This document shows positions 1 through 64,000 of a stretch of 64,000 bases of DNA, one piece after another. Source of the stretch: Paramacrobiotus metropolitanus (taxonomy: Eukaryota; Tardigrada; Eutardigrada; Parachela; Macrobiotidae); contig NW_026570478.1 of NCBI RefSeq assembly GCF_019649055.1, positions 25,012 to 89,011 on the forward strand, in the 5' to 3' direction. The position numbers and the translations under genes were made by a program. Numbering within the stretch: the first letter of the stretch is position 1; every line of letters begins with the position of its first letter. A model generated the notes under the pieces. That model did not search any database. It was not told the DNA's origin and saw nothing but the letters and a program-made list of their open reading frames with translations.

Positions 1-1577
1 CGAGTAGACTTCCCTTCGGTCGGGTCGACTACCGGGCCAAATGACCGAGTTGCTGGTCGACTCGTTTCGACCGGGCAATGTTTGACTCGGTCGACGGCTA
101 CCGTATCTTCACGTCCGTCTTCGCATCGAAGGAGCAAGTTATTCGGCCCAAAGTAGTTGATAACCGTCCAAACTCCGTCGTAGCGTTCCATTGTGGCTGG
201 GTCGTTGTTCGGAAATTCCACCGTTACCTTGTCCCTCGGTTTGAAGGTCTGCGAGGACTTCTACTTCTTGTAATGTTCGGCTTTTCGCTCGAATGCCTCA
301 TCAATGTTGATGCGTGCAATCTCATGCGACCGTTGAAGTCGCTCCTTGATCCGCCGGATTAGTGTTCCTTATCCGTGAAGGTCTCCGGTGTGCTCGTTCC
401 GGCCACTATGTCGTGTGGCATGGTCATTTCTCGACCATACAGCATGTAAAATGGTAAGAATTTCGTCGCAGCGTGGACTGCTCGGTTAATTCCACAGACG
501 ACATAGTCTAAGGCTCTGTGCCAACGGTGTCCGTCTCTTACGTCGCAGAACTTCCGTATTCCGTCCCATATCGTCTGCATCTGCCGTTCGACTTGTCCTT
601 GTCCTACTGGATGGTGGGCAGTTCCAAGCGTGTGTTGGATGCCGAAAATCCGTGCGACCTTGGCGAACGTCTTCGCCGTGAAGTGTCTCCCTCTGTTCGA
701 GTGGATCAAGGTCGGCATTCCATACTTCAGTAGGACGTCTTTTACGAAGAACCTTTCGAAATCTCTCGCGGTGTTAGTTTCCGCTGCCCGGGCTATGGTG
801 AACTTCGTGAAGCTGGTCGGTTACCGCTGCGATATATTGGTATCCCTTCGTCTCCGTCCGAGGTAGGGGACCTTTAAAGTCCGCGTAAATGCGATACCAT
901 GCTTCAACAACCTCCGTCTTTTAGAGTTTACCCGGTGGTGGACATCGGAGCTTATTTGTCATGATGCATTGTCGGCATTTCTCAATGTATGAGATAGTGT
1001 CGCTATTCATCCTTGTCCAATAGTGACGCAACTTCAGTGCTTCGATCGTCTTCTCCCGTCCGGTGGTTTCCGGCTTTTCCGTCATGGAGCGATCGAATAA
1101 TCTGATTTCGCATGAAGAGCGGTACGACGAAGCATCGTTTAAACTTTGTGTTGATCGTCTTCAGTCGGTATAAACTCCTTGGGCCATCTGGAAGTGTTCC
1201 AGATGTTTCGACTTATGGTCGAGTTTTTATGGATTTTCCAGTTCGTCAATTATTCTGCATAGTTGCGGGTCTCGCAGCTGCGCTTCCCGAAGTTTCGCGT
1301 TCGGTTCAGGCGGTGATGGAAGTGTTTCTTCATCTTCCAACTCGTCCGACTCCTCCGCCGTGTTTACGGTCCGAACAGTCGGTTTCAGTGTTTCCGGTGC
1401 TGGTATGTTAATGACTCGTACCTCTGTGGTACTTAGGTCTTGCCAGTCGGATGTGACGTTACATCCAGGAAGGACCGGAGGAAGTGGGATTTTTTTGGTG
1501 TTTCCTTTTTTTCCTTTTCCTTTTTCTTCTTCTTCCACTCGTTGTCCTTTAGACGTCGAAGAGTCCGTACTGCATTG
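1..1577 (-). pseudogene. pol: Ty3/gypsy pol 3' fragment: linker, integrase H2C2, core and C-terminal domain
   Basis: This is the integrase end of a retrotransposon polyprotein, which inserts retroelement cDNA into the genome. Reading leftwards from about 1540 there is a Glu/Lys-rich linker ending in an RDPQLCRIIDELE block, then a broken zinc-binding region (MTEKPE with ...YIEKCRQC, about 960-1090). The core follows at 359-718 with HSNRGRHF (the second catalytic Asp of the core is Asn here) and the Glu motif GQGQVERQM. A C-terminal module with a DGVW...YFGPNNLLLR stretch lies at about 80-260. The linker and core resemble the same parts of element A at 30.0-31.3 kb. Several frameshifts separate the blocks, so it is inactive. 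The GTCG/CGAC-rich composition resembles element B. The copy runs off the left edge. Confidence 0.85.
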
Positions 1578-1640
1578 ACAACTTCTAAGCTGTCCCTAGT
1601 GGAGTGGGTTACACACCCGTACCACGATCGGAAGTTCTGG

Positions 1641-2156
1641 TGGTGTTAACGAATTACTTTAAGATCGCTTATGTAATTAACTCTTAACGAAAGCCGGCAA
1701 TGGAACACATTGTCAACGCGTACGCACACATTTTTATTCAGCTGAAAACATTGGAGAAGGGCAAGGGCAAGGGCAAGAGCAAGAATGATTTTAGATCAGT
1801 TAGACATTTCCCAAACCAGTGTAGAAATTCATGATAAAAGTGAACATTCGTACAAGTACACATTCAGATGTTTTCCGCTTCAACTAGCACCAATGAAATC
1901 TTCATCATCATTACAGTAACACTGCCGATCTTATTTGTACGGCTACATCCCGCACGGTAGCAGTAAGCTATGTCTTATCAAGAGAGATCCGGTAAAAATC
2001 AGGAATGGAAATTAAAGAAGAAAAGTAACACAGATATTTTGAGCAAATAACAATGAGAGTTGCTGTAAGAACGTTACTGATCGTGGTGAATCCGGATGGC
2101 GGGTTGCTGCTCCCACGTGTTGCTGTGTTGCTCTCTTCGGTTTCCGGTCAGGCGAT
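1641..2156. other. Spacer without a recognised gene
   Basis: No supported ORF, RNA gene or transposon end is visible here. A short GGCAAG-type hexamer repeat lies at about 1757-1783. The part beyond 2012 may hold a decayed downstream extension of the minus-strand ORF D, because a Pro/Arg-rich reading continues in another frame after its stop. Confidence 0.5.
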
Positions 2157-2192
2157 TCAACGGCGTGGCTGGTACTGGCGACGCTGCTGTTC

Positions 2193-2264
2193 TCCATTCT
2201 GACGCGGGTGCTGCTGTCCATTCTGGCGCGGGTGCTGCTGTCCATTCTGGCGCGGCGGCTGCTC
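2193..2264 (-). repeat. 24 bp tandem repeat, 3 copies, in ORF D
   Basis: Three 24 bp units begin with TCCATTCTGGCGCGGGTGCT on the plus strand. On the minus strand they code for repeats of QHPRQNGQ. The period is a multiple of three, so the frame is kept, as expected for a repeat that expanded inside a coding region. Confidence 0.85.
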
Positions 2265-2758
2265 CGGCTGCTGCTGTCCGGGGTGTTGCGGGTATGGTTG
2301 GTATTGTCCCTGCTGTTGCTGCTGGTTACCTTGGCGCGGGTGTCCGAGTTGCTCTTCAAGCTGGCGAATTTTGGCATTCAACTGCGCAATGGTTACTTTA
2401 TCGTCCCGCACGGTGGACTGATGACCTCGCTCGTCCGGTGCATATCCACGAATGCCGGTTTTTGCTATAATCTTGCCCAAATCAAGTTGCTGATACTCTC
2501 CAGCCCACATGTCTGCCATTTCGACGAAAGGATACTGTATATCTTTGTCATTATTGGTACCCTTCACTGTTTTATACTCGTCAATTTCAACCATGTAATT
2601 ACTGATTCGCGTACGTGTCTCTTCCGTGTATGATCCATCCCAGGCAATTTCACCTGGCCAAAACGGCATGTTGATCGGGAAATAGCGGTACGGATTGAAA
2701 TATCGCGGATACTGCTCCACCATTTCGAAACCTTGACGGTGTGAGTTACTGATGTATC

Positions 2759-3165
2759 CAGGGCCGTAGCGAGGTCCGTGGGATGGGGTAGGCGCAATTT
2801 GGCTGCGCCATTTGCGCCCGCTTCGAAGGTCAGTCTGCGCCCACTGCGCCCATAAATTTCGAAGCCTGCGCCCGTTGCGCCCGTATAAACAGGCCGCGCT
2901 TTACTACTTTAATTAATATAAAAATAATAAAACATAGTTTAATTATTATAGTTCTTGATCGCCGTACCTCAGACCAAGGCACATCGGCCAAAGTCCACTC
3001 TGCGCCACGGGCGCATAGCCAGTGGCGCCCGCTGCGCCTTTGGAAAAATCCAGAAATTTTGCGCCCGTGCGCCTGTGCGCCAGTTTCGGGCGAAAATATT
3101 AGTCAAAAATTGGCCGAGGAGGGGTAGGCGCGCGCCAGTGCGCCTATACCCTCGCTACGGCCCTG
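2759..3165. mobile_element. Non-autonomous hAT-like MITE, 407 bp
   Basis: The ends are inverted repeats CAGGGCCGTAGCGAGG and CCTCGCTACGGCCCTG. The flanks are GATGTATC (2751-2758) and GATGTAGC (3166-3173), an 8 bp target duplication with one mismatch. An 8 bp duplication and CAGGG termini fit the hAT superfamily. The interior is rich in GCGCCC strings and has no transposase. It interrupts ORF D, so it inserted later than that gene. Confidence 0.85.
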
Positions 3166-4119
3166 GATGTAGCGATACACAAAACCAGAACGGTGTTCAT
3201 ATCGCCAGGTCCCGTCTTCTGCTGCATACTTTATCCAGGCTCTGGTGGCAAAACGTTCGAAACGCCAGGACTGCTGGTAGAAGTGGCCAAGAGACGTAGC
3301 GAGTGGTTCCGGGAACGTCACGAATTTGTTACTGTTAGTTTGTTTACTCTGCCGCTCCAAAAACGAGAACATACTCTTCAGCTGTTCAATCTCGTACTCT
3401 ATCCCCAGTGCGTCGTAGTTATTCGGCAGGGTGCTGCGTTGCTCCTGAAGGCGGTCTATCGCGGTACCGATATTGTTCATGTGGCGCTGTATGTCCTCAG
3501 TGGTGACGGCCCAGCTGCGGCTAATAAACGGGTTGAACGGCAAGTCGTTAACAGGGAGTGCTGTCTGACGGGAAGTTGCGGTGACATAACGGATGCGCTC
3601 AGCGCGTGGCTGTCCCTGCTGGCGCTGGTTGATATTCTCGTGGCCGTTCTGCGGAGTATTGTTACTTTGCTGTTCGGTGCGCTGGCCGGGTTGCTGATTG
3701 GTACTGTCGGAAGCGGCCGGTGCGGGTGGAGGTGCATGTGTGCGGCTGTTCTGGCGTGTCACTGGATGGAATGGCTCGTTGTTGAAGCTGCCATCATCAT
3801 ATCCAATTGTCTGGATGTCCATAGCGTCAGGCCGACTCAGGCGGTACGGTGGCGCTGGGTGTTGCTTGTGGTGTGTCTGCCGGTGCCGAGCTGCTTGTCG
3901 CCGTGTTACTGTCTCCGTTAGCGGGAGCCTCGTGGGTGTCCATTTCCATGACTGCAAACGCTCACATAATATTGTTATTATTTACTGTTCTGGGTATATA
4001 TACTTATCAGTGCTGCCGTGTAATACATCTACAGTGCACTGTGCTAATATATAGTGCCGGGATAGGCGGCTGTACACTTTTTTACGTATTGCATAGTGCA
4101 TTATTTTTATACTTTGCAC

Positions 4120-5806
4120 CAGACCTGGGCAGTTATGGAAAATGGACCAATAGTTAGAGTTAAGAGTTAGTCGGGGCGCGCGAGTTACGTCACGAGTTAC
4201 GCTATTCCCAAAAACTTGAGTTACGAGTTATATCTCGAGTTACGCTACAGTAAAAAAAATTTGATTTGCGCTCTTAATCAGTTTAAGTTAGGACTAATTA
4301 CTTACTTTAGGTTTTAAGCACACACCGATGTATTTTTCGAAATAAATAACTGATTCTCTAATTCCAAAAAAACAGTAGTGGAACATATCAGCTCTACATG
4401 TTTGCACAAGTACTGTACCTGTATTACAAAATACGCTAGAACTGCCGGACCGGCGCTAACCGTAAGCGTTTTGAAGTCTATTTCACGAGCCGTAAACTTG
4501 AGGATTTACCAGGAAAAGCGCATTTCACCGATTTTGAAGACCGCTTTTTACCGCTAGTAGTGCCGTTGTTAGGGGGTTAAAAAAGGAAACGCTACAGCTG
4601 AGCAGAGCATTTTACCTTTTTATCTTTATTGGTAGCTACCTATTAGACGGTCTTTGCGTCTCCCTTGGCCTTTCAATCTGAATTAATTAAAAATTACTTT
4701 CACAATACGATTTTTAAGTCTAAGAAAATAATAGTAGCCGTTTCCTTTAAATACCTTATGCCTGCCGGATAAAGGGCATAAAACCGATGCCGTACTGTAG
4801 CCGCCCGCACAACTTAGACCACAGAGTCGGTATACCGGAAAAAAGCGCACCAAATATACCTACTCTAACCGGGCAAAATGCACGGTTTTGTAAATTCGTT
4901 CTCAGACGTTCTATTAATTTTTAAATTCATAATTTTACTGAAGATACTGTTTTTATGAGCATCTTAAGTTAAAAGAAGCAAAAAAACTTAGGACTCGGAT
5001 TATCTGATGGGTAAACCTGGTTTGTTGTGGTTTTTGGGGTGCCCCTGGCGGGTGGGGGTAGCGATTCAGCCTTTGCACTTTGCAGTATTCTGTACGGTGA
5101 TGATTCTTGTGAGATAAACGTGAGAACGGAATAGTTCCGGGAAATCATAAAACGGAGAAGATGTGACTTTTAATTAATTAATCATTCAGTTGCTGAAGGA
5201 AAAGTAATATTATTGACAATCAATATTGCTTCGTACGACAGCCGTGCAATTTGCCCGGTTAGAGTAGGTATATTTGGTGCGCTTTTTTTCGGTATACCGA
5301 CTCTGTGGTCTAACTTGTGCGGGCGGCTACAGTAATCCCTTTTCAAGAAGCCAAGCTGATTCGCTTTCTGTTACTTAAAAGTACGGTCTAGCTTAAAAGT
5401 ACTTGTGCAGGCGGCGTGAGCACTTGCTGCGGTTTACGAGCACGTACAGATATACGGCATAATAGAATCCCATACTCACAATCAGCCATATGGCCAGTGG
5501 GCTCAGTTCCTAGGGCGGTTGTGGTGTACACCAGATCAAGCGATGTTCATTAATTTACTGTTTCGCGAATTTTCGGAAAGTAATGTGGCCTGAGTCAAAC
5601 TTTCTTTTGTGTTTGTGTTCAATATGTTTACAGATAACTCGAAACCGCAAAGTTACGCTACAGTTACGCTGCGCTATTTTACTTTCGAGTTACGTTAGAG
5701 TTAAGTTTTCTTCGTCGCGAGTTACGCTTCAGAGTTACGTTATAACTCGATAACTCGGAAATAACTCGCGTTAAGTTATGAGTTAAGTTATAACTGCCCA
5801 GGTCTG
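4120..5806. mobile_element. Non-autonomous hAT-like element, 1.69 kb, with subterminal GAGTTACG repeats
   Basis: The ends are inverted repeats CAGACCTGGGCAGTTAT and ATAACTGCCCAGGTCTG. The flanks are CTTTGCAC (4112-4119) and CTTGCAC (5807-5813), close to an 8 bp duplication with a one-base loss. Within about 130 bp of each end the words GAGTTACG, AGTTACGCT and TAACTC recur in both orientations, as in hAT subterminal transposase-binding regions. No ORF resembling transposase is present. It inserted in or at the edge of the element H pol remnant, and it contains the nested MITE at 4795-5332. Confidence 0.8.
4795..5332. mobile_element. TA-target MITE, 538 bp, with about 85 bp inverted repeats
   Basis: The element begins CTGTAGCCGCCCGCACAA and ends with its inverse. 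It is flanked by TA at 4793-4794 and 5333-5334. The arms stay complementary for about 85 bp, including ACAGAGTCGGTATACCG and CCAAATATACCTACTCTAAC, so a transcript would fold into a long hairpin. It sits inside the hAT-like element. A TA target suggests Tc1/mariner-like mobilisation, but no transposase is present. Its first bases match the MITE at 7588-7752. Confidence 0.8.
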
Positions 5807-6621
5807 CTTGCACTGCTTTTACTGTGACAGTGTTATTCCTGCTGTTAATAATATCCTTAATGTTGCTAATGAAATTATCAGATTCTTGTTCGTCAACGAA
5901 TTTCTGCGTAGTCGGTAGTAAACACGGGTCAATACTCGTACTATATACAGGAATATCACAATTGTCTGTTATCAGCCGGCTCGAGTGGATTGCGACTTAA
6001 TAAGTCGGCGTCCTGATGTAAACGACCTTTTCGGTAAATTACTTTGAAGTCGTACTCTTGTAGTAACAGTGCCCATCGGTTAAGTCTGCACTGAGGCCCT
6101 GAAGTTCAACAGAAATTGTAAAGCGGCATGATCAGTTATTTCTACAAAATGTTTGCCAATTAAATAATGTTTGAACTTTTTGATACCGAAAACGATGGCA
6201 AAAAGTTCTTTTTCAGACGTCGGATAGTTCATCTGGTGCTTGTCTAGCATTTTAGACGCATAGGCGGCGACAACATGCCACCCGTCGGCATGTTGTTGCT
6301 CCAGTATGGCGCCCACTCCGATGCCGGAAGCGTAGGTTTTTAGTTGTGAAGGTAATGCCGGGTCGAACGGCCTCCATAGCGGCGCTGTTGTCAATGCTAC
6401 TCTTAATTCTTCGAAAGCTGCTTGTTGGTTCTCGCCCCAGATAAACGGTGCGTCTTTCTTTGTCAGCTCGATAAGCGGTTTACTCAGCCCGAGAAATTTT
6501 GAATGAATTGCCTGTAGTACGATAATGCGCCTATAAAGGATTTTACTAGTTTGGATGTCTGGGGGCGCGGGAAGGCAGATATTGCAGCTATTTTAGAGGG
6601 GTCAGGGCTAAGACCGTGTTT

Positions 6622-6693
6622 ATTTATAATATGACCCAAAAATTCAATTTTTTGGGTCATATTATTTTCAAAAATTTATAATATGACCCAAAA
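6622..6693. repeat. Direct and inverted 20 bp repeats at the RT deletion junction
   Basis: A string close to ATTTATAATATGACCCAAAA occurs at 6622-6641 and 6674-6693. An inverted copy lies between them (about 6650-6666). On the coding strand the two direct copies correspond to the end of the MPFG motif and to the FLGHIINKH motif. In intact RTs about 80 residues, including YxDD, separate these motifs. The repeats therefore mark a deletion junction with inverted filler sequence. Confidence 0.7.
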
Positions 6694-7587
6694 GGCATTC
6701 TCAAAAATTCATACTGTCCGTTGGGCGTAATTAAACTTGTCTTTGGTATATCGCTTTCTTTCATCCGGATTTGCCAAAATCCAGAGTTAAAATCAAGCGA
6801 TGAAAAATTCACTGAGCCACTAAAGCTAGAAATCGCGTCATCTACGCGCGGCAGTGGCCACATCGGCCGGTGCGTAACGTTATTTACTCCGCGTAGGTCT
6901 ACACAAAAACGTAATGCTGAATGCGGGTCGTTTTTCTTTACTAATACTACTGGAGCGGCCCAGGGAGACGTAGATTTTCTAATTACTCCTTTATTTAGCA
7001 TTTCATTCACTTGTTTCTGTATCTCAATACGATGCGCAAAGGACGTGCGCCACGGCATCCGTTTTATCGGTTTGTTATCACCTGTGTCGATTTCGTGTGT
7101 GACTTCGGAGCACAAGCCAAGCGGGTGGGACTTGGAGGGGAATACTTTTTCATATTTAACGAAAAGGTGTACTAACTGGTTTCGCTGTTCGGTAGTTAAG
7201 TTGAGGTTAAGGTTTAGATTTTTTACATGCTCGTTTAATTCATCTCGGCTAATACTCGTACCAGGTTGGAGATTGTTGCATTCGGCCAGTTCCTCTGCAG
7301 CTAGTGTTTCTACATAACCAATTAACAACCCTTTTTTAATGTTACTGGTTTGTCACTGAAGTTGGCAATTACTGTACTTCCTATTCCATTTTCAATAGAT
7401 ACTATGGTGTTCGCTACACCAACCAAGTGTTGTAACAAGATATTCTTTTGCCAGATGACAATCGCGTCTCCGTTATAGCTGTCAGGTACAGTAAACTGCA
7501 CGACTACACCGGTTTTCTTAGGGATTTTCATCTTTTTGCCGAGTTTAATGTGAGACTGCGACCAAGATACATCGGAATGTACAGGAA

Positions 7588-7752
7588 CTGTAGCGGCTCT
7601 ACCAAGTTATACCACAGAGTTTGTGTACGGGAAAACTGCACCCACGCAGCGTGTGCATGCCCGTGCATTCGCCTGCACAGTGAATGCACACACTCTGGGT
7701 ACCGTTTTTCCGTGCACAAACTCTGTGGTATAACTTGGTGGAGCCGCTACAG
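7588..7752. mobile_element. TA-target MITE, 165 bp, foldback
   Basis: The ends are CTGTAGCGGCTC and GAGCCGCTACAG. The arms are nearly 60 bp (ACCACAGAGTTTGTGTACGG against its complement). The right flank is TA and the left flank is AA, a mutated duplication. Removing the element and one TA gives a continuous element H pol frame across the site, so it inserted into an older pol. The termini match the MITE at 4795-5332. Confidence 0.8.
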
Positions 7753-8839
7753 TACTTTTGCTGAGTCACACTGATCTACAATATCAGGCGAGATGTTGAA
7801 AACAGAAGGTGTGTCGTCGTTAACGAATTCAGTAGTAGTATCGGTAGTTACTGTAACAGTATGATCAAGACTATTATTTGGCACAGTAACGGTGACTGGT
7901 GGTGCTGGTTCTACTGAAGCTCGTAGAACCGCTTTGTGGTCATCGTTATTCGCGGTGCTATAGTTCGTGACCGTTGCTGTAGATCCGTCAGACGCGGAAT
8001 CACTACAATTCGTACTCGTATTTGTAGGGAAAACATCAATACTCGTATCAGGTGCATTAATCGCTACTTGTGGTGCTGGTACTTCAGGTACTACGACTTC
8101 TGGTATTTCAGGTATTCCTAGTAAGATACCCTTTGTACGGAGTAGTGTAAGAGTGAGGCCAATTTCGGTTATTACTTTGTAATGATTGAACGCAGTTTGT
8201 GGGTAGTAGTTGTAATTTCTAGCCATACGATCTTGAATATCTTTTGGTAAAAACGACTTCTTTACTCTGTCTGGCTTTTCAAACATAATTTGTTCGCGGT
8301 ATAAATTAATACTGATTCTATGTTCTTTTAAAAAGTCAGCACCAAGGATTATAAATTCATTAGGGAGGCCGCAAACGATAAAGAATTTGTGTACGGTGTC
8401 TATTACTCCTACTTTTACAGTCGTACTAGTTGTGTATGTCTCCGGGCATTTAAATCGATCCGAAATAGTTGTGAAATGTAAATCAGATGCGCCTTTTGTT
8501 AAAATGAAAGAATTTAAGATTAATTTTTCTTGCTAAACTCTCGCTAATAATGCTGCAGCCTGCACCGGTATCGAAAAGTGTTCTGACCTCGTGGCCCTTT
8601 ACTATGGTCGGTGCATAAGTAGGTGTGCACGTAATAGGCATATCGTAGCTTGCATACGGAGACGCTTTAATTTTTTCTATATCGATGCTGTATACATAGG
8701 TTACTGTTTGTTATCCGGGTCGTGCTTTTACTGCAAAATATTCTGACAGAGTCGTACTTTTGGTCGCATCTGCTATGGTATGTGGAGGTGGTAATACACC
8801 GTCTGTACCTCCTTTCCAGAACGGCATCATGCGTTTTCC

Positions 8840-10668
8840 TTAGGTGTTGTCCAGAAGGTTTCGCCCATTTCATCTGAACGAACACAAAGGTCACGAGCCA
8901 GTTCGACTGCAGGATCAGTACCCGGACGTACTAGCTCGGTTACAGAACCGTCCAGCGGAACTACAAAAAGTGGAAAAAGAGTAAGGTCACCGACAAACAG
9001 CCCATCAGAAGCTGAGAAGAAAGGACAGCGGACCCAAAAGGTCACGACGAGTAAAGCACCACGGGCAAAACCACAGACACCGATTCCAGTGGGTAGTCAG
9101 AGTGTGCCACCCACGCCGTCGAACGCAGGACCAAAAGCGCTTCGATTTCCGAAATGCAGAAGTTTTACGGTCAAATATACCGGGACGGACCATAAGGAAC
9201 GGAAGGTCACGGCCAGGATAGTCGAGAAAGCAACAAATAAGGAAATCGATTCATACAATCCTTTAGCGGACAAATCAGTCAAAACCGAGATCGGGGAAAA
9301 GGCGAAGACAGAAGTCAATGAGGCGTTACAGTTCATCCCCCGGAAGAACGTCATAACCCAAGAGTTCTCATTCAGATGATGAAACACGTAGTGTCAAAGG
9401 TAGCGACCGAAGAAGATGCATGGATTCGAATTAAAGTGGGAACAAATGATGACCACTTGGCATATACATATACAGTGGACGGAAGGCTCCTGACAGCAGA
9501 AAGAATCCGCCCAAAATCGACGGCAGATCCTGACCCGAAAAAGCGAACAGCAGATGACTATGAGTCGATTTTGAAATATAATGATGCGACGTGCAGGAAA
9601 ACGACGTTTAAATTGGAATACGACGCCGATCCAGCGGAGATCATAACCGCGGTGATAGTTGATCAGATAACGGGAGACCCAATTCCTTTTGCACCATGGG
9701 ATGCATCAGATGAAAGCGCTCGTAATGCTGACCAAAAAGCTCGCGACGAATTGTGGAACCTCATACCACCAAGCGATCGTCAAGATCCTAAAGCTCATAA
9801 GAACACAATGATCAGTATGATGCGTCATCGAGCGGAAATGGATGGAGCTCATCTCCGAATAACAAAAAATATGAGTGATGGATCATACAAAACAGGGTTT
9901 TATGATGAGAAACTCAATCACCTATGGGAGATAGTGACACAACCACCAAAGGTGCCGACAGCTCATCTGGAAATAAACCCGGCACAAGAAAGTGGAGCCG
10001 GAGAGATGGCAGAGGCCTCCGTAGCCGAAGCGGCAGGAACGGAGAGTACCCAGCGACCATCGAAACAAGATGATCCAGAAGAAGAAGAAGGTGAAGGGGA
10101 TTCGACGGAAGAATCGACCGACGAAGATGAAGACGACGACATAGCCGAGGACGACAACGTTTCTCCAAAAGTTGTTGTTAAACCAAGTAAAGCGCCCAAA
10201 CTGGAACAAGCCATGAAGCGTGAAAAAGTTAACACAGGTGACTTCCTGAAGAAACGAAAGGAAGAAGAAGAAAAAAGGAAAAAGAGCGGCGATGACAGCG
10301 AGGATCCAAGCACCGGGAAAAAGAAAGCGGAGAAAAAGAAAAAGGATAAACCGTCTTCTCCCGATGTCGAAATCCTGAACGAGTCTGTTGCCGAAGTTGC
10401 AGAAAGGTCATCGACACCTACAACTTCAAAGAAATATGTGATTGAATCGGCTACATCAAAATCAAAGGTCACCGTGCCCGAGTCGCTTCCACAAAAGGGA
10501 AAGAACATAGCTGTGAAACAGCTTGTCCCAGTTGTAATCTCGGCATCCACTATAAAGGAGCGCAAGGAGAAAGGAAAGCGTGACAAGGCAAAACGAGAGA
10601 CGTCTCGTGAATCGGAAGCGTCGGAAGTGAGCCTACCAAGCACTTCAACGGTTAGCACAAGGTCATAA
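8840..10668 (+). pseudogene. Element A accessory gene X, middle part: duplicated unknown domain, then acidic and Lys-rich regions
   Basis: The frame is open from the left edge of element A, so its true start lies elsewhere, probably at 32199. A Ser/Thr/Lys-rich basic stretch (8840-9130) is followed by two diverged copies of a domain of about 110 residues. The first runs from CRSFTVKYTG (about 9155) to RLLTAERI (9500), the second from CRKTTFKLEY (about 9595) to HLWEIV (9935). A one-base loss at 9375 breaks the first copy at an ATGA overlap, where the second copy reads straight through. An acidic run (10075-10155) and Lys/Glu-rich segments follow, up to TAA at 10666. The same frame continues into the next feature. 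The domain is unknown to me. Together with the downstream part, a nuclear or chromatin-associated role is a guess. Confidence 0.6.
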
Positions 10669-12039
10669 CCGGAACATAAAACGGCCCGCTCAAGAAGCCT
10701 AGCGGAGGCTTTTTATAAAGGGAAGAAAGCAAAGAGTGAACCGGCAAAATCGAAAAAGAAAGGGAAGGAGGCCACTAAAATAGATGCACTGGCAATGGCT
10801 ACTTACACCGCACCAGACGGTGAGAGCGAGCTCGATTTCTCGGGAGACGAAGAGAAATTCGATGACCCTGATAATGACAACATGACCACAATAGATGAAA
10901 TCGTTGATGCGTACGACGGTGCTGAGAAAAATTTTACGCGGACAAGAACGGCACCGGTAACAGCGAAATTTAGAACGGGCCTGAAGAAGTATTTGAAAGA
11001 GAAACGCCGCAGTTTCACCAAACAGAAATTTGACGTAGTATTGGAATATGCGCGGAACGCGGGAAAACTCATTCAGAGACATCCGAACTTCGCTTATAGG
11101 GCCAAGCTCTTCAGACCAGCAAGTTCAGATAAGGCGCTGACAACTCCAAACGAGGACACCCAAATGCGAGTCGAAAGAGCAATCGCGGGGATGACAAGCC
11201 CGCTGGGATCTACGTGCCATAGGATCAGCCAATACATCAACGCTGTTTGGAATGACGGAAAAGGAGTGATAAAGGAACTTGACACGGCTACCGAACGCGT
11301 ATTACCGCGGATGATAAAACAGAATATCATTTCAACAACGAACGCACACAAAGGACTACCGATCCGATATACGCGAGTTGGTCTAATACCGCCAGAAAGG
11401 CAGACCTACTGTTATATGTCCGACAGCCAGGACATGGAAAAAGTTGTTGTTACGTTAAGTGGAGACCCCTCGACTTCTATACTGAATCAAATCGCACAGA
11501 AGACGGCCGAAGAGGAAGCCGCTCGGAAAAAGGCACAGACTTCGAGAAGGTCGAAAGTGAAAGGACCAATGGATGAGGAATCAGAAGAAAGTGATGACGA
11601 TACTATGACACAGACGCCCCTTGAACCGGCGAAGGATGACCAGCCTAAAGGTCAAGGAACAGCCGGAACTCAAACGAAAGGTCACGAGACTCCGCGAAAA
11701 GGGACGAAAGAAAAGGTCATGCTCCCAATGGGGAAAGCGGCGGCGGAAGCAGCAGCAGCTTCCGCGCGTCAGGTGTTTCAGAGGTCATTGTTCGTCCCAT
11801 TAAAGGACGTTTTCGAGAAGGAACGATCAAAGTCGGCGGGCGAACTGGGAGGTCATGTGACTCTACCGCAGGAAGAGAAAACAGTTGAACCGAAATCGGC
11901 TCAATCATCATCCGGGTCAGTAGGAAAGTTGACAATTGATGAGAAACGGACCCAAGAAACGGACCCAACGGACTCGGCAAAACCCCCCCAGAAAACGGAA
12001 CCAAAGAGACGACAGATTATTCACTCGGAGCACCGTTAG
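10669..12039 (+). pseudogene. Element A accessory gene X, continued: linker-histone-like winged-helix region
   Basis: The frame continues from the upstream part after a single TAA. An internal ATG is at 10795. After an acidic segment there is a helical stretch (FTKQKFDVVLEYARN) and then, at about 11160-11380, a segment whose spacing resembles the H15 winged helix of linker histones: VERAIAGM, GSTCHRISQYINAVW, ERVLPRMIKQNIIST and a basic wing. The rest is Lys/Glu/Ala-rich and probably disordered. The ORF ends at 12039, but the frame one base back is open from before 12003 and joins the next ORF, so a frameshift lies between, perhaps at the run of seven C near 11983. The fold call rests on pattern only. 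Confidence 0.5.
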
Positions 12040-12041
12040 AT

Positions 12042-12548
12042 GTGAATAATCGGACATGGAACGAAGTCCAAACTGCGCTACAGATTATTCGAGAAAAAGA
12101 AATGCTCGGTACGGATCTGAAAAGACAAGTCGCAGTAAACTCGAACGGAAGATCGTCACTAAACATGACTGAACGAGTCTTGAAACGGGCATATAAGGAA
12201 GAACGATTGGGATGTAAATATAACAAAGATAACAACAAGGTTATTTACTACCTCCCGAAACAGGGCCAGGAACGCACGCCCAGACTGAAAATGGAACTGG
12301 AGGCCTGGAAGATGGCCATTACAGATGTGGCTCTGGACGCCATTGGTGGTACCAACGGAGCGTCATGGGGCGACCTTTCAAATTTCATGGCTGTCCATTA
12401 TGAATTGGGAGAATTGAATATTGAAAACGATAAAGAATGGATCAAGAATGCCGTAGAAGCATTGATTGCAGATGAAGTGCTCCATATCAAACAGGACGGC
12501 CGAGTTGACTTCAAACCATATCAACCGCCGGCAAAGGAGTCTGAATGA
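12042..12548 (+). pseudogene. Element A accessory gene X, C-terminal part: two more winged-helix-like segments
   Basis: This is the C-terminal end of gene X. One segment (WNEVQTALQII, GTDLKRQVAV, MTERVLKRAYKEERLGC, KVIYYL) and a second (ITDVALDAIGG, GASWGDLSNFMAVHYE, WIKNAVEALIADEVLHI, GRVDFKPY) have the helix-helix-helix-hairpin layout of winged-helix domains. The second is the better match to H15. The first in-frame codon listed is GTG at 12042, and no good ATG fits, which supports this being the frameshifted continuation of the upstream ORF. It ends with TGA at 12546-12548. A DNA-binding role is inferred, not shown. Confidence 0.5.
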
Positions 12549-12906
12549 ATGGGACGCGTGTAATATGCAGCAAGTAATGAACCCTGCATATTACAGAAAA
12601 AGCATAAAATAGTTAAAAACGAAAGAGAAAAGTTTTACGGAAAATTAAGAGTGAAAAGGTCAACTCCAGAAGTAGCGACGATAAGACTAGCAGAAAAGGT
12701 CACAATAGTCAGATAGTGCTGATAACGTGAGAAAGGTCACCACGTTACAGTGATAGAATGGGCAAAAGGAGCTAGGAAAGTCTCAGCTCAGTAACGGAAT
12801 AGGCGTAAAAATGATAGAAAGCCTTGAAAGTCGATAGGAACGGAAAGGATTTACGCGGAAAGGTTATTATGTTGGATTGTTTTAATTGCAGATTCGAAAC
12901 GAAAAA
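12549..12906 (+). promoter_or_regulatory. Spacer between genes X and Y with three AAAGGTCA words and a splice acceptor
   Basis: No ORF is present. AAAGGTCA occurs near 12653, 12688 and 12731. A pyrimidine-rich tract and TTTTAATTGCAG end at 12891, 16 bp before the ATG of gene Y (12907). This looks like a 3' splice site that would give a spliced subgenomic mRNA for gene Y. Confidence 0.5.
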
Positions 12907-14142
12907 ATGGCACAAAAAGGTCAAGCCACTCCTAAAGGCTCAAGAACGGCATCAGAAATAGACAGATCTACGGGCTATAACCCAAAGTGTCCGGACTGTC
13001 TACGGAACAACAGAAAGGTCGACAAGAAATTCCCTTGCTACACATGCCTTCACAAGTTAGGTGATCCACATATCGTCTCACTTGTTTGGATCACGGAAGC
13101 CAAACGCGGGAACTTGGACGTTTTTCGAAACCTCATCAGTGCGAGGAATTATGGCAGCATCCCAGTAGATGAGCGAATGCTACTCGAGGATCGTTACCGG
13201 GAAGCGATCCAGAACAAAGAAAGCGGCTGGGATGAGACTTTGGAGCCGTTGAAAGGCCCCCAGACAGACGCATATCGAAAGAAGTTCGAGGCTGATCAGG
13301 AGAAGATGCGACTCCAGAAATTAGAAGATGAACTCCGTGCGAAGATTTATGCGGAGAACAAAAGAGCAAGCGAACAGGCCGCACGAGAGACGCTGTCCAG
13401 TTCGTCGAGTTCAGCTGTACCTACAGCCAGCCTTAATGAAGACGAAGTGCAGCTGATACGTCAGTCTCTCATCATTCAAATCGACACGTTAACGAATGAC
13501 CCGGCCGCTATGCCACAGGACTTATTCGACGCGCTGTTACGGGAAAAGCTAAGATTACAGAAAGGTTTTGCACCAGCGCCATACATAAAAAAGGCAGTCG
13601 AAGAACGTATGGAAGAGTTGCGCAAATCCCGTCAAACCGAAAGTAATGTCCTACAAGCGCTCAGAAGTTTTAAACGGGATGAAGGCTCTATACGACCTCG
13701 ATCGCCTCCGCATAGAGAAAGGTCACGCGGACATTCACGTGAACATGAGCGGACCTCTGAAAGACGAAGCGAAAGGTCACGCGAATACTCTCGTGAACGG
13801 ACACGGGATTAGCGTAGCGAAAGGTCACGCGAGCGTTCCCGCGACAGAGATTACCGTGGCGGAAGAGGATGGGTACGTCATGGAAATGAAATAACGGAGA
13901 CTAGCATTCAACGGAAAATTGATACAGCAAGGATTTTGACTGCAACAACAGGACGGGAAAAGCAACGGCGTGCGGAGGCATTCCGCACAGAGCCTGAAAA
14001 GGAAGGTCATCAGGTGCCGTTGGGAGTCCCATTCCGTAACCGCAATGTTCGAATGTCAACACCTGAAAGGTCATGGGACAAGAGACGCGAACGTACGCGG
14101 AACCGAACGCCAGACCCACAGGATAAAAGATGGCAGGAGAGC
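12907..14142 (+). pseudogene. Element A accessory gene Y, N-terminal part: CxxC zinc-binding segment and Arg-Ser domain
   Basis: The ATG at 12907 follows the splice acceptor. The first 60 residues contain CPDC...PCYTC, a possible four-cysteine zinc site. A charged helical region (about 13230-13390), a Ser run and another helical segment (13440-13660) follow. From about 13700 the protein is Arg-Ser rich (RERSRGHSREHERTSERRSERSRE), like SR splicing proteins. One TAG interrupts the frame at 13810, and the same frame continues RS-rich to 14142. Many AAAGGTCAC words encode the ERS tripeptides here. A role in splicing the element's own RNA is an inference. Confidence 0.55.
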
Positions 14143-14698
14143 TAAGTACTATGCTAGCTTCGAATCCGGCGCAAGCAAAAGGTCATCGAGCGCGGAACGG
14201 GAAGATTCACCCCCAAAGCACCAGCGAATGGAGTCAACGGTCCATGTGGTGGATCCCATCATAAGTGCCGCTCAGACCAGTTCAGTTGTCGAAGCGTCTC
14301 AAGAAAATGTGACTCATCGACGAAATGTAATTCTCGACAGCGACCCTCAACCGGCTTCATCGGCGAGTAATGAACCGCCGCAGCGGGAACTTGAGGAACG
14401 ACGCGAACAAGAAGTTCAGCGTGAAGCGGACAGCCGTCGCGTCAATGAACGACGAACGATTTCCCGATTTAATAACCGACACCCCGACATAATTGATATG
14501 GAATATAATATGAACGATATCGACGAACAAACGGTGGAAATTTGTCGATACTTCGGCATCGAGAATGATTCGGTCGAAGCTAATAAAATTGGCACAAATT
14601 TGAATCAGCTGCACCAATTTTTACTCGATTCTGGGTACGCGAGAGAGATTAAGAGGGGAGTGGAAGAAGGAACTTTCCGTCGGTTACATTCCTCGTGA
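14143..14698 (+). pseudogene. Element A accessory gene Y, middle part
   Basis: A frame change near 14145-14160 joins the RS-rich part to this reading, which starts in sense around ASFESGASKRSSSAERE. It contains a charged stretch (RELEERREQEVQREADSRR), then a helical segment with QTVEICRYFGIEND and TNLNQLHQFLLDSGY. It ends with TGA at 14696. No known family is recognised. Confidence 0.45.
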
Positions 14699-15613
14699 CT
14701 CTGCGCGAGATTGTTATCTCCCCATCCGACGAAATGGTTTACACAGTTTGGTGGACTTGAGCTTATTAGACGTGCCATTGGACACGACTGACCCTGTCGG
14801 GATGACACAATTCTATCACACAGACTATGATGAACGACAGGAATATGTGGCTCAGTTCGTTTTACGGCATGTGAATCCGGCCTTCTAGTTGCTTGCAGAG
14901 CATCGATCGGATTACAGGTGGATCCGAAAGACTATGCCGCAAAAAGGATGGGGCAAAAGGTCTTTGCTGCGAGACTGGCGCATTATAAGACACAGAACCA
15001 GTTGGTGTCTAATACAATGAAGGACGATATCCCGCCATTTTTCCGACCTCATGTCATTAAGTTGGGAGAGCCTATGGAACATGTTGGAATAGCCCACACG
15101 GCTTGGAAGGCGTTAAAGAAGTGTGGGACACGAATGGAAAAGGGTAACCTTACACGGCGCCATGCCTCCCAAGTGGAAGAGCGAATTAACCGGATTAAAG
15201 ATACCATGGGAAGCGACTATGTGGAACCAGTGGACGGAGTAGACGTCTACGTTAACGAATTTCTGGTCAACAAAGGCGACCGACGCCCAGAACGCGCTCC
15301 TAACCAAATAGGACGACGCGGCTTGCGAAACCAGCAGCTTCGCGAAAATCTCGCCGATGTACAGCGTCGGTAAGCGGATGACCCTAATAACCGAAGACTG
15401 CGGTTGGAAGAAAATGACGCACGCCATCGAGTCGAGGCGGTTAGACGCAGTCGCCAAGGGAAAGGTCGTGGTCAGCGTGCAGTTGACCCAGAAAAGGTCA
15501 TGGCAGTTGATTCAACGGAACCAGTTGACCGTACGTCCGACCGTAATCAACCGGAAAGTACCAAGAAGCGCCCGCCGAAAGACGGCGAGGAGGATTCAAA
15601 TGAAATGGAATAG
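14699..15613 (+). pseudogene. Element A accessory gene Y, C-terminal part
   Basis: A decayed reading (about 14700-14890, SLLDVPLDTTDPVG, FVLRHVNPAF) changes frame into 14918-15373, a predicted helical and basic segment (RMGQKVFAARLAHYKTQN, TRRHASQVEERINRIKDTMG). After one TAA at 15371 the same frame continues as a basic disordered tail to 15613. I infer at least two breaks. Neighbouring spacing and the shared AAAGGTCA words (about 15490) make it part of gene Y. The function is unknown. Confidence 0.4.
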
Positions 15614-15786
15614 TGTTGATCGTTAGGATCACACTATTAAAAGGACGTCTACGGCATTTGTCGGTGCGTCACAAAAATGAAACATGGTGTTGTATATGAG
15701 GGCGACATGACATATTATTATAAACTGTATTCGTGTATTTGTTGTTTTCAGCGTTTATGGCACAGAACCGCAAAGGATAAAGAAAT
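15614..15786 (+). promoter_or_regulatory. Spacer with a splice acceptor
   Basis: A T-rich tract and TTTGTTGTTTTCAG end at 15751, a good 3' splice-site consensus. No long ORF follows. Spliced RNAs ending downstream would carry the 190 bp repeats in their 3' part. Confidence 0.35.
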
Positions 15787-16265
15787 CATGTGGAGTAGCG
15801 ATGGGGGTTAAAATTGATTCGGTCTACAAAGCCGGCCCCAAGGGAGTAGTTACGGCAGTTAGCCGGCTCTCCTCTTTAAGCGACTCAATGTTACAAATCG
15901 GCAAGAGAGACTACGGTTATCAAGCCGGATCTCTTGAAGACGAAAGGGGGCCACAAGCGGCGAAAAAGAGAAAGACAACAGGTGGAAATATTAATGGGGT
16001 TGAATTTGATTCGGTCTATTAGCCGGCCCCATCGGAGATGCTACGGTAAACTATGCCGGCCATCTCTCTATACGATTCAGTGTCAAAACTTAACGAGAGA
16101 ACTAACGGTAATCAAGCCGGATCTCTCGTACGGAAGCTGGGCCACAAGCGGCGAACAAGAGTAAAAGATTTCATGTGGAAGCGTCATGGGGTAAATTTAA
16201 TGCGGTAGTTAGCCGGCCCCATCAGAGATGTTACGGTAAACTCTGCCGGCACTCTGGCCGCTCGA
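15787..16265 (+). repeat. About 190 bp tandem repeat, 2.4 diverged copies
   Basis: Units start near 15787, 15982 and 16172. Shared strings include TTGATTCGGTCTA, TAGCCGGCCCCATC, GCCGGATCTCT and GGGCCACAAGCGGCGA (15951, 16138 and again at 18026). Copies differ by many substitutions. The CCGGC blocks occur in both orientations, so local RNA pairing is possible. Confidence 0.75.
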
Positions 16266-16289
16266 GGCATATTGAAGTTGGATGTGCGA

Positions 16290-16800
16290 CGGAAAGGTCA
16301 ACTTGAAAGTTTTACCAGGGAGGCAAGCAAAGTGCTTGAAAGTCGGCAAAAATCGGCTAAGTTCCTCCATGACCTATAATGGAAATTTGAAGTGAAGATG
16401 GATGACCTTTGGAATCACTATTACCCAACAGAGTCATTGTATTGAACTTCAAGTCGCATGACCTTTTAGGACCATTAACCCAAAACGAGCCGCACATCTC
16501 AACGGATCATCTCAATAAAGGATGACCTTTACCAGGGTGGAAGCGAACTACGCTTGTCTTCATTGACGTCCCTCCATGACCTTTATGGATCTCATTTTTA
16601 AGTCGTACAATTGATACGCACCTTATTCCAAAGAATGAAGCAGTATTCTTAAGTCGTATTCGATACGCACCTGATTCTCAAGCGGATTGTGATGAAAGTC
16701 GCATTACGGATGCGCGAAATTGCTCAACGGAGCGGAATGGGCCAATGTGCGGAAAACGGTGGACAAAACCTGTGACCTTTACGAGTCAGAAATGGAGGAT
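16290..16800. promoter_or_regulatory. Non-coding cluster of AAAGGTCA/TGACCTTT words
   Basis: One AAAGGTCA (16296) and at least five ATGACCTTT or GTGACCTTT copies (about 16399, 16450, 16520, 16575, 16770) lie in 500 bp with no supported ORF. A second small repeat, GATACGCACCT, occurs twice near 16615 and 16665. This lies just upstream of the LTR-like region. Confidence 0.6.
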
Positions 16801-17780
16801 CCTTGTCTACATTTTGATTAATACTTTTGTTGATCTGTTTAACTGTTGATTTGATAATATTTTTATAATTGGATCTCTTTATTCACATCGTATTAAATGG
16901 AATTGTGCCTTATGGAATTGATGTGATATGATAAATGGAATAAGAGGATTTGATGTTTTTGAGCACGCACAGACACCGGCGACCGTCGTCTTTTCGTGGA
17001 TTCGGGAGTGTGTTGAGCCTCACAGGAGCTCGGCATCCCCCCAGAGGCATGTGAGACGAGGGCTCACTAGCGTTCACGCCTGTGGCGCTAGGCGCTACGC
17101 CATGGATTACGGTCTGTGTTGTGTCTCGCTTCTGATTGGTTGACGGCTATAGCCGTTCATTGTGGTCTGTTTTGTGGGCGCGGCATAGCACGTGCTGCAC
17201 AGTGTGGAATTGGCTCCACGTTTTACGATCGAGCTGCGCCGATCACTTGTTGATTTTCTGTGCTCCAGACTTTCAATATTATTAAAAGTCAGCTATGCGC
17301 GGTGCGACGTTTTGTGTTTCCGCATAGTTCGCTACACTTATCGCGTAGCTCACTCCACAGGATAGATCCCGTTTTCTGTCTCTGTCTCTGGATCCATTCT
17401 GGATCTAGCATTAGAGTCCGAAACGAAATCGATTCACTCAACTCATTAACGGCTATATGTGCCGGGTGTTCTACGGATCGTTTTATCGGACCGGATAAAG
17501 TACAGGTGATGTGAAAATGGATGTGATCTGCTGGTGTGCAGTTTTCCTTGTGAATCTTCCATTACAGAGAATAAGATGTTTTGAGCTGATATTTGAAGTG
17601 AGATTCTTCTTTGCCTTATTTTTGTTTTCCTTTCATAAGTACTTGCAGGGCGGATTTTTGTGTTTGATATGCCTTGCATTCTGTGATAATTAAGAAACTT
17701 CAATGATTATTTTTGAATTTTCCACGCCACTAGTGTTTGTGGTTTTATAAGACTGAATAAAATGCAAAAGCTGTTGTCCT
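16800..17780 (+). promoter_or_regulatory. Probable single LTR region of element A
   Basis: This is placed by analogy with elements B and C. An AT-rich stretch is followed by a GC-rich promoter-like part (inverted CCAAT, CTGATTGGTTG, near 17132; GC box-like GGGCGCGG near 17176) and an AATAAA signal at 17755-17760. Gag starts 1.5 kb downstream. No second copy lies elsewhere in the window, so LTR identity and limits are unproven. A spliceosomal acceptor-like CTGTGCTCCAG ends at 17268. Confidence 0.35.
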
Positions 17781-17872
17781 TTTCACCGAAGACGTTTTCA
17801 TAACATATGTTGTTACGCACACCACAAGCGGTACAACTCCATCGGAACGCGGATTTTCAGCTTTGGTTTTCG

Positions 17873-18023
17873 GTACAGTGTCTTCAGCGAAGACCTGTGC
17901 TGTTTCCTCAGCTGTGCAAGAGTACAAGAGTTCAGTCGTCAGTGTTCCTCGGTGTAGAGTCTTCAGCGAAGACCTACACTGGTGTCATTGATACTCGGCA
18001 AGGCTTCAGCGAAGCCTAAGCCG
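17873..18023 (+). ncRNA. Three consecutive stem-loops with covarying stems in the element A leader
   Basis: The hairpins are 17873-17900, 17952-17979 and 17996-18023. Each has an AGC loop on a 6 bp stem: GTCTTC/GAAGAC in the first two and GGCTTC/GAAGCC in the third, so one base pair changed on both sides. Outer stems differ in sequence but still pair: GTACAG/CTGTGC, GTGTAG/CTACAC and CGGC/GCCG. A one-base bulge separates the inner and outer stems in the first two. This is the pattern of a conserved RNA structure, such as a packaging or dimerisation signal between LTR and gag. It is an RNA element, not a gene. Confidence 0.6.
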
Positions 18024-18379
18024 TGGGCCACAAGCGGCGAAGCGCCAAAAGGGGCGCACGAAACAAGACCAGATCAGACTCCTCCAAACTGGAGTAGAGC
18101 ACTACTACTGTTGCTACGGCAGTCAGCCGGCACAGTAGCAGACCAAAAGCGTGCGGCACAACCGCTACGGAAAAGCGGCAACGCGGGAGCGGATAGTGGA
18201 GAAGAAATTGGATCATTTGGATCACTTCCTCGTGGGACGGACGGTCAACAGGTAGAAAACTGTTATTAATTACGGGATTGGCTAGTTGGTAAAAATGGTA
18301 ATTTCCATTGGTCCGTTCTGAGCTGAGCACAGACATAGGCGAAGTTTTGCGCACGGCACGCATGTCTGGCCGTTGACCG

Positions 18380-18400
18380 TGACGTCAGGCTGATATAAAA
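18380..18400 (+). promoter_or_regulatory. Internal promoter block: CRE and TATA box
   Basis: TGACGTCA at 18380-18387 is followed by TATAAAA at 18394-18400. CCAAT-type strings (ATTGGTC, ACCAATAGG) lie at about 18419, 18442 and 18480. Elements B and C have CRE sites and CCAAT/TATA strings at the matching place between LTR and gag, which suggests a second start site for gag-pol RNA. Confidence 0.5.
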
Positions 18401-18559
18401 TCTAAGTGGACTAACGCTATTGGTCAGTTATCTGAGTTGTGATTGGTCGAAAGTTGAACAGAGTAATTTGAATAAGCGGACCAATAGGAACGAAGTAAAC
18501 AACATAAATGAGGATTTTCCGTTGAACTTGAGCTGTAATGGGACATTTGAATTGAAACG

Positions 18560-19220
18560 AGATATTTGAGAAGGAAAGTGACCTTTTGAGTTAGAACAAA
18601 GGAAAAGTGACCTTTGATTGAACTGAGCTGGAAAGTGACCTCTTAACAGAAATTGAGCTGGAAAGTGACCTTTAAGTCGAAATTGAGCTGGAAAGTGACC
18701 TTTAAGTTGAAATTGAGCTGGAAAGTGACCTTTTAACAGCAATTGAGTTCGAAAGTGACCTTTTAACATCAATTGATTTCGAAAGTGACCTTTAAATAGA
18801 AACTGAGCTGGAAACTGACCTTTTGAGCAGAGTTGAGTTTGAAAGTGACCTTTAAGACCAAAACGTGACCTTTGACTTCAGAAAGTGACCTTTACCAAAA
18901 AGTTGGAAGTGAACAGTTTGACTGTTCTGAGTGACCTTTAAGATCTAAAAGTGACCAACAGTGACCTTTAACGAAGCGAAATTGACTTGCGTAAAAGCAC
19001 AGCGATATCAGCAGCTGTAGGAATTTGTCGTAAACGTGTTCCAAATTGTAAAAACGGTTTCGAAGTTTTGTCTGGAAAGTGACCTTTAGGGCAAATCTCT
19101 CGAACTTTTTATCGGAAAAGTGACCTTTAAACGGGACTTAGTCAAATTTTTTCAACCAAAAAGTGACCTTTAACAAGGACTTAGAAAGAATTTCGAAGTA
19201 CGAAGTGACCTTTAAAACAC
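18560..19220 (+). repeat. Array of GTGACCTTT words at about 30 bp spacing in the gag leader
   Basis: About 18 copies of GTGACCTTT lie in 660 bp. Between 18630 and 18850 the spacing is very regular at 30 bp, with a unit like ATTGAGCTGGAAAGTGACCT. Further copies are irregularly spaced down to 19213. The word is the reverse complement of the AAAGGTCAC that fills the coding regions. The minus-strand reading here (repeats of LKGHFPAQF) is a by-product of the 30 bp period. Confidence 0.9.
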
Positions 19221-19287
19221 TGAATAAACCATACAATAACCTGTGTGTGAGAACAATTGGCAGGAGCGTCCAAGTTATCCGATCAAC

Positions 19288-22200
19288 ATGGACAAAGACA
19301 AAGAGCAACCCACATCTACCGGCAGCCAGGGAAGCACAAGCTCCCGTAGCTCACAGCAAGGTGCACCAAACCCGTACAAAAAAGACTTGCACACGTACTC
19401 ACGTCCAGTCGGACATGAGCGGAACACTCGAGCGCCCAAGGCATTCGAGAAAAAGGATTCACGAGGCTCTGATAGTACTTATCAGAAGGCGCTTGAGGCG
19501 GTCGCCAACCAGGAAAGTTCCAGTGACGACCAGAAGCACACTCCCGCGTCTGCGGCGGGAAGTGAACCGATGAACCAGACAAAGGTCACTGGGGAGGATG
19601 GAACCACAAAAAAGGAAGCGGAAACAGTCGGGACATCGCAGTTGGATGTTACCGCTGTCAGAATCGATGAGCAGGATAAGGATGCGAACCTGGCTCAGAC
19701 AGAAGTTGGAAAGACAAAGGTCACTGAAGAGGAACTGGCTGAACTCGGATTGGATGACCTTTCACTGAACGACAAAACGGCAGATGATGATCTTTGGGCA
19801 ACTCCAATGGTCTCAGATGAATCGAACGAATCGTATTTCACGGATGACGAGACGACAATGCACACGTCTTTCCAAACCGCAGTGCGAAAAGCCGATCGTG
19901 CTGAAGGGATTACACCCTTCAAGGAGATACCTGAGCACCTCATTGAACGGACACGAACTGGAAAAGTTATCAACGTGCGATCGCCGTCACCGAATAGTCC
20001 CACAGCGACTCTGAAGATCCGCGTCAAGGACCTAGAGACCGAACTTGACGCCAAGGAACGTCAGGCGATTAAGAAGAAACAAGAATATCATGATAGATTG
20101 ATGACACTTGAAAACCGATTGTACGAATTGGAGCAACAACAGGGCAACCTTGAGAGCGCTGCGGATGAATGGAAAATCAAGTATGAACGACAAAAAGAAA
20201 TCGCGGATGAGTACCTGAAGATTGCAGACGACAGAGAAATGGAAGGTCATCTCGCAGTCAGTGACCTCAACGAGAGTATGTCAGAAGAATCAGCGGAAAG
20301 GTCACGGCATTTAGCCGAATTGAAGGACGAATGCGAGTCATTGAAGCTAAAGGTCACCGAAGTGGAAGCTAAAAGAGATGAATACGCGACCAAACTCGCC
20401 GAAGCTACCCAGCGACTGTTGACAAACACCAATGAGGTGTTTAAGCTCAGAAACGAACTGAAGCAGCGGGAAGAAAATATTGGAACCCTTCAGAAGGAAT
20501 CACAGGATCATCAGAAAAGAGCCGACGACGCCACCAAAGTAGCTAAGGACCTGCGGGACCTTACAGCCACCGAGGGCGCACAATTGAGTAACGAGATAAA
20601 AGAGGTGATGGAAGAGAATAAAAAGTTGAAAGGAGAAAACAAAAAGGTTACGACGAGTTCAAAGAGTTGAAAGGAGGCACCAAGGCAATCACCGAACAAG
20701 GCATAAGGTGGGAGCACGAGGCACGCCTTCTAGACACAAAGGTCACCGCACTCGAATTGAGAGATAAAGAGTGGCATCAAATAGTTCATCAGAAGACACA
20801 AGAGATCATCAAACTCAACACGGAGTTGATAGATATGACTCAAACAGTAATGACGGGAGAAGATGAGGTCACCCAGACAAAGAACCAGCTGAAAGCGGCA
20901 GCTGAGGAATATACAAAATTGGAACGAGAAGTGACCCAGTTGGCAGAACACATCAGAAAGGTGGAGAACAATACGGAAAAGACGATTCAGGAGAAGACTT
21001 TTCAACTTAACCAGCATATGCTCAGAGTCAATCAAGAGAACCAGGACTTGAAGGCTGAGAAGGAAAAATCCGAGTTGAAAATCAGACACCTCGAAGACGA
21101 GAATAAAGCGCTTAATATGTCGAATAAGCACAAAGATGAACAGCTCCTACAATACGGAGTTAAAACGACAACGGTGGAATCGCCCCCGCCCAGTTACAGC
21201 AAAGCACAAAAAACGGGCACGGGCAAAAGCTTCCATTTTGAAATGCCACTACGCACCGGCACCGGCAGAGGAAGTACCAAAGCGGAACGAGACGGTGAAA
21301 AGGGGAAAGACGACGAGGAACCACCATCAGGTTATTCACAACCAGGCCGGGGCGACCCTTCACAGTTTCCCCCACATATTGAAATAAACGCGTTCATCGA
21401 CGAAGGGCGACAGGACAGACCTCCCAGTCGGCAGGAACGCCCAAGGAAGTCCCGCTACGCAAAGCCGAGGCGGAATACAAACGATGACGAAGGTAGCGAA
21501 GAAGAAGAAGACCCGAGAGGAGGTTTTGCATTAGCGAAAGCACTCAACTCTATGGCCCGGAAAACGCCACTCGTGACCTTTGACGGCAGCCGTGACACTG
21601 TGAATGGTTGGACAAGACTGGTGCAAGAAACACAGGATACCTAGCAGCTCACTGACAAGCAAATAATGATCGAAATAGCCAGCGCAGTGAAGGGTCCGGC
21701 CAAAGGCTGGTTTGAAGGAGAAAAGGATATATCAGCAGAGGACGGAATCGAGTACACGGTGAAAGAATGGATGGATAAATTCAAAGACGAATATGGTGAC
21801 CGAGATGAAGAAGTCTTGGGCTTACGTGAGGCCTATGCAAGGAAATTCGAACTTGGAAAGGAATCGCTCGACCAGTATTATCAGGCAATGATGCGGTTCA
21901 AAGCAAAACGGATCATTACAAAAAAGCAAGCAGTGGGCTTCTTAATTGAAGGATGCAGAGTGGATAACGAACTCTACAAAGCATTGCGTACACAAAAGTG
22001 CAGAACGCCAACTGATGTGGAGGACTTCTTCAGACATTGGGCTACTGGCGAAGACAAATATAAGGCGCCGAAAGGTCAACGTAACCAGGATTATGCGACC
22101 ATCCGCCAGGGCCAAGTTGAAGACATGCCACAACAGGGAATGGCAGCGGCACCGGTCCAACAGCCACCGGAAAATCGCAGAGCAAACCCGGCTCAAGAAG

Positions 22201-23046
22201 TAACAAGGGAGGTCACTCTCGCTGAAGCATTGGTGGCAGCCATACAAGCGGCGGCAGTACAGATGGCGGCTCAAGCGAGACCAGCACCCCAGAATGTAGC
22301 CCCACCGAATATGGGAACACCACAACAGCCAGTTAACTTCGGCGGAAACGGAAATGGAAATTGGAATGGAGGTCAAGGGAACTTCCAGAATGAAGGACAA
22401 GGTCAAGGTCAAGGCAGCTTTCAGCCAAATAGAGGAAACCAGAACTTCCAGCAGAATCAAAGGTCACGAACGGAGTTCAAGTTTCAGATGATTGATGGAT
22501 GGGTGGCGAACAATGTGCAGATGTGCCAGTACTGTATGTATGGCAACCACCAGACGCAAGGATGCAAGTTCGCGAACACACCACCAGAACAGAACCCAAA
22601 CCTGTTTGCCTTCAGTGAATGGCAACGCCTGCGCGGCCTGGGCGGCTGGCGCCAAGCGGTGGCAAACGGATACGACCTGATTGCGCAATGGTATCAAGCG
22701 AAGGCTAACTTCCAGAATCAACAAGGAAACGCAGGTGGCCAAGGAAATGCCGGCGGCCAAGGTGGCGGTTTCGGCCGTGGTGGCTACGGCCGCGGCGGCT
22801 TCAGAGGAAGAGGCAGAGGCTTTGGCCGCGTAAACTACGGTAATAATCAAGGCGGCGGCAACGGAGGCGGCTAAGGGAACTACCAACAGGGTGGTGGCCA
22901 AAATATTGGTGGCGGCCAGAACATGGGAAATGGACAGAATCCTAATCCGGCAAATAATATCGGTCAACAACAAGGAAATGTGCAAGGAAATGTGCAGGGG
23001 GCGCAACAAGGTGGTACGCCGGTTCAGGGAAACGGGCAAGGTCAGT
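19288..23046 (+). pseudogene. gag: Element A gag: disordered N-terminus, coiled coil, capsid-like domain, Gly-rich zinc-knuckle tail
   Basis: Gag packages the element's RNA. ATG 19288 follows the leader array. Residues 1-250 are polar and disordered with NPYKKDLHTYSRP near the start, which resembles the starts of gag in B and C. A long coiled coil follows (about 20030-21120). The capsid-like retrotransposon gag region begins with VTFDGSRDTVNGW (21575) and continues to about 22060. A Gln/Gly/Asn-rich tail has CCHC zinc knuckle CQYCMYGNHQTQGC (22523) and RGG repeats (22760-22830). Breaks are a frameshift near 20645, TAG at 21642 and TAA at 22872. The same frame stays Gly/Gln-rich after that to 23046. 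AAAGGTCAC is read in several frames within this gene. Confidence 0.85.
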
Positions 23047-23099
23047 AGACGCCGGTGAGCCTACTGATCGCCCCGACCCTAAACCACCGGATAAAAGGG

Positions 23100-23853
23100 G
23101 AATGGAAAGGTCACCACTGTAGAATGGTACTGCAGTGAATGTGACCAATGCAACGGCTATAAGGATGCCGTCAGCACACAAAGAAAGCAAAATCAGACGG
23201 CTATATGGATGTCGTCATTGCAAAAGGAAATTGAAACAGCTATAAGGATGCCGTCACAGCAGCAGAAGCAAAGGTCACCGCAGAACGGTACTGCGAACGA
23301 AAACGCGCAACGGGACCAAATGTCACCGCAGAATGGTACTGCGAGTGGAAATTGTCGTGACGGTAGCGCGACACTGCGAACAGCGCAGCAAAATGAAAGG
23401 TCACCGTATTGCAGCGAAGAAGTGTTAGCGCAACGACGCGCACAACGAAATGCAAAGATTTGCCAGGCGCTGCTGAATCAAAGGTCACCACCGCAGAATG
23501 ATACTGCGAGTGGAAATGGATGTCAAAAAACAAGATGTAACTGCGCACCAGAAGAAGTGGATGAAGAGGACCACTCGAAATTCCGAAAATATATTGAAGA
23601 GAATTATGAGACGATAATGGAGCAACGGGCACAGCGTAAAGCGGCGCACAATAATACCGCAGAAGAAAATGAAAAGTCACCTTCCGTTGGAAAAGTCCGA
23701 GTGAAGGGTCAAGGAGCAAGTCTGAACGCAAAAGGTCACGGCGACAGCGTCGTGCTAAAAGGTCGAGAAACAGACTTGACACTGCGAACAGCGCAACAAA
23801 AGCATAGCGAACTGGCACAACAGACTCCGACGACTCACTTGTGGATGCAGTAA
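23100..23853 (+). pseudogene. pol: Element A: repeat-bearing linker between gag and protease
   Basis: The reading from 23209 contains repeated peptides RSPQNGTANEN, MSPQNGTASGN and RSPPQNDTASGN, and at DNA level repeats of ACGGCTATAAGGATGCCGTC (about 23155, 23198, 23237). Each repeat carries a GTCACC word. It ends at 23853 and overlaps the protease ORF by 13 bp in the -1 frame. Whether that overlap is a programmed frameshift or decay cannot be decided from one copy. Confidence 0.5.
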
Positions 23854-26411
23854 CACTGCAACGGAAGGAAATATGGCAAAAAGTGGCCTATAGACCAAAT
23901 GGGAATCACAGGATGTGGATTCCCGTAACGCCGAAAGCGAAACAGAAAGCTGGAATGTCACAAGAAGACTACTGGGACATGCAGGAATTGCGATCGCAAC
24001 ATGAGAGAAAACGACTGGAAGAATTGGTTACAGGGAAACCAGTTAAAAGGTCGAACTCTGTCCCAATATTCAACGCAACCGAATACAAGAATGCACAAGC
24101 TGACCTGAATAACCCGCGAAATGCACCGCCGGGAGATAAACCGTTAAATTACGGAGAAAAAGTTCCCATACAAAAGTTGTCCAGCGGCGGATTTGTCATG
24201 AAGCACAACGAAAGGTCACAGGACTTAGCGCAGAAGGAACAAAAAGGACGGTCAAATGAAATGGCGCAAACGCAACAGAGTAGCGCGACAGAAAGGTCAC
24301 GGGACTTATCACAAGCATTACAGAGAGATGCCAATAATAAGTCACCAACTAGAACGGACGGGATGTCTTCGCAAATTGATCCGACGAAAACGAATAACGA
24401 AGTATCAGCGAAGGTGATTGAATGGATGACTCAAAAAGGATATGATATGGTTACATACGAAAGGTCACCAGATGAGATGGGAGACAGTGAAGAAGATGAA
24501 TTGAAACGGGCTGACCAGATAACAAGCGAAGTCATTGAGAAGTTGCGGGATAAACGAAATGATGACCGTAAAGAAGAACTGATCCATCAGACGATAAGCG
24601 AAATGACTAAAAGCCATGTGACCAGCACAAAAGCGAAGAAGCAAGTGCTGCAAGAGCCACAGAAATTTTACGATGTCCGAACAAACGTGCCACACAGGAT
24701 TTATAAATTGAGTGAAATACAGAAAGGTCACAGCACTCAGATGAAAGGGCAAGTGCTTCCCGACACGGATCCTGGACCAGTATCGCTCATTCCTGTGAAA
24801 TGTAAGATTCACACACTGAAGATTCAGAATGGAAAACTACCCAAACAAATTGAAGTGTACACTCACGAAGTGAAGGTGGGAGATATAAAGGTCAACGCGA
24901 TGTTGGATACCGGCGCTGAGACGTCGTTGATCAGCAAACCATTCTGTGAGAAAAATGGACTTCATATGCTCCCATTGCCACCAGACAGACTGGTGAAGAT
25001 AAATGGAATTAGCGGAACGTCAGGATTCTTGGTGACACATTACTGTGTAGCACCAGTGACCTTAAGAGAAAAGACTAGCGAACATTCATTCTACGTCCGA
25101 CCGAAGTGTGACGACGTACATGTGCTGCTGGGATTTGACTTCTTAGAGAAGAAATTCGTATTGATGGATAATGAAGGGGAAGAGGAGACAGAAGATGACC
25201 CGAAACCAGTCGCCAAAGTTCAAGTCGGAAAGGTCACCGAACTTGCTCAAACGGCTAATAAAACGCTAATCCCAGTACCAAAGGCACAGGGAAAAGAAAA
25301 GAAAAAGACGACGCAAAAAGAATTGTCAACATTGGAGCAGTTGAAAGTGATCCAACAGGAGATTGAGAATACATTAAATCGGACACTGCTGACACAAAAG
25401 GGGAGAGAAAAGGTCATCCCAGTACCAGAGGCACCGGGAATGACAAAAGTGCAGCGGAATGTGAAAGCGCAGCAGCAAGAAATTATCCCAGTACCAGAGG
25501 CACTGGAAAAGAAAAACGAAAATGAAAATGTTGAAAAAATTATCCCAGTACCAGAGGCACTGGGCAAAGGAAACGAAAGGTCACCAGTGACAAATACTGC
25601 AAACTTAGTACCAGAGCCAGATCCGAAAAACGCCAATACGACCTTTTTCGAACCACGCCCTCCCACGGTAAATAAAAATGGAAATAAAGAGAGAGTTATC
25701 CGTATACCTGAGGCACTGGGAAAAGAAATTCAAAGGTCACCAGTACCAGAGCGTACTTCGAATCTTTTCGAACCACGATCTGCTACCGAAAATGAAAAGC
25801 TACAAGCTAAAGCCAAAGAAGAAGTAACAGAACGTGACTCTCAAAAGGAACCCTTTTTCCAACAACACTCTGCTATTATTGACGAAAGGTCACCAACGTT
25901 TGAAGAGATAGCTGCCACACAGAAAGAAGCATTAGCTGCAGCGAAACAATCGCTCGTGCCTGACTTGGAGTGGGCAAAGCCTATCCCAGTACCAGAGGCA
26001 CTGGGAATAAAGACGGCTAAAGTGTGGAAGGACAAAAAGTGCGAAAGGCTACGAGTACTGAAACGAATAGCCGAAGAGGAACAGATGTTTACGAGTGAAA
26101 TCCGCAACAAGGCGATAGAACAATTGAAAGGTCACCAAGTGAAAAAAGAACCAGAGGTCATTGAATTATCCTCTGACGAAGCAAGCGTGACCCAAGTTGA
26201 GCGTGAGCACGGTGCCACAGTACAAGAAAGCAAAGATGTTAATCCACAAACGGTTAAAAGGGTACTAACGTTGGAAGAACGGATAGGGAGTTGTCACCAC
26301 GGTTACTACGAGGATCCGTGCAGAGTACAGCCTCAATGGGAATGTGCTGAATGTCGTGACAATGCCTCTCAAGATGACCTCCGGAATGGCCGAAATGCAA
26401 CGCTGCCATAG
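23841..26411 (+). CDS. pol: Element A aspartic protease and long linker with IPVPEALG repeats
   Basis: Open for 856 codons. An N-terminal basic region with NERSQ/TERSRD repeats is followed by the retroviral-type protease at about 24850-25170: AMLDTGAETSLISKPFC (catalytic Asp at 24906) and the later VLLGFDFLEKKF hydrophobic motif. From 25260 to 26010 the linker repeats IPVPEALG-like peptides about seven times and FEPR-type peptides three times. Near the end is a cysteine/histidine cluster (CHHGYY, CRVQ, CAEC), a possible zinc site. It stops at 26411 and RT follows 57 bp later in another frame. The start codon is not an ATG, so it was probably made by frameshift. Confidence 0.8.
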   Translation: MDAVTLQRKEIWQKVAYRPNGNHRMWIPVTPKAKQKAGMSQEDYWDMQELRSQHERKRLEELVTGKPVKRSNSVPIFNATEYKNAQADLNNPRNAPPGDKPLNYGEKVPIQKLSSGGFVMKHNERSQDLAQKEQKGRSNEMAQTQQSSATERSRDLSQALQRDANNKSPTRTDGMSSQIDPTKTNNEVSAKVIEWMTQKGYDMVTYERSPDEMGDSEEDELKRADQITSEVIEKLRDKRNDDRKEELIHQTISEMTKSHVTSTKAKKQVLQEPQKFYDVRTNVPHRIYKLSEIQKGHSTQMKGQVLPDTDPGPVSLIPVKCKIHTLKIQNGKLPKQIEVYTHEVKVGDIKVNAMLDTGAETSLISKPFCEKNGLHMLPLPPDRLVKINGISGTSGFLVTHYCVAPVTLREKTSEHSFYVRPKCDDVHVLLGFDFLEKKFVLMDNEGEEETEDDPKPVAKVQVGKVTELAQTANKTLIPVPKAQGKEKKKTTQKELSTLEQLKVIQQEIENTLNRTLLTQKGREKVIPVPEAPGMTKVQRNVKAQQQEIIPVPEALEKKNENENVEKIIPVPEALGKGNERSPVTNTANLVPEPDPKNANTTFFEPRPPTVNKNGNKERVIRIPEALGKEIQRSPVPERTSNLFEPRSATENEKLQAKAKEEVTERDSQKEPFFQQHSAIIDERSPTFEEIAATQKEALAAAKQSLVPDLEWAKPIPVPEALGIKTAKVWKDKKCERLRVLKRIAEEEQMFTSEIRNKAIEQLKGHQVKKEPEVIELSSDEASVTQVEREHGATVQESKDVNPQTVKRVLTLEERIGSCHHGYYEDPCRVQPQWECAECRDNASQDDLRNGRNATLP
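25260..26010 (+). repeat. Dispersed IPVPEALG peptide repeats
   Basis: The DNA string ATCCCAGTACCAGAGGCACT, or a close variant, occurs near 25270, 25428, 25488, 25545, 25700 and 25984. Element C has the matching peptide SIPIPEAS twice (about 60058 and 60275), although its DNA differs. Conservation of the peptide suggests a short linear motif, perhaps a processing site. Confidence 0.75.
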
Positions 26412-26467
26412 CAGATCTTAAAGGTCATGTCCAAAAAGAACTGAAAAGCATAATACGAACAAACGTA

Positions 26468-29400
26468 ATGTGGAAACCACACATTGAACGATATCATTGG
26501 AATAGATATCGGGCATGGTTATCAAGCGTAAAGAACTTCATAATGGGGAGAGGAAAATGGTTAAACCATTGGCAACAACGTGCGGATAATGGATACCAAG
26601 ATCCCCTTGACCCAGTAAAAACGGAACGGAAACTTGAAAGGGAAATGGAAGAAATGAATGAAGAAGTGCAGTTATGGGAAGAAGCAAGGATAGAACTGTT
26701 CTGGGACTTTCGCATAAATCATATGTATAAAGGTCAAGGAAGAACAGTCATATTCCCGACAGGACTTCGTACACCGGTATACGAGTACGTTGTGATGTTC
26801 TGCAAAGCACTAAAAGAAGACAACTGGGACATATTTGACAAATATTGGACGAAATTTGAAGCGGACATCCCTATATTTGATACAAAAGAGATGCAAGAAT
26901 TACAAGTAACCCGGAAAAGAAGGTTACCGGGATCACTGGAAAAGAAAAAGGTGACATTTGCACCCGATCCAGATGGAGTTGATTATCCTGAACGGGGAGG
27001 AGATACGTGGTGCATGTACGAAACAATTCCAAGTGATGATTGGGTCACCGAAGAACTGATGGCAAATTGCGTCTTTGTTGGTCCCAAACGACCTAAAGGG
27101 TATGAAACGGCCCAACAGGACGAAGACGATAAAGTGACTGTAAAAGAAGCAGAGAGAAAGGAAACGGCTAAAGAAACAGTCGAAGGAGGATCGAATGAAA
27201 CGGAGGAATCGTTTACGTCAGCTCTTAACATTGCAAAGATGCTAACGGACAGAGGTGAAATGTGGAGGAAATTCAAAGAGGAGGTGAAAAGGATATCAAA
27301 TGAACAGCAAAACCCAGTAACTGAGGCAAAAAACGGGAAAAGGTCACTCGATAACGGTGAGGAATGTCCGCCGGTCGAGTCGACCGAAGAGCCATTAATG
27401 AGCCTTGAAGAAATTGACGAACTGGAAAAGTCAAATCAAGAGGAACAAAGGTCAAACTCTGATCAGTCAGAAAGGTCATCAACGAGAATACGAGTAGCAA
27501 GGAGTCATCCCAGGATCGCTGCACGAAATGGAAGAAAAGCAAAAGAAGCAGACAAACCTCTACTCAAAAATCCAAAAGCGAAAAAACTTAGCGATCTACG
27601 GGAAAACGAAAGTGACCTTTCATCAGAAGACGAAGGAGTTGACGAGCGCCCGCTTGAAGAAGCTAACAAAGGTCAAGCAACTGCACAAGAATATGAGAGC
27701 AGTAACTCAGACTCGGAGTGGACGAGTTCAAGTGATAATTCAGCGACTTCAGAAGATTCAGGTGTAAGTGACCTTTCGGAACAAGAAGACTTACTGGACT
27801 TGGACGAAGATGACGAAGTGGACGAAGAAAAAGAAAAAGAAATAAAAGTCAGAAGATTGAAAGTGGAAAAAGCTAGACTGTCGAAAGATGTGATTAAAGT
27901 CTACAGCGACCAACGAATTAAATTGAAACCGTCAAACTGCACACGTGTAAAGGTCAAGATGGGAAAATATGCGCCGGCTCAAAACAAGTTGATGTTCACA
28001 CCGGTCCCACAAATCGAAACTGACGTGCAGCCGTTAGCAGGAGTGACGGACCACAGAGGAAAATATTTCGAAATCGTCATTGCGAATCACAGTAGCAAAT
28101 ACCAAATCGTAAAGAAAAATCAGCTTCTCGGCTACGTTGAACCGTATGAACATATGGAAAATGTAAAGGTCAACGCTGGGACAGTAAAGAATGTACTCGA
28201 AGATCCCGAGGTGGATGACACGACTAAAGCGGAATTGACAAAGATAATTGGAAATTTGAAGCTAGGACCTGACCTAACTGAGGAACAGAAGAATGACGTG
28301 TATAACGCCTTCTGGGAATTCTGGAAAGTCCTACCGACATCGAAGAAACCGTATGGGGACGTGAAAGGGGTCACTCACGTAATTGACACGGGAGATGCGA
28401 AACCAGTCAAATGTAATCCGGCCAGAACGAGTTGGACAGGCCGTGAGTTCATAATAAAGCACATAGAAGAGATGTTAGCACAAGATGTAATCGAACCGTC
28501 AGACGCCGAGTGGAGCTTTCCAGTTGTGTTGGCAGTTAAGAAAAACGGCGACGGGACAATGGGAACGAGATTTTGTGTCAATTACATCATGCTGAATAAG
28601 CTAACGAGAAAGAATAATTACCCGCTACCGAATCCAGATGAGTTGCTCGACGCGTGCGCAGGCAACAAATATTATGGAAAAATGGACTTGCAAAGTGGAT
28701 TCTGGCAGATCCCAATGGATCCAGCGTCAATCAACAAGACGACCTTTGTAACACAAGACGGAATGTACCGATTTAAGAGAATGCCATTTGGAGTTTGCAA
28801 CGGGCCAGCAACATTTCAATTGTGCATGGACAAAGTATTGTCCAAAGCGAAAAGAAAGGGTTGTGTTTTCGGTTACATTGATGACGTTATCTTCGCCGGA
28901 AAAACTTGGGCGATATTCATGCAGAATTTTAGAAACGTCTTAATGAGTCTAGTTGAAGCGGGATTCACAATAAAGCCAACTAAGTGCGAGTTCGGAATGA
29001 GACAAATGGGATTCCTCGGTCACATACTCAGTGAAGACGGAATCAGAATGGATCCGGAAAAGGACACCGCGGTCTCAGAATTCAAACGGCCTCAAACAGA
29101 ACGACAGTTAAGGTCATTCCTCGGATTGGCGAATTATTATCGAAAGTTCATAATGGGATATGCACAGAGAAAGTGTCATCTGTATGAGTTGCTGAGACAA
29201 GACAAGCAAGTGAAAAAGGACTGGACAAAGATACATGAAGACGAATTCAACAGTCTGAAACAATTGTTATGCGAAGGCCCGGTATTGGCAAAATTTGACC
29301 CGACAAAACCGACTGTAATTGAATGCGACGCGAGCAAAGAGGGAATCGGAGCGGTCCTATCACAAGAAGGTCATCCGATTGCGTACGCTAGTCGCGTCTT

Positions 29401-29755
29401 ACATGGAGCAGAAAGAAATTACGGCGTAATGGAATGGGAATGTCTGGCAGTGGTATTCGCTGTCAGAAAATTCAAGCAATTTATTGACTATGCGGAATTC
29501 ACCGTACGAACGGATCACCAGGCACTGACCAACTTGTTAAGGTCAGAAACGAATAAAGTTTTAATGAACCCGCGCCTGACAAGATGGGCGATGGCATTGC
29601 AAGGTCACCAGTTTAAAATTGAATATAAACCGGGAAAGTACTGTGACAATGCAGATGCGCTATCAAGAGCACCAATTGAAGGTCCAACTTGTCAAGAGGA
29701 GGAATTCGACGAGATTCCGAATTTTGAGGATTATAAGAAGGAATTCGACACGTAA
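26468..29755 (+). CDS. pol: Element A reverse transcriptase and RNase H with an extra N-terminal domain
   Basis: Open for 1095 codons from ATG 26468. The first 200 residues form a charged helical domain (RYRAWLSSVKNFIMGR, LEREMEEMNEEVQLWEEARI) also present in element C. An acidic disordered region (about 27400-27860) and a beta-rich segment ending FEIVIANHSSKYQ...LLGYVEP (27930-28145) follow. RT runs at about 28380-29000 with RFCVNYIMLNKL, LQSGFWQIPMD, MPFGVCNGPATFQ and the active site YIDD (28874). RNase H covers 29280-29680 with DASKEGIGAVLSQ, and RTDHQALTNLL. All main RT motifs are intact. A TAA at 29753 ends it, although the frame stays open beyond. Confidence 0.93.
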   Translation: MWKPHIERYHWNRYRAWLSSVKNFIMGRGKWLNHWQQRADNGYQDPLDPVKTERKLEREMEEMNEEVQLWEEARIELFWDFRINHMYKGQGRTVIFPTGLRTPVYEYVVMFCKALKEDNWDIFDKYWTKFEADIPIFDTKEMQELQVTRKRRLPGSLEKKKVTFAPDPDGVDYPERGGDTWCMYETIPSDDWVTEELMANCVFVGPKRPKGYETAQQDEDDKVTVKEAERKETAKETVEGGSNETEESFTSALNIAKMLTDRGEMWRKFKEEVKRISNEQQNPVTEAKNGKRSLDNGEECPPVESTEEPLMSLEEIDELEKSNQEEQRSNSDQSERSSTRIRVARSHPRIAARNGRKAKEADKPLLKNPKAKKLSDLRENESDLSSEDEGVDERPLEEANKGQATAQEYESSNSDSEWTSSSDNSATSEDSGVSDLSEQEDLLDLDEDDEVDEEKEKEIKVRRLKVEKARLSKDVIKVYSDQRIKLKPSNCTRVKVKMGKYAPAQNKLMFTPVPQIETDVQPLAGVTDHRGKYFEIVIANHSSKYQIVKKNQLLGYVEPYEHMENVKVNAGTVKNVLEDPEVDDTTKAELTKIIGNLKLGPDLTEEQKNDVYNAFWEFWKVLPTSKKPYGDVKGVTHVIDTGDAKPVKCNPARTSWTGREFIIKHIEEMLAQDVIEPSDAEWSFPVVLAVKKNGDGTMGTRFCVNYIMLNKLTRKNNYPLPNPDELLDACAGNKYYGKMDLQSGFWQIPMDPASINKTTFVTQDGMYRFKRMPFGVCNGPATFQLCMDKVLSKAKRKGCVFGYIDDVIFAGKTWAIFMQNFRNVLMSLVEAGFTIKPTKCEFGMRQMGFLGHILSEDGIRMDPEKDTAVSEFKRPQTERQLRSFLGLANYYRKFIMGYAQRKCHLYELLRQDKQVKKDWTKIHEDEFNSLKQLLCEGPVLAKFDPTKPTVIECDASKEGIGAVLSQEGHPIAYASRVLHGAERNYGVMEWECLAVVFAVRKFKQFIDYAEFTVRTDHQALTNLLRSETNKVLMNPRLTRWAMALQGHQFKIEYKPGKYCDNADALSRAPIEGPTCQEEEFDEIPNFEDYKKEFDT

Positions 29756-30376
29756 GAACCAGCAGCTGAAATTGAACAGTTGTTCTTACAGATGGTGGAA
29801 CAACGAGAAAAACGTTTAAAGGTCACCTCAGCTACGGCGAATGAGTCGGCTGAATCAGAAGTGAAAGTGAACCGTGTAAAAAGCTGGTTGCCAAAGGTTA
29901 GTGACTTAAAGGTCACCGGACTTAAACGGGATCGGAAGCTCAAAATGGAAAGGTCACCGGACTCAATGAAGCATTGAAACAGAGATGACCTTTGGGAAAC
30001 GGACAAAGTAGCACAAGCATTGAACGAGTGCCCTATAAAGCTGTTGCGATTCCCGAAACAGATGAAAAAGAGGTATAAACCGCTACCACGCTGTAAGGTC
30101 ATTAAAGATTGGAACGAACTCAGTACGGCGACAGTTCGCATCGTCAACCTACAAGGAGATGAGGAAGAGGAAGACGACTCGAACTTGCAGTTGCGAAATA
30201 AACAGTTGAAAGATCCCCATTTGGCAATGATGATAGACGAATTGGAACATCTACCAGATGCTGAGACAAGATCGAAATTTGAAGTGCACTATCAGTTATG
30301 GAATGGCATATTATACCGAGTAAAGGATAAAAATGGGAAACTTGAAAGGTCATATGTAGTACCGTTGTCAATATGA
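29756..30376 (+). pseudogene. pol: Element A RNase H to integrase linker
   Basis: This is the same frame as RT after the TAA, interrupted again by TGA at 29975 and TGA at 30374. It contains VTSATANESAESEVK, an acidic patch and the block LKDPHLAMMIDELEHLPD, which matches the minus-strand fragment at 1227-1538. YQLWNGILYRVKD near the end is the usual lead-in to the integrase zinc domain. The TGA at 30374 lies where tryptophan would fit. AAAGGTCAC words at 29818, 29908 and 29949 are read in-frame. Confidence 0.75.
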
Positions 30377-31341
30377 AGAGCGTTCATCCACGCATTGCAC
30401 GACGAGAAAGCAGCAGGCCATTTGGGATTCGAAAAGACACTGACAGCAATCCGACTTCGATATTACTGGGACAGGATGAGTACAGATGTGAAGAATTACA
30501 TACTCGCCTGCCAAGGATGTCAGTTTCGAAAGACACCGAGAAAATGCCCACCCGGAAAACTGCAAGAGATAAAAGTTGGACATCCATTCTTCCGAGTCTA
30601 CGCGGACTTGAAAGGACCGCTTTTGCCAACGAAGAAACGCGGATATAAGTACATAGCAGTATTCATCGATCAACTGACCAAATATGTGATATCAGTACCG
30701 ATGAAGACGGCAACGGCTAAAGAGTTCGCGAAGTGTTCGTAAAGCACGTGATATTGGTACACGGAGCACCGCACATTCTACATACTGATCGCGGACGACA
30801 CTTCACCGCCGAAGTATTGGCAAAGGTCACCAATGTGTTCAAGATTAAACACACGTTTGGAACGGCGTATCACCCAGAAGGTCAAGGCCAAGTTGAAAGA
30901 CAGATGCAAACTATTGCGGATGGCTTAGCACAATATCTGAAAGCGGGAAATGAAAGGAAGTTCAACAAATATCTCCCATATGTTATTTCAGCAATGAACC
31001 GAGTCGTACACGCTACAACCGGATACTCAGCATATTATATGTTGCACGGCAGAGAAATGACAATGCCGGAAGATGTGGTCACAAAGACGAATATCCCAGA
31101 CGATTATGGGACTCCCGATGAATGGGTAGAGACCATGAAGAAGAACTTGACCTTTGCAGAAGAAGTGGCCAAATGCAATATAAAAGATGCTTATGAAAAG
31201 AATGCGGAGATATACAATAAGAGGAAGTCGGAACCGAACTTTAAAGTGGGCGACTTTGTATTGATACGACTACCAAAGGACACGAAACAAGGAAAGAAAG
31301 AAAACCAGTCGGACTTTAAGTCAAAATGCGATAAAGTGTGA
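30377..31341 (+). pseudogene. pol: Element A integrase
   Basis: The H2C2 zinc region is HALHDEKAAGH ... ACQGC (30390-30520). The catalytic core has YADLKGP (first Asp, 30600), HTDRGRHF (second Asp, about 30786) and GQGQVERQM (Glu, about 30893), with the expected spacing. A C-terminal module begins FKVGDFVLIRLP (31240). A one-base loss near 30735 shifts the frame inside the core. TGA at 31339 falls where W would be expected (KV-stop-KILSF). The copy is therefore dead although every motif is readable. Confidence 0.85.
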
Positions 31342-32073
31342 AAGATTCTCAGTTTCGCGCGAGCAAACGAAGCGGAGGTCATCGAGCAGAACCCGAAGAA
31401 AGAAGCGGACTTGAAAGTGGTCTCGATTGATCGTCTGAAACCATGGCACCCTCCGTTGCCGGATGAGGAAAAAGGAACAGTAGAAAGAGTAACAGAGCGT
31501 ACTCAAAAAGATTTGGATAAATCTTTTTTCGAACCACCTCTGCTGCCCGAAATGGAAAAAGTAAATGAAAACGAAACCGAAGAAGTCGAGCATGCTTCGA
31601 AAAATAGCATTAGTCAATTTTTCGAACCACGCTCACTGCTACCTGATATAAGCGGAGACAAACCAAAAAAGAAGAGAGAGAGACCAAGAAAAGAGGATAA
31701 AGACTTCGAAACTGCAGTAACACAAAAGTTGAACGCAGAAGCTGGAAATCTGGTAGAAAGGTCATTGGAAAAAGATATGGAAGTACCAGAGCGTAATTCC
31801 AAAAAGGACTTACAACAATCCTTTTTCGAACCACGCACTGCTAGCGATAATGAGAGGGACCTCATACAAAAGAGAAAGGAGGAAATAGAGGCGGTCAAAT
31901 CAAAAGCTGAACAGTTGGGCCGCGACATAGCGAAAGCAATCGATGAGAGAAAGGTCAAACAGAAGAAAAAGAAACTAACTCCTACAGAATTGTTGACCCA
32001 GAAAGGTGAAGTTGAAGATGCTGCCGACAAAGAACTCCTTGATCGGATAACTAAAAAACGCAAAAACAGATAA
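31342..32073 (+). pseudogene. pol: Element A pol C-terminal tail with FFEPR repeats
   Basis: This continues the integrase frame. LKVVSIDRLKPWHPPLP is the usual end of the integrase C-terminal domain. About 200 Lys/Glu-rich residues follow, with KSFFEPPLLPE, SQFFEPRSLLPD and QSFFEPRTASDN at about 31520, 31615 and 31820. The same FEPR motif occurs in the protease linker. It ends at TAA 32071. Confidence 0.65.
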
Positions 32074-32198
32074 CCCACATAGATATGAATAAGGGGTTCA
32101 CTTCACTAAAGATAGGAGTTGGGAAGGTGTAAAAAGGTCATCACCGTTATAAAAGCTAACCAATATCGTTTCATTGTTACAGAAGGTAAGCACACTTA
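32074..32198 (+). promoter_or_regulatory. Spacer before gene X with TATA box and splice sites
   Basis: An AAAGGTCA (32132), TATAAAA (32148-32154) and ACCAAT precede TTTCATTGTTACAG (ends 32182). That acceptor is followed three bases later by the donor-like GTAAGC, then ATG at 32199. Either a private promoter or splicing could supply the gene X mRNA. The AG-AAG-GTAAGC layout could also be a microexon or recursive splice site. Confidence 0.45.
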
Positions 32199-33437
32199 AT
32201 GGACAGATTGGACCGACAAAACTCAGATAATTCTGACTCGGAAATTATTGAAAATCCGTTAAAAGCATCCACCCCTAAAAGAATGGAAGGCGAATATGGC
32301 TATGACATCTCATATGGTGAGGGGTCGACGTCGTCAGTAGGAACGGCGCAGAACGAACCCGGAACGGTACAAGGAGGACCTTATGGTGGCCCAGGGTATT
32401 ACGGGTATCCTGGACAGCCGACAAGTTATCAAGATACAGTTAACTGGGTGCACCACGGCTCGACTGCCGGAACCCAGTACACAGAACAAGCGATGTACAA
32501 TGCCCCTTATCAGCCGTATCCAGGAGCGTACACCCCACCAATGGGACCATCGCAGGTGATGATGGGATCGGCAACAATGTTGATGCCGCCACCGCAACAG
32601 ACCACACCGAGCAGATTCATGGGACATAGCGGATTTAGCGGAATGGTGTCAACTCCAGTACAGTCTCAAAGAGCATCCCCGATATTGCCACCCTTTCCAG
32701 CAACGGGAGGTCTGTCATTGTCGGACATTGGATCACCTCGCTTGAGATCACCGCAACAATTAGGAGCGCAACGGCCTCACCGAAACTCGCCACAAAAAGA
32801 AGAGAGGCGAGGAGGCAACAGATTTGATTCACCACGACCGCGAGGTATGTTGCCATCACTGGGCCCCAATTTAGAGGAGATCGGACCAGATGGACTACGG
32901 GCAACGCCTCCAGGCGAACCGTCAGTGCATGAGTACGCGCCAAAACTCTCTTTGCATCTCAGAGAAGATGACGCGCGTTTGAATGTGATCGTGGACAAAG
33001 AGGAAAAATTGACGGAAACGGATAGAGGGGCAATCCAGGATTTTAATAGGATGTGCCGTGACCTTTACAGAATTCACATGAGAGTTGAAGATGAACATGG
33101 ATGGTATGGGAAGTTGATTAGCCTGGAGGCAGTCATCAAACCATGCCATATTGCATCGAATGGGAAAACGAAGCTAATCGAAGCAAAGCGCAAAGAATTA
33201 GCGATAAAGATCGCATCTATGTGGCAGTATCACCCGACAGTAAAGGGCAGGCAATGGCCATGGATTATTGAGAAGGTCCTGAGATACCTTAAGGTGTTCC
33301 CGGAGGAGAAAATGATCCCAGCAACCAGCAGTGCGGGACCATCCGGATCGTTAGCCGAAAAAGCAGCCTCAGTAGATGAGATGTCTGACAGTGACCTTTT
33401 AGAAGCAAAAATAAAAGTCGATGCTGAATTGACTGAA
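32199..33437 (+). CDS. Element A accessory gene X, N-terminal part, cut at the right edge of element A
   Basis: ATG 32199 opens 413 codons before the element ends. Residues 1-110 are acidic, then Gly/Tyr/Pro-rich low complexity (GGPYGGPGYYGYPGQP), and a Pro/Arg/Ser-rich stretch follows to about 32930. A predicted folded segment (32940-33300: LSLHLREDDARLNVIVDKEE, MCRDLYRIHMRVED, KRKELAIKIASMWQYHP, WIIEKVLRYLKVF) precedes an acidic end (DEMSDSDLLEAKIKVDAEL). Past 33437 the reading enters element H. The frame would join the open frame at 8840 if element A were circular. No known family is recognised. Confidence 0.6.
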
Positions 33438-35301
33438 GTTTTCTTTAATGTACTTATTGTACTGTCGTTCTACTTTGAGGATAATGTCAGCTGGACACGT
33501 TTGTTGTATGTACTGTACATCATTCGGTGTGACTCTCGTGCACTCAGAGAAACCAAGCCTGAAATCTCTACAGAATGGGCAGAATAGCTTGCCGTTCAGC
33601 AGCTTGTAGCTATCGAAATGTATCACTTTCTCAGGTATTCTACTCTTCCAGTCTTCCTTGCGGCGGTCACGTGACTCGGAGCGCTCTCGTGAGAACTTAC
33701 GTCTTCCTGTACTGTCAGGTTGTGGTTTGCGCCCGTCAGTACGATCACGTGAGTAACTATTACTACTTACGTCTCTACCATCTCGGTTGTTACGATTGTG
33801 GCTGAAGTCCCTGCTGCGGTCTCGCTCTCTGCTGAAGCAACGTGGCTGATACTGTGCGTGGCGGTCACTGTTACGATTATACTGATTAAAACGCGAACGG
33901 TCGAAAGGTCTATTCGTACCTTCTAGTCTGCCGTATGGGCTGGGTGACCGTCGACGCCAATTACTGTCGTACGAGCTGCGGTCCCGATAATGTTGCCTGT
34001 TACGGCTGTCGCTACGGTTATGATACTCGTATTCTTGGTTATTGCGCGCTGCCGGTGTTGGCGGGCTGGCATGACACATTTACTGTTGTTTCGGTTGAAT
34101 CTACTGTAGCGAGTTTTCCCAAAATGTTACGAATCTCATTAACAGAATTTACGTTGGCTGCGATTAATATTTTACGATATTCTGGAATGCCGGAGACAGC
34201 ACGTTTAATTTCGGAGACTTTGTACTCTTCAGGCATACGACTATCTATCTCCTGGAATAATACTAGCATTTCGTCAAAAAATTGTTGTACGTCATCACCA
34301 GGCTTCAGGCTCTTACGGGAAAGCTCTAAGCGTTTCTTATCAGCATAGTCTTCAGGGAGATACCGAGTTATTAGTTTATTGCGCCAGGCATCGTAATTTA
34401 ACTCTTTATTAGTTGACCATTCAGCTTCGAAAAATCTGCGCGGCGCCTCTCCTAAGTAGTTCGGTAACATGATTACTCGCCGTTCATTATCCCAGTCTAA
34501 TGTAATAGCTACTCTCTCAAACTGTTGAAAGAAATTACTGATCGTATATTCAGGCTTGTTGTTGAAAATCTCAATTTGAAATCTTTGGGTAAAGTTTACT
34601 ATGATCTAGTTTAACAGCTGCAAGCGCATTCACGATACCTGCAAATTATTATTGGAGCTGGTACTTGTAGTATTATGTGCAACTGGAGCAGGTAATACTG
34701 TACTCTTATTATCCGCAGTTATGGTATGCTTTACATCAGGTGTACTGGCAGTACACTGTACATGGGCGTGATGCGGTAGAAATATAACTGTATTCTCCCT
34801 CTCACGCTCTTTACGTGCAAGCAGCAGCGCTCTTCTTCAAGCAGCTGTAGCTGCAGTGCGGCAATCTCTTCAGCATGCCGCGCTCCATGTAGCTGTTCAA
34901 CAAAGTTATATGACTGCTTATGCGATTCCATCAGTAGCTGGTCTAAATATGCTCTGCCCTGCGCATCTGGCATGTACTGTGTGAGCGTACTGTGTAATCT
35001 ATTCGCTTCCTGTAAAGCATTCTGCAACTCAGGAGTACTGTTTACCAGGTGCTCACTGTCAGGCTCCACACTGTTTAGAGTGCTAGGCTGTTGTGGAGAG
35101 AGAGCGTCCCCTCTGTCCTTTGACAGCTGCGCAACCGAGCCAGCGGTCGCGTTGGTCTGATTGCTCTTAACTGGTGTGGTGTTGGCCTGCGATGACGCGT
35201 TGTTGTTGCTTTTCTCCCTGCGCAGTATCTTCTTCAGATCGTCTACGGTCAGATTCTGAGCACACATGTAATGTGCAATTGCTGTCTGTAGTTTACCGAA
35301 G
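33438..35301 (-). pseudogene. gag: Element H: Ty3/gypsy gag
   Basis: Gag of the copy whose pol lies at 5830-8830. Reading leftwards: a Ser/Asn-rich N-terminus with a helical stretch (TVDDLKKILRREK) and a coiled segment (to about 34740), a broken spacer, then the capsid-like gag domain (34540-34060) with ISNFFQQFERVAITLDWD, MLPNYLGEAPRRFF and WRNKLITRYLPEDYADKKR. After a frame change comes an Arg/Ser/Tyr-rich nucleocapsid (34050-33600) with FCPFC, a partial zinc motif. It ends at the element A insertion. Element A's word is absent here. The first dozen residues of the longest reading come from the foldback repeat, so the real start is lost. Confidence 0.85.
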
Positions 35302-35467
35302 TGGCTATTTTGCCGCAGTGTTTGCGGCGAAATAGCCATTAGCTATTTTACCGCACTATGGTCGGTAAAATAGCCTTTTGCTATTTTGCCGCACACTGCG
35401 TTACAATAGTCGTTAGCTATTTTGCCGCAGCATGGATGGCAAAATAGCCTTTTACTATTTTGCCGCA
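35302..35467. repeat. Foldback array of GCTATTTTGCCGCA units
   Basis: The 14-mer GCTATTTTGCCGCA or a close variant occurs about eight times in alternating orientation, giving several overlapping hairpins. The same motif forms the cluster at 48712-48808. It interrupts the start of element H gag. No clear target duplication is seen. Confidence 0.8.
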
Positions 35468-35618
35468 GTTTCCGGTTAACGTAGAACAATTTAAGAAGCT
35501 ATTGATAATTATCTGTCTACGGAAAGATCGGAAGCGTAGTGCGGGCACGGCAATGCTCTGGATCCCATTTACGGGTGCAACCATCCATAAGTTCCAGACG
35601 TCCGCGGGACAATAAAGT

Positions 35619-36002
35619 TCATAAACCGTCCAGTAAGTTGCGGGCTTCCAAAGCGTTCAGCGTACATTTTACCCACGCAGTGCTTTTAGCGTTTTCCATC
35701 GAGAATTCCCCGGTTTCCTTCGAAAATCGTATCCGAACGTTTTGGTCTGTGCGTACAATCACCACACATTTAGCCTTCGGAGAATAGCCGGTGTACTTCG
35801 GCCTGGCCACAGCAGAATACTGTCCGATCGGTGCCTGAAATATCGGATTAGTCGGGTCAAGTTGTCTTTCATCTGCCTTAAAAATCGATTGCGCGCTTCC
35901 GTCAACCGGCGACACTGGAGCAACCCCGGCTCGAACAGTGCCGAGCGGTGACGGTTTTGTCGGGTTGTCTGTCAGAAGGTCGACCGAGCTACCCGTTGGG
36001 CT
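35619..36002 (-). CDS. Unidentified minus-strand ORF fragment
   Basis: Met at 35915 gives 98 codons, but the same frame is open further upstream, to about 36000 (DLLTDNPTKPSPLG). The composition looks like real protein: AQSIFKADERQLDPTNPIFQ, VVIVRTDQNVRIRF and STAWVKCTLNALEARNLLDG. It lies between element H gag and an LTR-like segment on the other strand. I do not recognise the family. It may be the end of a mobile-element gene. Confidence 0.4.
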   Translation of the reverse strand, partial: SPTGSSVDLLTDNPTKPSPLGTVRAGVAPVSPVDGSAQSIFKADERQLDPTNPIFQAPIGQYSAVARPKYTGYSPKAKCVVIVRTDQNVRIRFSKETGEFSMENAKSTAWVKCTLNALEARNLLDGL

Positions 36003-36218
36003 CTGCCGGGTGAGTCTGTGATACGCATACGAGCCTGCGTGGTACCTACGCTATACTTGGCGTATGCGTACGCACGCACACACCATGTATTTGTCTCTCT
36101 TTTGTACGTGTGTGTGATGCTGCACTGCACTCTCCGCTTAAGCGGATATACCGCGTGCACACACACTGAGCATACTTGCTCTCTCGTTCCACTATCGCAG
36201 TACGACTCAACGTTCATA

Positions 36219-36900
36219 CGCTCGTGTTGGATAGAGCCCAGTCCGCTCATCGCATCACGCACACTGTCTGGCTAGCACGACGTTGCCGCCAGCAGTCTAT
36301 CACGCTTTGACAGACACTCAAGAACTTTATAGCGTACACATCGATATTAGGCCAGACGGGCTTCTATGTTCTCTTCCCGCATATCACGGGGTATTTGTAT
36401 CGGCTTTATTTGTCAATGAAGACTTGCTGTGATTTCCTTGCGCTTGCCTGCTTTATGGTCAGCAGATCGTGTGGTTTTCTTTCCACGAATCTCTAAGGAG
36501 ACGGTGAAGGCATCCTTTGGAGAACCCGGAGGAACCCAAGGTAGTCGTTCAGAGTTGACTGCAAACGCAGCCTCTGCTTCGACCGTTCTTCGACCTGATT
36601 TTACTGTCGTATAACTGTGGAAACACGGGTTGACCGCAAAAGCGATCCCTGCCACAGTTAGTGAGCCACAGTTCTTCGTCTCTTCCACACAAGAAGAGCA
36701 GCCAGACAGAGCAGTTTCCCGCACGCACGGTAATGTTCCCATCTCAACAGACGGACCAGACTCGCCACGAGAGCCTCCAGCGCGATTGGATTACTCCTTC
36801 ACACGGGGACCTTCGCTCTGAATAGCGACCCGCAACTTTAACGGCGGACTATGACCGACAAACGTCGGATAAACGACCTCCAAAAAGCGGATCCCCGACC
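36219..36900 (+). mobile_element. Solo or truncated LTR related to element C, with leader start
   Basis: CGCTCGTGTTGGAT (36219-36232), followed by a CCCAGT string, matches 52239-52265 of element C. GACCCGCAACTTTAACGGCG (from 36827) matches CACCCGCAACTTTAACAGCG of element C (52790 on), which follows that element's LTR. Bases after this carry CCGAC/GTCGG words as in element B leaders. The copy stops about 36900. The left limit is unknown. Confidence 0.6.
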
Positions 36901-36913
36901 TCCACGGTGTGAG

Positions 36914-37024
36914 CAGCCACACAGCCCCATGTGAGCTTTTTCCCCCCACCGTACGTCTTGGTTTGGAGGGCCAAACCCTTTAAGAAGGGAGGAATGTGAC
37001 CAGCCACACAGCCCCATGTGAGCT
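36914..37024 (+). repeat. 24 bp direct repeat with a polypurine tract; start of an LTR
   Basis: CAGCCACACAGCCCCATGTG is followed by AGCT at 36914-36937 and again at 37001-37024, each preceded by TGTGA. The second copy follows AAGAAGGGAGGAA (36982-36995), a typical gypsy polypurine tract directly before an LTR starting TGTGAC at about 36996. Two stacked LTR starts or a small duplication would explain it. Confidence 0.6.
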
Positions 37025-37946
37025 ATATTAAGATACAGCCTGGCGTAAACAAGATCATTAGCCACAAAGAGAACTGAGAGAATTTCATTTAGTTCTATAT
37101 TTGGGCATAAGTTGATAAGGCTTGAATTGACAGATTTCCAGTCTTCTCTGTATCTCTTGTTATGTCGTTTTAATGTTGTTATTGAGTTATCTAAGGCTTT
37201 GAAAGTTTCCTGAAGTTTCTTAACCCGGTCGACACCATGCATGCCATTTGGCACAGTGAAGGACCGAATTTATGTAGCTAGTTCTAACGCTTCTACCGTG
37301 TGTTTGTTGGTTTTAATTTAAAGGAGAAGAGCAAAAGTATAGTTAAAAACGTGAAATTCCACAGTCCAGCATTACCACAGAACTCTGGGAATGACCAAAT
37401 GTGGACAAAAATGACCAGAATAGGCTCGCGGAGGTCTCGGCTACCTGCCCAAAACCTTCCGCATGTAACGGGGGATTCCTGTCTCATATATTAGTATGTA
37501 CGAGTATGTGCTTGGTTGTCCCGCCTCTTGTATTACCTGTTCCTGTACGAGCGGTTCAGTATATATAGCGATGTATTTCCTGCGGTATCTTCAGTCGTTG
37601 GGTTAGCAATATTTCGAGCAGTATCAGGCGGTTCCGTTGCCCGTTATACTTGGAGTCGCATACCGAGAACGAAAATTTTTTCAAGTCGACAGTTTCAGTG
37701 CCCTTTAGCCTTTACCACCGCTACCCCTCCGCCTCTCTGTTTCGACAGGTAAGTCCTTATGTATTACGTCCAATTTTTTTTCCCAAAAAAGAACAATGTT
37801 AACTGTTACCGATCCTAATACTATTTTCGAATTCCGTAACGCGCCATTTTTCAAGTAATTTAAGTAACGATCGTATAGTCAACTTTCCGCATTTAGCAGG
37901 CTGTTTGCAATAATTAATAAGTACTAATTACCAGCAAGTCAATATC
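37025..37946 (+). promoter_or_regulatory. LTR and leader of element E: TATA box and splice donor
   Basis: Between the LTR start near 36996 and the gag ATG at 37947 lie TATATATA (37560-37567) and a strong splice donor, ACAGGTAAGT (GTAAGT at 37749-37754). The stretch 37050-37500 has only weak ORFs on either strand and I assign none of them. The LTR's right end is not defined. Confidence 0.5.
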
Positions 37947-39130
37947 ATGGCTCTAGACCCGCAAACACTGCAGAATATTCTTAACACCGTTAATGCCGCT
38001 CAGCAGAATGCAACTTTACAGCAAAGCCTGCAGAACAACGCTACTGCACATCAGAATTTATTAAATTTTTTGAACAACCAAAATGCCGCTGCAGTTACCC
38101 GTATAACATCTCTCGAATTGGGTGATTTGCCGAAGTTTGGTGGTTTTTCTTGCGAAGACGCTCAGGACTTTTAAACACAGTTTGAGACGATGGCCGTTGC
38201 TAATAACTTCACACCAGCTAACAGAATCCAACATTTTGCGCTCTGTTCGAGGAACAACGCTCTTCGTTGGTATACCGCAGAACCAGCAGGTATCACATGG
38301 CCAGACCTTCGATCTCATTTTTTAACAGCTTTCGGAAAAACTCGTTTCGAACTTGATCTTATGAATGAAGGTTGTCGTACATTAGCATTTACAGATCTTC
38401 GTACTTTTGTCCATCGTGTCCTTGATTACGTGGAAGCCAGCAATCCCGCATCTACTGAAGCAGAAAAAACAGTTCGTCTCTTCGAAGCCTTGCCCCTTGA
38501 ATTTAAACCAGCATTTGTGACTAACAGCCCCAGAACCGTAGCCGATTTTTTCAATCGTTTACGTGATGTGTCCGTCAAGCAACAATACAAGCTCGCGATG
38601 CAGAATCAAAATTCGTCATACTAGGCGTCCGATAATGTTGCAGATCAGTCAAATCTCTTGCCGCTATACAGCCAACCGAAAGCGCCCAGCTCGAATCAGA
38701 TAGAGATTGTTGCTCATAACCTGATGAAAGGTTTGGATGAAAGACTGAAGCATCTTGCTGAACAAATAAAGTGTTTACAGGAGAATAACGAATCAGAGGG
38801 CAGTTACGATCTTTCTCAGAATTACTAAACGGGTAATGCAAACCGGTCAACCCTTCGACTCACAAATGCGCCAAGCCAAGACAATGGATGCTCTAATTGC
38901 GGTCACCTTTCGTATGCTTGCCCGTTTGGAGCTGGCCACTCTTTGCAGGCAGAATACGACGTTCAAGCAGAGCAAGTTTCTTAAGATCGTTATCCGATGT
39001 CATTCGGTGTAGCACAACATCCACCAACGACGCAGCAACTGGCTTTTAACATACCCAGTAAATTAGCATCGCAGGCGCAACGCAACAGGGTCTGCAGAAT
39101 CTCAAGACACCGGTAGTGCACGATCGGCGT
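37947..39130 (+). pseudogene. gag: Element E: Ty3/gypsy gag, decayed
   Basis: ATG 37947 opens a Gln/Asn-rich N-terminus (LNTVNAAQQNATLQQ), then a retrotransposon gag domain (38120-38590): LGDLPKFGGFSCEDAQDF, NRIQHFALCSRNNALRWY, WPDLRSHFLTAFGK. A helical spacer and CSNCGHLSYACP (about 38900), a shortened zinc knuckle, follow. In-frame stops occur at 38172, 38622 and 38826. No protease or RT follows, so most of the element is missing. Its word content differs from A, B and C. Confidence 0.8.
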
Positions 39131-39529
39131 ATTCGAGATGGCAGATTTAACATTTCTGGTCTAATTGTTGTTAGTACGTAAAAATTGGTTTTGTATTGTA
39201 AACGTATGTGCTCTTTAAAATTTTTGTTCACATTAAGGTTGATGCATTTAGTGGATGGTGATGCCTGCCCGTTGAATTTGAAGGCTGCAGCAGTATTTAT
39301 TGTTATTGAGGAAAGGGCAGATGAGTGAGAAAATGTTTGAGGTTGACAGCGCTGATTCGCTGAAATATTAGATTTGTTTGATGATGGCCAGTTGTGAAAA
39401 GCCTTGCGATGGCAACGGTAATGGTTAATGTCAATGTAAACTGCACAAATGGATTTTGGGTTATATTTAACACCTAACGGGCGGCCACCTCGCGGGAGGC
39501 GAGGTGGGATCTCTGCAAATATTCAATTC
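39131..39529. other. Spacer after element E gag
   Basis: No supported gene. A short reading near 39240 (LVDGDACPLNLKAAAVFIVI) might be a pol remnant, but it is too short to claim. Confidence 0.4.
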
Positions 39530-39830
39530 TAAATACTACCGCCTACGAGCAAGCTGTAAATGTCGGTTGGGCGCAGTTGGGCGCATATTTATAACATACA
39601 CCTGACTCTAAATCCCACCTCCTACGAGCTGGCAGTAAGTGTTAGTTGGGCGCAGTTGGGCGCATATTTATAACGCACACCTGACTCTAAATGCCACCTC
39701 CTACGAGCTGGCAGTAACTGTTGGTTGGGCGCAGTTGGGCGCATATTTATAACACACACCTGACTCTAAATGCCACCTCCTACGAGCTGGCAGTAACTAT
39801 TGGTTGGGCGTAGTTGAGACATATTTTAAA
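39530..39830. repeat. 79 bp tandem repeat, nearly four copies
   Basis: GCGCATATTTATAA recurs at 39581, 39660 and 39739, an exact 79 bp period. The unit also holds TTGGGCGCAGTTGGGCGCAT and CCACCTCCTACGAGCTGGCA. The first and last copies are diverged. Each copy has a TATA-like string next to two GGGCGC boxes. Confidence 0.9.
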
Positions 39831-42200
39831 ATACAACTTTCACTTACTGTATTGTTACCACACATCAGCTGACTTTCCGTTTGTGTAATCGGTATAATTC
39901 CCGATCAGATAGCATAAAACAACTGTTTTTTTCGTTAATGCCGTTTTGTTCTAATGCATATTTTGTACTCGTACCATGATACCTATTAAAGGTTCCCAGC
40001 TGCCAGTAATTTGTTACTTGGACTCAGTAGGTCGCATAGTTATAAAATATTATGATCTTCGAAACTTGAACACAAACAAATTGCCTTATTTATTTCGTCC
40101 TTTATTTATTGGTATTTTTAAAAGGTTTTTACTACAAAACCAATATAAAATAACAAAATAATAGTGTAGTACAATATAAGAAAAATACTAAGATACAAAC
40201 TTTACAAATATTTTACGAGTAAATTCAACATAATGACATCCCATAGATAATAATACACAATTTTTTACTCTTTTCTTTCTTTTAATACACAACTGCACAC
40301 AATTGCACACATTTGTACATTTTTTACTCTTTTCACACTTTCGCTTAACACCTCTTTTTTCCATCTTTGTATAACTTACCCAAATTTTTGTCCCCCACTT
40401 TCCTTTCAATACCTTAAAAAACCAGCAAATAAAAATTTTTGCACATTCAAATTAAATTAGAACACTTACCAAAAATAACCATACACCTGAAATGGCATGT
40501 ATACAAAAACAACTCCAACATACAACCAAACAACCGGAACAAAAATCGGAAATATAATCTACAATAAAAAACATTTGTAAACTTCTAAACGGAACACTGC
40601 ACCCACCTGTCTCTCATAACTCCAACTTCACCTGCCAATCTCAAAACGAATCAAAATACCCTAAAATACTGAATGATACGGAACGTTACACCCACCTGTT
40701 TCTTCGAAATATTTGCCAGCTTTAGTAAAATAAAAATCCCTAAATACAACAGATTTCACATCATACGAATCGTTACAACCACCTGTTTCTTCAAAATATC
40801 TTTTTCCCACACACATAATCTCAACATATTCATTCATCCATAACCATATTTACTCCATAATATACCCAGATTCATACCATAAAACCAGTCAACTTTACAG
40901 TACATTATACGCACCATATACTATACAATAAACCATACGGAACACTACATCTACCTGTTTCTTTAATTTGATTTTATCAAATACAATATCTACACAACAT
41001 AATTGCATAATGCCAAATAAATTTCCTATAATGTCACTTAATCTTTCTATATTTTACCACAATATCCTTTTCCATATTTTCCGTAATATATTTTCTATAT
41101 TCCTTCATATATTTCATATTTTCCTTTTCTTACGTAATATCTTTCATCATTTATTAACATAAATATTATTTCTACCATTCTATTAATCAACTCATTATAC
41201 CTTAAGATAATTTTCATTTCAACTTCTGCCTATCCAAATTACTCATTTCCAACATCTTTTGACATTCTAAAACTCAATGATGATATAACAGTTAAAGCAA
41301 ATCTTTCGGAGAATCAAATCTTTCGTAGAAGCAAATCTTTCGCAATATTTCCTTTCCTAAATCGTAGCGAAAGTCCTCTAAGTTCAGCGCCAATGCAAAA
41401 ATGTATCTCTGTCCGTTACGAAAGATTGTTACCAAAGGTCAATACGAAAATATTCCTGGCTCGTTATATTGTTAGGTTAAATTATTGATAATGTTAAATA
41501 CTAAAAATGCTAATGGTAGCACGTTAAAAATTATTTATCTTTCCCACAAGCGAAAAGCTGCTGCACTCCGGTCTGCCAATGCACACCTAATTTTTCCACT
41601 TTATAAACGTACTCTCAACAGCATCTACACACCAAACATCCGAATATACAAATATACTGTATAGAATTACGAAAAAAATTAACTAACCTCCTTAATACTA
41701 ACCTCCTTAAAACTCTTCTTTTTAACCACACTGCCATAAAGTCAAAAGCCAACCAATACTATATTTATTCTTTAATATCTCTTAATCTATTTAACTTAAG
41801 AAACCAAATACATTAAAAATTAACAATAATTAAAAAAAATTTCACTATAAACAAATATTCCTTACTTGTCACAAATCTGCCAAAATCCCTTCAAACACCT
41901 TTTCCCAGGCACTCCAAATCACTATCCACCTTACTACAACAACCTTTACAGTTCTAACTATAAAATAAGATCTTACAACGCAATCCACACAACGAACTTC
42001 TCACAACTTCCCTTAACCAACTAAATTTCCACCGCACTCTGATTTCCTTTTATATACCCACAGCACCCTATGCTTCACAAAACCACCAATCACCAGGAAA
42101 TACCAACCTCCCCCATCCGATAACTTCCAATCCAAAATCACTTCGTCAGAGAACTTCAAAAGCGGCCTCATTTATATCGAAACACCCAACCCGAAAATCG
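39831..42200. other. AT-rich region without a recognised gene
   Basis: Strongly AT-rich with only short, low-quality ORFs on both strands. Contains the repeated CACCCACCTGTTTCTT motif (separate entry) and a small repeat AGCAAATCTTTCG near 41295-41345. No transposon ends were identified. Confidence 0.6.
40585..40965 (+). repeat. Diverged repeat with a CACCCACCTGTTTCTT core, four copies
   Basis: Cores lie near 40600, 40690, 40775 and 40950. The first, second and fourth follow a CGGAAC-type string. The first three are about 85-90 bp apart, the fourth about twice that. An old tandem repeat in AT-rich DNA is the simplest reading. Confidence 0.6.
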
Positions 42201-42949
42201 TCCTTGACAGGACACATATGGCTAAACTACTGCTTCTACAAAAAAAACTACCCTTACAAATTCTACACAACAGAGCCATATGGTCTCGGGTGCTAAACAC
42301 CCTCTGTCGCAGTGGCAACCCCACCGCCTGCCGGAAAATGTTATCGCATATACGCAGTACCGCTTGGAACTTGTCTATTATTAACTTTTCGCCGCTGGTT
42401 CGGCTAATGACATAAAATGCCAGATGTTGTCGTTTCCTATTTGCGCAGTCAGAGATCGTTTATGTCAACTGAAATTATGAAATTTTTGATAAAATCATTA
42501 AATTCAGATGTACCACCATTAAAAGTTAAAAATAAATTCAAACATCAGCTTTTCGATTCCAACGAAATTAAGATAATAAATTATAATGTCAGCGCGCACA
42601 GCAAATGGCGGCATACTTGGCACAAAAACATAAATTTATTTATCCGAAATTTCCATTAAGTGGTACGGTTATTAGCTACGGCAATATGCGCATTGATTTG
42701 GGTAAAAGACAATTATGAATGTTCGTATCCACTGCGAAGAAAATAATTCACTGCTTTGGTTTTGAGGTTGTGCGAAGTGTATGGTATTAATTACGCACGC
42801 TTTAATTTAAATTATAATTCCGTCGAACAGAAGCCGCAGCTTGATCACCACTGCATACCACGGCAGCTCAAGTAAGTATTTGTGTTGAATTGATTCACGC
42901 TAATTACGCAAAATGAAAATAAAGAAGATCACCAAAAATTTATGAAAAA
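42201..42949. other. Spacer without a recognised gene
   Basis: ORFs at 42218 and 42417 are short and lack any recognisable motif. A donor-like CAAGTAAGTATTTGT lies near 42868, in a context similar to 43345, which may reflect a partial duplication of a retroelement leader. Confidence 0.35.
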
Positions 42950-43365
42950 GGGCGTTGCACGACCAAATCTATTTATATTCGCTCATATACGGGTGCGTGC
43001 TATAAACGCCCATCCTTGTTTTGTTGCGTTGTGATATATTTTTTTTCGATTATATAGACGGGCCACGGCTATAAACGCCTGCCCTTGTCCGTGCCCTCTG
43101 TCTCCTTTGTAATTGTGTCGTCATCCAGGTCCACCTATAAACGGTCCCTGTTGGTCTGATTATAGTAATAAAGCCCTGAAGATCTTAATATTTTAACGAG
43201 TAACATGTCAGCAAGTCACGCAACTCAAAAAAAAACAATCGTCTCATGCAGAACAGTCAACATCTGTTGGGATTTTGATTACGCAATCAAGCTCGCCTGT
43301 TGGTAGACTACCGATCACCACAACTGCTGCACAGTGCTTCTGAGTGTAAGTATTTGTTTTATTTA
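42950..43365 (+). mobile_element. LTR-like segment with three TATAAACG strings, poly(A) signal and gag-leader start
   Basis: CTATAAACG strings occur near 43001, 43070 and 43135. AATAAA follows at 43168 and then ATG at 43205 with a short broken reading, ending in a splice donor at about 43350 (GTGTAAGTATTTG). The order promoter, poly(A) signal, ATG and donor fits an LTR plus the first exon of a retroelement. No gag domain follows. Confidence 0.4.
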
Positions 43366-44804
43366 AAATTTAAAAATTACAATAAAATTTGTATACATGT
43401 AGATGTCCGACGCGCATATCGCGGTACTGGAAAAATGGGTGTCCCTTCCATAGTACGGGCATACCAAAGTTTTTGTTCTGAAGTCATGCATTGTCTGATG
43501 GTGTTCTGCTGATATTGGTTTGGACTTAACTTTGACTAAGCGAATAACTTTTTTATAAAGCAGCAGATTACGACAGTATGTTTCTCGATGTGCTTTAACC
43601 TGTTCGTACTTATTTCGATAACGAATTTGTCATAGTTTTCAAGCGTAAATTATTTTCAATAACCGAAGAACATCAATCTTAACTTAGAGTACTGCCAAAT
43701 CCGCAACAGTAGTATGCGTTTTATCAATTTTTGCCACGGTTTATTTTATTAGCAGCCTTATTAGCACTTTATTTTATTTATTATTTTTGTAAAACTTTGT
43801 CCCATCTTGCAATCTCTTCCGGCTTCTCTAACCTTGGTCATGCCAGTCGTTCATTTCTTATAATCTGTCCTACTATTCTCATCAACTCTGTATAGCAAGA
43901 ACAAGGAAGAGCACTGCATTCGCTATATATTCATTTTCCATTTGGCCCGATGAAGCACCTCTAGATTTTACTAGGAAAGTAACTTTGGCCCGATTCTGTC
44001 CCAGCTCTGTCTTTTCTCTCGTTCACGCCTCACCCGTTCTCATGTATCCATGCATACCCGTCGCATCACTTCATACAAACAGAGAGCACAGGTTCTCTCT
44101 TGCTCCTATCATCCTGTCTGCACTACTGATCCTCATAACTCTGTCTTGCCACTCATCATTTGGATTCACCCCATTGTAATGCGCTCGCTTTACGCAGTAT
44201 TGCTCTCGTGCCTTTGTTTTCCCCATATCATCCGCATTGTTTTGTTATCTCGCTCCATTCATTGTCCGTTCATGCGTCATTGTCGCATTATTACGCCATA
44301 CAATGTTATACACTTCATTGACCGAAAGATTGTCGCAAGGCTTATTTTGGAGGCTGCGTTTCTGGAATATTTGATTTGTATTTAAGAAAATTTTCGGCGA
44401 TTGGATTCTTAAATTAAATCAGCGCGTTATTTGAAAATTACGAAATTATGTGTAAACGTAAGTAGGGTTGCCTCAATGTGTGTTCGAGTTTTTCAGAACC
44501 AGAAGTTTGTAATGATTTTCTACTGGTGTACTGACGTCGTGGACATCGATTTTACACTTCCTTTCCCAAGACCAATACGAACCAGGATGTCGCATATCTA
44601 TGTGGATAAAGTGGTCAATCGTCAGCGTTGGATGGACTGACTTTACCGGACGGATGCAACAACTATCGTCCTAAGTGGAACGCTTCGGATCCTTCTGCTC
44701 TGTTTACTTATTATTTTGTTAATAATGTTTTAGCACTAAATCTACCTATGGTCAAAAAAATTTCACAAAAAATAATTTTTCTTAGTTGAATTTTTTTGTC
44801 AAGG
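43366..44804. other. Spacer without a recognised gene
   Basis: ORFs at 43985-44385 and 44431-44640 are short. The latter (DVVDIDFTLPFPRPIRTRM) has some protein-like character but no known motif. Nothing else could be assigned. Confidence 0.4.
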
Positions 44805-44832
44805 AATACCAATTTTCAAATTGGTATTCCTA
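44805..44832. repeat. Perfect short palindrome
   Basis: GGAATACCAATTT and AAATTGGTATTCC are exact inverted copies with a loop of about 2 bp. It lies just upstream of the element B LTR-like promoter and may be a transcription stop or the end of an unidentified element. Confidence 0.75.
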
Positions 44833-44849
44833 TCCCTTCTAGTACCCGG

Positions 44850-45060
44850 CGTTGGTAGGTTAATGTGGATGTTTATCCGAATGTGGCTATATAAGCGCAA
44901 AGCTTGCCAAGGCTAGATGGTCCACTCTGATTTAGTCCACTGGAAGTCATCTAGCAGTCATTTTAATTGTGTTTCGCTAATAAAGTCTCAAAATCCACGA
45001 CGGGATTTCTGCGTTAGACTTAGCTACGTACAGTGCCAGGGGCAGCACGTAACGTTAGTG
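44850..45060 (+). promoter_or_regulatory. Element B LTR: TATA box and poly(A) signal
   Basis: GGCTATATAAGCGC (TATA about 44886-44893) and AATAAA (44979) are 90 bp apart, as in the U3-R part of an LTR. About 480 bp later comes the conserved CRE block, and gag starts at 45904. LTR limits and a second copy were not found. Confidence 0.55.
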
Positions 45061-45903
45061 GAGTTTATAACGTAACAACGGAACCGCAACAAACCATTAA
45101 AGCTGTTGTTACAGGTCGATCCTAGGTTGAATTTCTAGTTTATAGCAATGAATTCTTATTTCTAACGGCTAAAGTTAATTTCCGACCGATAAAAGTAAAT
45201 TTTGTTGGAGAAACCGACCTAAAACTTACTTTTACCGACCTCTTTTTGATTAACTGACCACTCTGGCTAACCGACCACAGGTCGGTCATTTTCTTGTCTT
45301 TCCTTTTTGACGAATTTTCTACCGTCAGAAAAATTCCTCAAATCCAAATCCGGCTTCTAACGGCTTAAAACATACAGTTTCGACCAAATAACAACTTTGG
45401 TCGACCTAAAAATCATTTATTTTTTTGTGAACAATAAGCGCCAAAATCGTTAAACTACCTTATGACGTCAGAACGCTCGATTTTTATTGCTTTAGCGTCA
45501 GCCAATCAGACTGCAGGGGAAACTTCCCATAGGCTTAACATAGGCGTGCATCGTCATTTCTTAAATTTTTGCATGCAGCTCGCTATCCGTGACGTAGGCC
45601 GTGAAGTGCAAGACGACTTAACCCTGTGACGTTATACTGGTCAGCACAGTACTATAGGACGTCCGTGAACCGTATTACTATAAAATACTGTACTGCACTA
45701 TAATACCGTGTTGTAATCTTGCGTGCTGAGTCATACACAGACACATCAACAACAACATCAAGTCGGACGAACCTGACCCTCGGAGTTCCTGAACCCAAAG
45801 AAGTTCCTGATCTCATCAAAAATCCCAACGAAAGGGATTGTTTTATATACGGTACAAAAGCAAAAAGCCTTTTGTGGCTCCGCAGGAGCTGCCATTCGCA
45901 ACC
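45061..45903 (+). promoter_or_regulatory. Element B leader with internal CRE/CCAAT/TATA block
   Basis: CCGACC words appear from 45180. TGACGTCA is at 45463-45470, AGCCAATCAG near 45498 and GTGACGTAGG near 45588. GGTCAGCACAGTACTATAGG lies at 45639 and TATAAAA near 45681. The order and spacing are matched in element C (53233-53460), including the GGTCAGCAC block with two base changes in 20. Strong conservation of a non-coding block points to promoter or packaging use. Confidence 0.6.
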
Positions 45904-48370
45904 ATGTCTAAGCAACCGAATATTTACGTGAAGGAGTACCCGAGCACATACTCCAGGCGTAATACAGCCGGACCGTATCCACTTCGGCACGCCGGCCGGG
46001 ACGACTCACAACGGTCGTTACACAACGGTTGTCTCACAACCGACTTATAAAGTCGGCAGAAGCAAGGGAGAAGCGTAACAAGCGGATCTTCCTCGCCGAC
46101 TCGAACCCGACTTCGGATAACAGCTCGAGGACACCCGGGAGCCCAAGCGCCCGAGAGCTCTACGCCCGACAGCCGCCAAGGATACATTTCTGGAGCCCCA
46201 AGCTGGCTCTGCAGTCCCGTCCAACCCAAACGGGGGGCGGGGGGTGCGGTACAGCTGCAGGCTGACACGACATTGACTTATGCCGGTCAGGAGCAACGAC
46301 TTGGCGCAGCGACCACTTCTGACTTAACTGGAGGAACAATGAACCGGCAGTCGCTCCACTTGTGTGAGCGGGCTCACACAAAACCCAAGACTCGGTGAAA
46401 GCTTCGACAGCCGCTGGACTCGGACGCGAATCACCTAACCAGAGGGATGAGAAGCGGAAGTCGACCTCGCCCCACTTGGGCACGGCGACTTCACCGACCA
46501 ACCTAACTCGGACGGGGGTCGGTCAACAGCAACCGAACAGGGAGGTCGGTCAACAGTCACCGACAAAGGAGATCGGTTAACAGTCACCGACCAAGGAGGT
46601 CGGTCAGAAGCAACGGACCACAAAAATCGGTAAAGCTCAACTGACCTTGGAAATCGGTAGGATTCCACAGCCCAAGGAGGTCGGACCTCCACCGACCAAC
46701 CAGATCGAATCTCTACAGGCCAGACAGGTCGGACTTCCACCGACCACGAAGGTCGGTCAACAGCAACCGACTACGGAGGTCGGTAAAAGTCAAAAGACCA
46801 GTCCAAGCCAGAGGTCGACCACGAAGGTCGGAACCTCACTGGTCAACAAGTGGGAAACGCGGATCCAACCAAACAAACTAACGGTTAGAGTGGAAGGAAC
46901 CGAGGCACCACCACGAAGCGATCCTTCCGGCTGGATCACCGACCAACAGACAGGCACCTAACGAAAGGTCCATTTCACCGTTAAGTCGACCTTCGCCAAC
47001 TAGAAGCGAGTCGACACGGGCCACAGAAACCCTGCAAACGGTGAGGTCGACTAAGTCATTGACAAGTCGACCGGCCGACCTACCGACGAAACCATCACCA
47101 CCTATGTTCGAACTGGGCGGATCAGGTAGTGAGAGGACTCCATCATCGACTGATGAAGTCTTCGACACGACCACCACAGAAGTGGCACAATCGGACGGTC
47201 GGCTTGGATTTTTCCAAACACCGGTGGCGCCCCACTTCGGCGCTCGCGGATACCAGGCAAGTACCCTTGAGTGTGCTCCGCAACGATGGATCAGGCGCAA
47301 TGCACTTGCGCCGGAACGGATCGAAGACATCGAACACCTCCGTGAACGATGCCACCAACTGACTACACAAGTCGTGTTGGCGCGTAAACTTGTCCTCTCT
47401 ACGGAGTGACTGATCAAGCAAATTAACGAAGCCCACCGACTCGAACTGAAAAAGTGGGAAACCGACCTGGAAGCCGCTAACAGAGCAACTGCCGACCAAC
47501 AACGCGAGGTCGATCGACTAAACGCCCGACTGAAGCGGGTCGATCAATCTTGCCGAAACGACACGGAAGAAGTCGGTCAACTTAAAGGCAAGCTAATTGG
47601 TCAACGGAAGCCGTCTTTGAACTGAAAAGAGAACTTGCCAAAACACCGACAGCGCTCGTCGCCTCAGAAGCCGCAGCAGCGCAGTTCCAAGAAATATTGA
47701 ATCGCTCAAACCAAAAAACCGACGTATACCGTGGCGAGGTTGATCGATACATAGTGGCTCTCAGAGAAGCCGACAACGAAGTCGGCCAAGTACAACAGTT
47801 ACCGATCAACTGCAGTCGGAGATTGAAATCGCACTGGTCGGGGGCGGACAACATTTGCTGACTCACTTTAGTCAGCAACCGACCTCCACCGACTAGAGGA
47901 CGGCCATCACGACCTCGAACAAGCCAATGCCCAACTAGCCGACCAATTATGCGAACTGAACGACGAACTGAAGAAGGAGCAGAAACTCCGGGCACAGCTA
48001 AACCACAACCCAGCCGAAGCTCAGAAGTTAAACAAAGCGCATCGAAACCGCATCGCCTACTTCGAACCACGCGAAGTCGAACTATATGACTTTGGCGCAG
48101 ACGCAGCCAAGAACATCATAGGAATGAGGCTACGAATGGATGAGATGGGCGCCGAAATGCGATGTTTGTAGGAGGAAAAGAAGCACTTGGAACAAGCCAG
48201 GGACGAACCTCCATCCTACAAAACGTCCAAGGTCGGTCCGAATCGTCTTTAGCTACGGTTTCAAAGCTACGACACGGTCAATGCAGAGCTGGCATTGACC
48301 GAAGAAAAGACAAACTACGGTCATCCTCTTTCTCCCTCTACCTTCGCAGCTGAGTACAACTGCCTACGAA
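45904..48370 (+). pseudogene. gag: Element B gag, N-terminal and coiled-coil parts only
   Basis: ATG 45904 starts a reading with IYVKEYPSTYSRRNTAGPYPLRHAGR, which matches the element C start (NPYERKFDQGYARRDNAGG...). It soon hits TAA at 46048. A disordered middle follows (46050-47040, many frame changes). From 47040 the reading MFELGGSGSERTPSSTDEVFD matches element C at about 54800. The helical region ERIEDIEHLRERCHQL then continues through an in-frame TGA (47407) into a long coiled coil to about 47620 and beyond in shifted frames. Near the end is YFEPREVELYDFG (about 48060). Capsid, zinc knuckle and pol are absent, so the copy is truncated at about 48370. Confidence 0.65.
46515..46960 (+). 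repeat. Imperfect about 27 bp repeats of GGTCGGTCAACAG and CCGACC
   Basis: GGTCGG or GATCGG recurs at about 46517, 46544, 46571 and 46598, then less regularly to about 46830, usually followed by TCAACAG and preceded by CCGAC-AAGGA. Each CCGACC...GGTCGG pair is a short hairpin. This is element B's counterpart to the GTGACCTTT array of element A. Confidence 0.8.
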
Positions 48371-48711
48371 GAGCCAAAATCAGAAATGTTCAAAAAAGTA
48401 TGCAGATTTTTCTGGAATGTTTAAGAATGTGAACAGTAATTGTTTTCTATTTTTAAAATGACTTTAAAACGAACCATCAGAAGATCGTGAAATTTCCGTT
48501 TGTAGCGCATCAACTCAACTCCCTGTAAAAATCGCATCGTGCCTCGCTTCCGATCTGGCCCGAATTTCAAAATTCAAAATAACCGCTTTTTATGTAATTC
48601 GACAAACTTCAACATAGATTTGCAAGATTACAGTCCGTGCTACACCTTTATTCTCCACAAGGAAAGGATTTTTATTGTTAGCAATAAAAATAACTTATCC
48701 TTATCCAGCAT
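48371..48711. other. Spacer without a recognised gene
   Basis: No motif-bearing ORF. Sequence character changes from CGAC-rich to AT-rich at about 48370, marking the element B breakpoint. Confidence 0.45.
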
Positions 48712-48808
48712 ACTGCGGCAAAATAGCTAAAGGCTATTTTAACGCAGTGTGCGGCAAAATAGCAAAAGGTTTTGCCGCACTGGGAAAAAATGCGGCAAAA
48801 TAGCCTTA
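48712..48808. repeat. Foldback array of TGCGGCAAAATAGC units
   Basis: Four copies of TGCGGCAAAATAGC or its inverse in alternating orientation, the same motif as the array at 35302-35467. Two unlinked copies in one window show that this is a dispersed foldback repeat family. Confidence 0.8.
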
Positions 48809-49173
48809 GCCTATATTATTATATATAATATCTGTTGCTGTCGACTAGTCAACCACCACGCGCAGAGACTCAGTTTTTATGGTGTGTAAACATTTTTGTA
48901 CACTGTGTGCACATCAAGGCATGCAGCTGGCATATTACTACCGCCACATGTTCCGTTGTAGCTGGATGGAACTTTATGTGTCATAACAAATAATATTCCC
49001 CGCCCTAAGTTTGAAAATTTCTATCAAAATTTAATTTTAAGAAAGAAAATAAAAATTGACAAAAATGGACGAGAATATTCTGCGATTGTGTGACGGTGCG
49101 AGAGCTTTCTTAAAACACCTGACCTCCGTGGACGTTTTATTATTATTTTTATCTTTATATCTTTATCTTTATA

Positions 49174-49450
49174 TTCATACAATCTTACCGACCAAAACGT
49201 ATTTATACGCCGTTTTTATAGACTCGTCAACGCGTGGTCAGTTTTAGTCGAGCTTGTTCTTAACAAATTCCATATTTTCCATAGGTTTGCCAATAGATTT
49301 TTGTTTTTTTTTATTAACCAGTGGTCAGAAGATGGTTTCACGAGGTATTACGTATGGAAAACGTAAAGAGCACTCAAAGAAGTATTCACTCCACGGCAAT
49401 AAAAAGTACTTACCATAATTGACTGTAACCACGGAGACTATAGCAGATGC
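49174..49450 (+). repeat. Direct repeat, left copy
   Basis: From ATTCATACAATCTTACCGAC to CACGGAGACTATAGC this is nearly identical to 50252-50528. A T-run differs in length. A protein-like reading (FYRLVNAWSVLV, KFHIFHRFANRF) exists in the right copy but is broken here. The two copies flank the minisatellite. Confidence 0.9.
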
Positions 49451-49507
49451 TTTAATACTTGCTTTTTAGGTAAAATATGTATATTACGTCATGCTAAAGT
49501 CCATACG

Positions 49508-50160
49508 TATTTCAGAGCGTCAAGACGTCAGAAATTCAAAACGTCAGAACGTGTAGAACGTCAGAACGTCAGAACGTGAGAACGTCAGAACGTGAGAACG
49601 TTAGAACGTTAGAACGTCAGAACATCAGAACTTCCGAACGCCAGAACGTCACGTCATAACGTCATAACGTTAGAACGTCACAACGTCATAACGTGAGAAC
49701 GTTAGAACGTTAGAACGTGAGAACGTGAGAACGTCAGACCGTCAGAACGTGAGAACGTGAGAACGTTCGAACGTTCGAACGTCACAACGTCAAAACGTCA
49801 CAACGTCACAACGTCACAACGTCACAAAGTCACAACGTCAGTACGTTAGAACGTTAGAACGTTAGAACGTCAGAACGTCAGAACGTGAAAATGTGAAAAC
49901 GTCAGAACGTGAAAACGTCAGAACGTGAAAACGTTAGGACATTAGAACGTTAGAACGTAAGAACGTAAGAACGTCAGAACGTCATAAAGTAAGAACATCA
50001 AGAACGTCAGAACGTGAGAACGTTGGAACGCCAGAACGTAACAGCATCAGAACGTAAGGACGGTAGAACGTTAGAACGTCAGAAAGTCGTAACGTTAGAA
50101 CATCAGAACTTCATAACGTGAAAAATTAAAATTGTCAGAACGTCGGAAATTCCAAACGTC
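49508..50160. repeat. Minisatellite of 9 bp units GAACGTCA(A/G) and variants
   Basis: About 650 bp of units of the form AACGTNAGA, where N is C, G or T. Local palindromes such as GAACGTTC and TTCGAACG occur. Units vary by point changes, so the array is not newly formed. Confidence 0.95.
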
Positions 50161-50251
50161 AGCCTTCATATATTTATAATGACCTTTCCAAAACAAAACC
50201 AATATTATTATCCGATACTTAAGTGCCGAGCGCGGATGCGCGAGGCTACCT

Positions 50252-50528
50252 TGTATTCATACAATCTTACCGACCAAAACGTATTTATGCGCCGTTTTTA
50301 TAGACTCGTCAACGCATGGTCAGTTTTAGTCCAGCTTGGTCTTAAAAAATTCCATATTTTCCATAGGTTTGCCAATAGATTTTTGTTTTTTTTATTAACC
50401 AGTGGTCAGAAGATGGTTTCACCAGGTCTCAGGTATAGGAAACATAAAGAGCATTCAAAGAAGTATTCACTGCACAGCAATAAAATGCACTTAACATAAT
50501 GACTTTAACCACGGAGACTATAGCGGAT
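50252..50528 (+). repeat. Direct repeat, right copy
   Basis: Partner of 49174-49450. In this copy a frame of 106 codons from 50179 stays open across the repeat (NLTDQNVFMRRFYRLVNAW, SGQKMVSPGLRYRKHKEHSK). Whether it is a gene fragment or chance is unclear. The arrangement could be a segmental duplication or terminal repeats of an unknown element. Confidence 0.85.
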
Positions 50529-50662
50529 GCATAAATACTCGTACTTGCTATTTAGTGTAGATGATAATTATCGTGTTAATAGTACGTAAATTACCTAATT
50601 TGGAAAACGTCCGTAAAAGGTAAAGTACAGCGCACCTTAGGTCCTTATGTCGATACAAGTAT

Positions 50663-50682
50663 CGGTCGCGCTAGCGCGCGAC
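50663..50682. repeat. GC-rich hairpin
   Basis: GGTCGCGC and GCGCGACC are exact inverted copies around a 4 bp loop. Surrounding sequence is AT-rich and has no assigned gene. Confidence 0.7.
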
Positions 50683-51138
50683 CAGTTGTGTTCGAGGTAA
50701 GGAAGAAAGAAATTACAAAATGTACATACTTCGCACAGCAATAAAACAGATTTTGAGAAATATTTTAAATGTAAAGCCTCAGCGAGGCCAACTATTATAA
50801 GAAAATATTTTAAACATGTAGAAATGCTGACAGCTTTCAAGCTTACCGGTTGAATTCGACCAGTTTTTAAATTGTCATCACCTCGTAATTTTTCTTTTTG
50901 TTTGTCTTTTGCACGTTTTTTATGTAACTTTATATTGCCGATCTAGCCAACTCAAAATTTCAATTTTTTGGTACGACGGATGTAAATGGAAACTTAACAA
51001 AATTAATGAAAACTTGTGGGAAACAATTAACAGTTGCTCAAGTGTCAAGGTGACCTCGCAGGATTCATCTTTAGCTACTAATTGTAAGATTTTCAGCCAC
51101 TCAGTCAAGCTTTTCAGTATAAAATAAAGGTGACTGCT

Positions 51139-51200
51139 ATGCGCCCCGATGTCCGGGCGCACAGAATTTGGCTTTGCGCCCCGAATTTCCGGGCGCAGAA
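51139..51200. repeat. Two adjacent GCGCCCCG...CCGGGCGC hairpins
   Basis: GCGCCCCGATGTCCGGGCGC (about 51141) and GCGCCCCGAATTTCCGGGCG (about 51177) have the same stem with different loops. They may belong to a GCGCCC-rich MITE like that at 2759-3165, but no ends are visible. Confidence 0.6.
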
Positions 51201-51349
51201 ATATCGCTGATTTGCTGTTTTTCCGAAGGTTTTCTGTTTTATTAGTTTCTTTTATTTATTTAACCGCTTAATTTTCCTGTTGTATTGTCAAAAACAGAAC
51301 AGCTTACGTATTATACCTCAACCTGTAAACTTATTTGCCTTAACGAGAA

Positions 51350-51568
51350 CTACGGCAACAACAACGACGACGCGTAATCATTAAGATTTATTTGAGCATT
51401 GGACGAAAACACTAGCACCGGAACACCGGTCACCGGTGCAATCGACTCCGTCGTCCTTTCTAAATCATCTCCCAGTCTCCTCGCAAAAGAGAGTGGGCGT
51501 GTGGGAAGAACTGCTTGATACATGTAAATCACCTTTACTGTACTGGAATTGATTACTGCAGTGGACAA
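51350..51568 (-). CDS. Short unidentified minus-strand ORF
   Basis: 72 codons, MSTAVINSSTVKVIYMYQAV then LPTRPLSFARRLGDDLERTT. No family recognised. It lies just upstream of the element C LTR region, on the opposite strand. It could be a fragment of a mobile-element gene or a chance ORF. Confidence 0.25.
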   Translation of the reverse strand: MSTAVINSSTVKVIYMYQAVLPTRPLSFARRLGDDLERTTESIAPVTGVPVLVFSSNAQINLNDYASSLLLP

Positions 51569-51899
51569 AGCAGAAACTAAAATGTATTAAACACAAATGT
51601 GCAATCGCTATGCGACATCGTAGTTAGAGTTGCATTACTTCTCCAGCATCGGGATGTGCATCCCAACGACACACCCTAATGGCTTTTCTCGGCTGGACAC
51701 TGTTCAACCACGTCGTCCAGCCTTGCAACTACGTACGCTGCGTTAACCGGAATTAGCTGTGCTAATTCTATTTTGCTACAGTTTTCTGCATGGGGTGGAC
51801 TTCTGTGCCGTCTCAGATGACCTAAAACAGTTACTGTAATACTCACTGTCCGCGATAAACCAGTGTTATTAGCTTGCTGTAAAGTTGCTGAAAATCAAG

Positions 51900-52787
51900 A
51901 TCTCTCAGACTGATTCCGTGATGTCTTGAGCAACCTTTCCAATAAACCATGCGATAAAAGGGATAATCGAAAAGAATACTTAGCTATTAAGAATTTAAGG
52001 GTACTTAAATTCTGCAGTTCCCTCTGTTGGGCCAGTCGCTATGGCAGCCTACGAGTAGGCAGCCAGCGACAGTCCCGCTTCCGGTGTGCTGACTCACACC
52101 GAGTCGTACTCGATGTCGAGCGCTAGATCGGCCTCGACTCAGGCAGCTTTCCGCCCAGCCTCTCGTCTCGGCCAATCACCGGCCTCGATGTAGGCGGAGC
52201 CACGCCTCCTTTCCACATCTCGGCCTATCAGCGTTCGTTCGCTCGTGTTGGATCTGCCCAGTGCCGCATTAGGCTTTTTCCCATGTTATGGCTCGATGTG
52301 CCATTCATTTTTCATTCACTAGCTGACATTCGGTGATTTACATTCTCCAGCTCACATCGAGCCTTTGTGTTTGGGTTTTCTGTACTTTATTGCTATCCAC
52401 AATAAAGCCTTCATTCACTATCGTGAGCCTTTGTTCGCCAGCTGTCACATGATAGCATATCGTTGAGTTTTTCCTTCTGCGAACCTCTTGAGACCTCGGT
52501 GTAGACCTACATCCGTACGGCCGACGTGAAGAAAGGGGAGAACCAACGGTTCCTATCCCCATCTGATCGCCGCCAGCCAGAACGGTCTGTCTCTTCTCTC
52601 TCTCTTGCGGGCAGAAAGCCTCGGCAGACCCTCTTCCTTGCGCGTGGACAGAACGTTCCTCGCGGCAACAACTGGACGGACTTTGCGGGTTGATTAGCGG
52701 TTACCGCGGATCCGGACGGAACGGACGGCACGGACAACGGACCTCGCGGACCTCGCAGCCTCATCAATCGGGGTGCTTTGCCTTAAG
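51900..52787 (+). mobile_element. Element C LTR region
   Basis: CGCTCGTGTTGGAT (52239) is shared with the LTR fragment at 36219. AATAAA is at 52401. The region ends before TGGCACCCGCAAC (52788), a candidate primer binding site. The left limit is a guess from composition, and no second LTR lies in the window. Confidence 0.45.
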
Positions 52788-52814
52788 TGGCACCCGCAAC
52801 TTTAACAGCGCGGA
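52788..52814 (+). promoter_or_regulatory. Candidate primer binding site of element C
   Basis: TGGCACCCGCAACTTTAACA begins with TGG, the complement of tRNA CCA, and sits between an LTR-like region and the leader. The related copy at 36827 keeps ACCCGCAACTTTAAC, which shows that this block is conserved. Confidence 0.45.
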
Positions 52815-53232
52815 TTCACCGGATCGACAAGCGGATTCACGCGGACCTACCCGGTAAATAGGGTCGACTGACCCTCGGTAAGCCTCGTAGAGCCTTTAAA
52901 GACCCGATATAGCCGGGCATTTTCATCTTCTACCGGACCAAAAGTAATTTGGCCGGCTAAAACTTATTTTCACCCGGATAAAACGGGCTTAAAACATCTT
53001 TTTACGGGTTAAAATAGGGTTAGCCAGCCTTACTAGGCCGGACCCTCGAGCCTCGGTGTAGACCCTCTGAGCCTCAGTTAACGACCTTTCTGAACCTTCG
53101 AAAAATTAAGGGAACTAATTTCCCCCGGCTAAAATAATTTTTGGTCGGTGAAATTAATTTTTCCGATTTTTCTCCGATTTTTCCGAATTTTTCCATCTCG
53201 GAAATTAATTAATTCAAAAATTTAAATAATTG

Positions 53233-53470
53233 TGACGTCACGACGGCCGATTTTACATTATAAAATCCGACCAATCAGGATAGCGGGGAGATTCCCTATG
53301 CTATAGGCCCGTAGTGACTCATAGTTTTTTGGAATTTTGCACGCGGCGCGCAGAATCGTGACGTAGGCGATAATCTGCAAGACCACTTAGTGGTGTGTGA
53401 CGTCATAGCGGTCAGCACTGTAGTATAGGACGTACGTAAGCTGTACCCTGTATTGACAACAGTACTGAGT
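53233..53470 (+). promoter_or_regulatory. Element C internal CRE/CCAAT/TATA block
   Basis: TGACGTCA at 53233-53240 and 53398-53405, TATAAAA near 53260, ACCAATCAGG near 53270, and GGTCAGCACTGTAGTATAGG near 53410. The same elements in the same order are found in element B, with a similar set in element A. They lie about 450-600 bp after the candidate primer binding site, downstream of the LTR. Confidence 0.6.
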
Positions 53471-53599
53471 TGCAAGTAGCACAAGCACACCCACCATCAC
53501 CCACCCCACCGGACCTCTGCCCCCACCGGACCCTCGGACCTTCAACAGGCAAAAGCCTCATCAATTTCGGACAAGTCCCCAATAGGGATAGTCTGACTT

Positions 53600-56500
53600 T
53601 TGGCTGAAGGGTTAACCGGAGGCACTTCAAGGCTCAATAGAGCCACCACCGAAGATGTCCGGTCAGAGAACCCGTATGAACGGAAGTTCGACCAAGGCTA
53701 CGCCCGACGAGACAACGCAGGCGGGTATACCTTCCGCCATGCCGGCCGGGTAGTGGCCTCACTCGTCAGTTCAACCGATCGAGTAAGTCCGGCAAGTCAA
53801 ACCAGTCGACCAAGTCGGCCAAGGAGAAGCAGGACGCGCGGATCCTGGCGAACGACTTCACTCAATCGCCGGAGGATAGCTTCGAGCGACCGGACGTTCT
53901 CGAGCTACACAGGCTGAGTCGGAAGTTCTGCATGACCCAATAGGTCAAACTGCGAACTCCGAGCCTGCGGCTGGACTTGTGCACCCAACAGGTGCCTCAC
54001 CAGTCTTCTTTCCGGCCATCACCCCGGACCATGGAGCCTCGAGCCCGGTGCTAAGCAGCTCCGAGGCGTCACCAGATATTGGTGACCCTGTGCAGCCCCA
54101 ACAGGGCGGCATGGCCGGACCGAAACCGAGGCAAGGCCAGATGAGACCGAGCCAGATGAAGGGTACGGTATCACCGACCCGGGGGGTGACCCACAAGGCG
54201 GGTTCACCGACTAAGTCCCCATTGACCCTGGCTCAAAGCCCCAGACCAACGGGCAACAACCTAAAATCTTCGGACAACAACCGGAAATCGACGTCGCCGG
54301 ACCCGAAGCGACCCTCGGGGACTCCGAAGGCGACCACACGGACCAAGGACCTCACGGGACTCCAACTCGGACTTCGAACTTATCGAAGCCGACCTCGAGA
54401 CTCAAAATCCTCAACGGAAGGTTACAGTCGGCTGGAACCTCGAACACTGAGGCTCGAGCCTCGGACACCGAGGCTCGGACCCCTAACACCGGGGCCGGAC
54501 TCAACCCAACAGGTTGGAACACCCAAGACCGGCCGGCAACCCCCACTTCTCGGCTAAAAGCCGTCTCCCGGTCAAATTCCGGATTTCGTCGGTTGCAACC
54601 TCCACGGGCGAGGTTGAGGTTCGGTTACCGAGGTTAACTTAACCTCGGCTGGCGGACCGTCATCCCCGAAACCCAAGACCCCGGCAGTGAACCTATGCTG
54701 ACCCGAGCCAGCCGGATCGAAGCCTCAAAGGCTGATCGGAAGTCGAAATCGGCTTCACCGAAGGTTGCAAAGCCAACCTCGGACCTTCCGGCTACACCCC
54801 GATGTTCGAACCCTCGGACCTCGGGCTGGTAAAACTCCATCACCGACCGACGATGTCTTCGACGCAACCGTGTTACCCAATAAGGTGACCGAGCATCCGG
54901 ACAGCAGAAAAGGCTTCAGGTTTCCGTCACCGAAGCAATACCCAGGCTCACATCGGGCCTCGGACTACACACCCGGCGGTACTAACGAAAGACCCCGGAG
55001 AAGATCGACAACCCACAGTTCCGCCAACGGATATACGAGCTGCAAAACCAGCTCTTGGCCGGGCAGAACATCGTCGAATCGACGGAGAATGTTCTGTCCC
55101 AGACGGTGGCCTCGCACAAACAGGAGCGCAAGAGACTCACTGACGAACTTGAACGTGCGAACGCCGTCATCGATGACCTTACCCAGGAGATTGAACGGTT
55201 AGAGGCCCAGTTGCAAGTAACTGAGGAGCCCTGCCGTCACGAACAAGCCGAAGTCACTAGACTCCAGGACATGCTGGAGCAGTCTCGGGCCGAAGTGGCC
55301 ACCCTGCGCCAGGACTTGGAGCAGCGGTTACAGGCCCTCGGCTACTCCGAGGCCGGTTCGGCGGAACTCCACAAGATGTTCGATCGGGTGGATGAGTACC
55401 GTGAGGAGAACCATCACCTCAAACAAGGCATCATCGGCCTGGAGGGAGAGATCGACGAGCTCAACTCGGAACTCGACTTCCTCCGGACGGCCTATGCGAA
55501 TCTCCGGGAGAACCAGAACGACCCGGAGGGCATAGCCGTAGACCTTCGGCTATGCCAGGCTCAACTTGGCCAACAGATCCTCGCCCTCACCACCTATCTC
55601 CAGAATGAGACAGCCCGGTTCGAACAGGCTCGCGTCGAGAATCTCGCAGTCATTGAGGCTCAACGAGCCCGGATCACACAGTTAGAGTCCGAGAAGACCC
55701 AACTGCAGATAGACCAGGACCGTCTCCTAAAGTACCAACAGGAACTCTATGATTACACCACGGACGTGACCAACAAGTATACCGGCCTGTGTGATAAGTA
55801 CAATCAGCTGGTCCAGGAACGGGAAGACCTGGGTATCGAGGTCGCGTGCCTGAAGGAGGAAAAAACCTACCTTGAGGACTCCATGACCGAACAACCTCCA
55901 TCCTACCGGACTACCCAAGAGCAGGACAAATGTCGGCAGATTGACAACTACCTGCGCCGAGATAACCCCTGCTGAACCCAACAGGTCAAACGGGGGCTCT
56001 CGAGAGTCAAACCTACCAGGTCGGAATGCTTCGGAACGAACCTTCGGTTGGACCTATGCCGAGGCCGCCGTTGGTACCGACAGCCCCGGAGCCGGAACGA
56101 AATACTTCCACGGCCACCCCCAATGTTCCGACCCACTCAACTACTACAACAACTACGGCCAACGGAGGAACATCCACAACGACGATGTTCTCAACCGGAA
56201 CTAGGCCCGTGGCATCAACCTTAACCGGACAGGACGACCCCCGAGCCTCGAACCCCCGAGGCTCGGACCCCCGAGGCTCGGACCCCCGGGGCTCGAACCT
56301 CCGAGCCCCGGTAAACGGATCCGGCATGGGACTTCGACCACCGACGAACGCTTCGGCGGGAAACTCACAGCCTAATTCGGGAAATTCCAACCGGGACCGA
56401 CAACGTTCGGGTTCCCAGAACACGTACCCGCCGAGGATCGAAGTTCAACCTGTATCGGCAGGGCAGCGCAATTGGGCTGACCCGGTACGCCCCGGATATC

Positions 56501-56740
56501 CGGATAACGCATCACAGCAGCCTCGGCCAGACAACCGTGACCCAATAGGTCTGGTTGGCCCCGCGCTGTTGGCAATGGACCTTGCCAGCCTCGGCAAGGC
56601 AATATGGACCCAATAGGTCCGGCGCCCCAGGCCGACCAATACGTGGTTATACCACCGGGGATGTGGCTTGACCACAACAGAGTCCTTCAAAGGATGCCTG
56701 GGTATGTGGCACCAAACCCGCCACAGAACCAGGGGTACTG
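53600..56740 (+). pseudogene. gag: Element C gag, N-terminal disordered and coiled-coil parts
   Basis: The first readable block is NPYERKFDQGYARRDNAGG (about 53670), shared with elements B and A. Disordered Pro/Ser/Thr-rich readings follow in changing frames (53979-54557, 54765-54900). From about 54990 (KIDNPQFRQRIYELQNQLLA) an open frame runs to 55975 as a long coiled coil (RKRLTDELERANAVIDDLTQ, RLEAQLQ). After TGA, a Pro/Asn/Gly-rich segment with repeats of RGSDPRGSD (56240-56310) leads to the capsid part. A TAG formed inside a CCCAATAGGT word ends one frame at 56616. Start codon unclear. Confidence 0.7.
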
Positions 56741-56741
56741 A

Positions 56742-59156
56742 GTGCAGAACCCTCCGCCTGGACAGCCCCGGCCGGTACCCCCTGGTAATCCATACCCCCA
56801 ACCCCAACCACAGCCGTACCCACCTCAACCCGCCCCGGCTGCGCAGAACCAGCAAGCGGCCTACCCGGTAGCTTGGAACCCTCCGGTGGCCCAACAGGCA
56901 ATGCCGGCGGTCCAACACCGTCAAACCCCACCACCCGATGAGCAAGACATTGCTCAAGCCCGACAGGAAGGCTACGAAGAAGGCCGGCGCCGATACAAAG
57001 AGCGGAACAACCGGATCTTGGCCCGGAAGAATCGGGCAGAGTTGCCGAAGTTCAACGGCGACGGGGCCAAGGTGGAAGGCTGGATCACAAAGATCCGGCG
57101 AATCTATCGCTCGGAGGCTGACGGCGTCGCAATGACGGATGTCGCCTTTATGACGGAGCTGGAGGGCGCCCTTACTGGACAAGCCCTGGAATGGTATCAG
57201 AACCAGTCAACTCTGGAACCCGAAGAAAACGGATGGACCGTCGACTACTGGCTGCAGCAATTTGCGGCCCGGTTCATGGACCCGGACAAGCAGGTCACAG
57301 CGGTGGCGGACATCACCACCAGAAAGTACATGCTGGGGCAAGAGACCCCCGAGCAGTACTATGACGCCATCATAAACCTCAAACAACGAGGCAACCTCAC
57401 CGACGAATTGGCGGTCTTCTACCTGCGGACGAACGTCACGGAGCCAATCCTTCGGGCAGCCCTGGACGTCCGAATGCCGAAGACGACGCGTGAGTTCCGG
57501 GACTACGTACGGGACTTCACCCGGGGTAAGCCGATGTACCAGGTAGTTAAAGGTGGCAATTCCACCAACTACATCACCGTCAGGACGGCGACTCCCGTTC
57601 CTGTGACCCAACCGGCTCCCGGATACATCCAACCCAACTCGCCAGGTTACCAGAACGTGCAACCGGGGCTTCACCGACAGAGCCCTCCGGCGACACCACC
57701 ACCCCAGCCCCGTGGTCAAATCGAACAGACTTGGGCGGCAATGGCGGCGATGAACCTGAATGGAGCCCCAACAGGGACCATGGTCACGCCGCCAGCCTAT
57801 GGAAATAGCGGCCAACCGAGTCAGCCTCGGAGCCCCGGCTACGGCCAATCACAGAGCCAGGGTTACTCCGGCTACGGCCAGCCCCAACAGGGCTACAGCC
57901 AGCCTCGGAGCCCCGGCTATGGCCAGCCCCAACAGGGCTACGGCCAGAACTCCGGTTACGGCCAACCTCAGAACCAGGGGTATGGCTTCGGAGGCGGATA
58001 TGGACGCGGTGGAGCCTCACAATATGGTGGCTCCGGCGGAAGACGTGGCGGCGGGAATCGCGGCCGCGGAAACTTCGGCAACCGCGCGGGTGGAGGCGGA
58101 CAGCCCCAGAACGTGCAGCGGCAGCCTCGGACACCACAGCAGGAGGCTCGCCAGCAGGCAACCTACGTCGATCGGATGGAAGCCAAGTTCTTCCAGTGGA
58201 CCCAGGATGGGATATTTTCCTGTGGTCACTGCCTATGGGGCAACCACAACCAAGCGAGTTGTGGCTATGCCAACCTCCGGCTGGAAGACAATCCAAACCG
58301 GAGATGGTACCTGGACTGGAGGTACCGGTACGATAACGGATGGCCGTTAGGTTCGGCGAACCAGAACCACCCGAACATCGTACCACCCCCGCGCCCCCGT
58401 CAGCAGAATGCCGGCGGATTCGGCGGCCAAGGCAGCCCTAACCGGCAGCCCGGCCAGGGAAACGGAGGGAACCCCCAGAATGGTGGTCGACCCCCATTGG
58501 CAACCCCGCCGCCAGCCCAACGGCCGCAACTGCCGCCGTCCCCGGCCCCAATAGGGGCCCGGGCGGATACCAACCGGCAATGGCGGGCCTGTCAGGTACA
58601 TCCCAGGAAACGCCTAAGGTCGATGAGCTCCGGTGACTCATTCGACCTCTGTCATCCAACGGAACCACCGGATAAGGATAACCCTACTAACCGGAATAAC
58701 CCTTCGGACACAACTCGGAACCTCAACGAGGATTTAGCCTCCGCAACGGTCAGCGAGTCCGCTAGAATCTTAGCGGCGGGGACGGCAGCCCATCTAGGCG
58801 CCGAACATCCCCGGTTCGGATACTCGGAGAATCGACCCGAACCTCGCCACACCGAAAATGCGGCTCCCGGGCCAGAACAGGTACTTGGGAGGATCGGCCA
58901 AGGAACTTGGATCCGATCGGCAGCCGGGACACAGAACGTGCCCGGACCCCCAGGCCCAGAAGGTGAAGCCGGGGATGTCGGCCGGAGAAACCGGACCCGA
59001 CCAGCCGGGACGAGAAACGTCACCAGGCTGCCCGGACGGCTCGGTGCCCAATTAGGCATTACGAGCCACGGGCTGAGCGGAGAATCGGGACGCCGACCCG
59101 CAACCTCGCAGGACGTCAGAAGACACCTGAACCGTCCTGGTAGGCCAACCAGGTAG
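56742..59156 (+). CDS. gag: Element C gag, capsid and FUS-like zinc-knuckle tail
   Basis: Open for 804 codons in frame with the segment upstream of TGA 56739. A Pro/Gln-rich start (56745-56940) leads to a retrotransposon gag domain at 57040-57540: LPKFNGDGAKVEGWITKI, ALTGQALEWYQNQ, WLQQFAARFMDPD, TPEQYYDAIINLKQ. The tail has a Tyr/Gly/Gln/Ser stretch (57800-58000: GYGQPQQGYSQPRSPGYGQ), an RGG region, and a canonical CCHC knuckle CGHCLWGNHNQASC (58221). A disordered end with LGAEHPRFGYSE follows. It stops at TAG 59154, and the same frame reopens into the protease. Confidence 0.88.
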   Translation: MQNPPPGQPRPVPPGNPYPQPQPQPYPPQPAPAAQNQQAAYPVAWNPPVAQQAMPAVQHRQTPPPDEQDIAQARQEGYEEGRRRYKERNNRILARKNRAELPKFNGDGAKVEGWITKIRRIYRSEADGVAMTDVAFMTELEGALTGQALEWYQNQSTLEPEENGWTVDYWLQQFAARFMDPDKQVTAVADITTRKYMLGQETPEQYYDAIINLKQRGNLTDELAVFYLRTNVTEPILRAALDVRMPKTTREFRDYVRDFTRGKPMYQVVKGGNSTNYITVRTATPVPVTQPAPGYIQPNSPGYQNVQPGLHRQSPPATPPPQPRGQIEQTWAAMAAMNLNGAPTGTMVTPPAYGNSGQPSQPRSPGYGQSQSQGYSGYGQPQQGYSQPRSPGYGQPQQGYGQNSGYGQPQNQGYGFGGGYGRGGASQYGGSGGRRGGGNRGRGNFGNRAGGGGQPQNVQRQPRTPQQEARQQATYVDRMEAKFFQWTQDGIFSCGHCLWGNHNQASCGYANLRLEDNPNRRWYLDWRYRYDNGWPLGSANQNHPNIVPPPRPRQQNAGGFGGQGSPNRQPGQGNGGNPQNGGRPPLATPPPAQRPQLPPSPAPIGARADTNRQWRACQVHPRKRLRSMSSGDSFDLCHPTEPPDKDNPTNRNNPSDTTRNLNEDLASATVSESARILAAGTAAHLGAEHPRFGYSENRPEPRHTENAAPGPEQVLGRIGQGTWIRSAAGTQNVPGPPGPEGEAGDVGRRNRTRPAGTRNVTRLPGRLGAQLGITSHGLSGESGRRPATSQDVRRHLNRPGRPTR

Positions 59157-61517
59157 ACGGCCGGAGGCTCGACCGACGAAGTAACGGAGTACTTCGAAGA
59201 CTGGGAAGCAGTACCTTTGGAGGTACAGGTACCCGCCTACTGTCTGCAGCAGGAAGCGGACCTCTTCCAGCGACAACCGGCACGAACTGTAACCGGATCG
59301 CGGACGTTCTTCAACATGCAATATAACCTCTCAACTTTACGAGAAGGTCAACCATCCATGGAAGAACGGATAGCAAGCCGGATATACCCGGTAGAAACCA
59401 CCGAAGCACTGATGGAAGGCGTCGCGAACCGTCCGGAGGTGCACAACTCGGTCAATGAGGTTTCACCAGGCTTACCAGCCCCGGCAGAACGACTAAGTCC
59501 ACACCGACCCTCGGAGGTCAACCCACAAGACGGAGTAGACCCACCGAGGCTAGACAGAATCTTATTACCGTCGCGTGTAGACACCAATAGTGTCCCCGGC
59601 GGATCGACGACAACTCTAATTCCGGTCGAAGTGACCATCCGAGAAGTAACGATCCAACCGTTACAGTCCACCGAACGACCGAAGGTGGTCCGGGCATGGA
59701 CACATGAAGTTCAAATTGGATCGGTAACAACCACGGCCATGTTGGACACCGGAGCCGAAACATCCCCAATCGAGGAGCGTTTCTGCCGGGCCAACAATCT
59801 TAAACTCGAATCCTTGGGGTACTTCACCAAAATACGCGGTGTTGGCGGACAAATCGCCTTCATGGTGACCCATTGCTGTACCGTACCGGTAACCTTGCAA
59901 GGATTCACCAGTCCCCATACCTTCCACGTCCAACCCAACGACTCGGACGTTCCTGTACTTCTTGGATGCGACTACTTGCATTCCAAGTTTGTCTTCATCC
60001 GGACGCCAACGACCCCCAACGAGGGTCAGCGGAACCCATCTTCGGGTGTAGTGCAGTCTATCCCGATACCAGAGGCATCGGGCACGGCAGCGAATGAGGC
60101 TCGGATAAATCGGCTTGATCACCCGATGAACCCCGGACCCCCGGTCTGCCCGCAATGCTCGGATACCGAACGAAGCCTCGTAACGGAGCTGCAGATCCAT
60201 AACGCCATCGAACAATACTTGGCGAAAGTACGGACGACCCGATCGGAACCAGTCCGAGGGATACTAAAGTCTATCCCGATACCAGAGGCATCGGCCTCTG
60301 GTATACTTAACCAAAGGTACCGAACCTGGTCTTCCGGCATTCGACACCTCCTCGAAACCCGGACGATTGGCATAAGACTCGCACTTGATCGAGTCGGCGC
60401 AAGGACGGATGACCAGATCCGAGCTGCAAGGGAGGAATGCCAGGAGGTAATCAACCTAACCGAAGCCTTAGAAGAGGAGATCATCGAATGGGAAGAAGAG
60501 CGGATCGTACTCCACGCACAATTTGTGGAACATCAGCTCCCCATACCGGCGCTACTGGAGATCCAGTCCCATGAACTGGGCCGACGCCTGATGTGGCACT
60601 TCCGGGACCCTTACCACTTCGGTACCCTGGACACCTCCTTTTGGAGTCGATACGGAGAAGACACCCGTATAACTAGGGTCGTACCGGACTCTGAACCTCC
60701 GATTGAGCCTTGTAACTGGCACCAGGCCAAGAAAGTAAGGCTAGCTGAGGCTGTGCACCCACAAAACGGGGGCCGCCTAGCCAACACACGGGCACAAGCC
60801 CCGGATCAGGAATATATGGCCTTAGAATGCCCAATCTGCCACGAAAACAATGGAGCGATCGTCCAAGCCCTCAGAACTCGGAACGAAGAAGTCTGGGAGC
60901 AGGGTAGGCCACCATCCCCCGGACCTCCCGAACCGGGAAGGTGGGAAGGACCGACTCAGCAGACCCCAACTAGGGTTACTGACGGTCTACTTGGACCATC
61001 CGCCGGAACAGCGGAGGAAGGCGAAGCCGACGAATTCGGAGATTGGGACTCGGAAGCCTCGGACGTACAGAGTACAAGTGACTCACCGGACACTGACTCT
61101 GATAATGAGCCATCCGACCCTTCAGATAACAACTCATCGGACACTTCTGATGACGATGATGATAACGACATAGGCTTCGACCCTTCGGTTCAATGGGTAG
61201 GAATCGACACACCCCCGGACGAACCCCCAAAAGACGGATCGTCCGGCAACGAACCCTCAAAGGAACCCCAGCAACCCCAGAACGGAAGCTCGGGCCAACA
61301 ACGGGCTGAGTTAACCGCAATTACGGTTTCTCACCCGGCGGACAGCCCTTCAACTTCGGCTACGTCCAGCGATACAAGCCTAGAACAGGACCCTAACACC
61401 TCCGAAGTTGAATCCTCGGAAGGTAGCCCCACGTATGACGTCCGTGCGGCGGGACAACGGGTATCTCAGACCGACGACGAACAGATTGCCCAACAGGCGA
61501 CATTCGTCGGGAGGTAA
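59157..61517 (+). CDS. pol: Element C protease and long linker
   Basis: In frame with gag after a single TAG. The protease lies at about 59690-60000: AMLDTGAETSPIEERFC (catalytic Asp at 59745) and VLLGCDYLHSKFVFI. SIPIPEAS peptides occur at 60058 and 60275. A helical domain with QRYRTWSSGIRHLLETR, ALEEEIIEWEEERIVLHAQF follows, matching the extra domain before RT in element A. CPICHENNG (60830) is a possible partial zinc site. The last 200 residues are acidic and Ser/Pro-rich. The first in-frame start is not an ATG. Confidence 0.82.
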   Translation, partial: TAGGSTDEVTEYFEDWEAVPLEVQVPAYCLQQEADLFQRQPARTVTGSRTFFNMQYNLSTLREGQPSMEERIASRIYPVETTEALMEGVANRPEVHNSVNEVSPGLPAPAERLSPHRPSEVNPQDGVDPPRLDRILLPSRVDTNSVPGGSTTTLIPVEVTIREVTIQPLQSTERPKVVRAWTHEVQIGSVTTTAMLDTGAETSPIEERFCRANNLKLESLGYFTKIRGVGGQIAFMVTHCCTVPVTLQGFTSPHTFHVQPNDSDVPVLLGCDYLHSKFVFIRTPTTPNEGQRNPSSGVVQSIPIPEASGTAANEARINRLDHPMNPGPPVCPQCSDTERSLVTELQIHNAIEQYLAKVRTTRSEPVRGILKSIPIPEASASGILNQRYRTWSSGIRHLLETRTIGIRLALDRVGARTDDQIRAAREECQEVINLTEALEEEIIEWEEERIVLHAQFVEHQLPIPALLEIQSHELGRRLMWHFRDPYHFGTLDTSFWSRYGEDTRITRVVPDSEPPIEPCNWHQAKKVRLAEAVHPQNGGRLANTRAQAPDQEYMALECPICHENNGAIVQALRTRNEEVWEQGRPPSPGPPEPGRWEGPTQQTPTRVTDGLLGPSAGTAEEGEADEFGDWDSEASDVQSTSDSPDTDSDNEPSDPSDNNSSDTSDDDDDNDIGFDPSVQWVGIDTPPDEPPKDGSSGNEPSKEPQQPQNGSSGQQRAELTAITVSHPADSPSTSATSSDTSLEQDPNTSEVESSEGSPTYDVRAAGQRVSQTDDEQIAQQATFVGR

Positions 61518-63690
61518 CCCGGTTGAACCCGACAAAAACACAAGTCCAGACGGAGCCTCGGCTAAACCGAAGGCAGCCTCGGTACGACAGACTAAGTCCG
61601 AGAAGACCGTCTATAACCCATGGAAACGGGTACGGAGGCCGAAGCCAATAGCTACAGGCCCAACCGTCAATCGTCTTCAGCTCCATACCGAGGACAAAGA
61701 CGAAGACCGACAACCCGTGTTCATTGAGAACAAGTGTACCTTACCACCTTCTCAACATGTGCCGTACTGGTCCGAACCCTTAAGAGTATGGTCCCTCACC
61801 GGGAGATCCATTTCGAGTCTTTCCGGCGGAAGCATTCCGGAGTGCGGCCGATCGAAGACACGATCGAGATCCGACCAACTTGCGATACCGCATGGATCAA
61901 GATCCAAAACGCGACTGAGTACAACCAGGTACTCCGAAGGGGTGCGAAGATCGGATACATGCACTACAGCGACACCTACGGGTTCGAGCCCGACAATGAA
62001 GGCATCGAATGGGAAATCCCGATGGGAGTAGCCCGGGTCTCACAACATGGAGACCGGCCATACAGCTTACCGAGGACGACACAATATGACGCCACTACGG
62101 TACGGACCCAGCAGAAGGTCCAGCTACTTCCCAGGGCTATCGTCGAAGTTACGGTAACCCTCGACATAGAAGTCGACCCCGCTAAAAACAAGTACCTGAT
62201 GTACCTCGGCTCGGAAGAAGCCTTAGCGGAAGGTATCGAGATGAAGGATGGTCCGACCCCACATGATGGGAAGAAGTTCACCATCCTCGTGGCTAATCAT
62301 ACTAATAAGGATATAACCATCCGGAAAGGAACCCCAATGGGTGGAGTCGAGCCGTACGAACATATGACAGACGACCAAAAGGCCCGGGTCCGACTTACCC
62401 AAGAAGGTGACGAAGACCCGGCAACCGTTGAAGAACAAAAGAAAGCCATCAACTCCATGAAGCTCGGTGACAACTTAACCGATGAGCAGCGACAAGTTCT
62501 ACGGGACATCGCATGGGAGTATCGGCTCGTATTTCCAACTTCAAAGCGACCCTACGGTGATGTCAAGGGAGTCACCCACGTCATTGACGTCCAAGGTGCA
62601 AAGCCTATAAAGATGAACCCAACTAGAACCAGTTGGAAGGGCCGTGAATTCATCTCCAAACACGTCCAAGAGATGCTGGACCAAGGAGTGATCGAACCCT
62701 CCGACGCAGCATGGAGCTTCCCCGTGGTCTTGGCAGCCAAGAAAAACCCGGACGGCTCCGTCGGAACCAGGTTCTGCATCAACTACATTAAGCTGAATGC
62801 AGTAACCAAGAAGAACAACTACCCTCTTCCGAACCCGGACCAGCTACTGGACAAGTGCGCCGGGATGGAATATTACGGCAAGGTAGATTGCCAATCCGGT
62901 TTTTGGCAGATCCCAATGGACGAAGCCTCGAAGGACATGACAACCTTCGTTACGCCAGAAGGCATGTACAGGTTTAACCGGATGCCGTTCGGAGTCTGTA
63001 ACGGACCCGCAACCTTCCAGATGCATGTCGATAAGATAACTGCAAAAGCCCGCAAGAAAGGTGTTTTTGCGTACATCGACGACATCATCTTCTTCGGCCG
63101 GACCTTTGAAGAATTCAAGGAAGCCTTCCGAGCCACCCTGGACTGCCTACTTGAGGCCGGGTTCACCATCAAACCCTCGAAGTGTGAGGTTGGAACGGAT
63201 AAGTTACCTTTCCTCGGACATGTCTTCAGCAAAGCCGGAGTCCAAACCGACGACGAAAAGGTAGCGGCTATTGCGCAACACCAACCCCCGCGAACAGAAC
63301 GCCAATTGCGGTCGTTCCTCGGGTTGGCTAACTACTATCGGAAGTTCATCCGCAACTATGCCCAACGGACATCGAAGATGTATGAACTCCTTCGGAAGAC
63401 TAATTCCATCCGGACAGACTGGACGGACGACCATACAGCGGAGTTCAACGGCATCAAAGAGGCTCTAACGACAGCCCCGGTACTCGCAAAGTTCGACCCG
63501 ACCAAGAAGACGGTAATCGAATGCGATGCCAGTGGAGCCGGACTTGGCGCGGTGTTGTCACAAGAAGACCACCCTGTAGGATTTGCCAGCCGAGTTCTCC
63601 ATGGAGCCGAGAAGAACTACGGAGTCACCGAATGGGAATGCCTAGCCGTAGTTTGGGCCGTCCAGAAGTTCAAACACTTCATTGACCATC
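61518..63690 (+). pseudogene. pol: Element C pre-RT beta domains, RT and truncated RNase H
   Basis: Two frame changes (about 61510 and 61750) precede the open frame 61734-63713. Two beta-rich segments of the same type stand before RT: one ends WIKIQNATEYNQVLRRGAKI (about 61950), the next FTILVANHTNKDITIRKGTP (about 62330). RT covers 62570-63190 with RFCINYIKLNAV, QSGFWQIPMD, MPFGVCNGPATFQ and YIDD at 63072. RNase H starts at 63480 (DASGAGLGAVLSQ) but at about 63690, after KFKHFIDH, the sequence changes to CTCGG-rich non-coding DNA. The RNase H C-terminus and integrase are missing by internal deletion. Confidence 0.9.
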
Positions 63691-64000
63691 GGACCCCGGA
63701 TACCGAGGCTTGAAACCCCCGACCCTCGGGCTCGGAACCTCGGACCCTTCGAACCCCGGCGATCATCCTCTCCGAGTTACCCAATAGGTGACAGGAGACG
63801 AATTTAGGATTTTCAGCCGAGCGGAACATCACCGTATCCATTTGCCAGCGCAGCCGAGGGTACAACCCGGACTCTAACTCGAGCACCGAGGCTGCCAATG
63901 GACTTAGTCTCAGTAACCGAGGCTGAGCCTGGACTCTGATTTTACAACCGGAGCTGACCCTCGGTCACCGAGCCTACCATCGGACTTCAAAACAGAAGCC
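63691..64000 (+). other. Element C non-coding sequence after an internal deletion
   Basis: GAGGCTTGAAACC, CCCTCGGGCTCGG and a CCCAATAGGT (63778) mark this as element C sequence, similar in style to its leader or gag spacers. No ORF is supported. It continues past the window edge. Confidence 0.55.

Follow-up and report, generated by a model that had tools for sequence, protein, structure and literature searches.

Why does one octamer, AAAGGTCA, recur on both strands of a tardigrade retroelement, throughout its genes and in every reading frame? The window, the whole 64,000-nucleotide stretch of Paramacrobiotus metropolitanus DNA analysed here, holds one full-length copy of a Ty3/gypsy-type LTR retroelement, element A (Table 1). 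The copy is circularly permuted around a single LTR and opened at an internal point, with window 33437 joining 8876 directly in other copies (e.g., C167:24253/24251) and the empty host site, C67:133599|133600, stopping at window 8875. Permutation explains why this copy has one LTR; an arrangement of two truncated copies with a common LTR is ruled out by the other copies and the empty site. The element had initially been annotated as 8837..33437, of which the end stands and the start moves to 8876 on the evidence of the empty site. Aspartyl protease, reverse transcriptase, RNase H, and integrase (a weak fragment match) lie in gypsy order. The copy on C9 possesses two mutually identical 343-bp LTRs, a primer-binding site, and a short target duplication; the sequence 3' of its 5' LTR starts TGG, and CTAA flanks both sides when the LTR is read from TGTGAG.

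Table 1. Features of element A, in window coordinates
Feature	Position	Strand	Evidence or remark
Element A	8876..33437	+	junction continuity in other copies and empty host site
LTR, single here, without the word	17049..17415	+	match to the two identical 343-bp LTRs of the C9 copy
Word-free zone: 3' UTR end, LTR, early leader	16781..18578	.	word counts; 19-copy alignment to 18500
Leader cluster, 17 TGACCTTT directly 5' of gag, partly 30-bp tandem units	18579..19213	-	
3' UTR cluster, 5 TGACCTTT	16403..16780	-	exact count
Gag region, three open frames	19240..22871	+	open frames longer in relatives
Gag zinc knuckle CX2CX4HX4C	about 22524-22565	+	RGG-rich tail also in Gag
Aspartyl protease domain	24867..25148	+	PF13975, E 7.7e-08
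Reverse transcriptase and RNase H	28538..29602	+	PF00078, 1.5e-24; PF17917, 2.7e-33
Integrase core fragment	30721..31338	+	PF00665, 9.6e-05, under the curated cut-off
ORF2, first part	32190..33437	+	resumes at 8876 and runs to about 12545; single 1633-aa frame in the C103 copy
ORF3 pieces	12886..15370	+	single 916-aa frame in the C103 copy
ORF3 four-cysteine module CX2CX12CX2C	about 12988-13047	+	
18 forward AAAGGTCA, first 8886, last 16293	8886..16300	+	mostly ORF2/ORF3 pieces
39 forward and 8 reverse words	19581..33399	.	gag through ORF2

Exact counting over 8837-33437 yields 57 AAAGGTCA and 30 TGACCTTT, matching the more than 50 and about 30 of the initial annotation, and its single occurrence of each in the other 39 kb is borne out at 41434 and 50180 (39.4 kb). 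Under an order-2 Markov model built on the element itself, 1.5 forward and 0.3 reverse words are expected; 87 words are present versus about 2 expected. Synonymous-codon shuffles of 13 window ORFs give 3.2 forward and 0.3 reverse words, compared with 39 and 7 observed. These occupy all reading frames, as had been annotated, with 10, 16, and 13 forward words in the three codon phases and 2 and 5 reverse words in the two possible phases. The ninth base is G in only one of the 87, defining an extended word, AAAGGTCAH (H, not G). The leader cluster (18579-19206 by word positions) holds 17 of the 30 reverse words, and the 63 body words are spaced in a Poisson-like manner (interval coefficient of variation 1.09). 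Their positions show nothing clear at periods of 3, 10, 10.5, 11, 147, 165, 180, or 200 bases, a regularity whose search the initial annotation had proposed, and opposed word pairs of the NurRE type within 12 bases are absent from the element.

Occupancy, the fraction of places where the protein permits the word by codon choice and the word is used, is high on both strands. The 13 window ORFs use 39 of 53 forward and 7 of 10 reverse possibilities, a count that leaves out three smaller frames (8795, 11943, and 23095) and may include some sites twice, since adjacent ORFs share tens of bases. Seven other pieces (L027, L028, L052, L037, L038, L056, and L057) use 93/118 forward and 20/25 reverse, and 19 mutually dependent gag loci use 160/187 and 59/63; L007 is the same C9 copy as L027/L028. 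Permuted-letter controls, comprising the 85 words with at least 10 possible sites out of up to 150 drawn, fill 76 of 1242 possible sites, and reversed-word controls fill 4/11 and 1/8. ORF2 and ORF3 of the C103 copy use 16 of 21 forward opportunities and one of four reverse.

Comparison across copies reveals that the word is retained where its surroundings have diverged. Of 148 comparisons of gag words with 19 copies that are 73-82% identical, 127 show the word unaltered, versus 10797 of 50652 (21%) for control gag octamers in the same alignments; the 19, used out of 60 matches after the scoring of 40 of 185 initial candidates, share ancestry, so these comparisons are not independent. Synonymous identity is 362/375 (96.5%) within words and 8461/13144 (64.4%) outside. 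Together with the use of all codon phases and the occupancy, this upholds the proposal that selection acts on nucleic acid and not on protein. At 20503 and 21968, several of the 19 copies carry octamers about three letters from the word, with gap-free alignment lacking in 0/19 and 1/19 copies, respectively. From the LTR to 18500, the 19 copies contain no word in 22,104 bases, versus 235 in 54,154 bases of gag, and their leader clusters hold 216 reverse and no forward words. The C9 copy, with its identical LTRs, carries a forward-oriented cluster towards its 3' end, where about 1.4 kb of decayed sequence holds 22 words. Purifying selection at the level of nucleotides maintains AAAGGTCAH as a strict word over the body of a retroelement superfamily, with a strength sufficient to settle codon choice at dozens of sites.

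The word is present in three pol lineages, and it has not changed across lineages in which a fast-evolving pol segment is just 36-50% identical; this constancy counts against a rapidly co-evolving reader, which predicts change. In seven related copies the word is mostly gone, and a looser one, RAGATCR, is enriched. The 20.5 kb of coding sequence in one of these (C6) contains 6 forward and 0 reverse AAAGGTCA versus 1.0 and 0.2 expected, a weak remaining excess (z 4.4), and 53 and 17 [AG]AGATC[AG] versus 20.4 and 7.2; element A has 5 and 1 of the latter versus 9.2 and 3.1. The enrichment of RAGATCR, a word chosen after looking at the data, is about 2.5-fold on both strands and modest (z about 9; top hexamer GAGATC 7.3, others up to 5.5), and related copies show just a mild rise in its conservation. 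AGATC stands in register at 6 of 13 aligned word places in C6 gag, drawn from the 16 of 21 word places at which at least seven copies have the word, 3 of the 16 being unaligned, and at 5 of 21 in C6 pol. The word-bearing L038 falls inside an eight-row group with the seven shifted copies that the tree supports as a whole but not in its internal branching, and the shift may have occurred once or several times. Copies lacking the enrichment had been named as a potential refutation: only the seven related copies largely lack it, with a different, looser enrichment in its place, whereas all 19 close copies aligned bear the word.

Other elements were searched for comparable words. Element B (window about 52-64 kb) has a candidate of its own, AGCCTCGG, which was rejected, being kept in 3 of 10 comparisons versus a 23% baseline among three copies 78-79% identical. 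The longest frame of L063, of the B family, contains neither AAAGGTCA nor a comparable word, and the same holds for the longest frame of L064, a 2.4-kb segment from a third group of gypsy elements. An 8-bp TCAGAACG array at 49512-50143 is part of a small LTR-like repeat, and no link between it and any large element was found.

We consider the word best explained as a double-stranded DNA site for a sequence-specific reader supplied by the element, which would mark its own chromatin against silencing, and give this reading a probability of roughly 0.43. Such a protein would load along the element's own DNA, as integrated copy or cDNA, with the word as its predicted binding site. Supply by the element family is probably likelier than supply by the host, given that related copies sharing the nucleus with element A have shifted towards RAGATCR, the looser word, at some of the corresponding positions. 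Coding opportunities are occupied alike on both strands, and this symmetry favours a reader of double-stranded DNA over Gag-RNA packaging. Words crowd the leader and, in one copy, the decayed 3' part. By analogy with VANC of VANDAL elements, self-marking against silencing would be the most likely job, and the candidate readers are ORF2, Gag, and ORF3, the last having a conserved module of four cysteines. Pfam detects no convincing DNA-binding domain in the scanned ORFs, and modelling of an ORF3 piece gave a poor structure (pLDDT 63), inadequate for a fold search. More tentatively, the words may form a whole-length, double-stranded self-identity code in which a strict 9-base word is read by the element's own DNA-binding protein, the related lineage on another word being a separate recognition group in the same nucleus.

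A host reader is rather unlikely, though several observations point to it. The initial annotation recognised AGGTCA as the nuclear-receptor half site, a match that is correct and incomplete: the whole 8-bp monomer site of NR4A (NBRE), letter for letter AAAGGTCA in the accessible text of PMC10419244, is present. A tardigrade NR4A (HR38-type) would then bind the words as a monomer, with the element serving as a receptor-site array, a distributed enhancer, or a means of cDNA nuclear access. The host gene exists, its DNA-binding domain lying in three exons on C45 with an A-box read GRRGRLPTKPK. ERR/FTZ-F1 sites are of the CA-preceded AGGTCA type, and an NR4A2 matrix has a 3' C; in the element, AA precedes AGGTCA 87 times and CA 5 times, disfavouring the ERR/FTZ-F1 type. 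Stability of the word across diverged lineages also fits a host receptor, and an NBRE in the HIV LTR, acting via NR4A2 and silencing there, provides a retroviral precedent in the available portion of PMC9295971. Against this, the LTR and the next 0.8 kb lack the word in all 19 aligned copies, contrary to a promoter site; related copies in the same host largely gave it up; element B and the 2.4-kb piece of the third gypsy group do without it; and enhancer action has no obvious need for about 80 sites, each strongly selected.

Improbable, in our view, is a coat nucleated by the word on the element's double-stranded cDNA or proviral body, as packing or a self-integration shield that leaves the LTR ends free for integrase. 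It would suit double-stranded, body-wide, Poisson-like words excluded from the LTR and a very long cDNA, but does not specially predict dense leader clusters. Still less probable is a signal in RNA, whether as sites for packaging by Gag or through base pairing between leader TGACCTTT and body AAAGGTCA in genomic RNA. Every leader word and most 3' UTR words are in reverse orientation, most coding words are forward, and Gag has a zinc knuckle and an RGG tail. The coding bias is, however, mostly explained by opportunity in all three occupancy sets, RAGATCR is enriched on both strands, and the C9 3' cluster is forward. The sense-strand specificity expected of dispersed packaging sites is not seen, save that ORF2/ORF3 of one copy, C103, use one of four reverse opportunities, a low figure that counts against our preferred reading. 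Similar coding occupancy on both strands thus weakens the Gag-RNA option of the initial annotation. Its other option, a host tag for recognising and silencing the element, is very unlikely: NR4A2 silences HIV via such a site (accessible part of PMC9295971), but purifying selection preserves the words, also in the copy with identical LTRs. A mutational or copying artefact such as tandem expansion or conversion is scarcely credible, and is refuted as the source of most coding words, because, although the leader cluster is in part a 30-bp tandem array and the words at 25409, 25576, and 25732 lie within or adjoin a degenerate repeat (70-106 bases, 73-77% identical), coding words mostly stand in unrelated flanks, use every frame, and vary among copies through substitution, unlike the single recent tandem expansion once raised as a refutation.

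If a protein reads the element's DNA along its length, self-versus-host recognition or silencing resistance becomes testable with one short probe, duplex AAAGGTCAC, compared with AAAGGTCAG, scrambled, and RAGATCR probes, and the locus offers a clean case of a DNA-binding requirement governing codon choice. If a host receptor is the reader, retroelement coding sequence has been turned into a receptor array.

Among known systems, VANDAL/VANC of Arabidopsis, where anti-silencing involves short strict words repeated in mobile elements, is similar in having a strict, much-repeated, partly tandem word that differs between related families of one genome, as far as the accessible text describes it (PMC5735166). 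Here, too, the repeated word is family-specific, the second word, RAGATCR, being weak. VANDALs, in the same text, are DNA transposons with non-coding words and a known reader, whereas element A is an LTR retroelement with words throughout its coding DNA (39 forward and 7 reverse in the 13 ORFs). The NBRE/NR4A cases share the identical octamer, a receptor present in this host, and one retroviral LTR precedent; those in the available excerpts concern regulatory DNA with one site or a pair of sites, unlike element A (PMC10419244, PMC9295971). Element A also resembles a gypsy element in bearing repeated predicted protein sites in the leader, between LTR and gag. The Drosophila gypsy insulator has about a dozen sites in that interval, all in one place and read by a host zinc-finger protein, whereas those of element A fill its genes too. 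Bacterial DNA uptake words are strict, strand-independent, genome-wide, and found inside genes, and serve uptake by the competence machinery, a route for which we know of no equivalent in element A. Its word is likewise strict, strand-independent, and within genes, and strong selection for such a word there points to a factor that recognises the element's double-stranded DNA from within, over its whole extent.

The octamer AAAGGTCA, read as TGACCTTT on the reverse strand, saturates element A, a Ty3/gypsy-type LTR retroelement copy of the tardigrade Paramacrobiotus metropolitanus, as the initial annotation had claimed. Exact counts at window 8837-33437 are 57 forward and 30 reverse, against 1.5 and 0.3 expected in the element under an order-2 model, and the rest of the window contains one of each. 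The word is strict, since the commonest of its 24 one-letter neighbours occurs only 7 times on both strands together; the neighbours display a mild excess, chiefly at the first and last letters of the word. The ninth base is biased after both forward words (C 34, A 12, T 11, G 0) and reverse words (C 22, T 6, A 1, G 1), a bias also present in pooled family loci, some of which overlap or are the window itself (235 C, 63 T, 39 A, 3 G; 209 C, 57 T, 28 A, 1 G). Across the genome, the two strands together carry AAAGGTCA 42,562 times, compared with 15,522 for the reverse-read control.

Element A comprises an aspartyl protease, RT/RNase H, an integrase fragment, a Gag bearing a zinc knuckle and an RGG tail, and two large ORFs (ORF2 and ORF3) of unassigned function, which in the copy on host contig C103 are open for 1633 and 916 aa. 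Its two ends in the window are contiguous in other copies, and an empty host site is visible on contig C67, indicating that a single full copy lies in the window, opened internally and with only one LTR. The element is circularly permuted around this LTR, as if a one-LTR circle had inserted. The copy on contig C9 is a canonical insertion of ~17.9 kb with identical LTRs, flanked by CTAA on both sides when TGTGAG is taken as the LTR start; DNA comparison revealed that it is without most of ORF2 and ORF3.

Positions of features in the window and, where a contig or locus is named, elsewhere
Feature	Position	Observation
Element A	8876-33437	
Joint of element A	8860-8890 / 33425-33440	2-3 bases repeated; no clear host duplication
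Stretch counted for the 3' UTR of element A	15371-17048	
LTR of element A	17049-17415	
Inverted-repeat arrays, GCTATTTTGCCGCAGC type	35304-35468; 48709-48818	related to each other
Tandem repeat	39528-39838	79-bp unit, 3.7 copies, 91% matches
Small LTR-like repeat	49169-50539	two arms of ~290 bp, 91% identical; ~76 units of 8-bp TCAGAACG-type array; 132 listed genome matches, some clustered (C406, C59)
Element B	52000-64000	gypsy; pol 66% DNA-identical to element A; high G+C
C9 copy, decayed sequence	L028:7423-8801	~1.4 kb replacing most of ORF2/ORF3; 22 words, some 16 per kb
NR4A DNA-binding domain	C45:296815-298439	split over three exons

Occupancy, defined per ORF as the share of places permitting the word by synonymous codon choice that actually carry it, is 39/53 forward and 7/10 reverse across 13 window ORFs. 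Reversed control words occupy 4/11 and 1/8 places in these ORFs, and 85 permuted-letter octamers, retained from up to 150 drawn because at least 10 places could hold each, together occupy 76 of 1,242. Seven other pieces sum to 93/118 forward and 20/25 reverse, the lowest being C103 ORF2/ORF3 (16/21 and 1/4), and 19 mutually dependent gag loci reach 160/187 and 59/63. Because occupancy is similar on both strands, opportunity accounts for most of the forward excess in genes, and the signal is symmetric between strands, favouring DNA over RNA as the level at which the word is read. Non-coding word clusters lean locally to one strand: the leader cluster is entirely reverse (216 versus 0 forward in 19 copies), the 3' UTR carries 5 reverse and 2 forward words, and the C9 3' stretch leans forward (21 versus 1). 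The LTR and following 0.8 kb of 19 copies contain no word in 22,104 bases, versus 235 in 54,154 bases of gag.

In a gag-region alignment of 19 of 60 matches, the window's words are intact in 127/148 comparisons, versus 10,797/50,652 for other octamers. Among codons for the same amino acid, spelling is kept in 362/375 cases when the third position lies inside the word and in 8,461/13,144 outside. Copies lacking the word at a given place carry another octamer of equal length, sometimes at least three letters away, so between-copy differences are substitutions (unpolarised). Retention elsewhere is 20/23 in the C103 ORF2/ORF3 region (control octamers, 34%), 19/20 and 29/32 in C9 pieces, gag included (31% and 35%), 9/13 and 4/7 in family loci L038 and L037 (14% and 11%), and 2/8 and 4/16 in a copy on contig C6 that belongs to the probably shifted lineage described below (13% and 7%).

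Word density was read against an RT tree of 14 rows. Within the window's clade, L056 and L057 carry 13-16 words per 4 kb and L028 carries 52 in 9.5 kb; the basal row L037 has 13 per 4 kb and L038 has 11. Seven rows (L036, L050, L051, L053-L055 and L058) carry only 0-5 words and form with L038 one supported group, its inner branching unresolved. The C6 copy, one of these seven, is 89% identical to element A in the RT piece but only 28-61% in aligned gag, ORF2 and ORF3 pieces. In its 20.5 kb of coding sequence, [AG]AGATC[AG], a pattern picked after inspecting the data, has 53 occurrences on one strand and 17 on the other versus 20.4 and 7.2 in codon shuffles; the counts are 5 and 1 versus 9.2 and 3.1 in element A, 8 and 3 versus 2.3 and 1.5 in L053, and 8 and 3 versus 2.7 and 0.9 in L055. 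At aligned A-word places of the C6 copy, AGATC stands in register at 6/13 in gag and 5/21 in pol, with the old word retained at 2/21 in pol. Related copies show just a mild rise in AGATC conservation. A shift of the word in the C6-type lineage is thus likely, yet not proven. No comparable word was found in element B, the window's second gypsy element, or in 2.4 kb from a third group; AGCCTCGG, considered as element B's own word, is frequent there but not conserved.

Titles and abstract openings, with partial coverage, yielded no published account of such a word (AAAGGTCA / AAAGGTCAC; NR4A/NBRE, retroelement LTRs, tardigrade LTR elements) and no matching description of overrepresented octamers in LTR retrotransposons.

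The reader of the word would bind double-stranded DNA and is more likely supplied by the family than by the host. A CX2CX12CX2C module in ORF3 is kept between element A and the C6 copy, and a structure model of an ORF3 piece is of low confidence. Of eight relatives of an ORF3 piece (P0121-P0128), seven are entered in public records under names of host type: four as RNA-binding protein 25-like, two with other splicing names and one as fray2-like, perhaps due to RS-rich tails. The stability of the word across lineages that are otherwise only 36-50% identical in a rapidly evolving segment of pol speaks against a reader encoded by the element. Host NR4A is the less likely reader: AAAGGTCA is its monomer site, the NBRE, as reported in PMC10419244, and the host gene on contig C45 encodes a typical DNA-binding domain and A-box, but the promoter is free of the words, and one related lineage within this host has largely abandoned them. 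With a family-supplied candidate reader, the likeliest job of the word would be anti-silencing self-marking. Among known systems, HIV is reported to be silenced by NR4A2 via such a site (PMC9295971).
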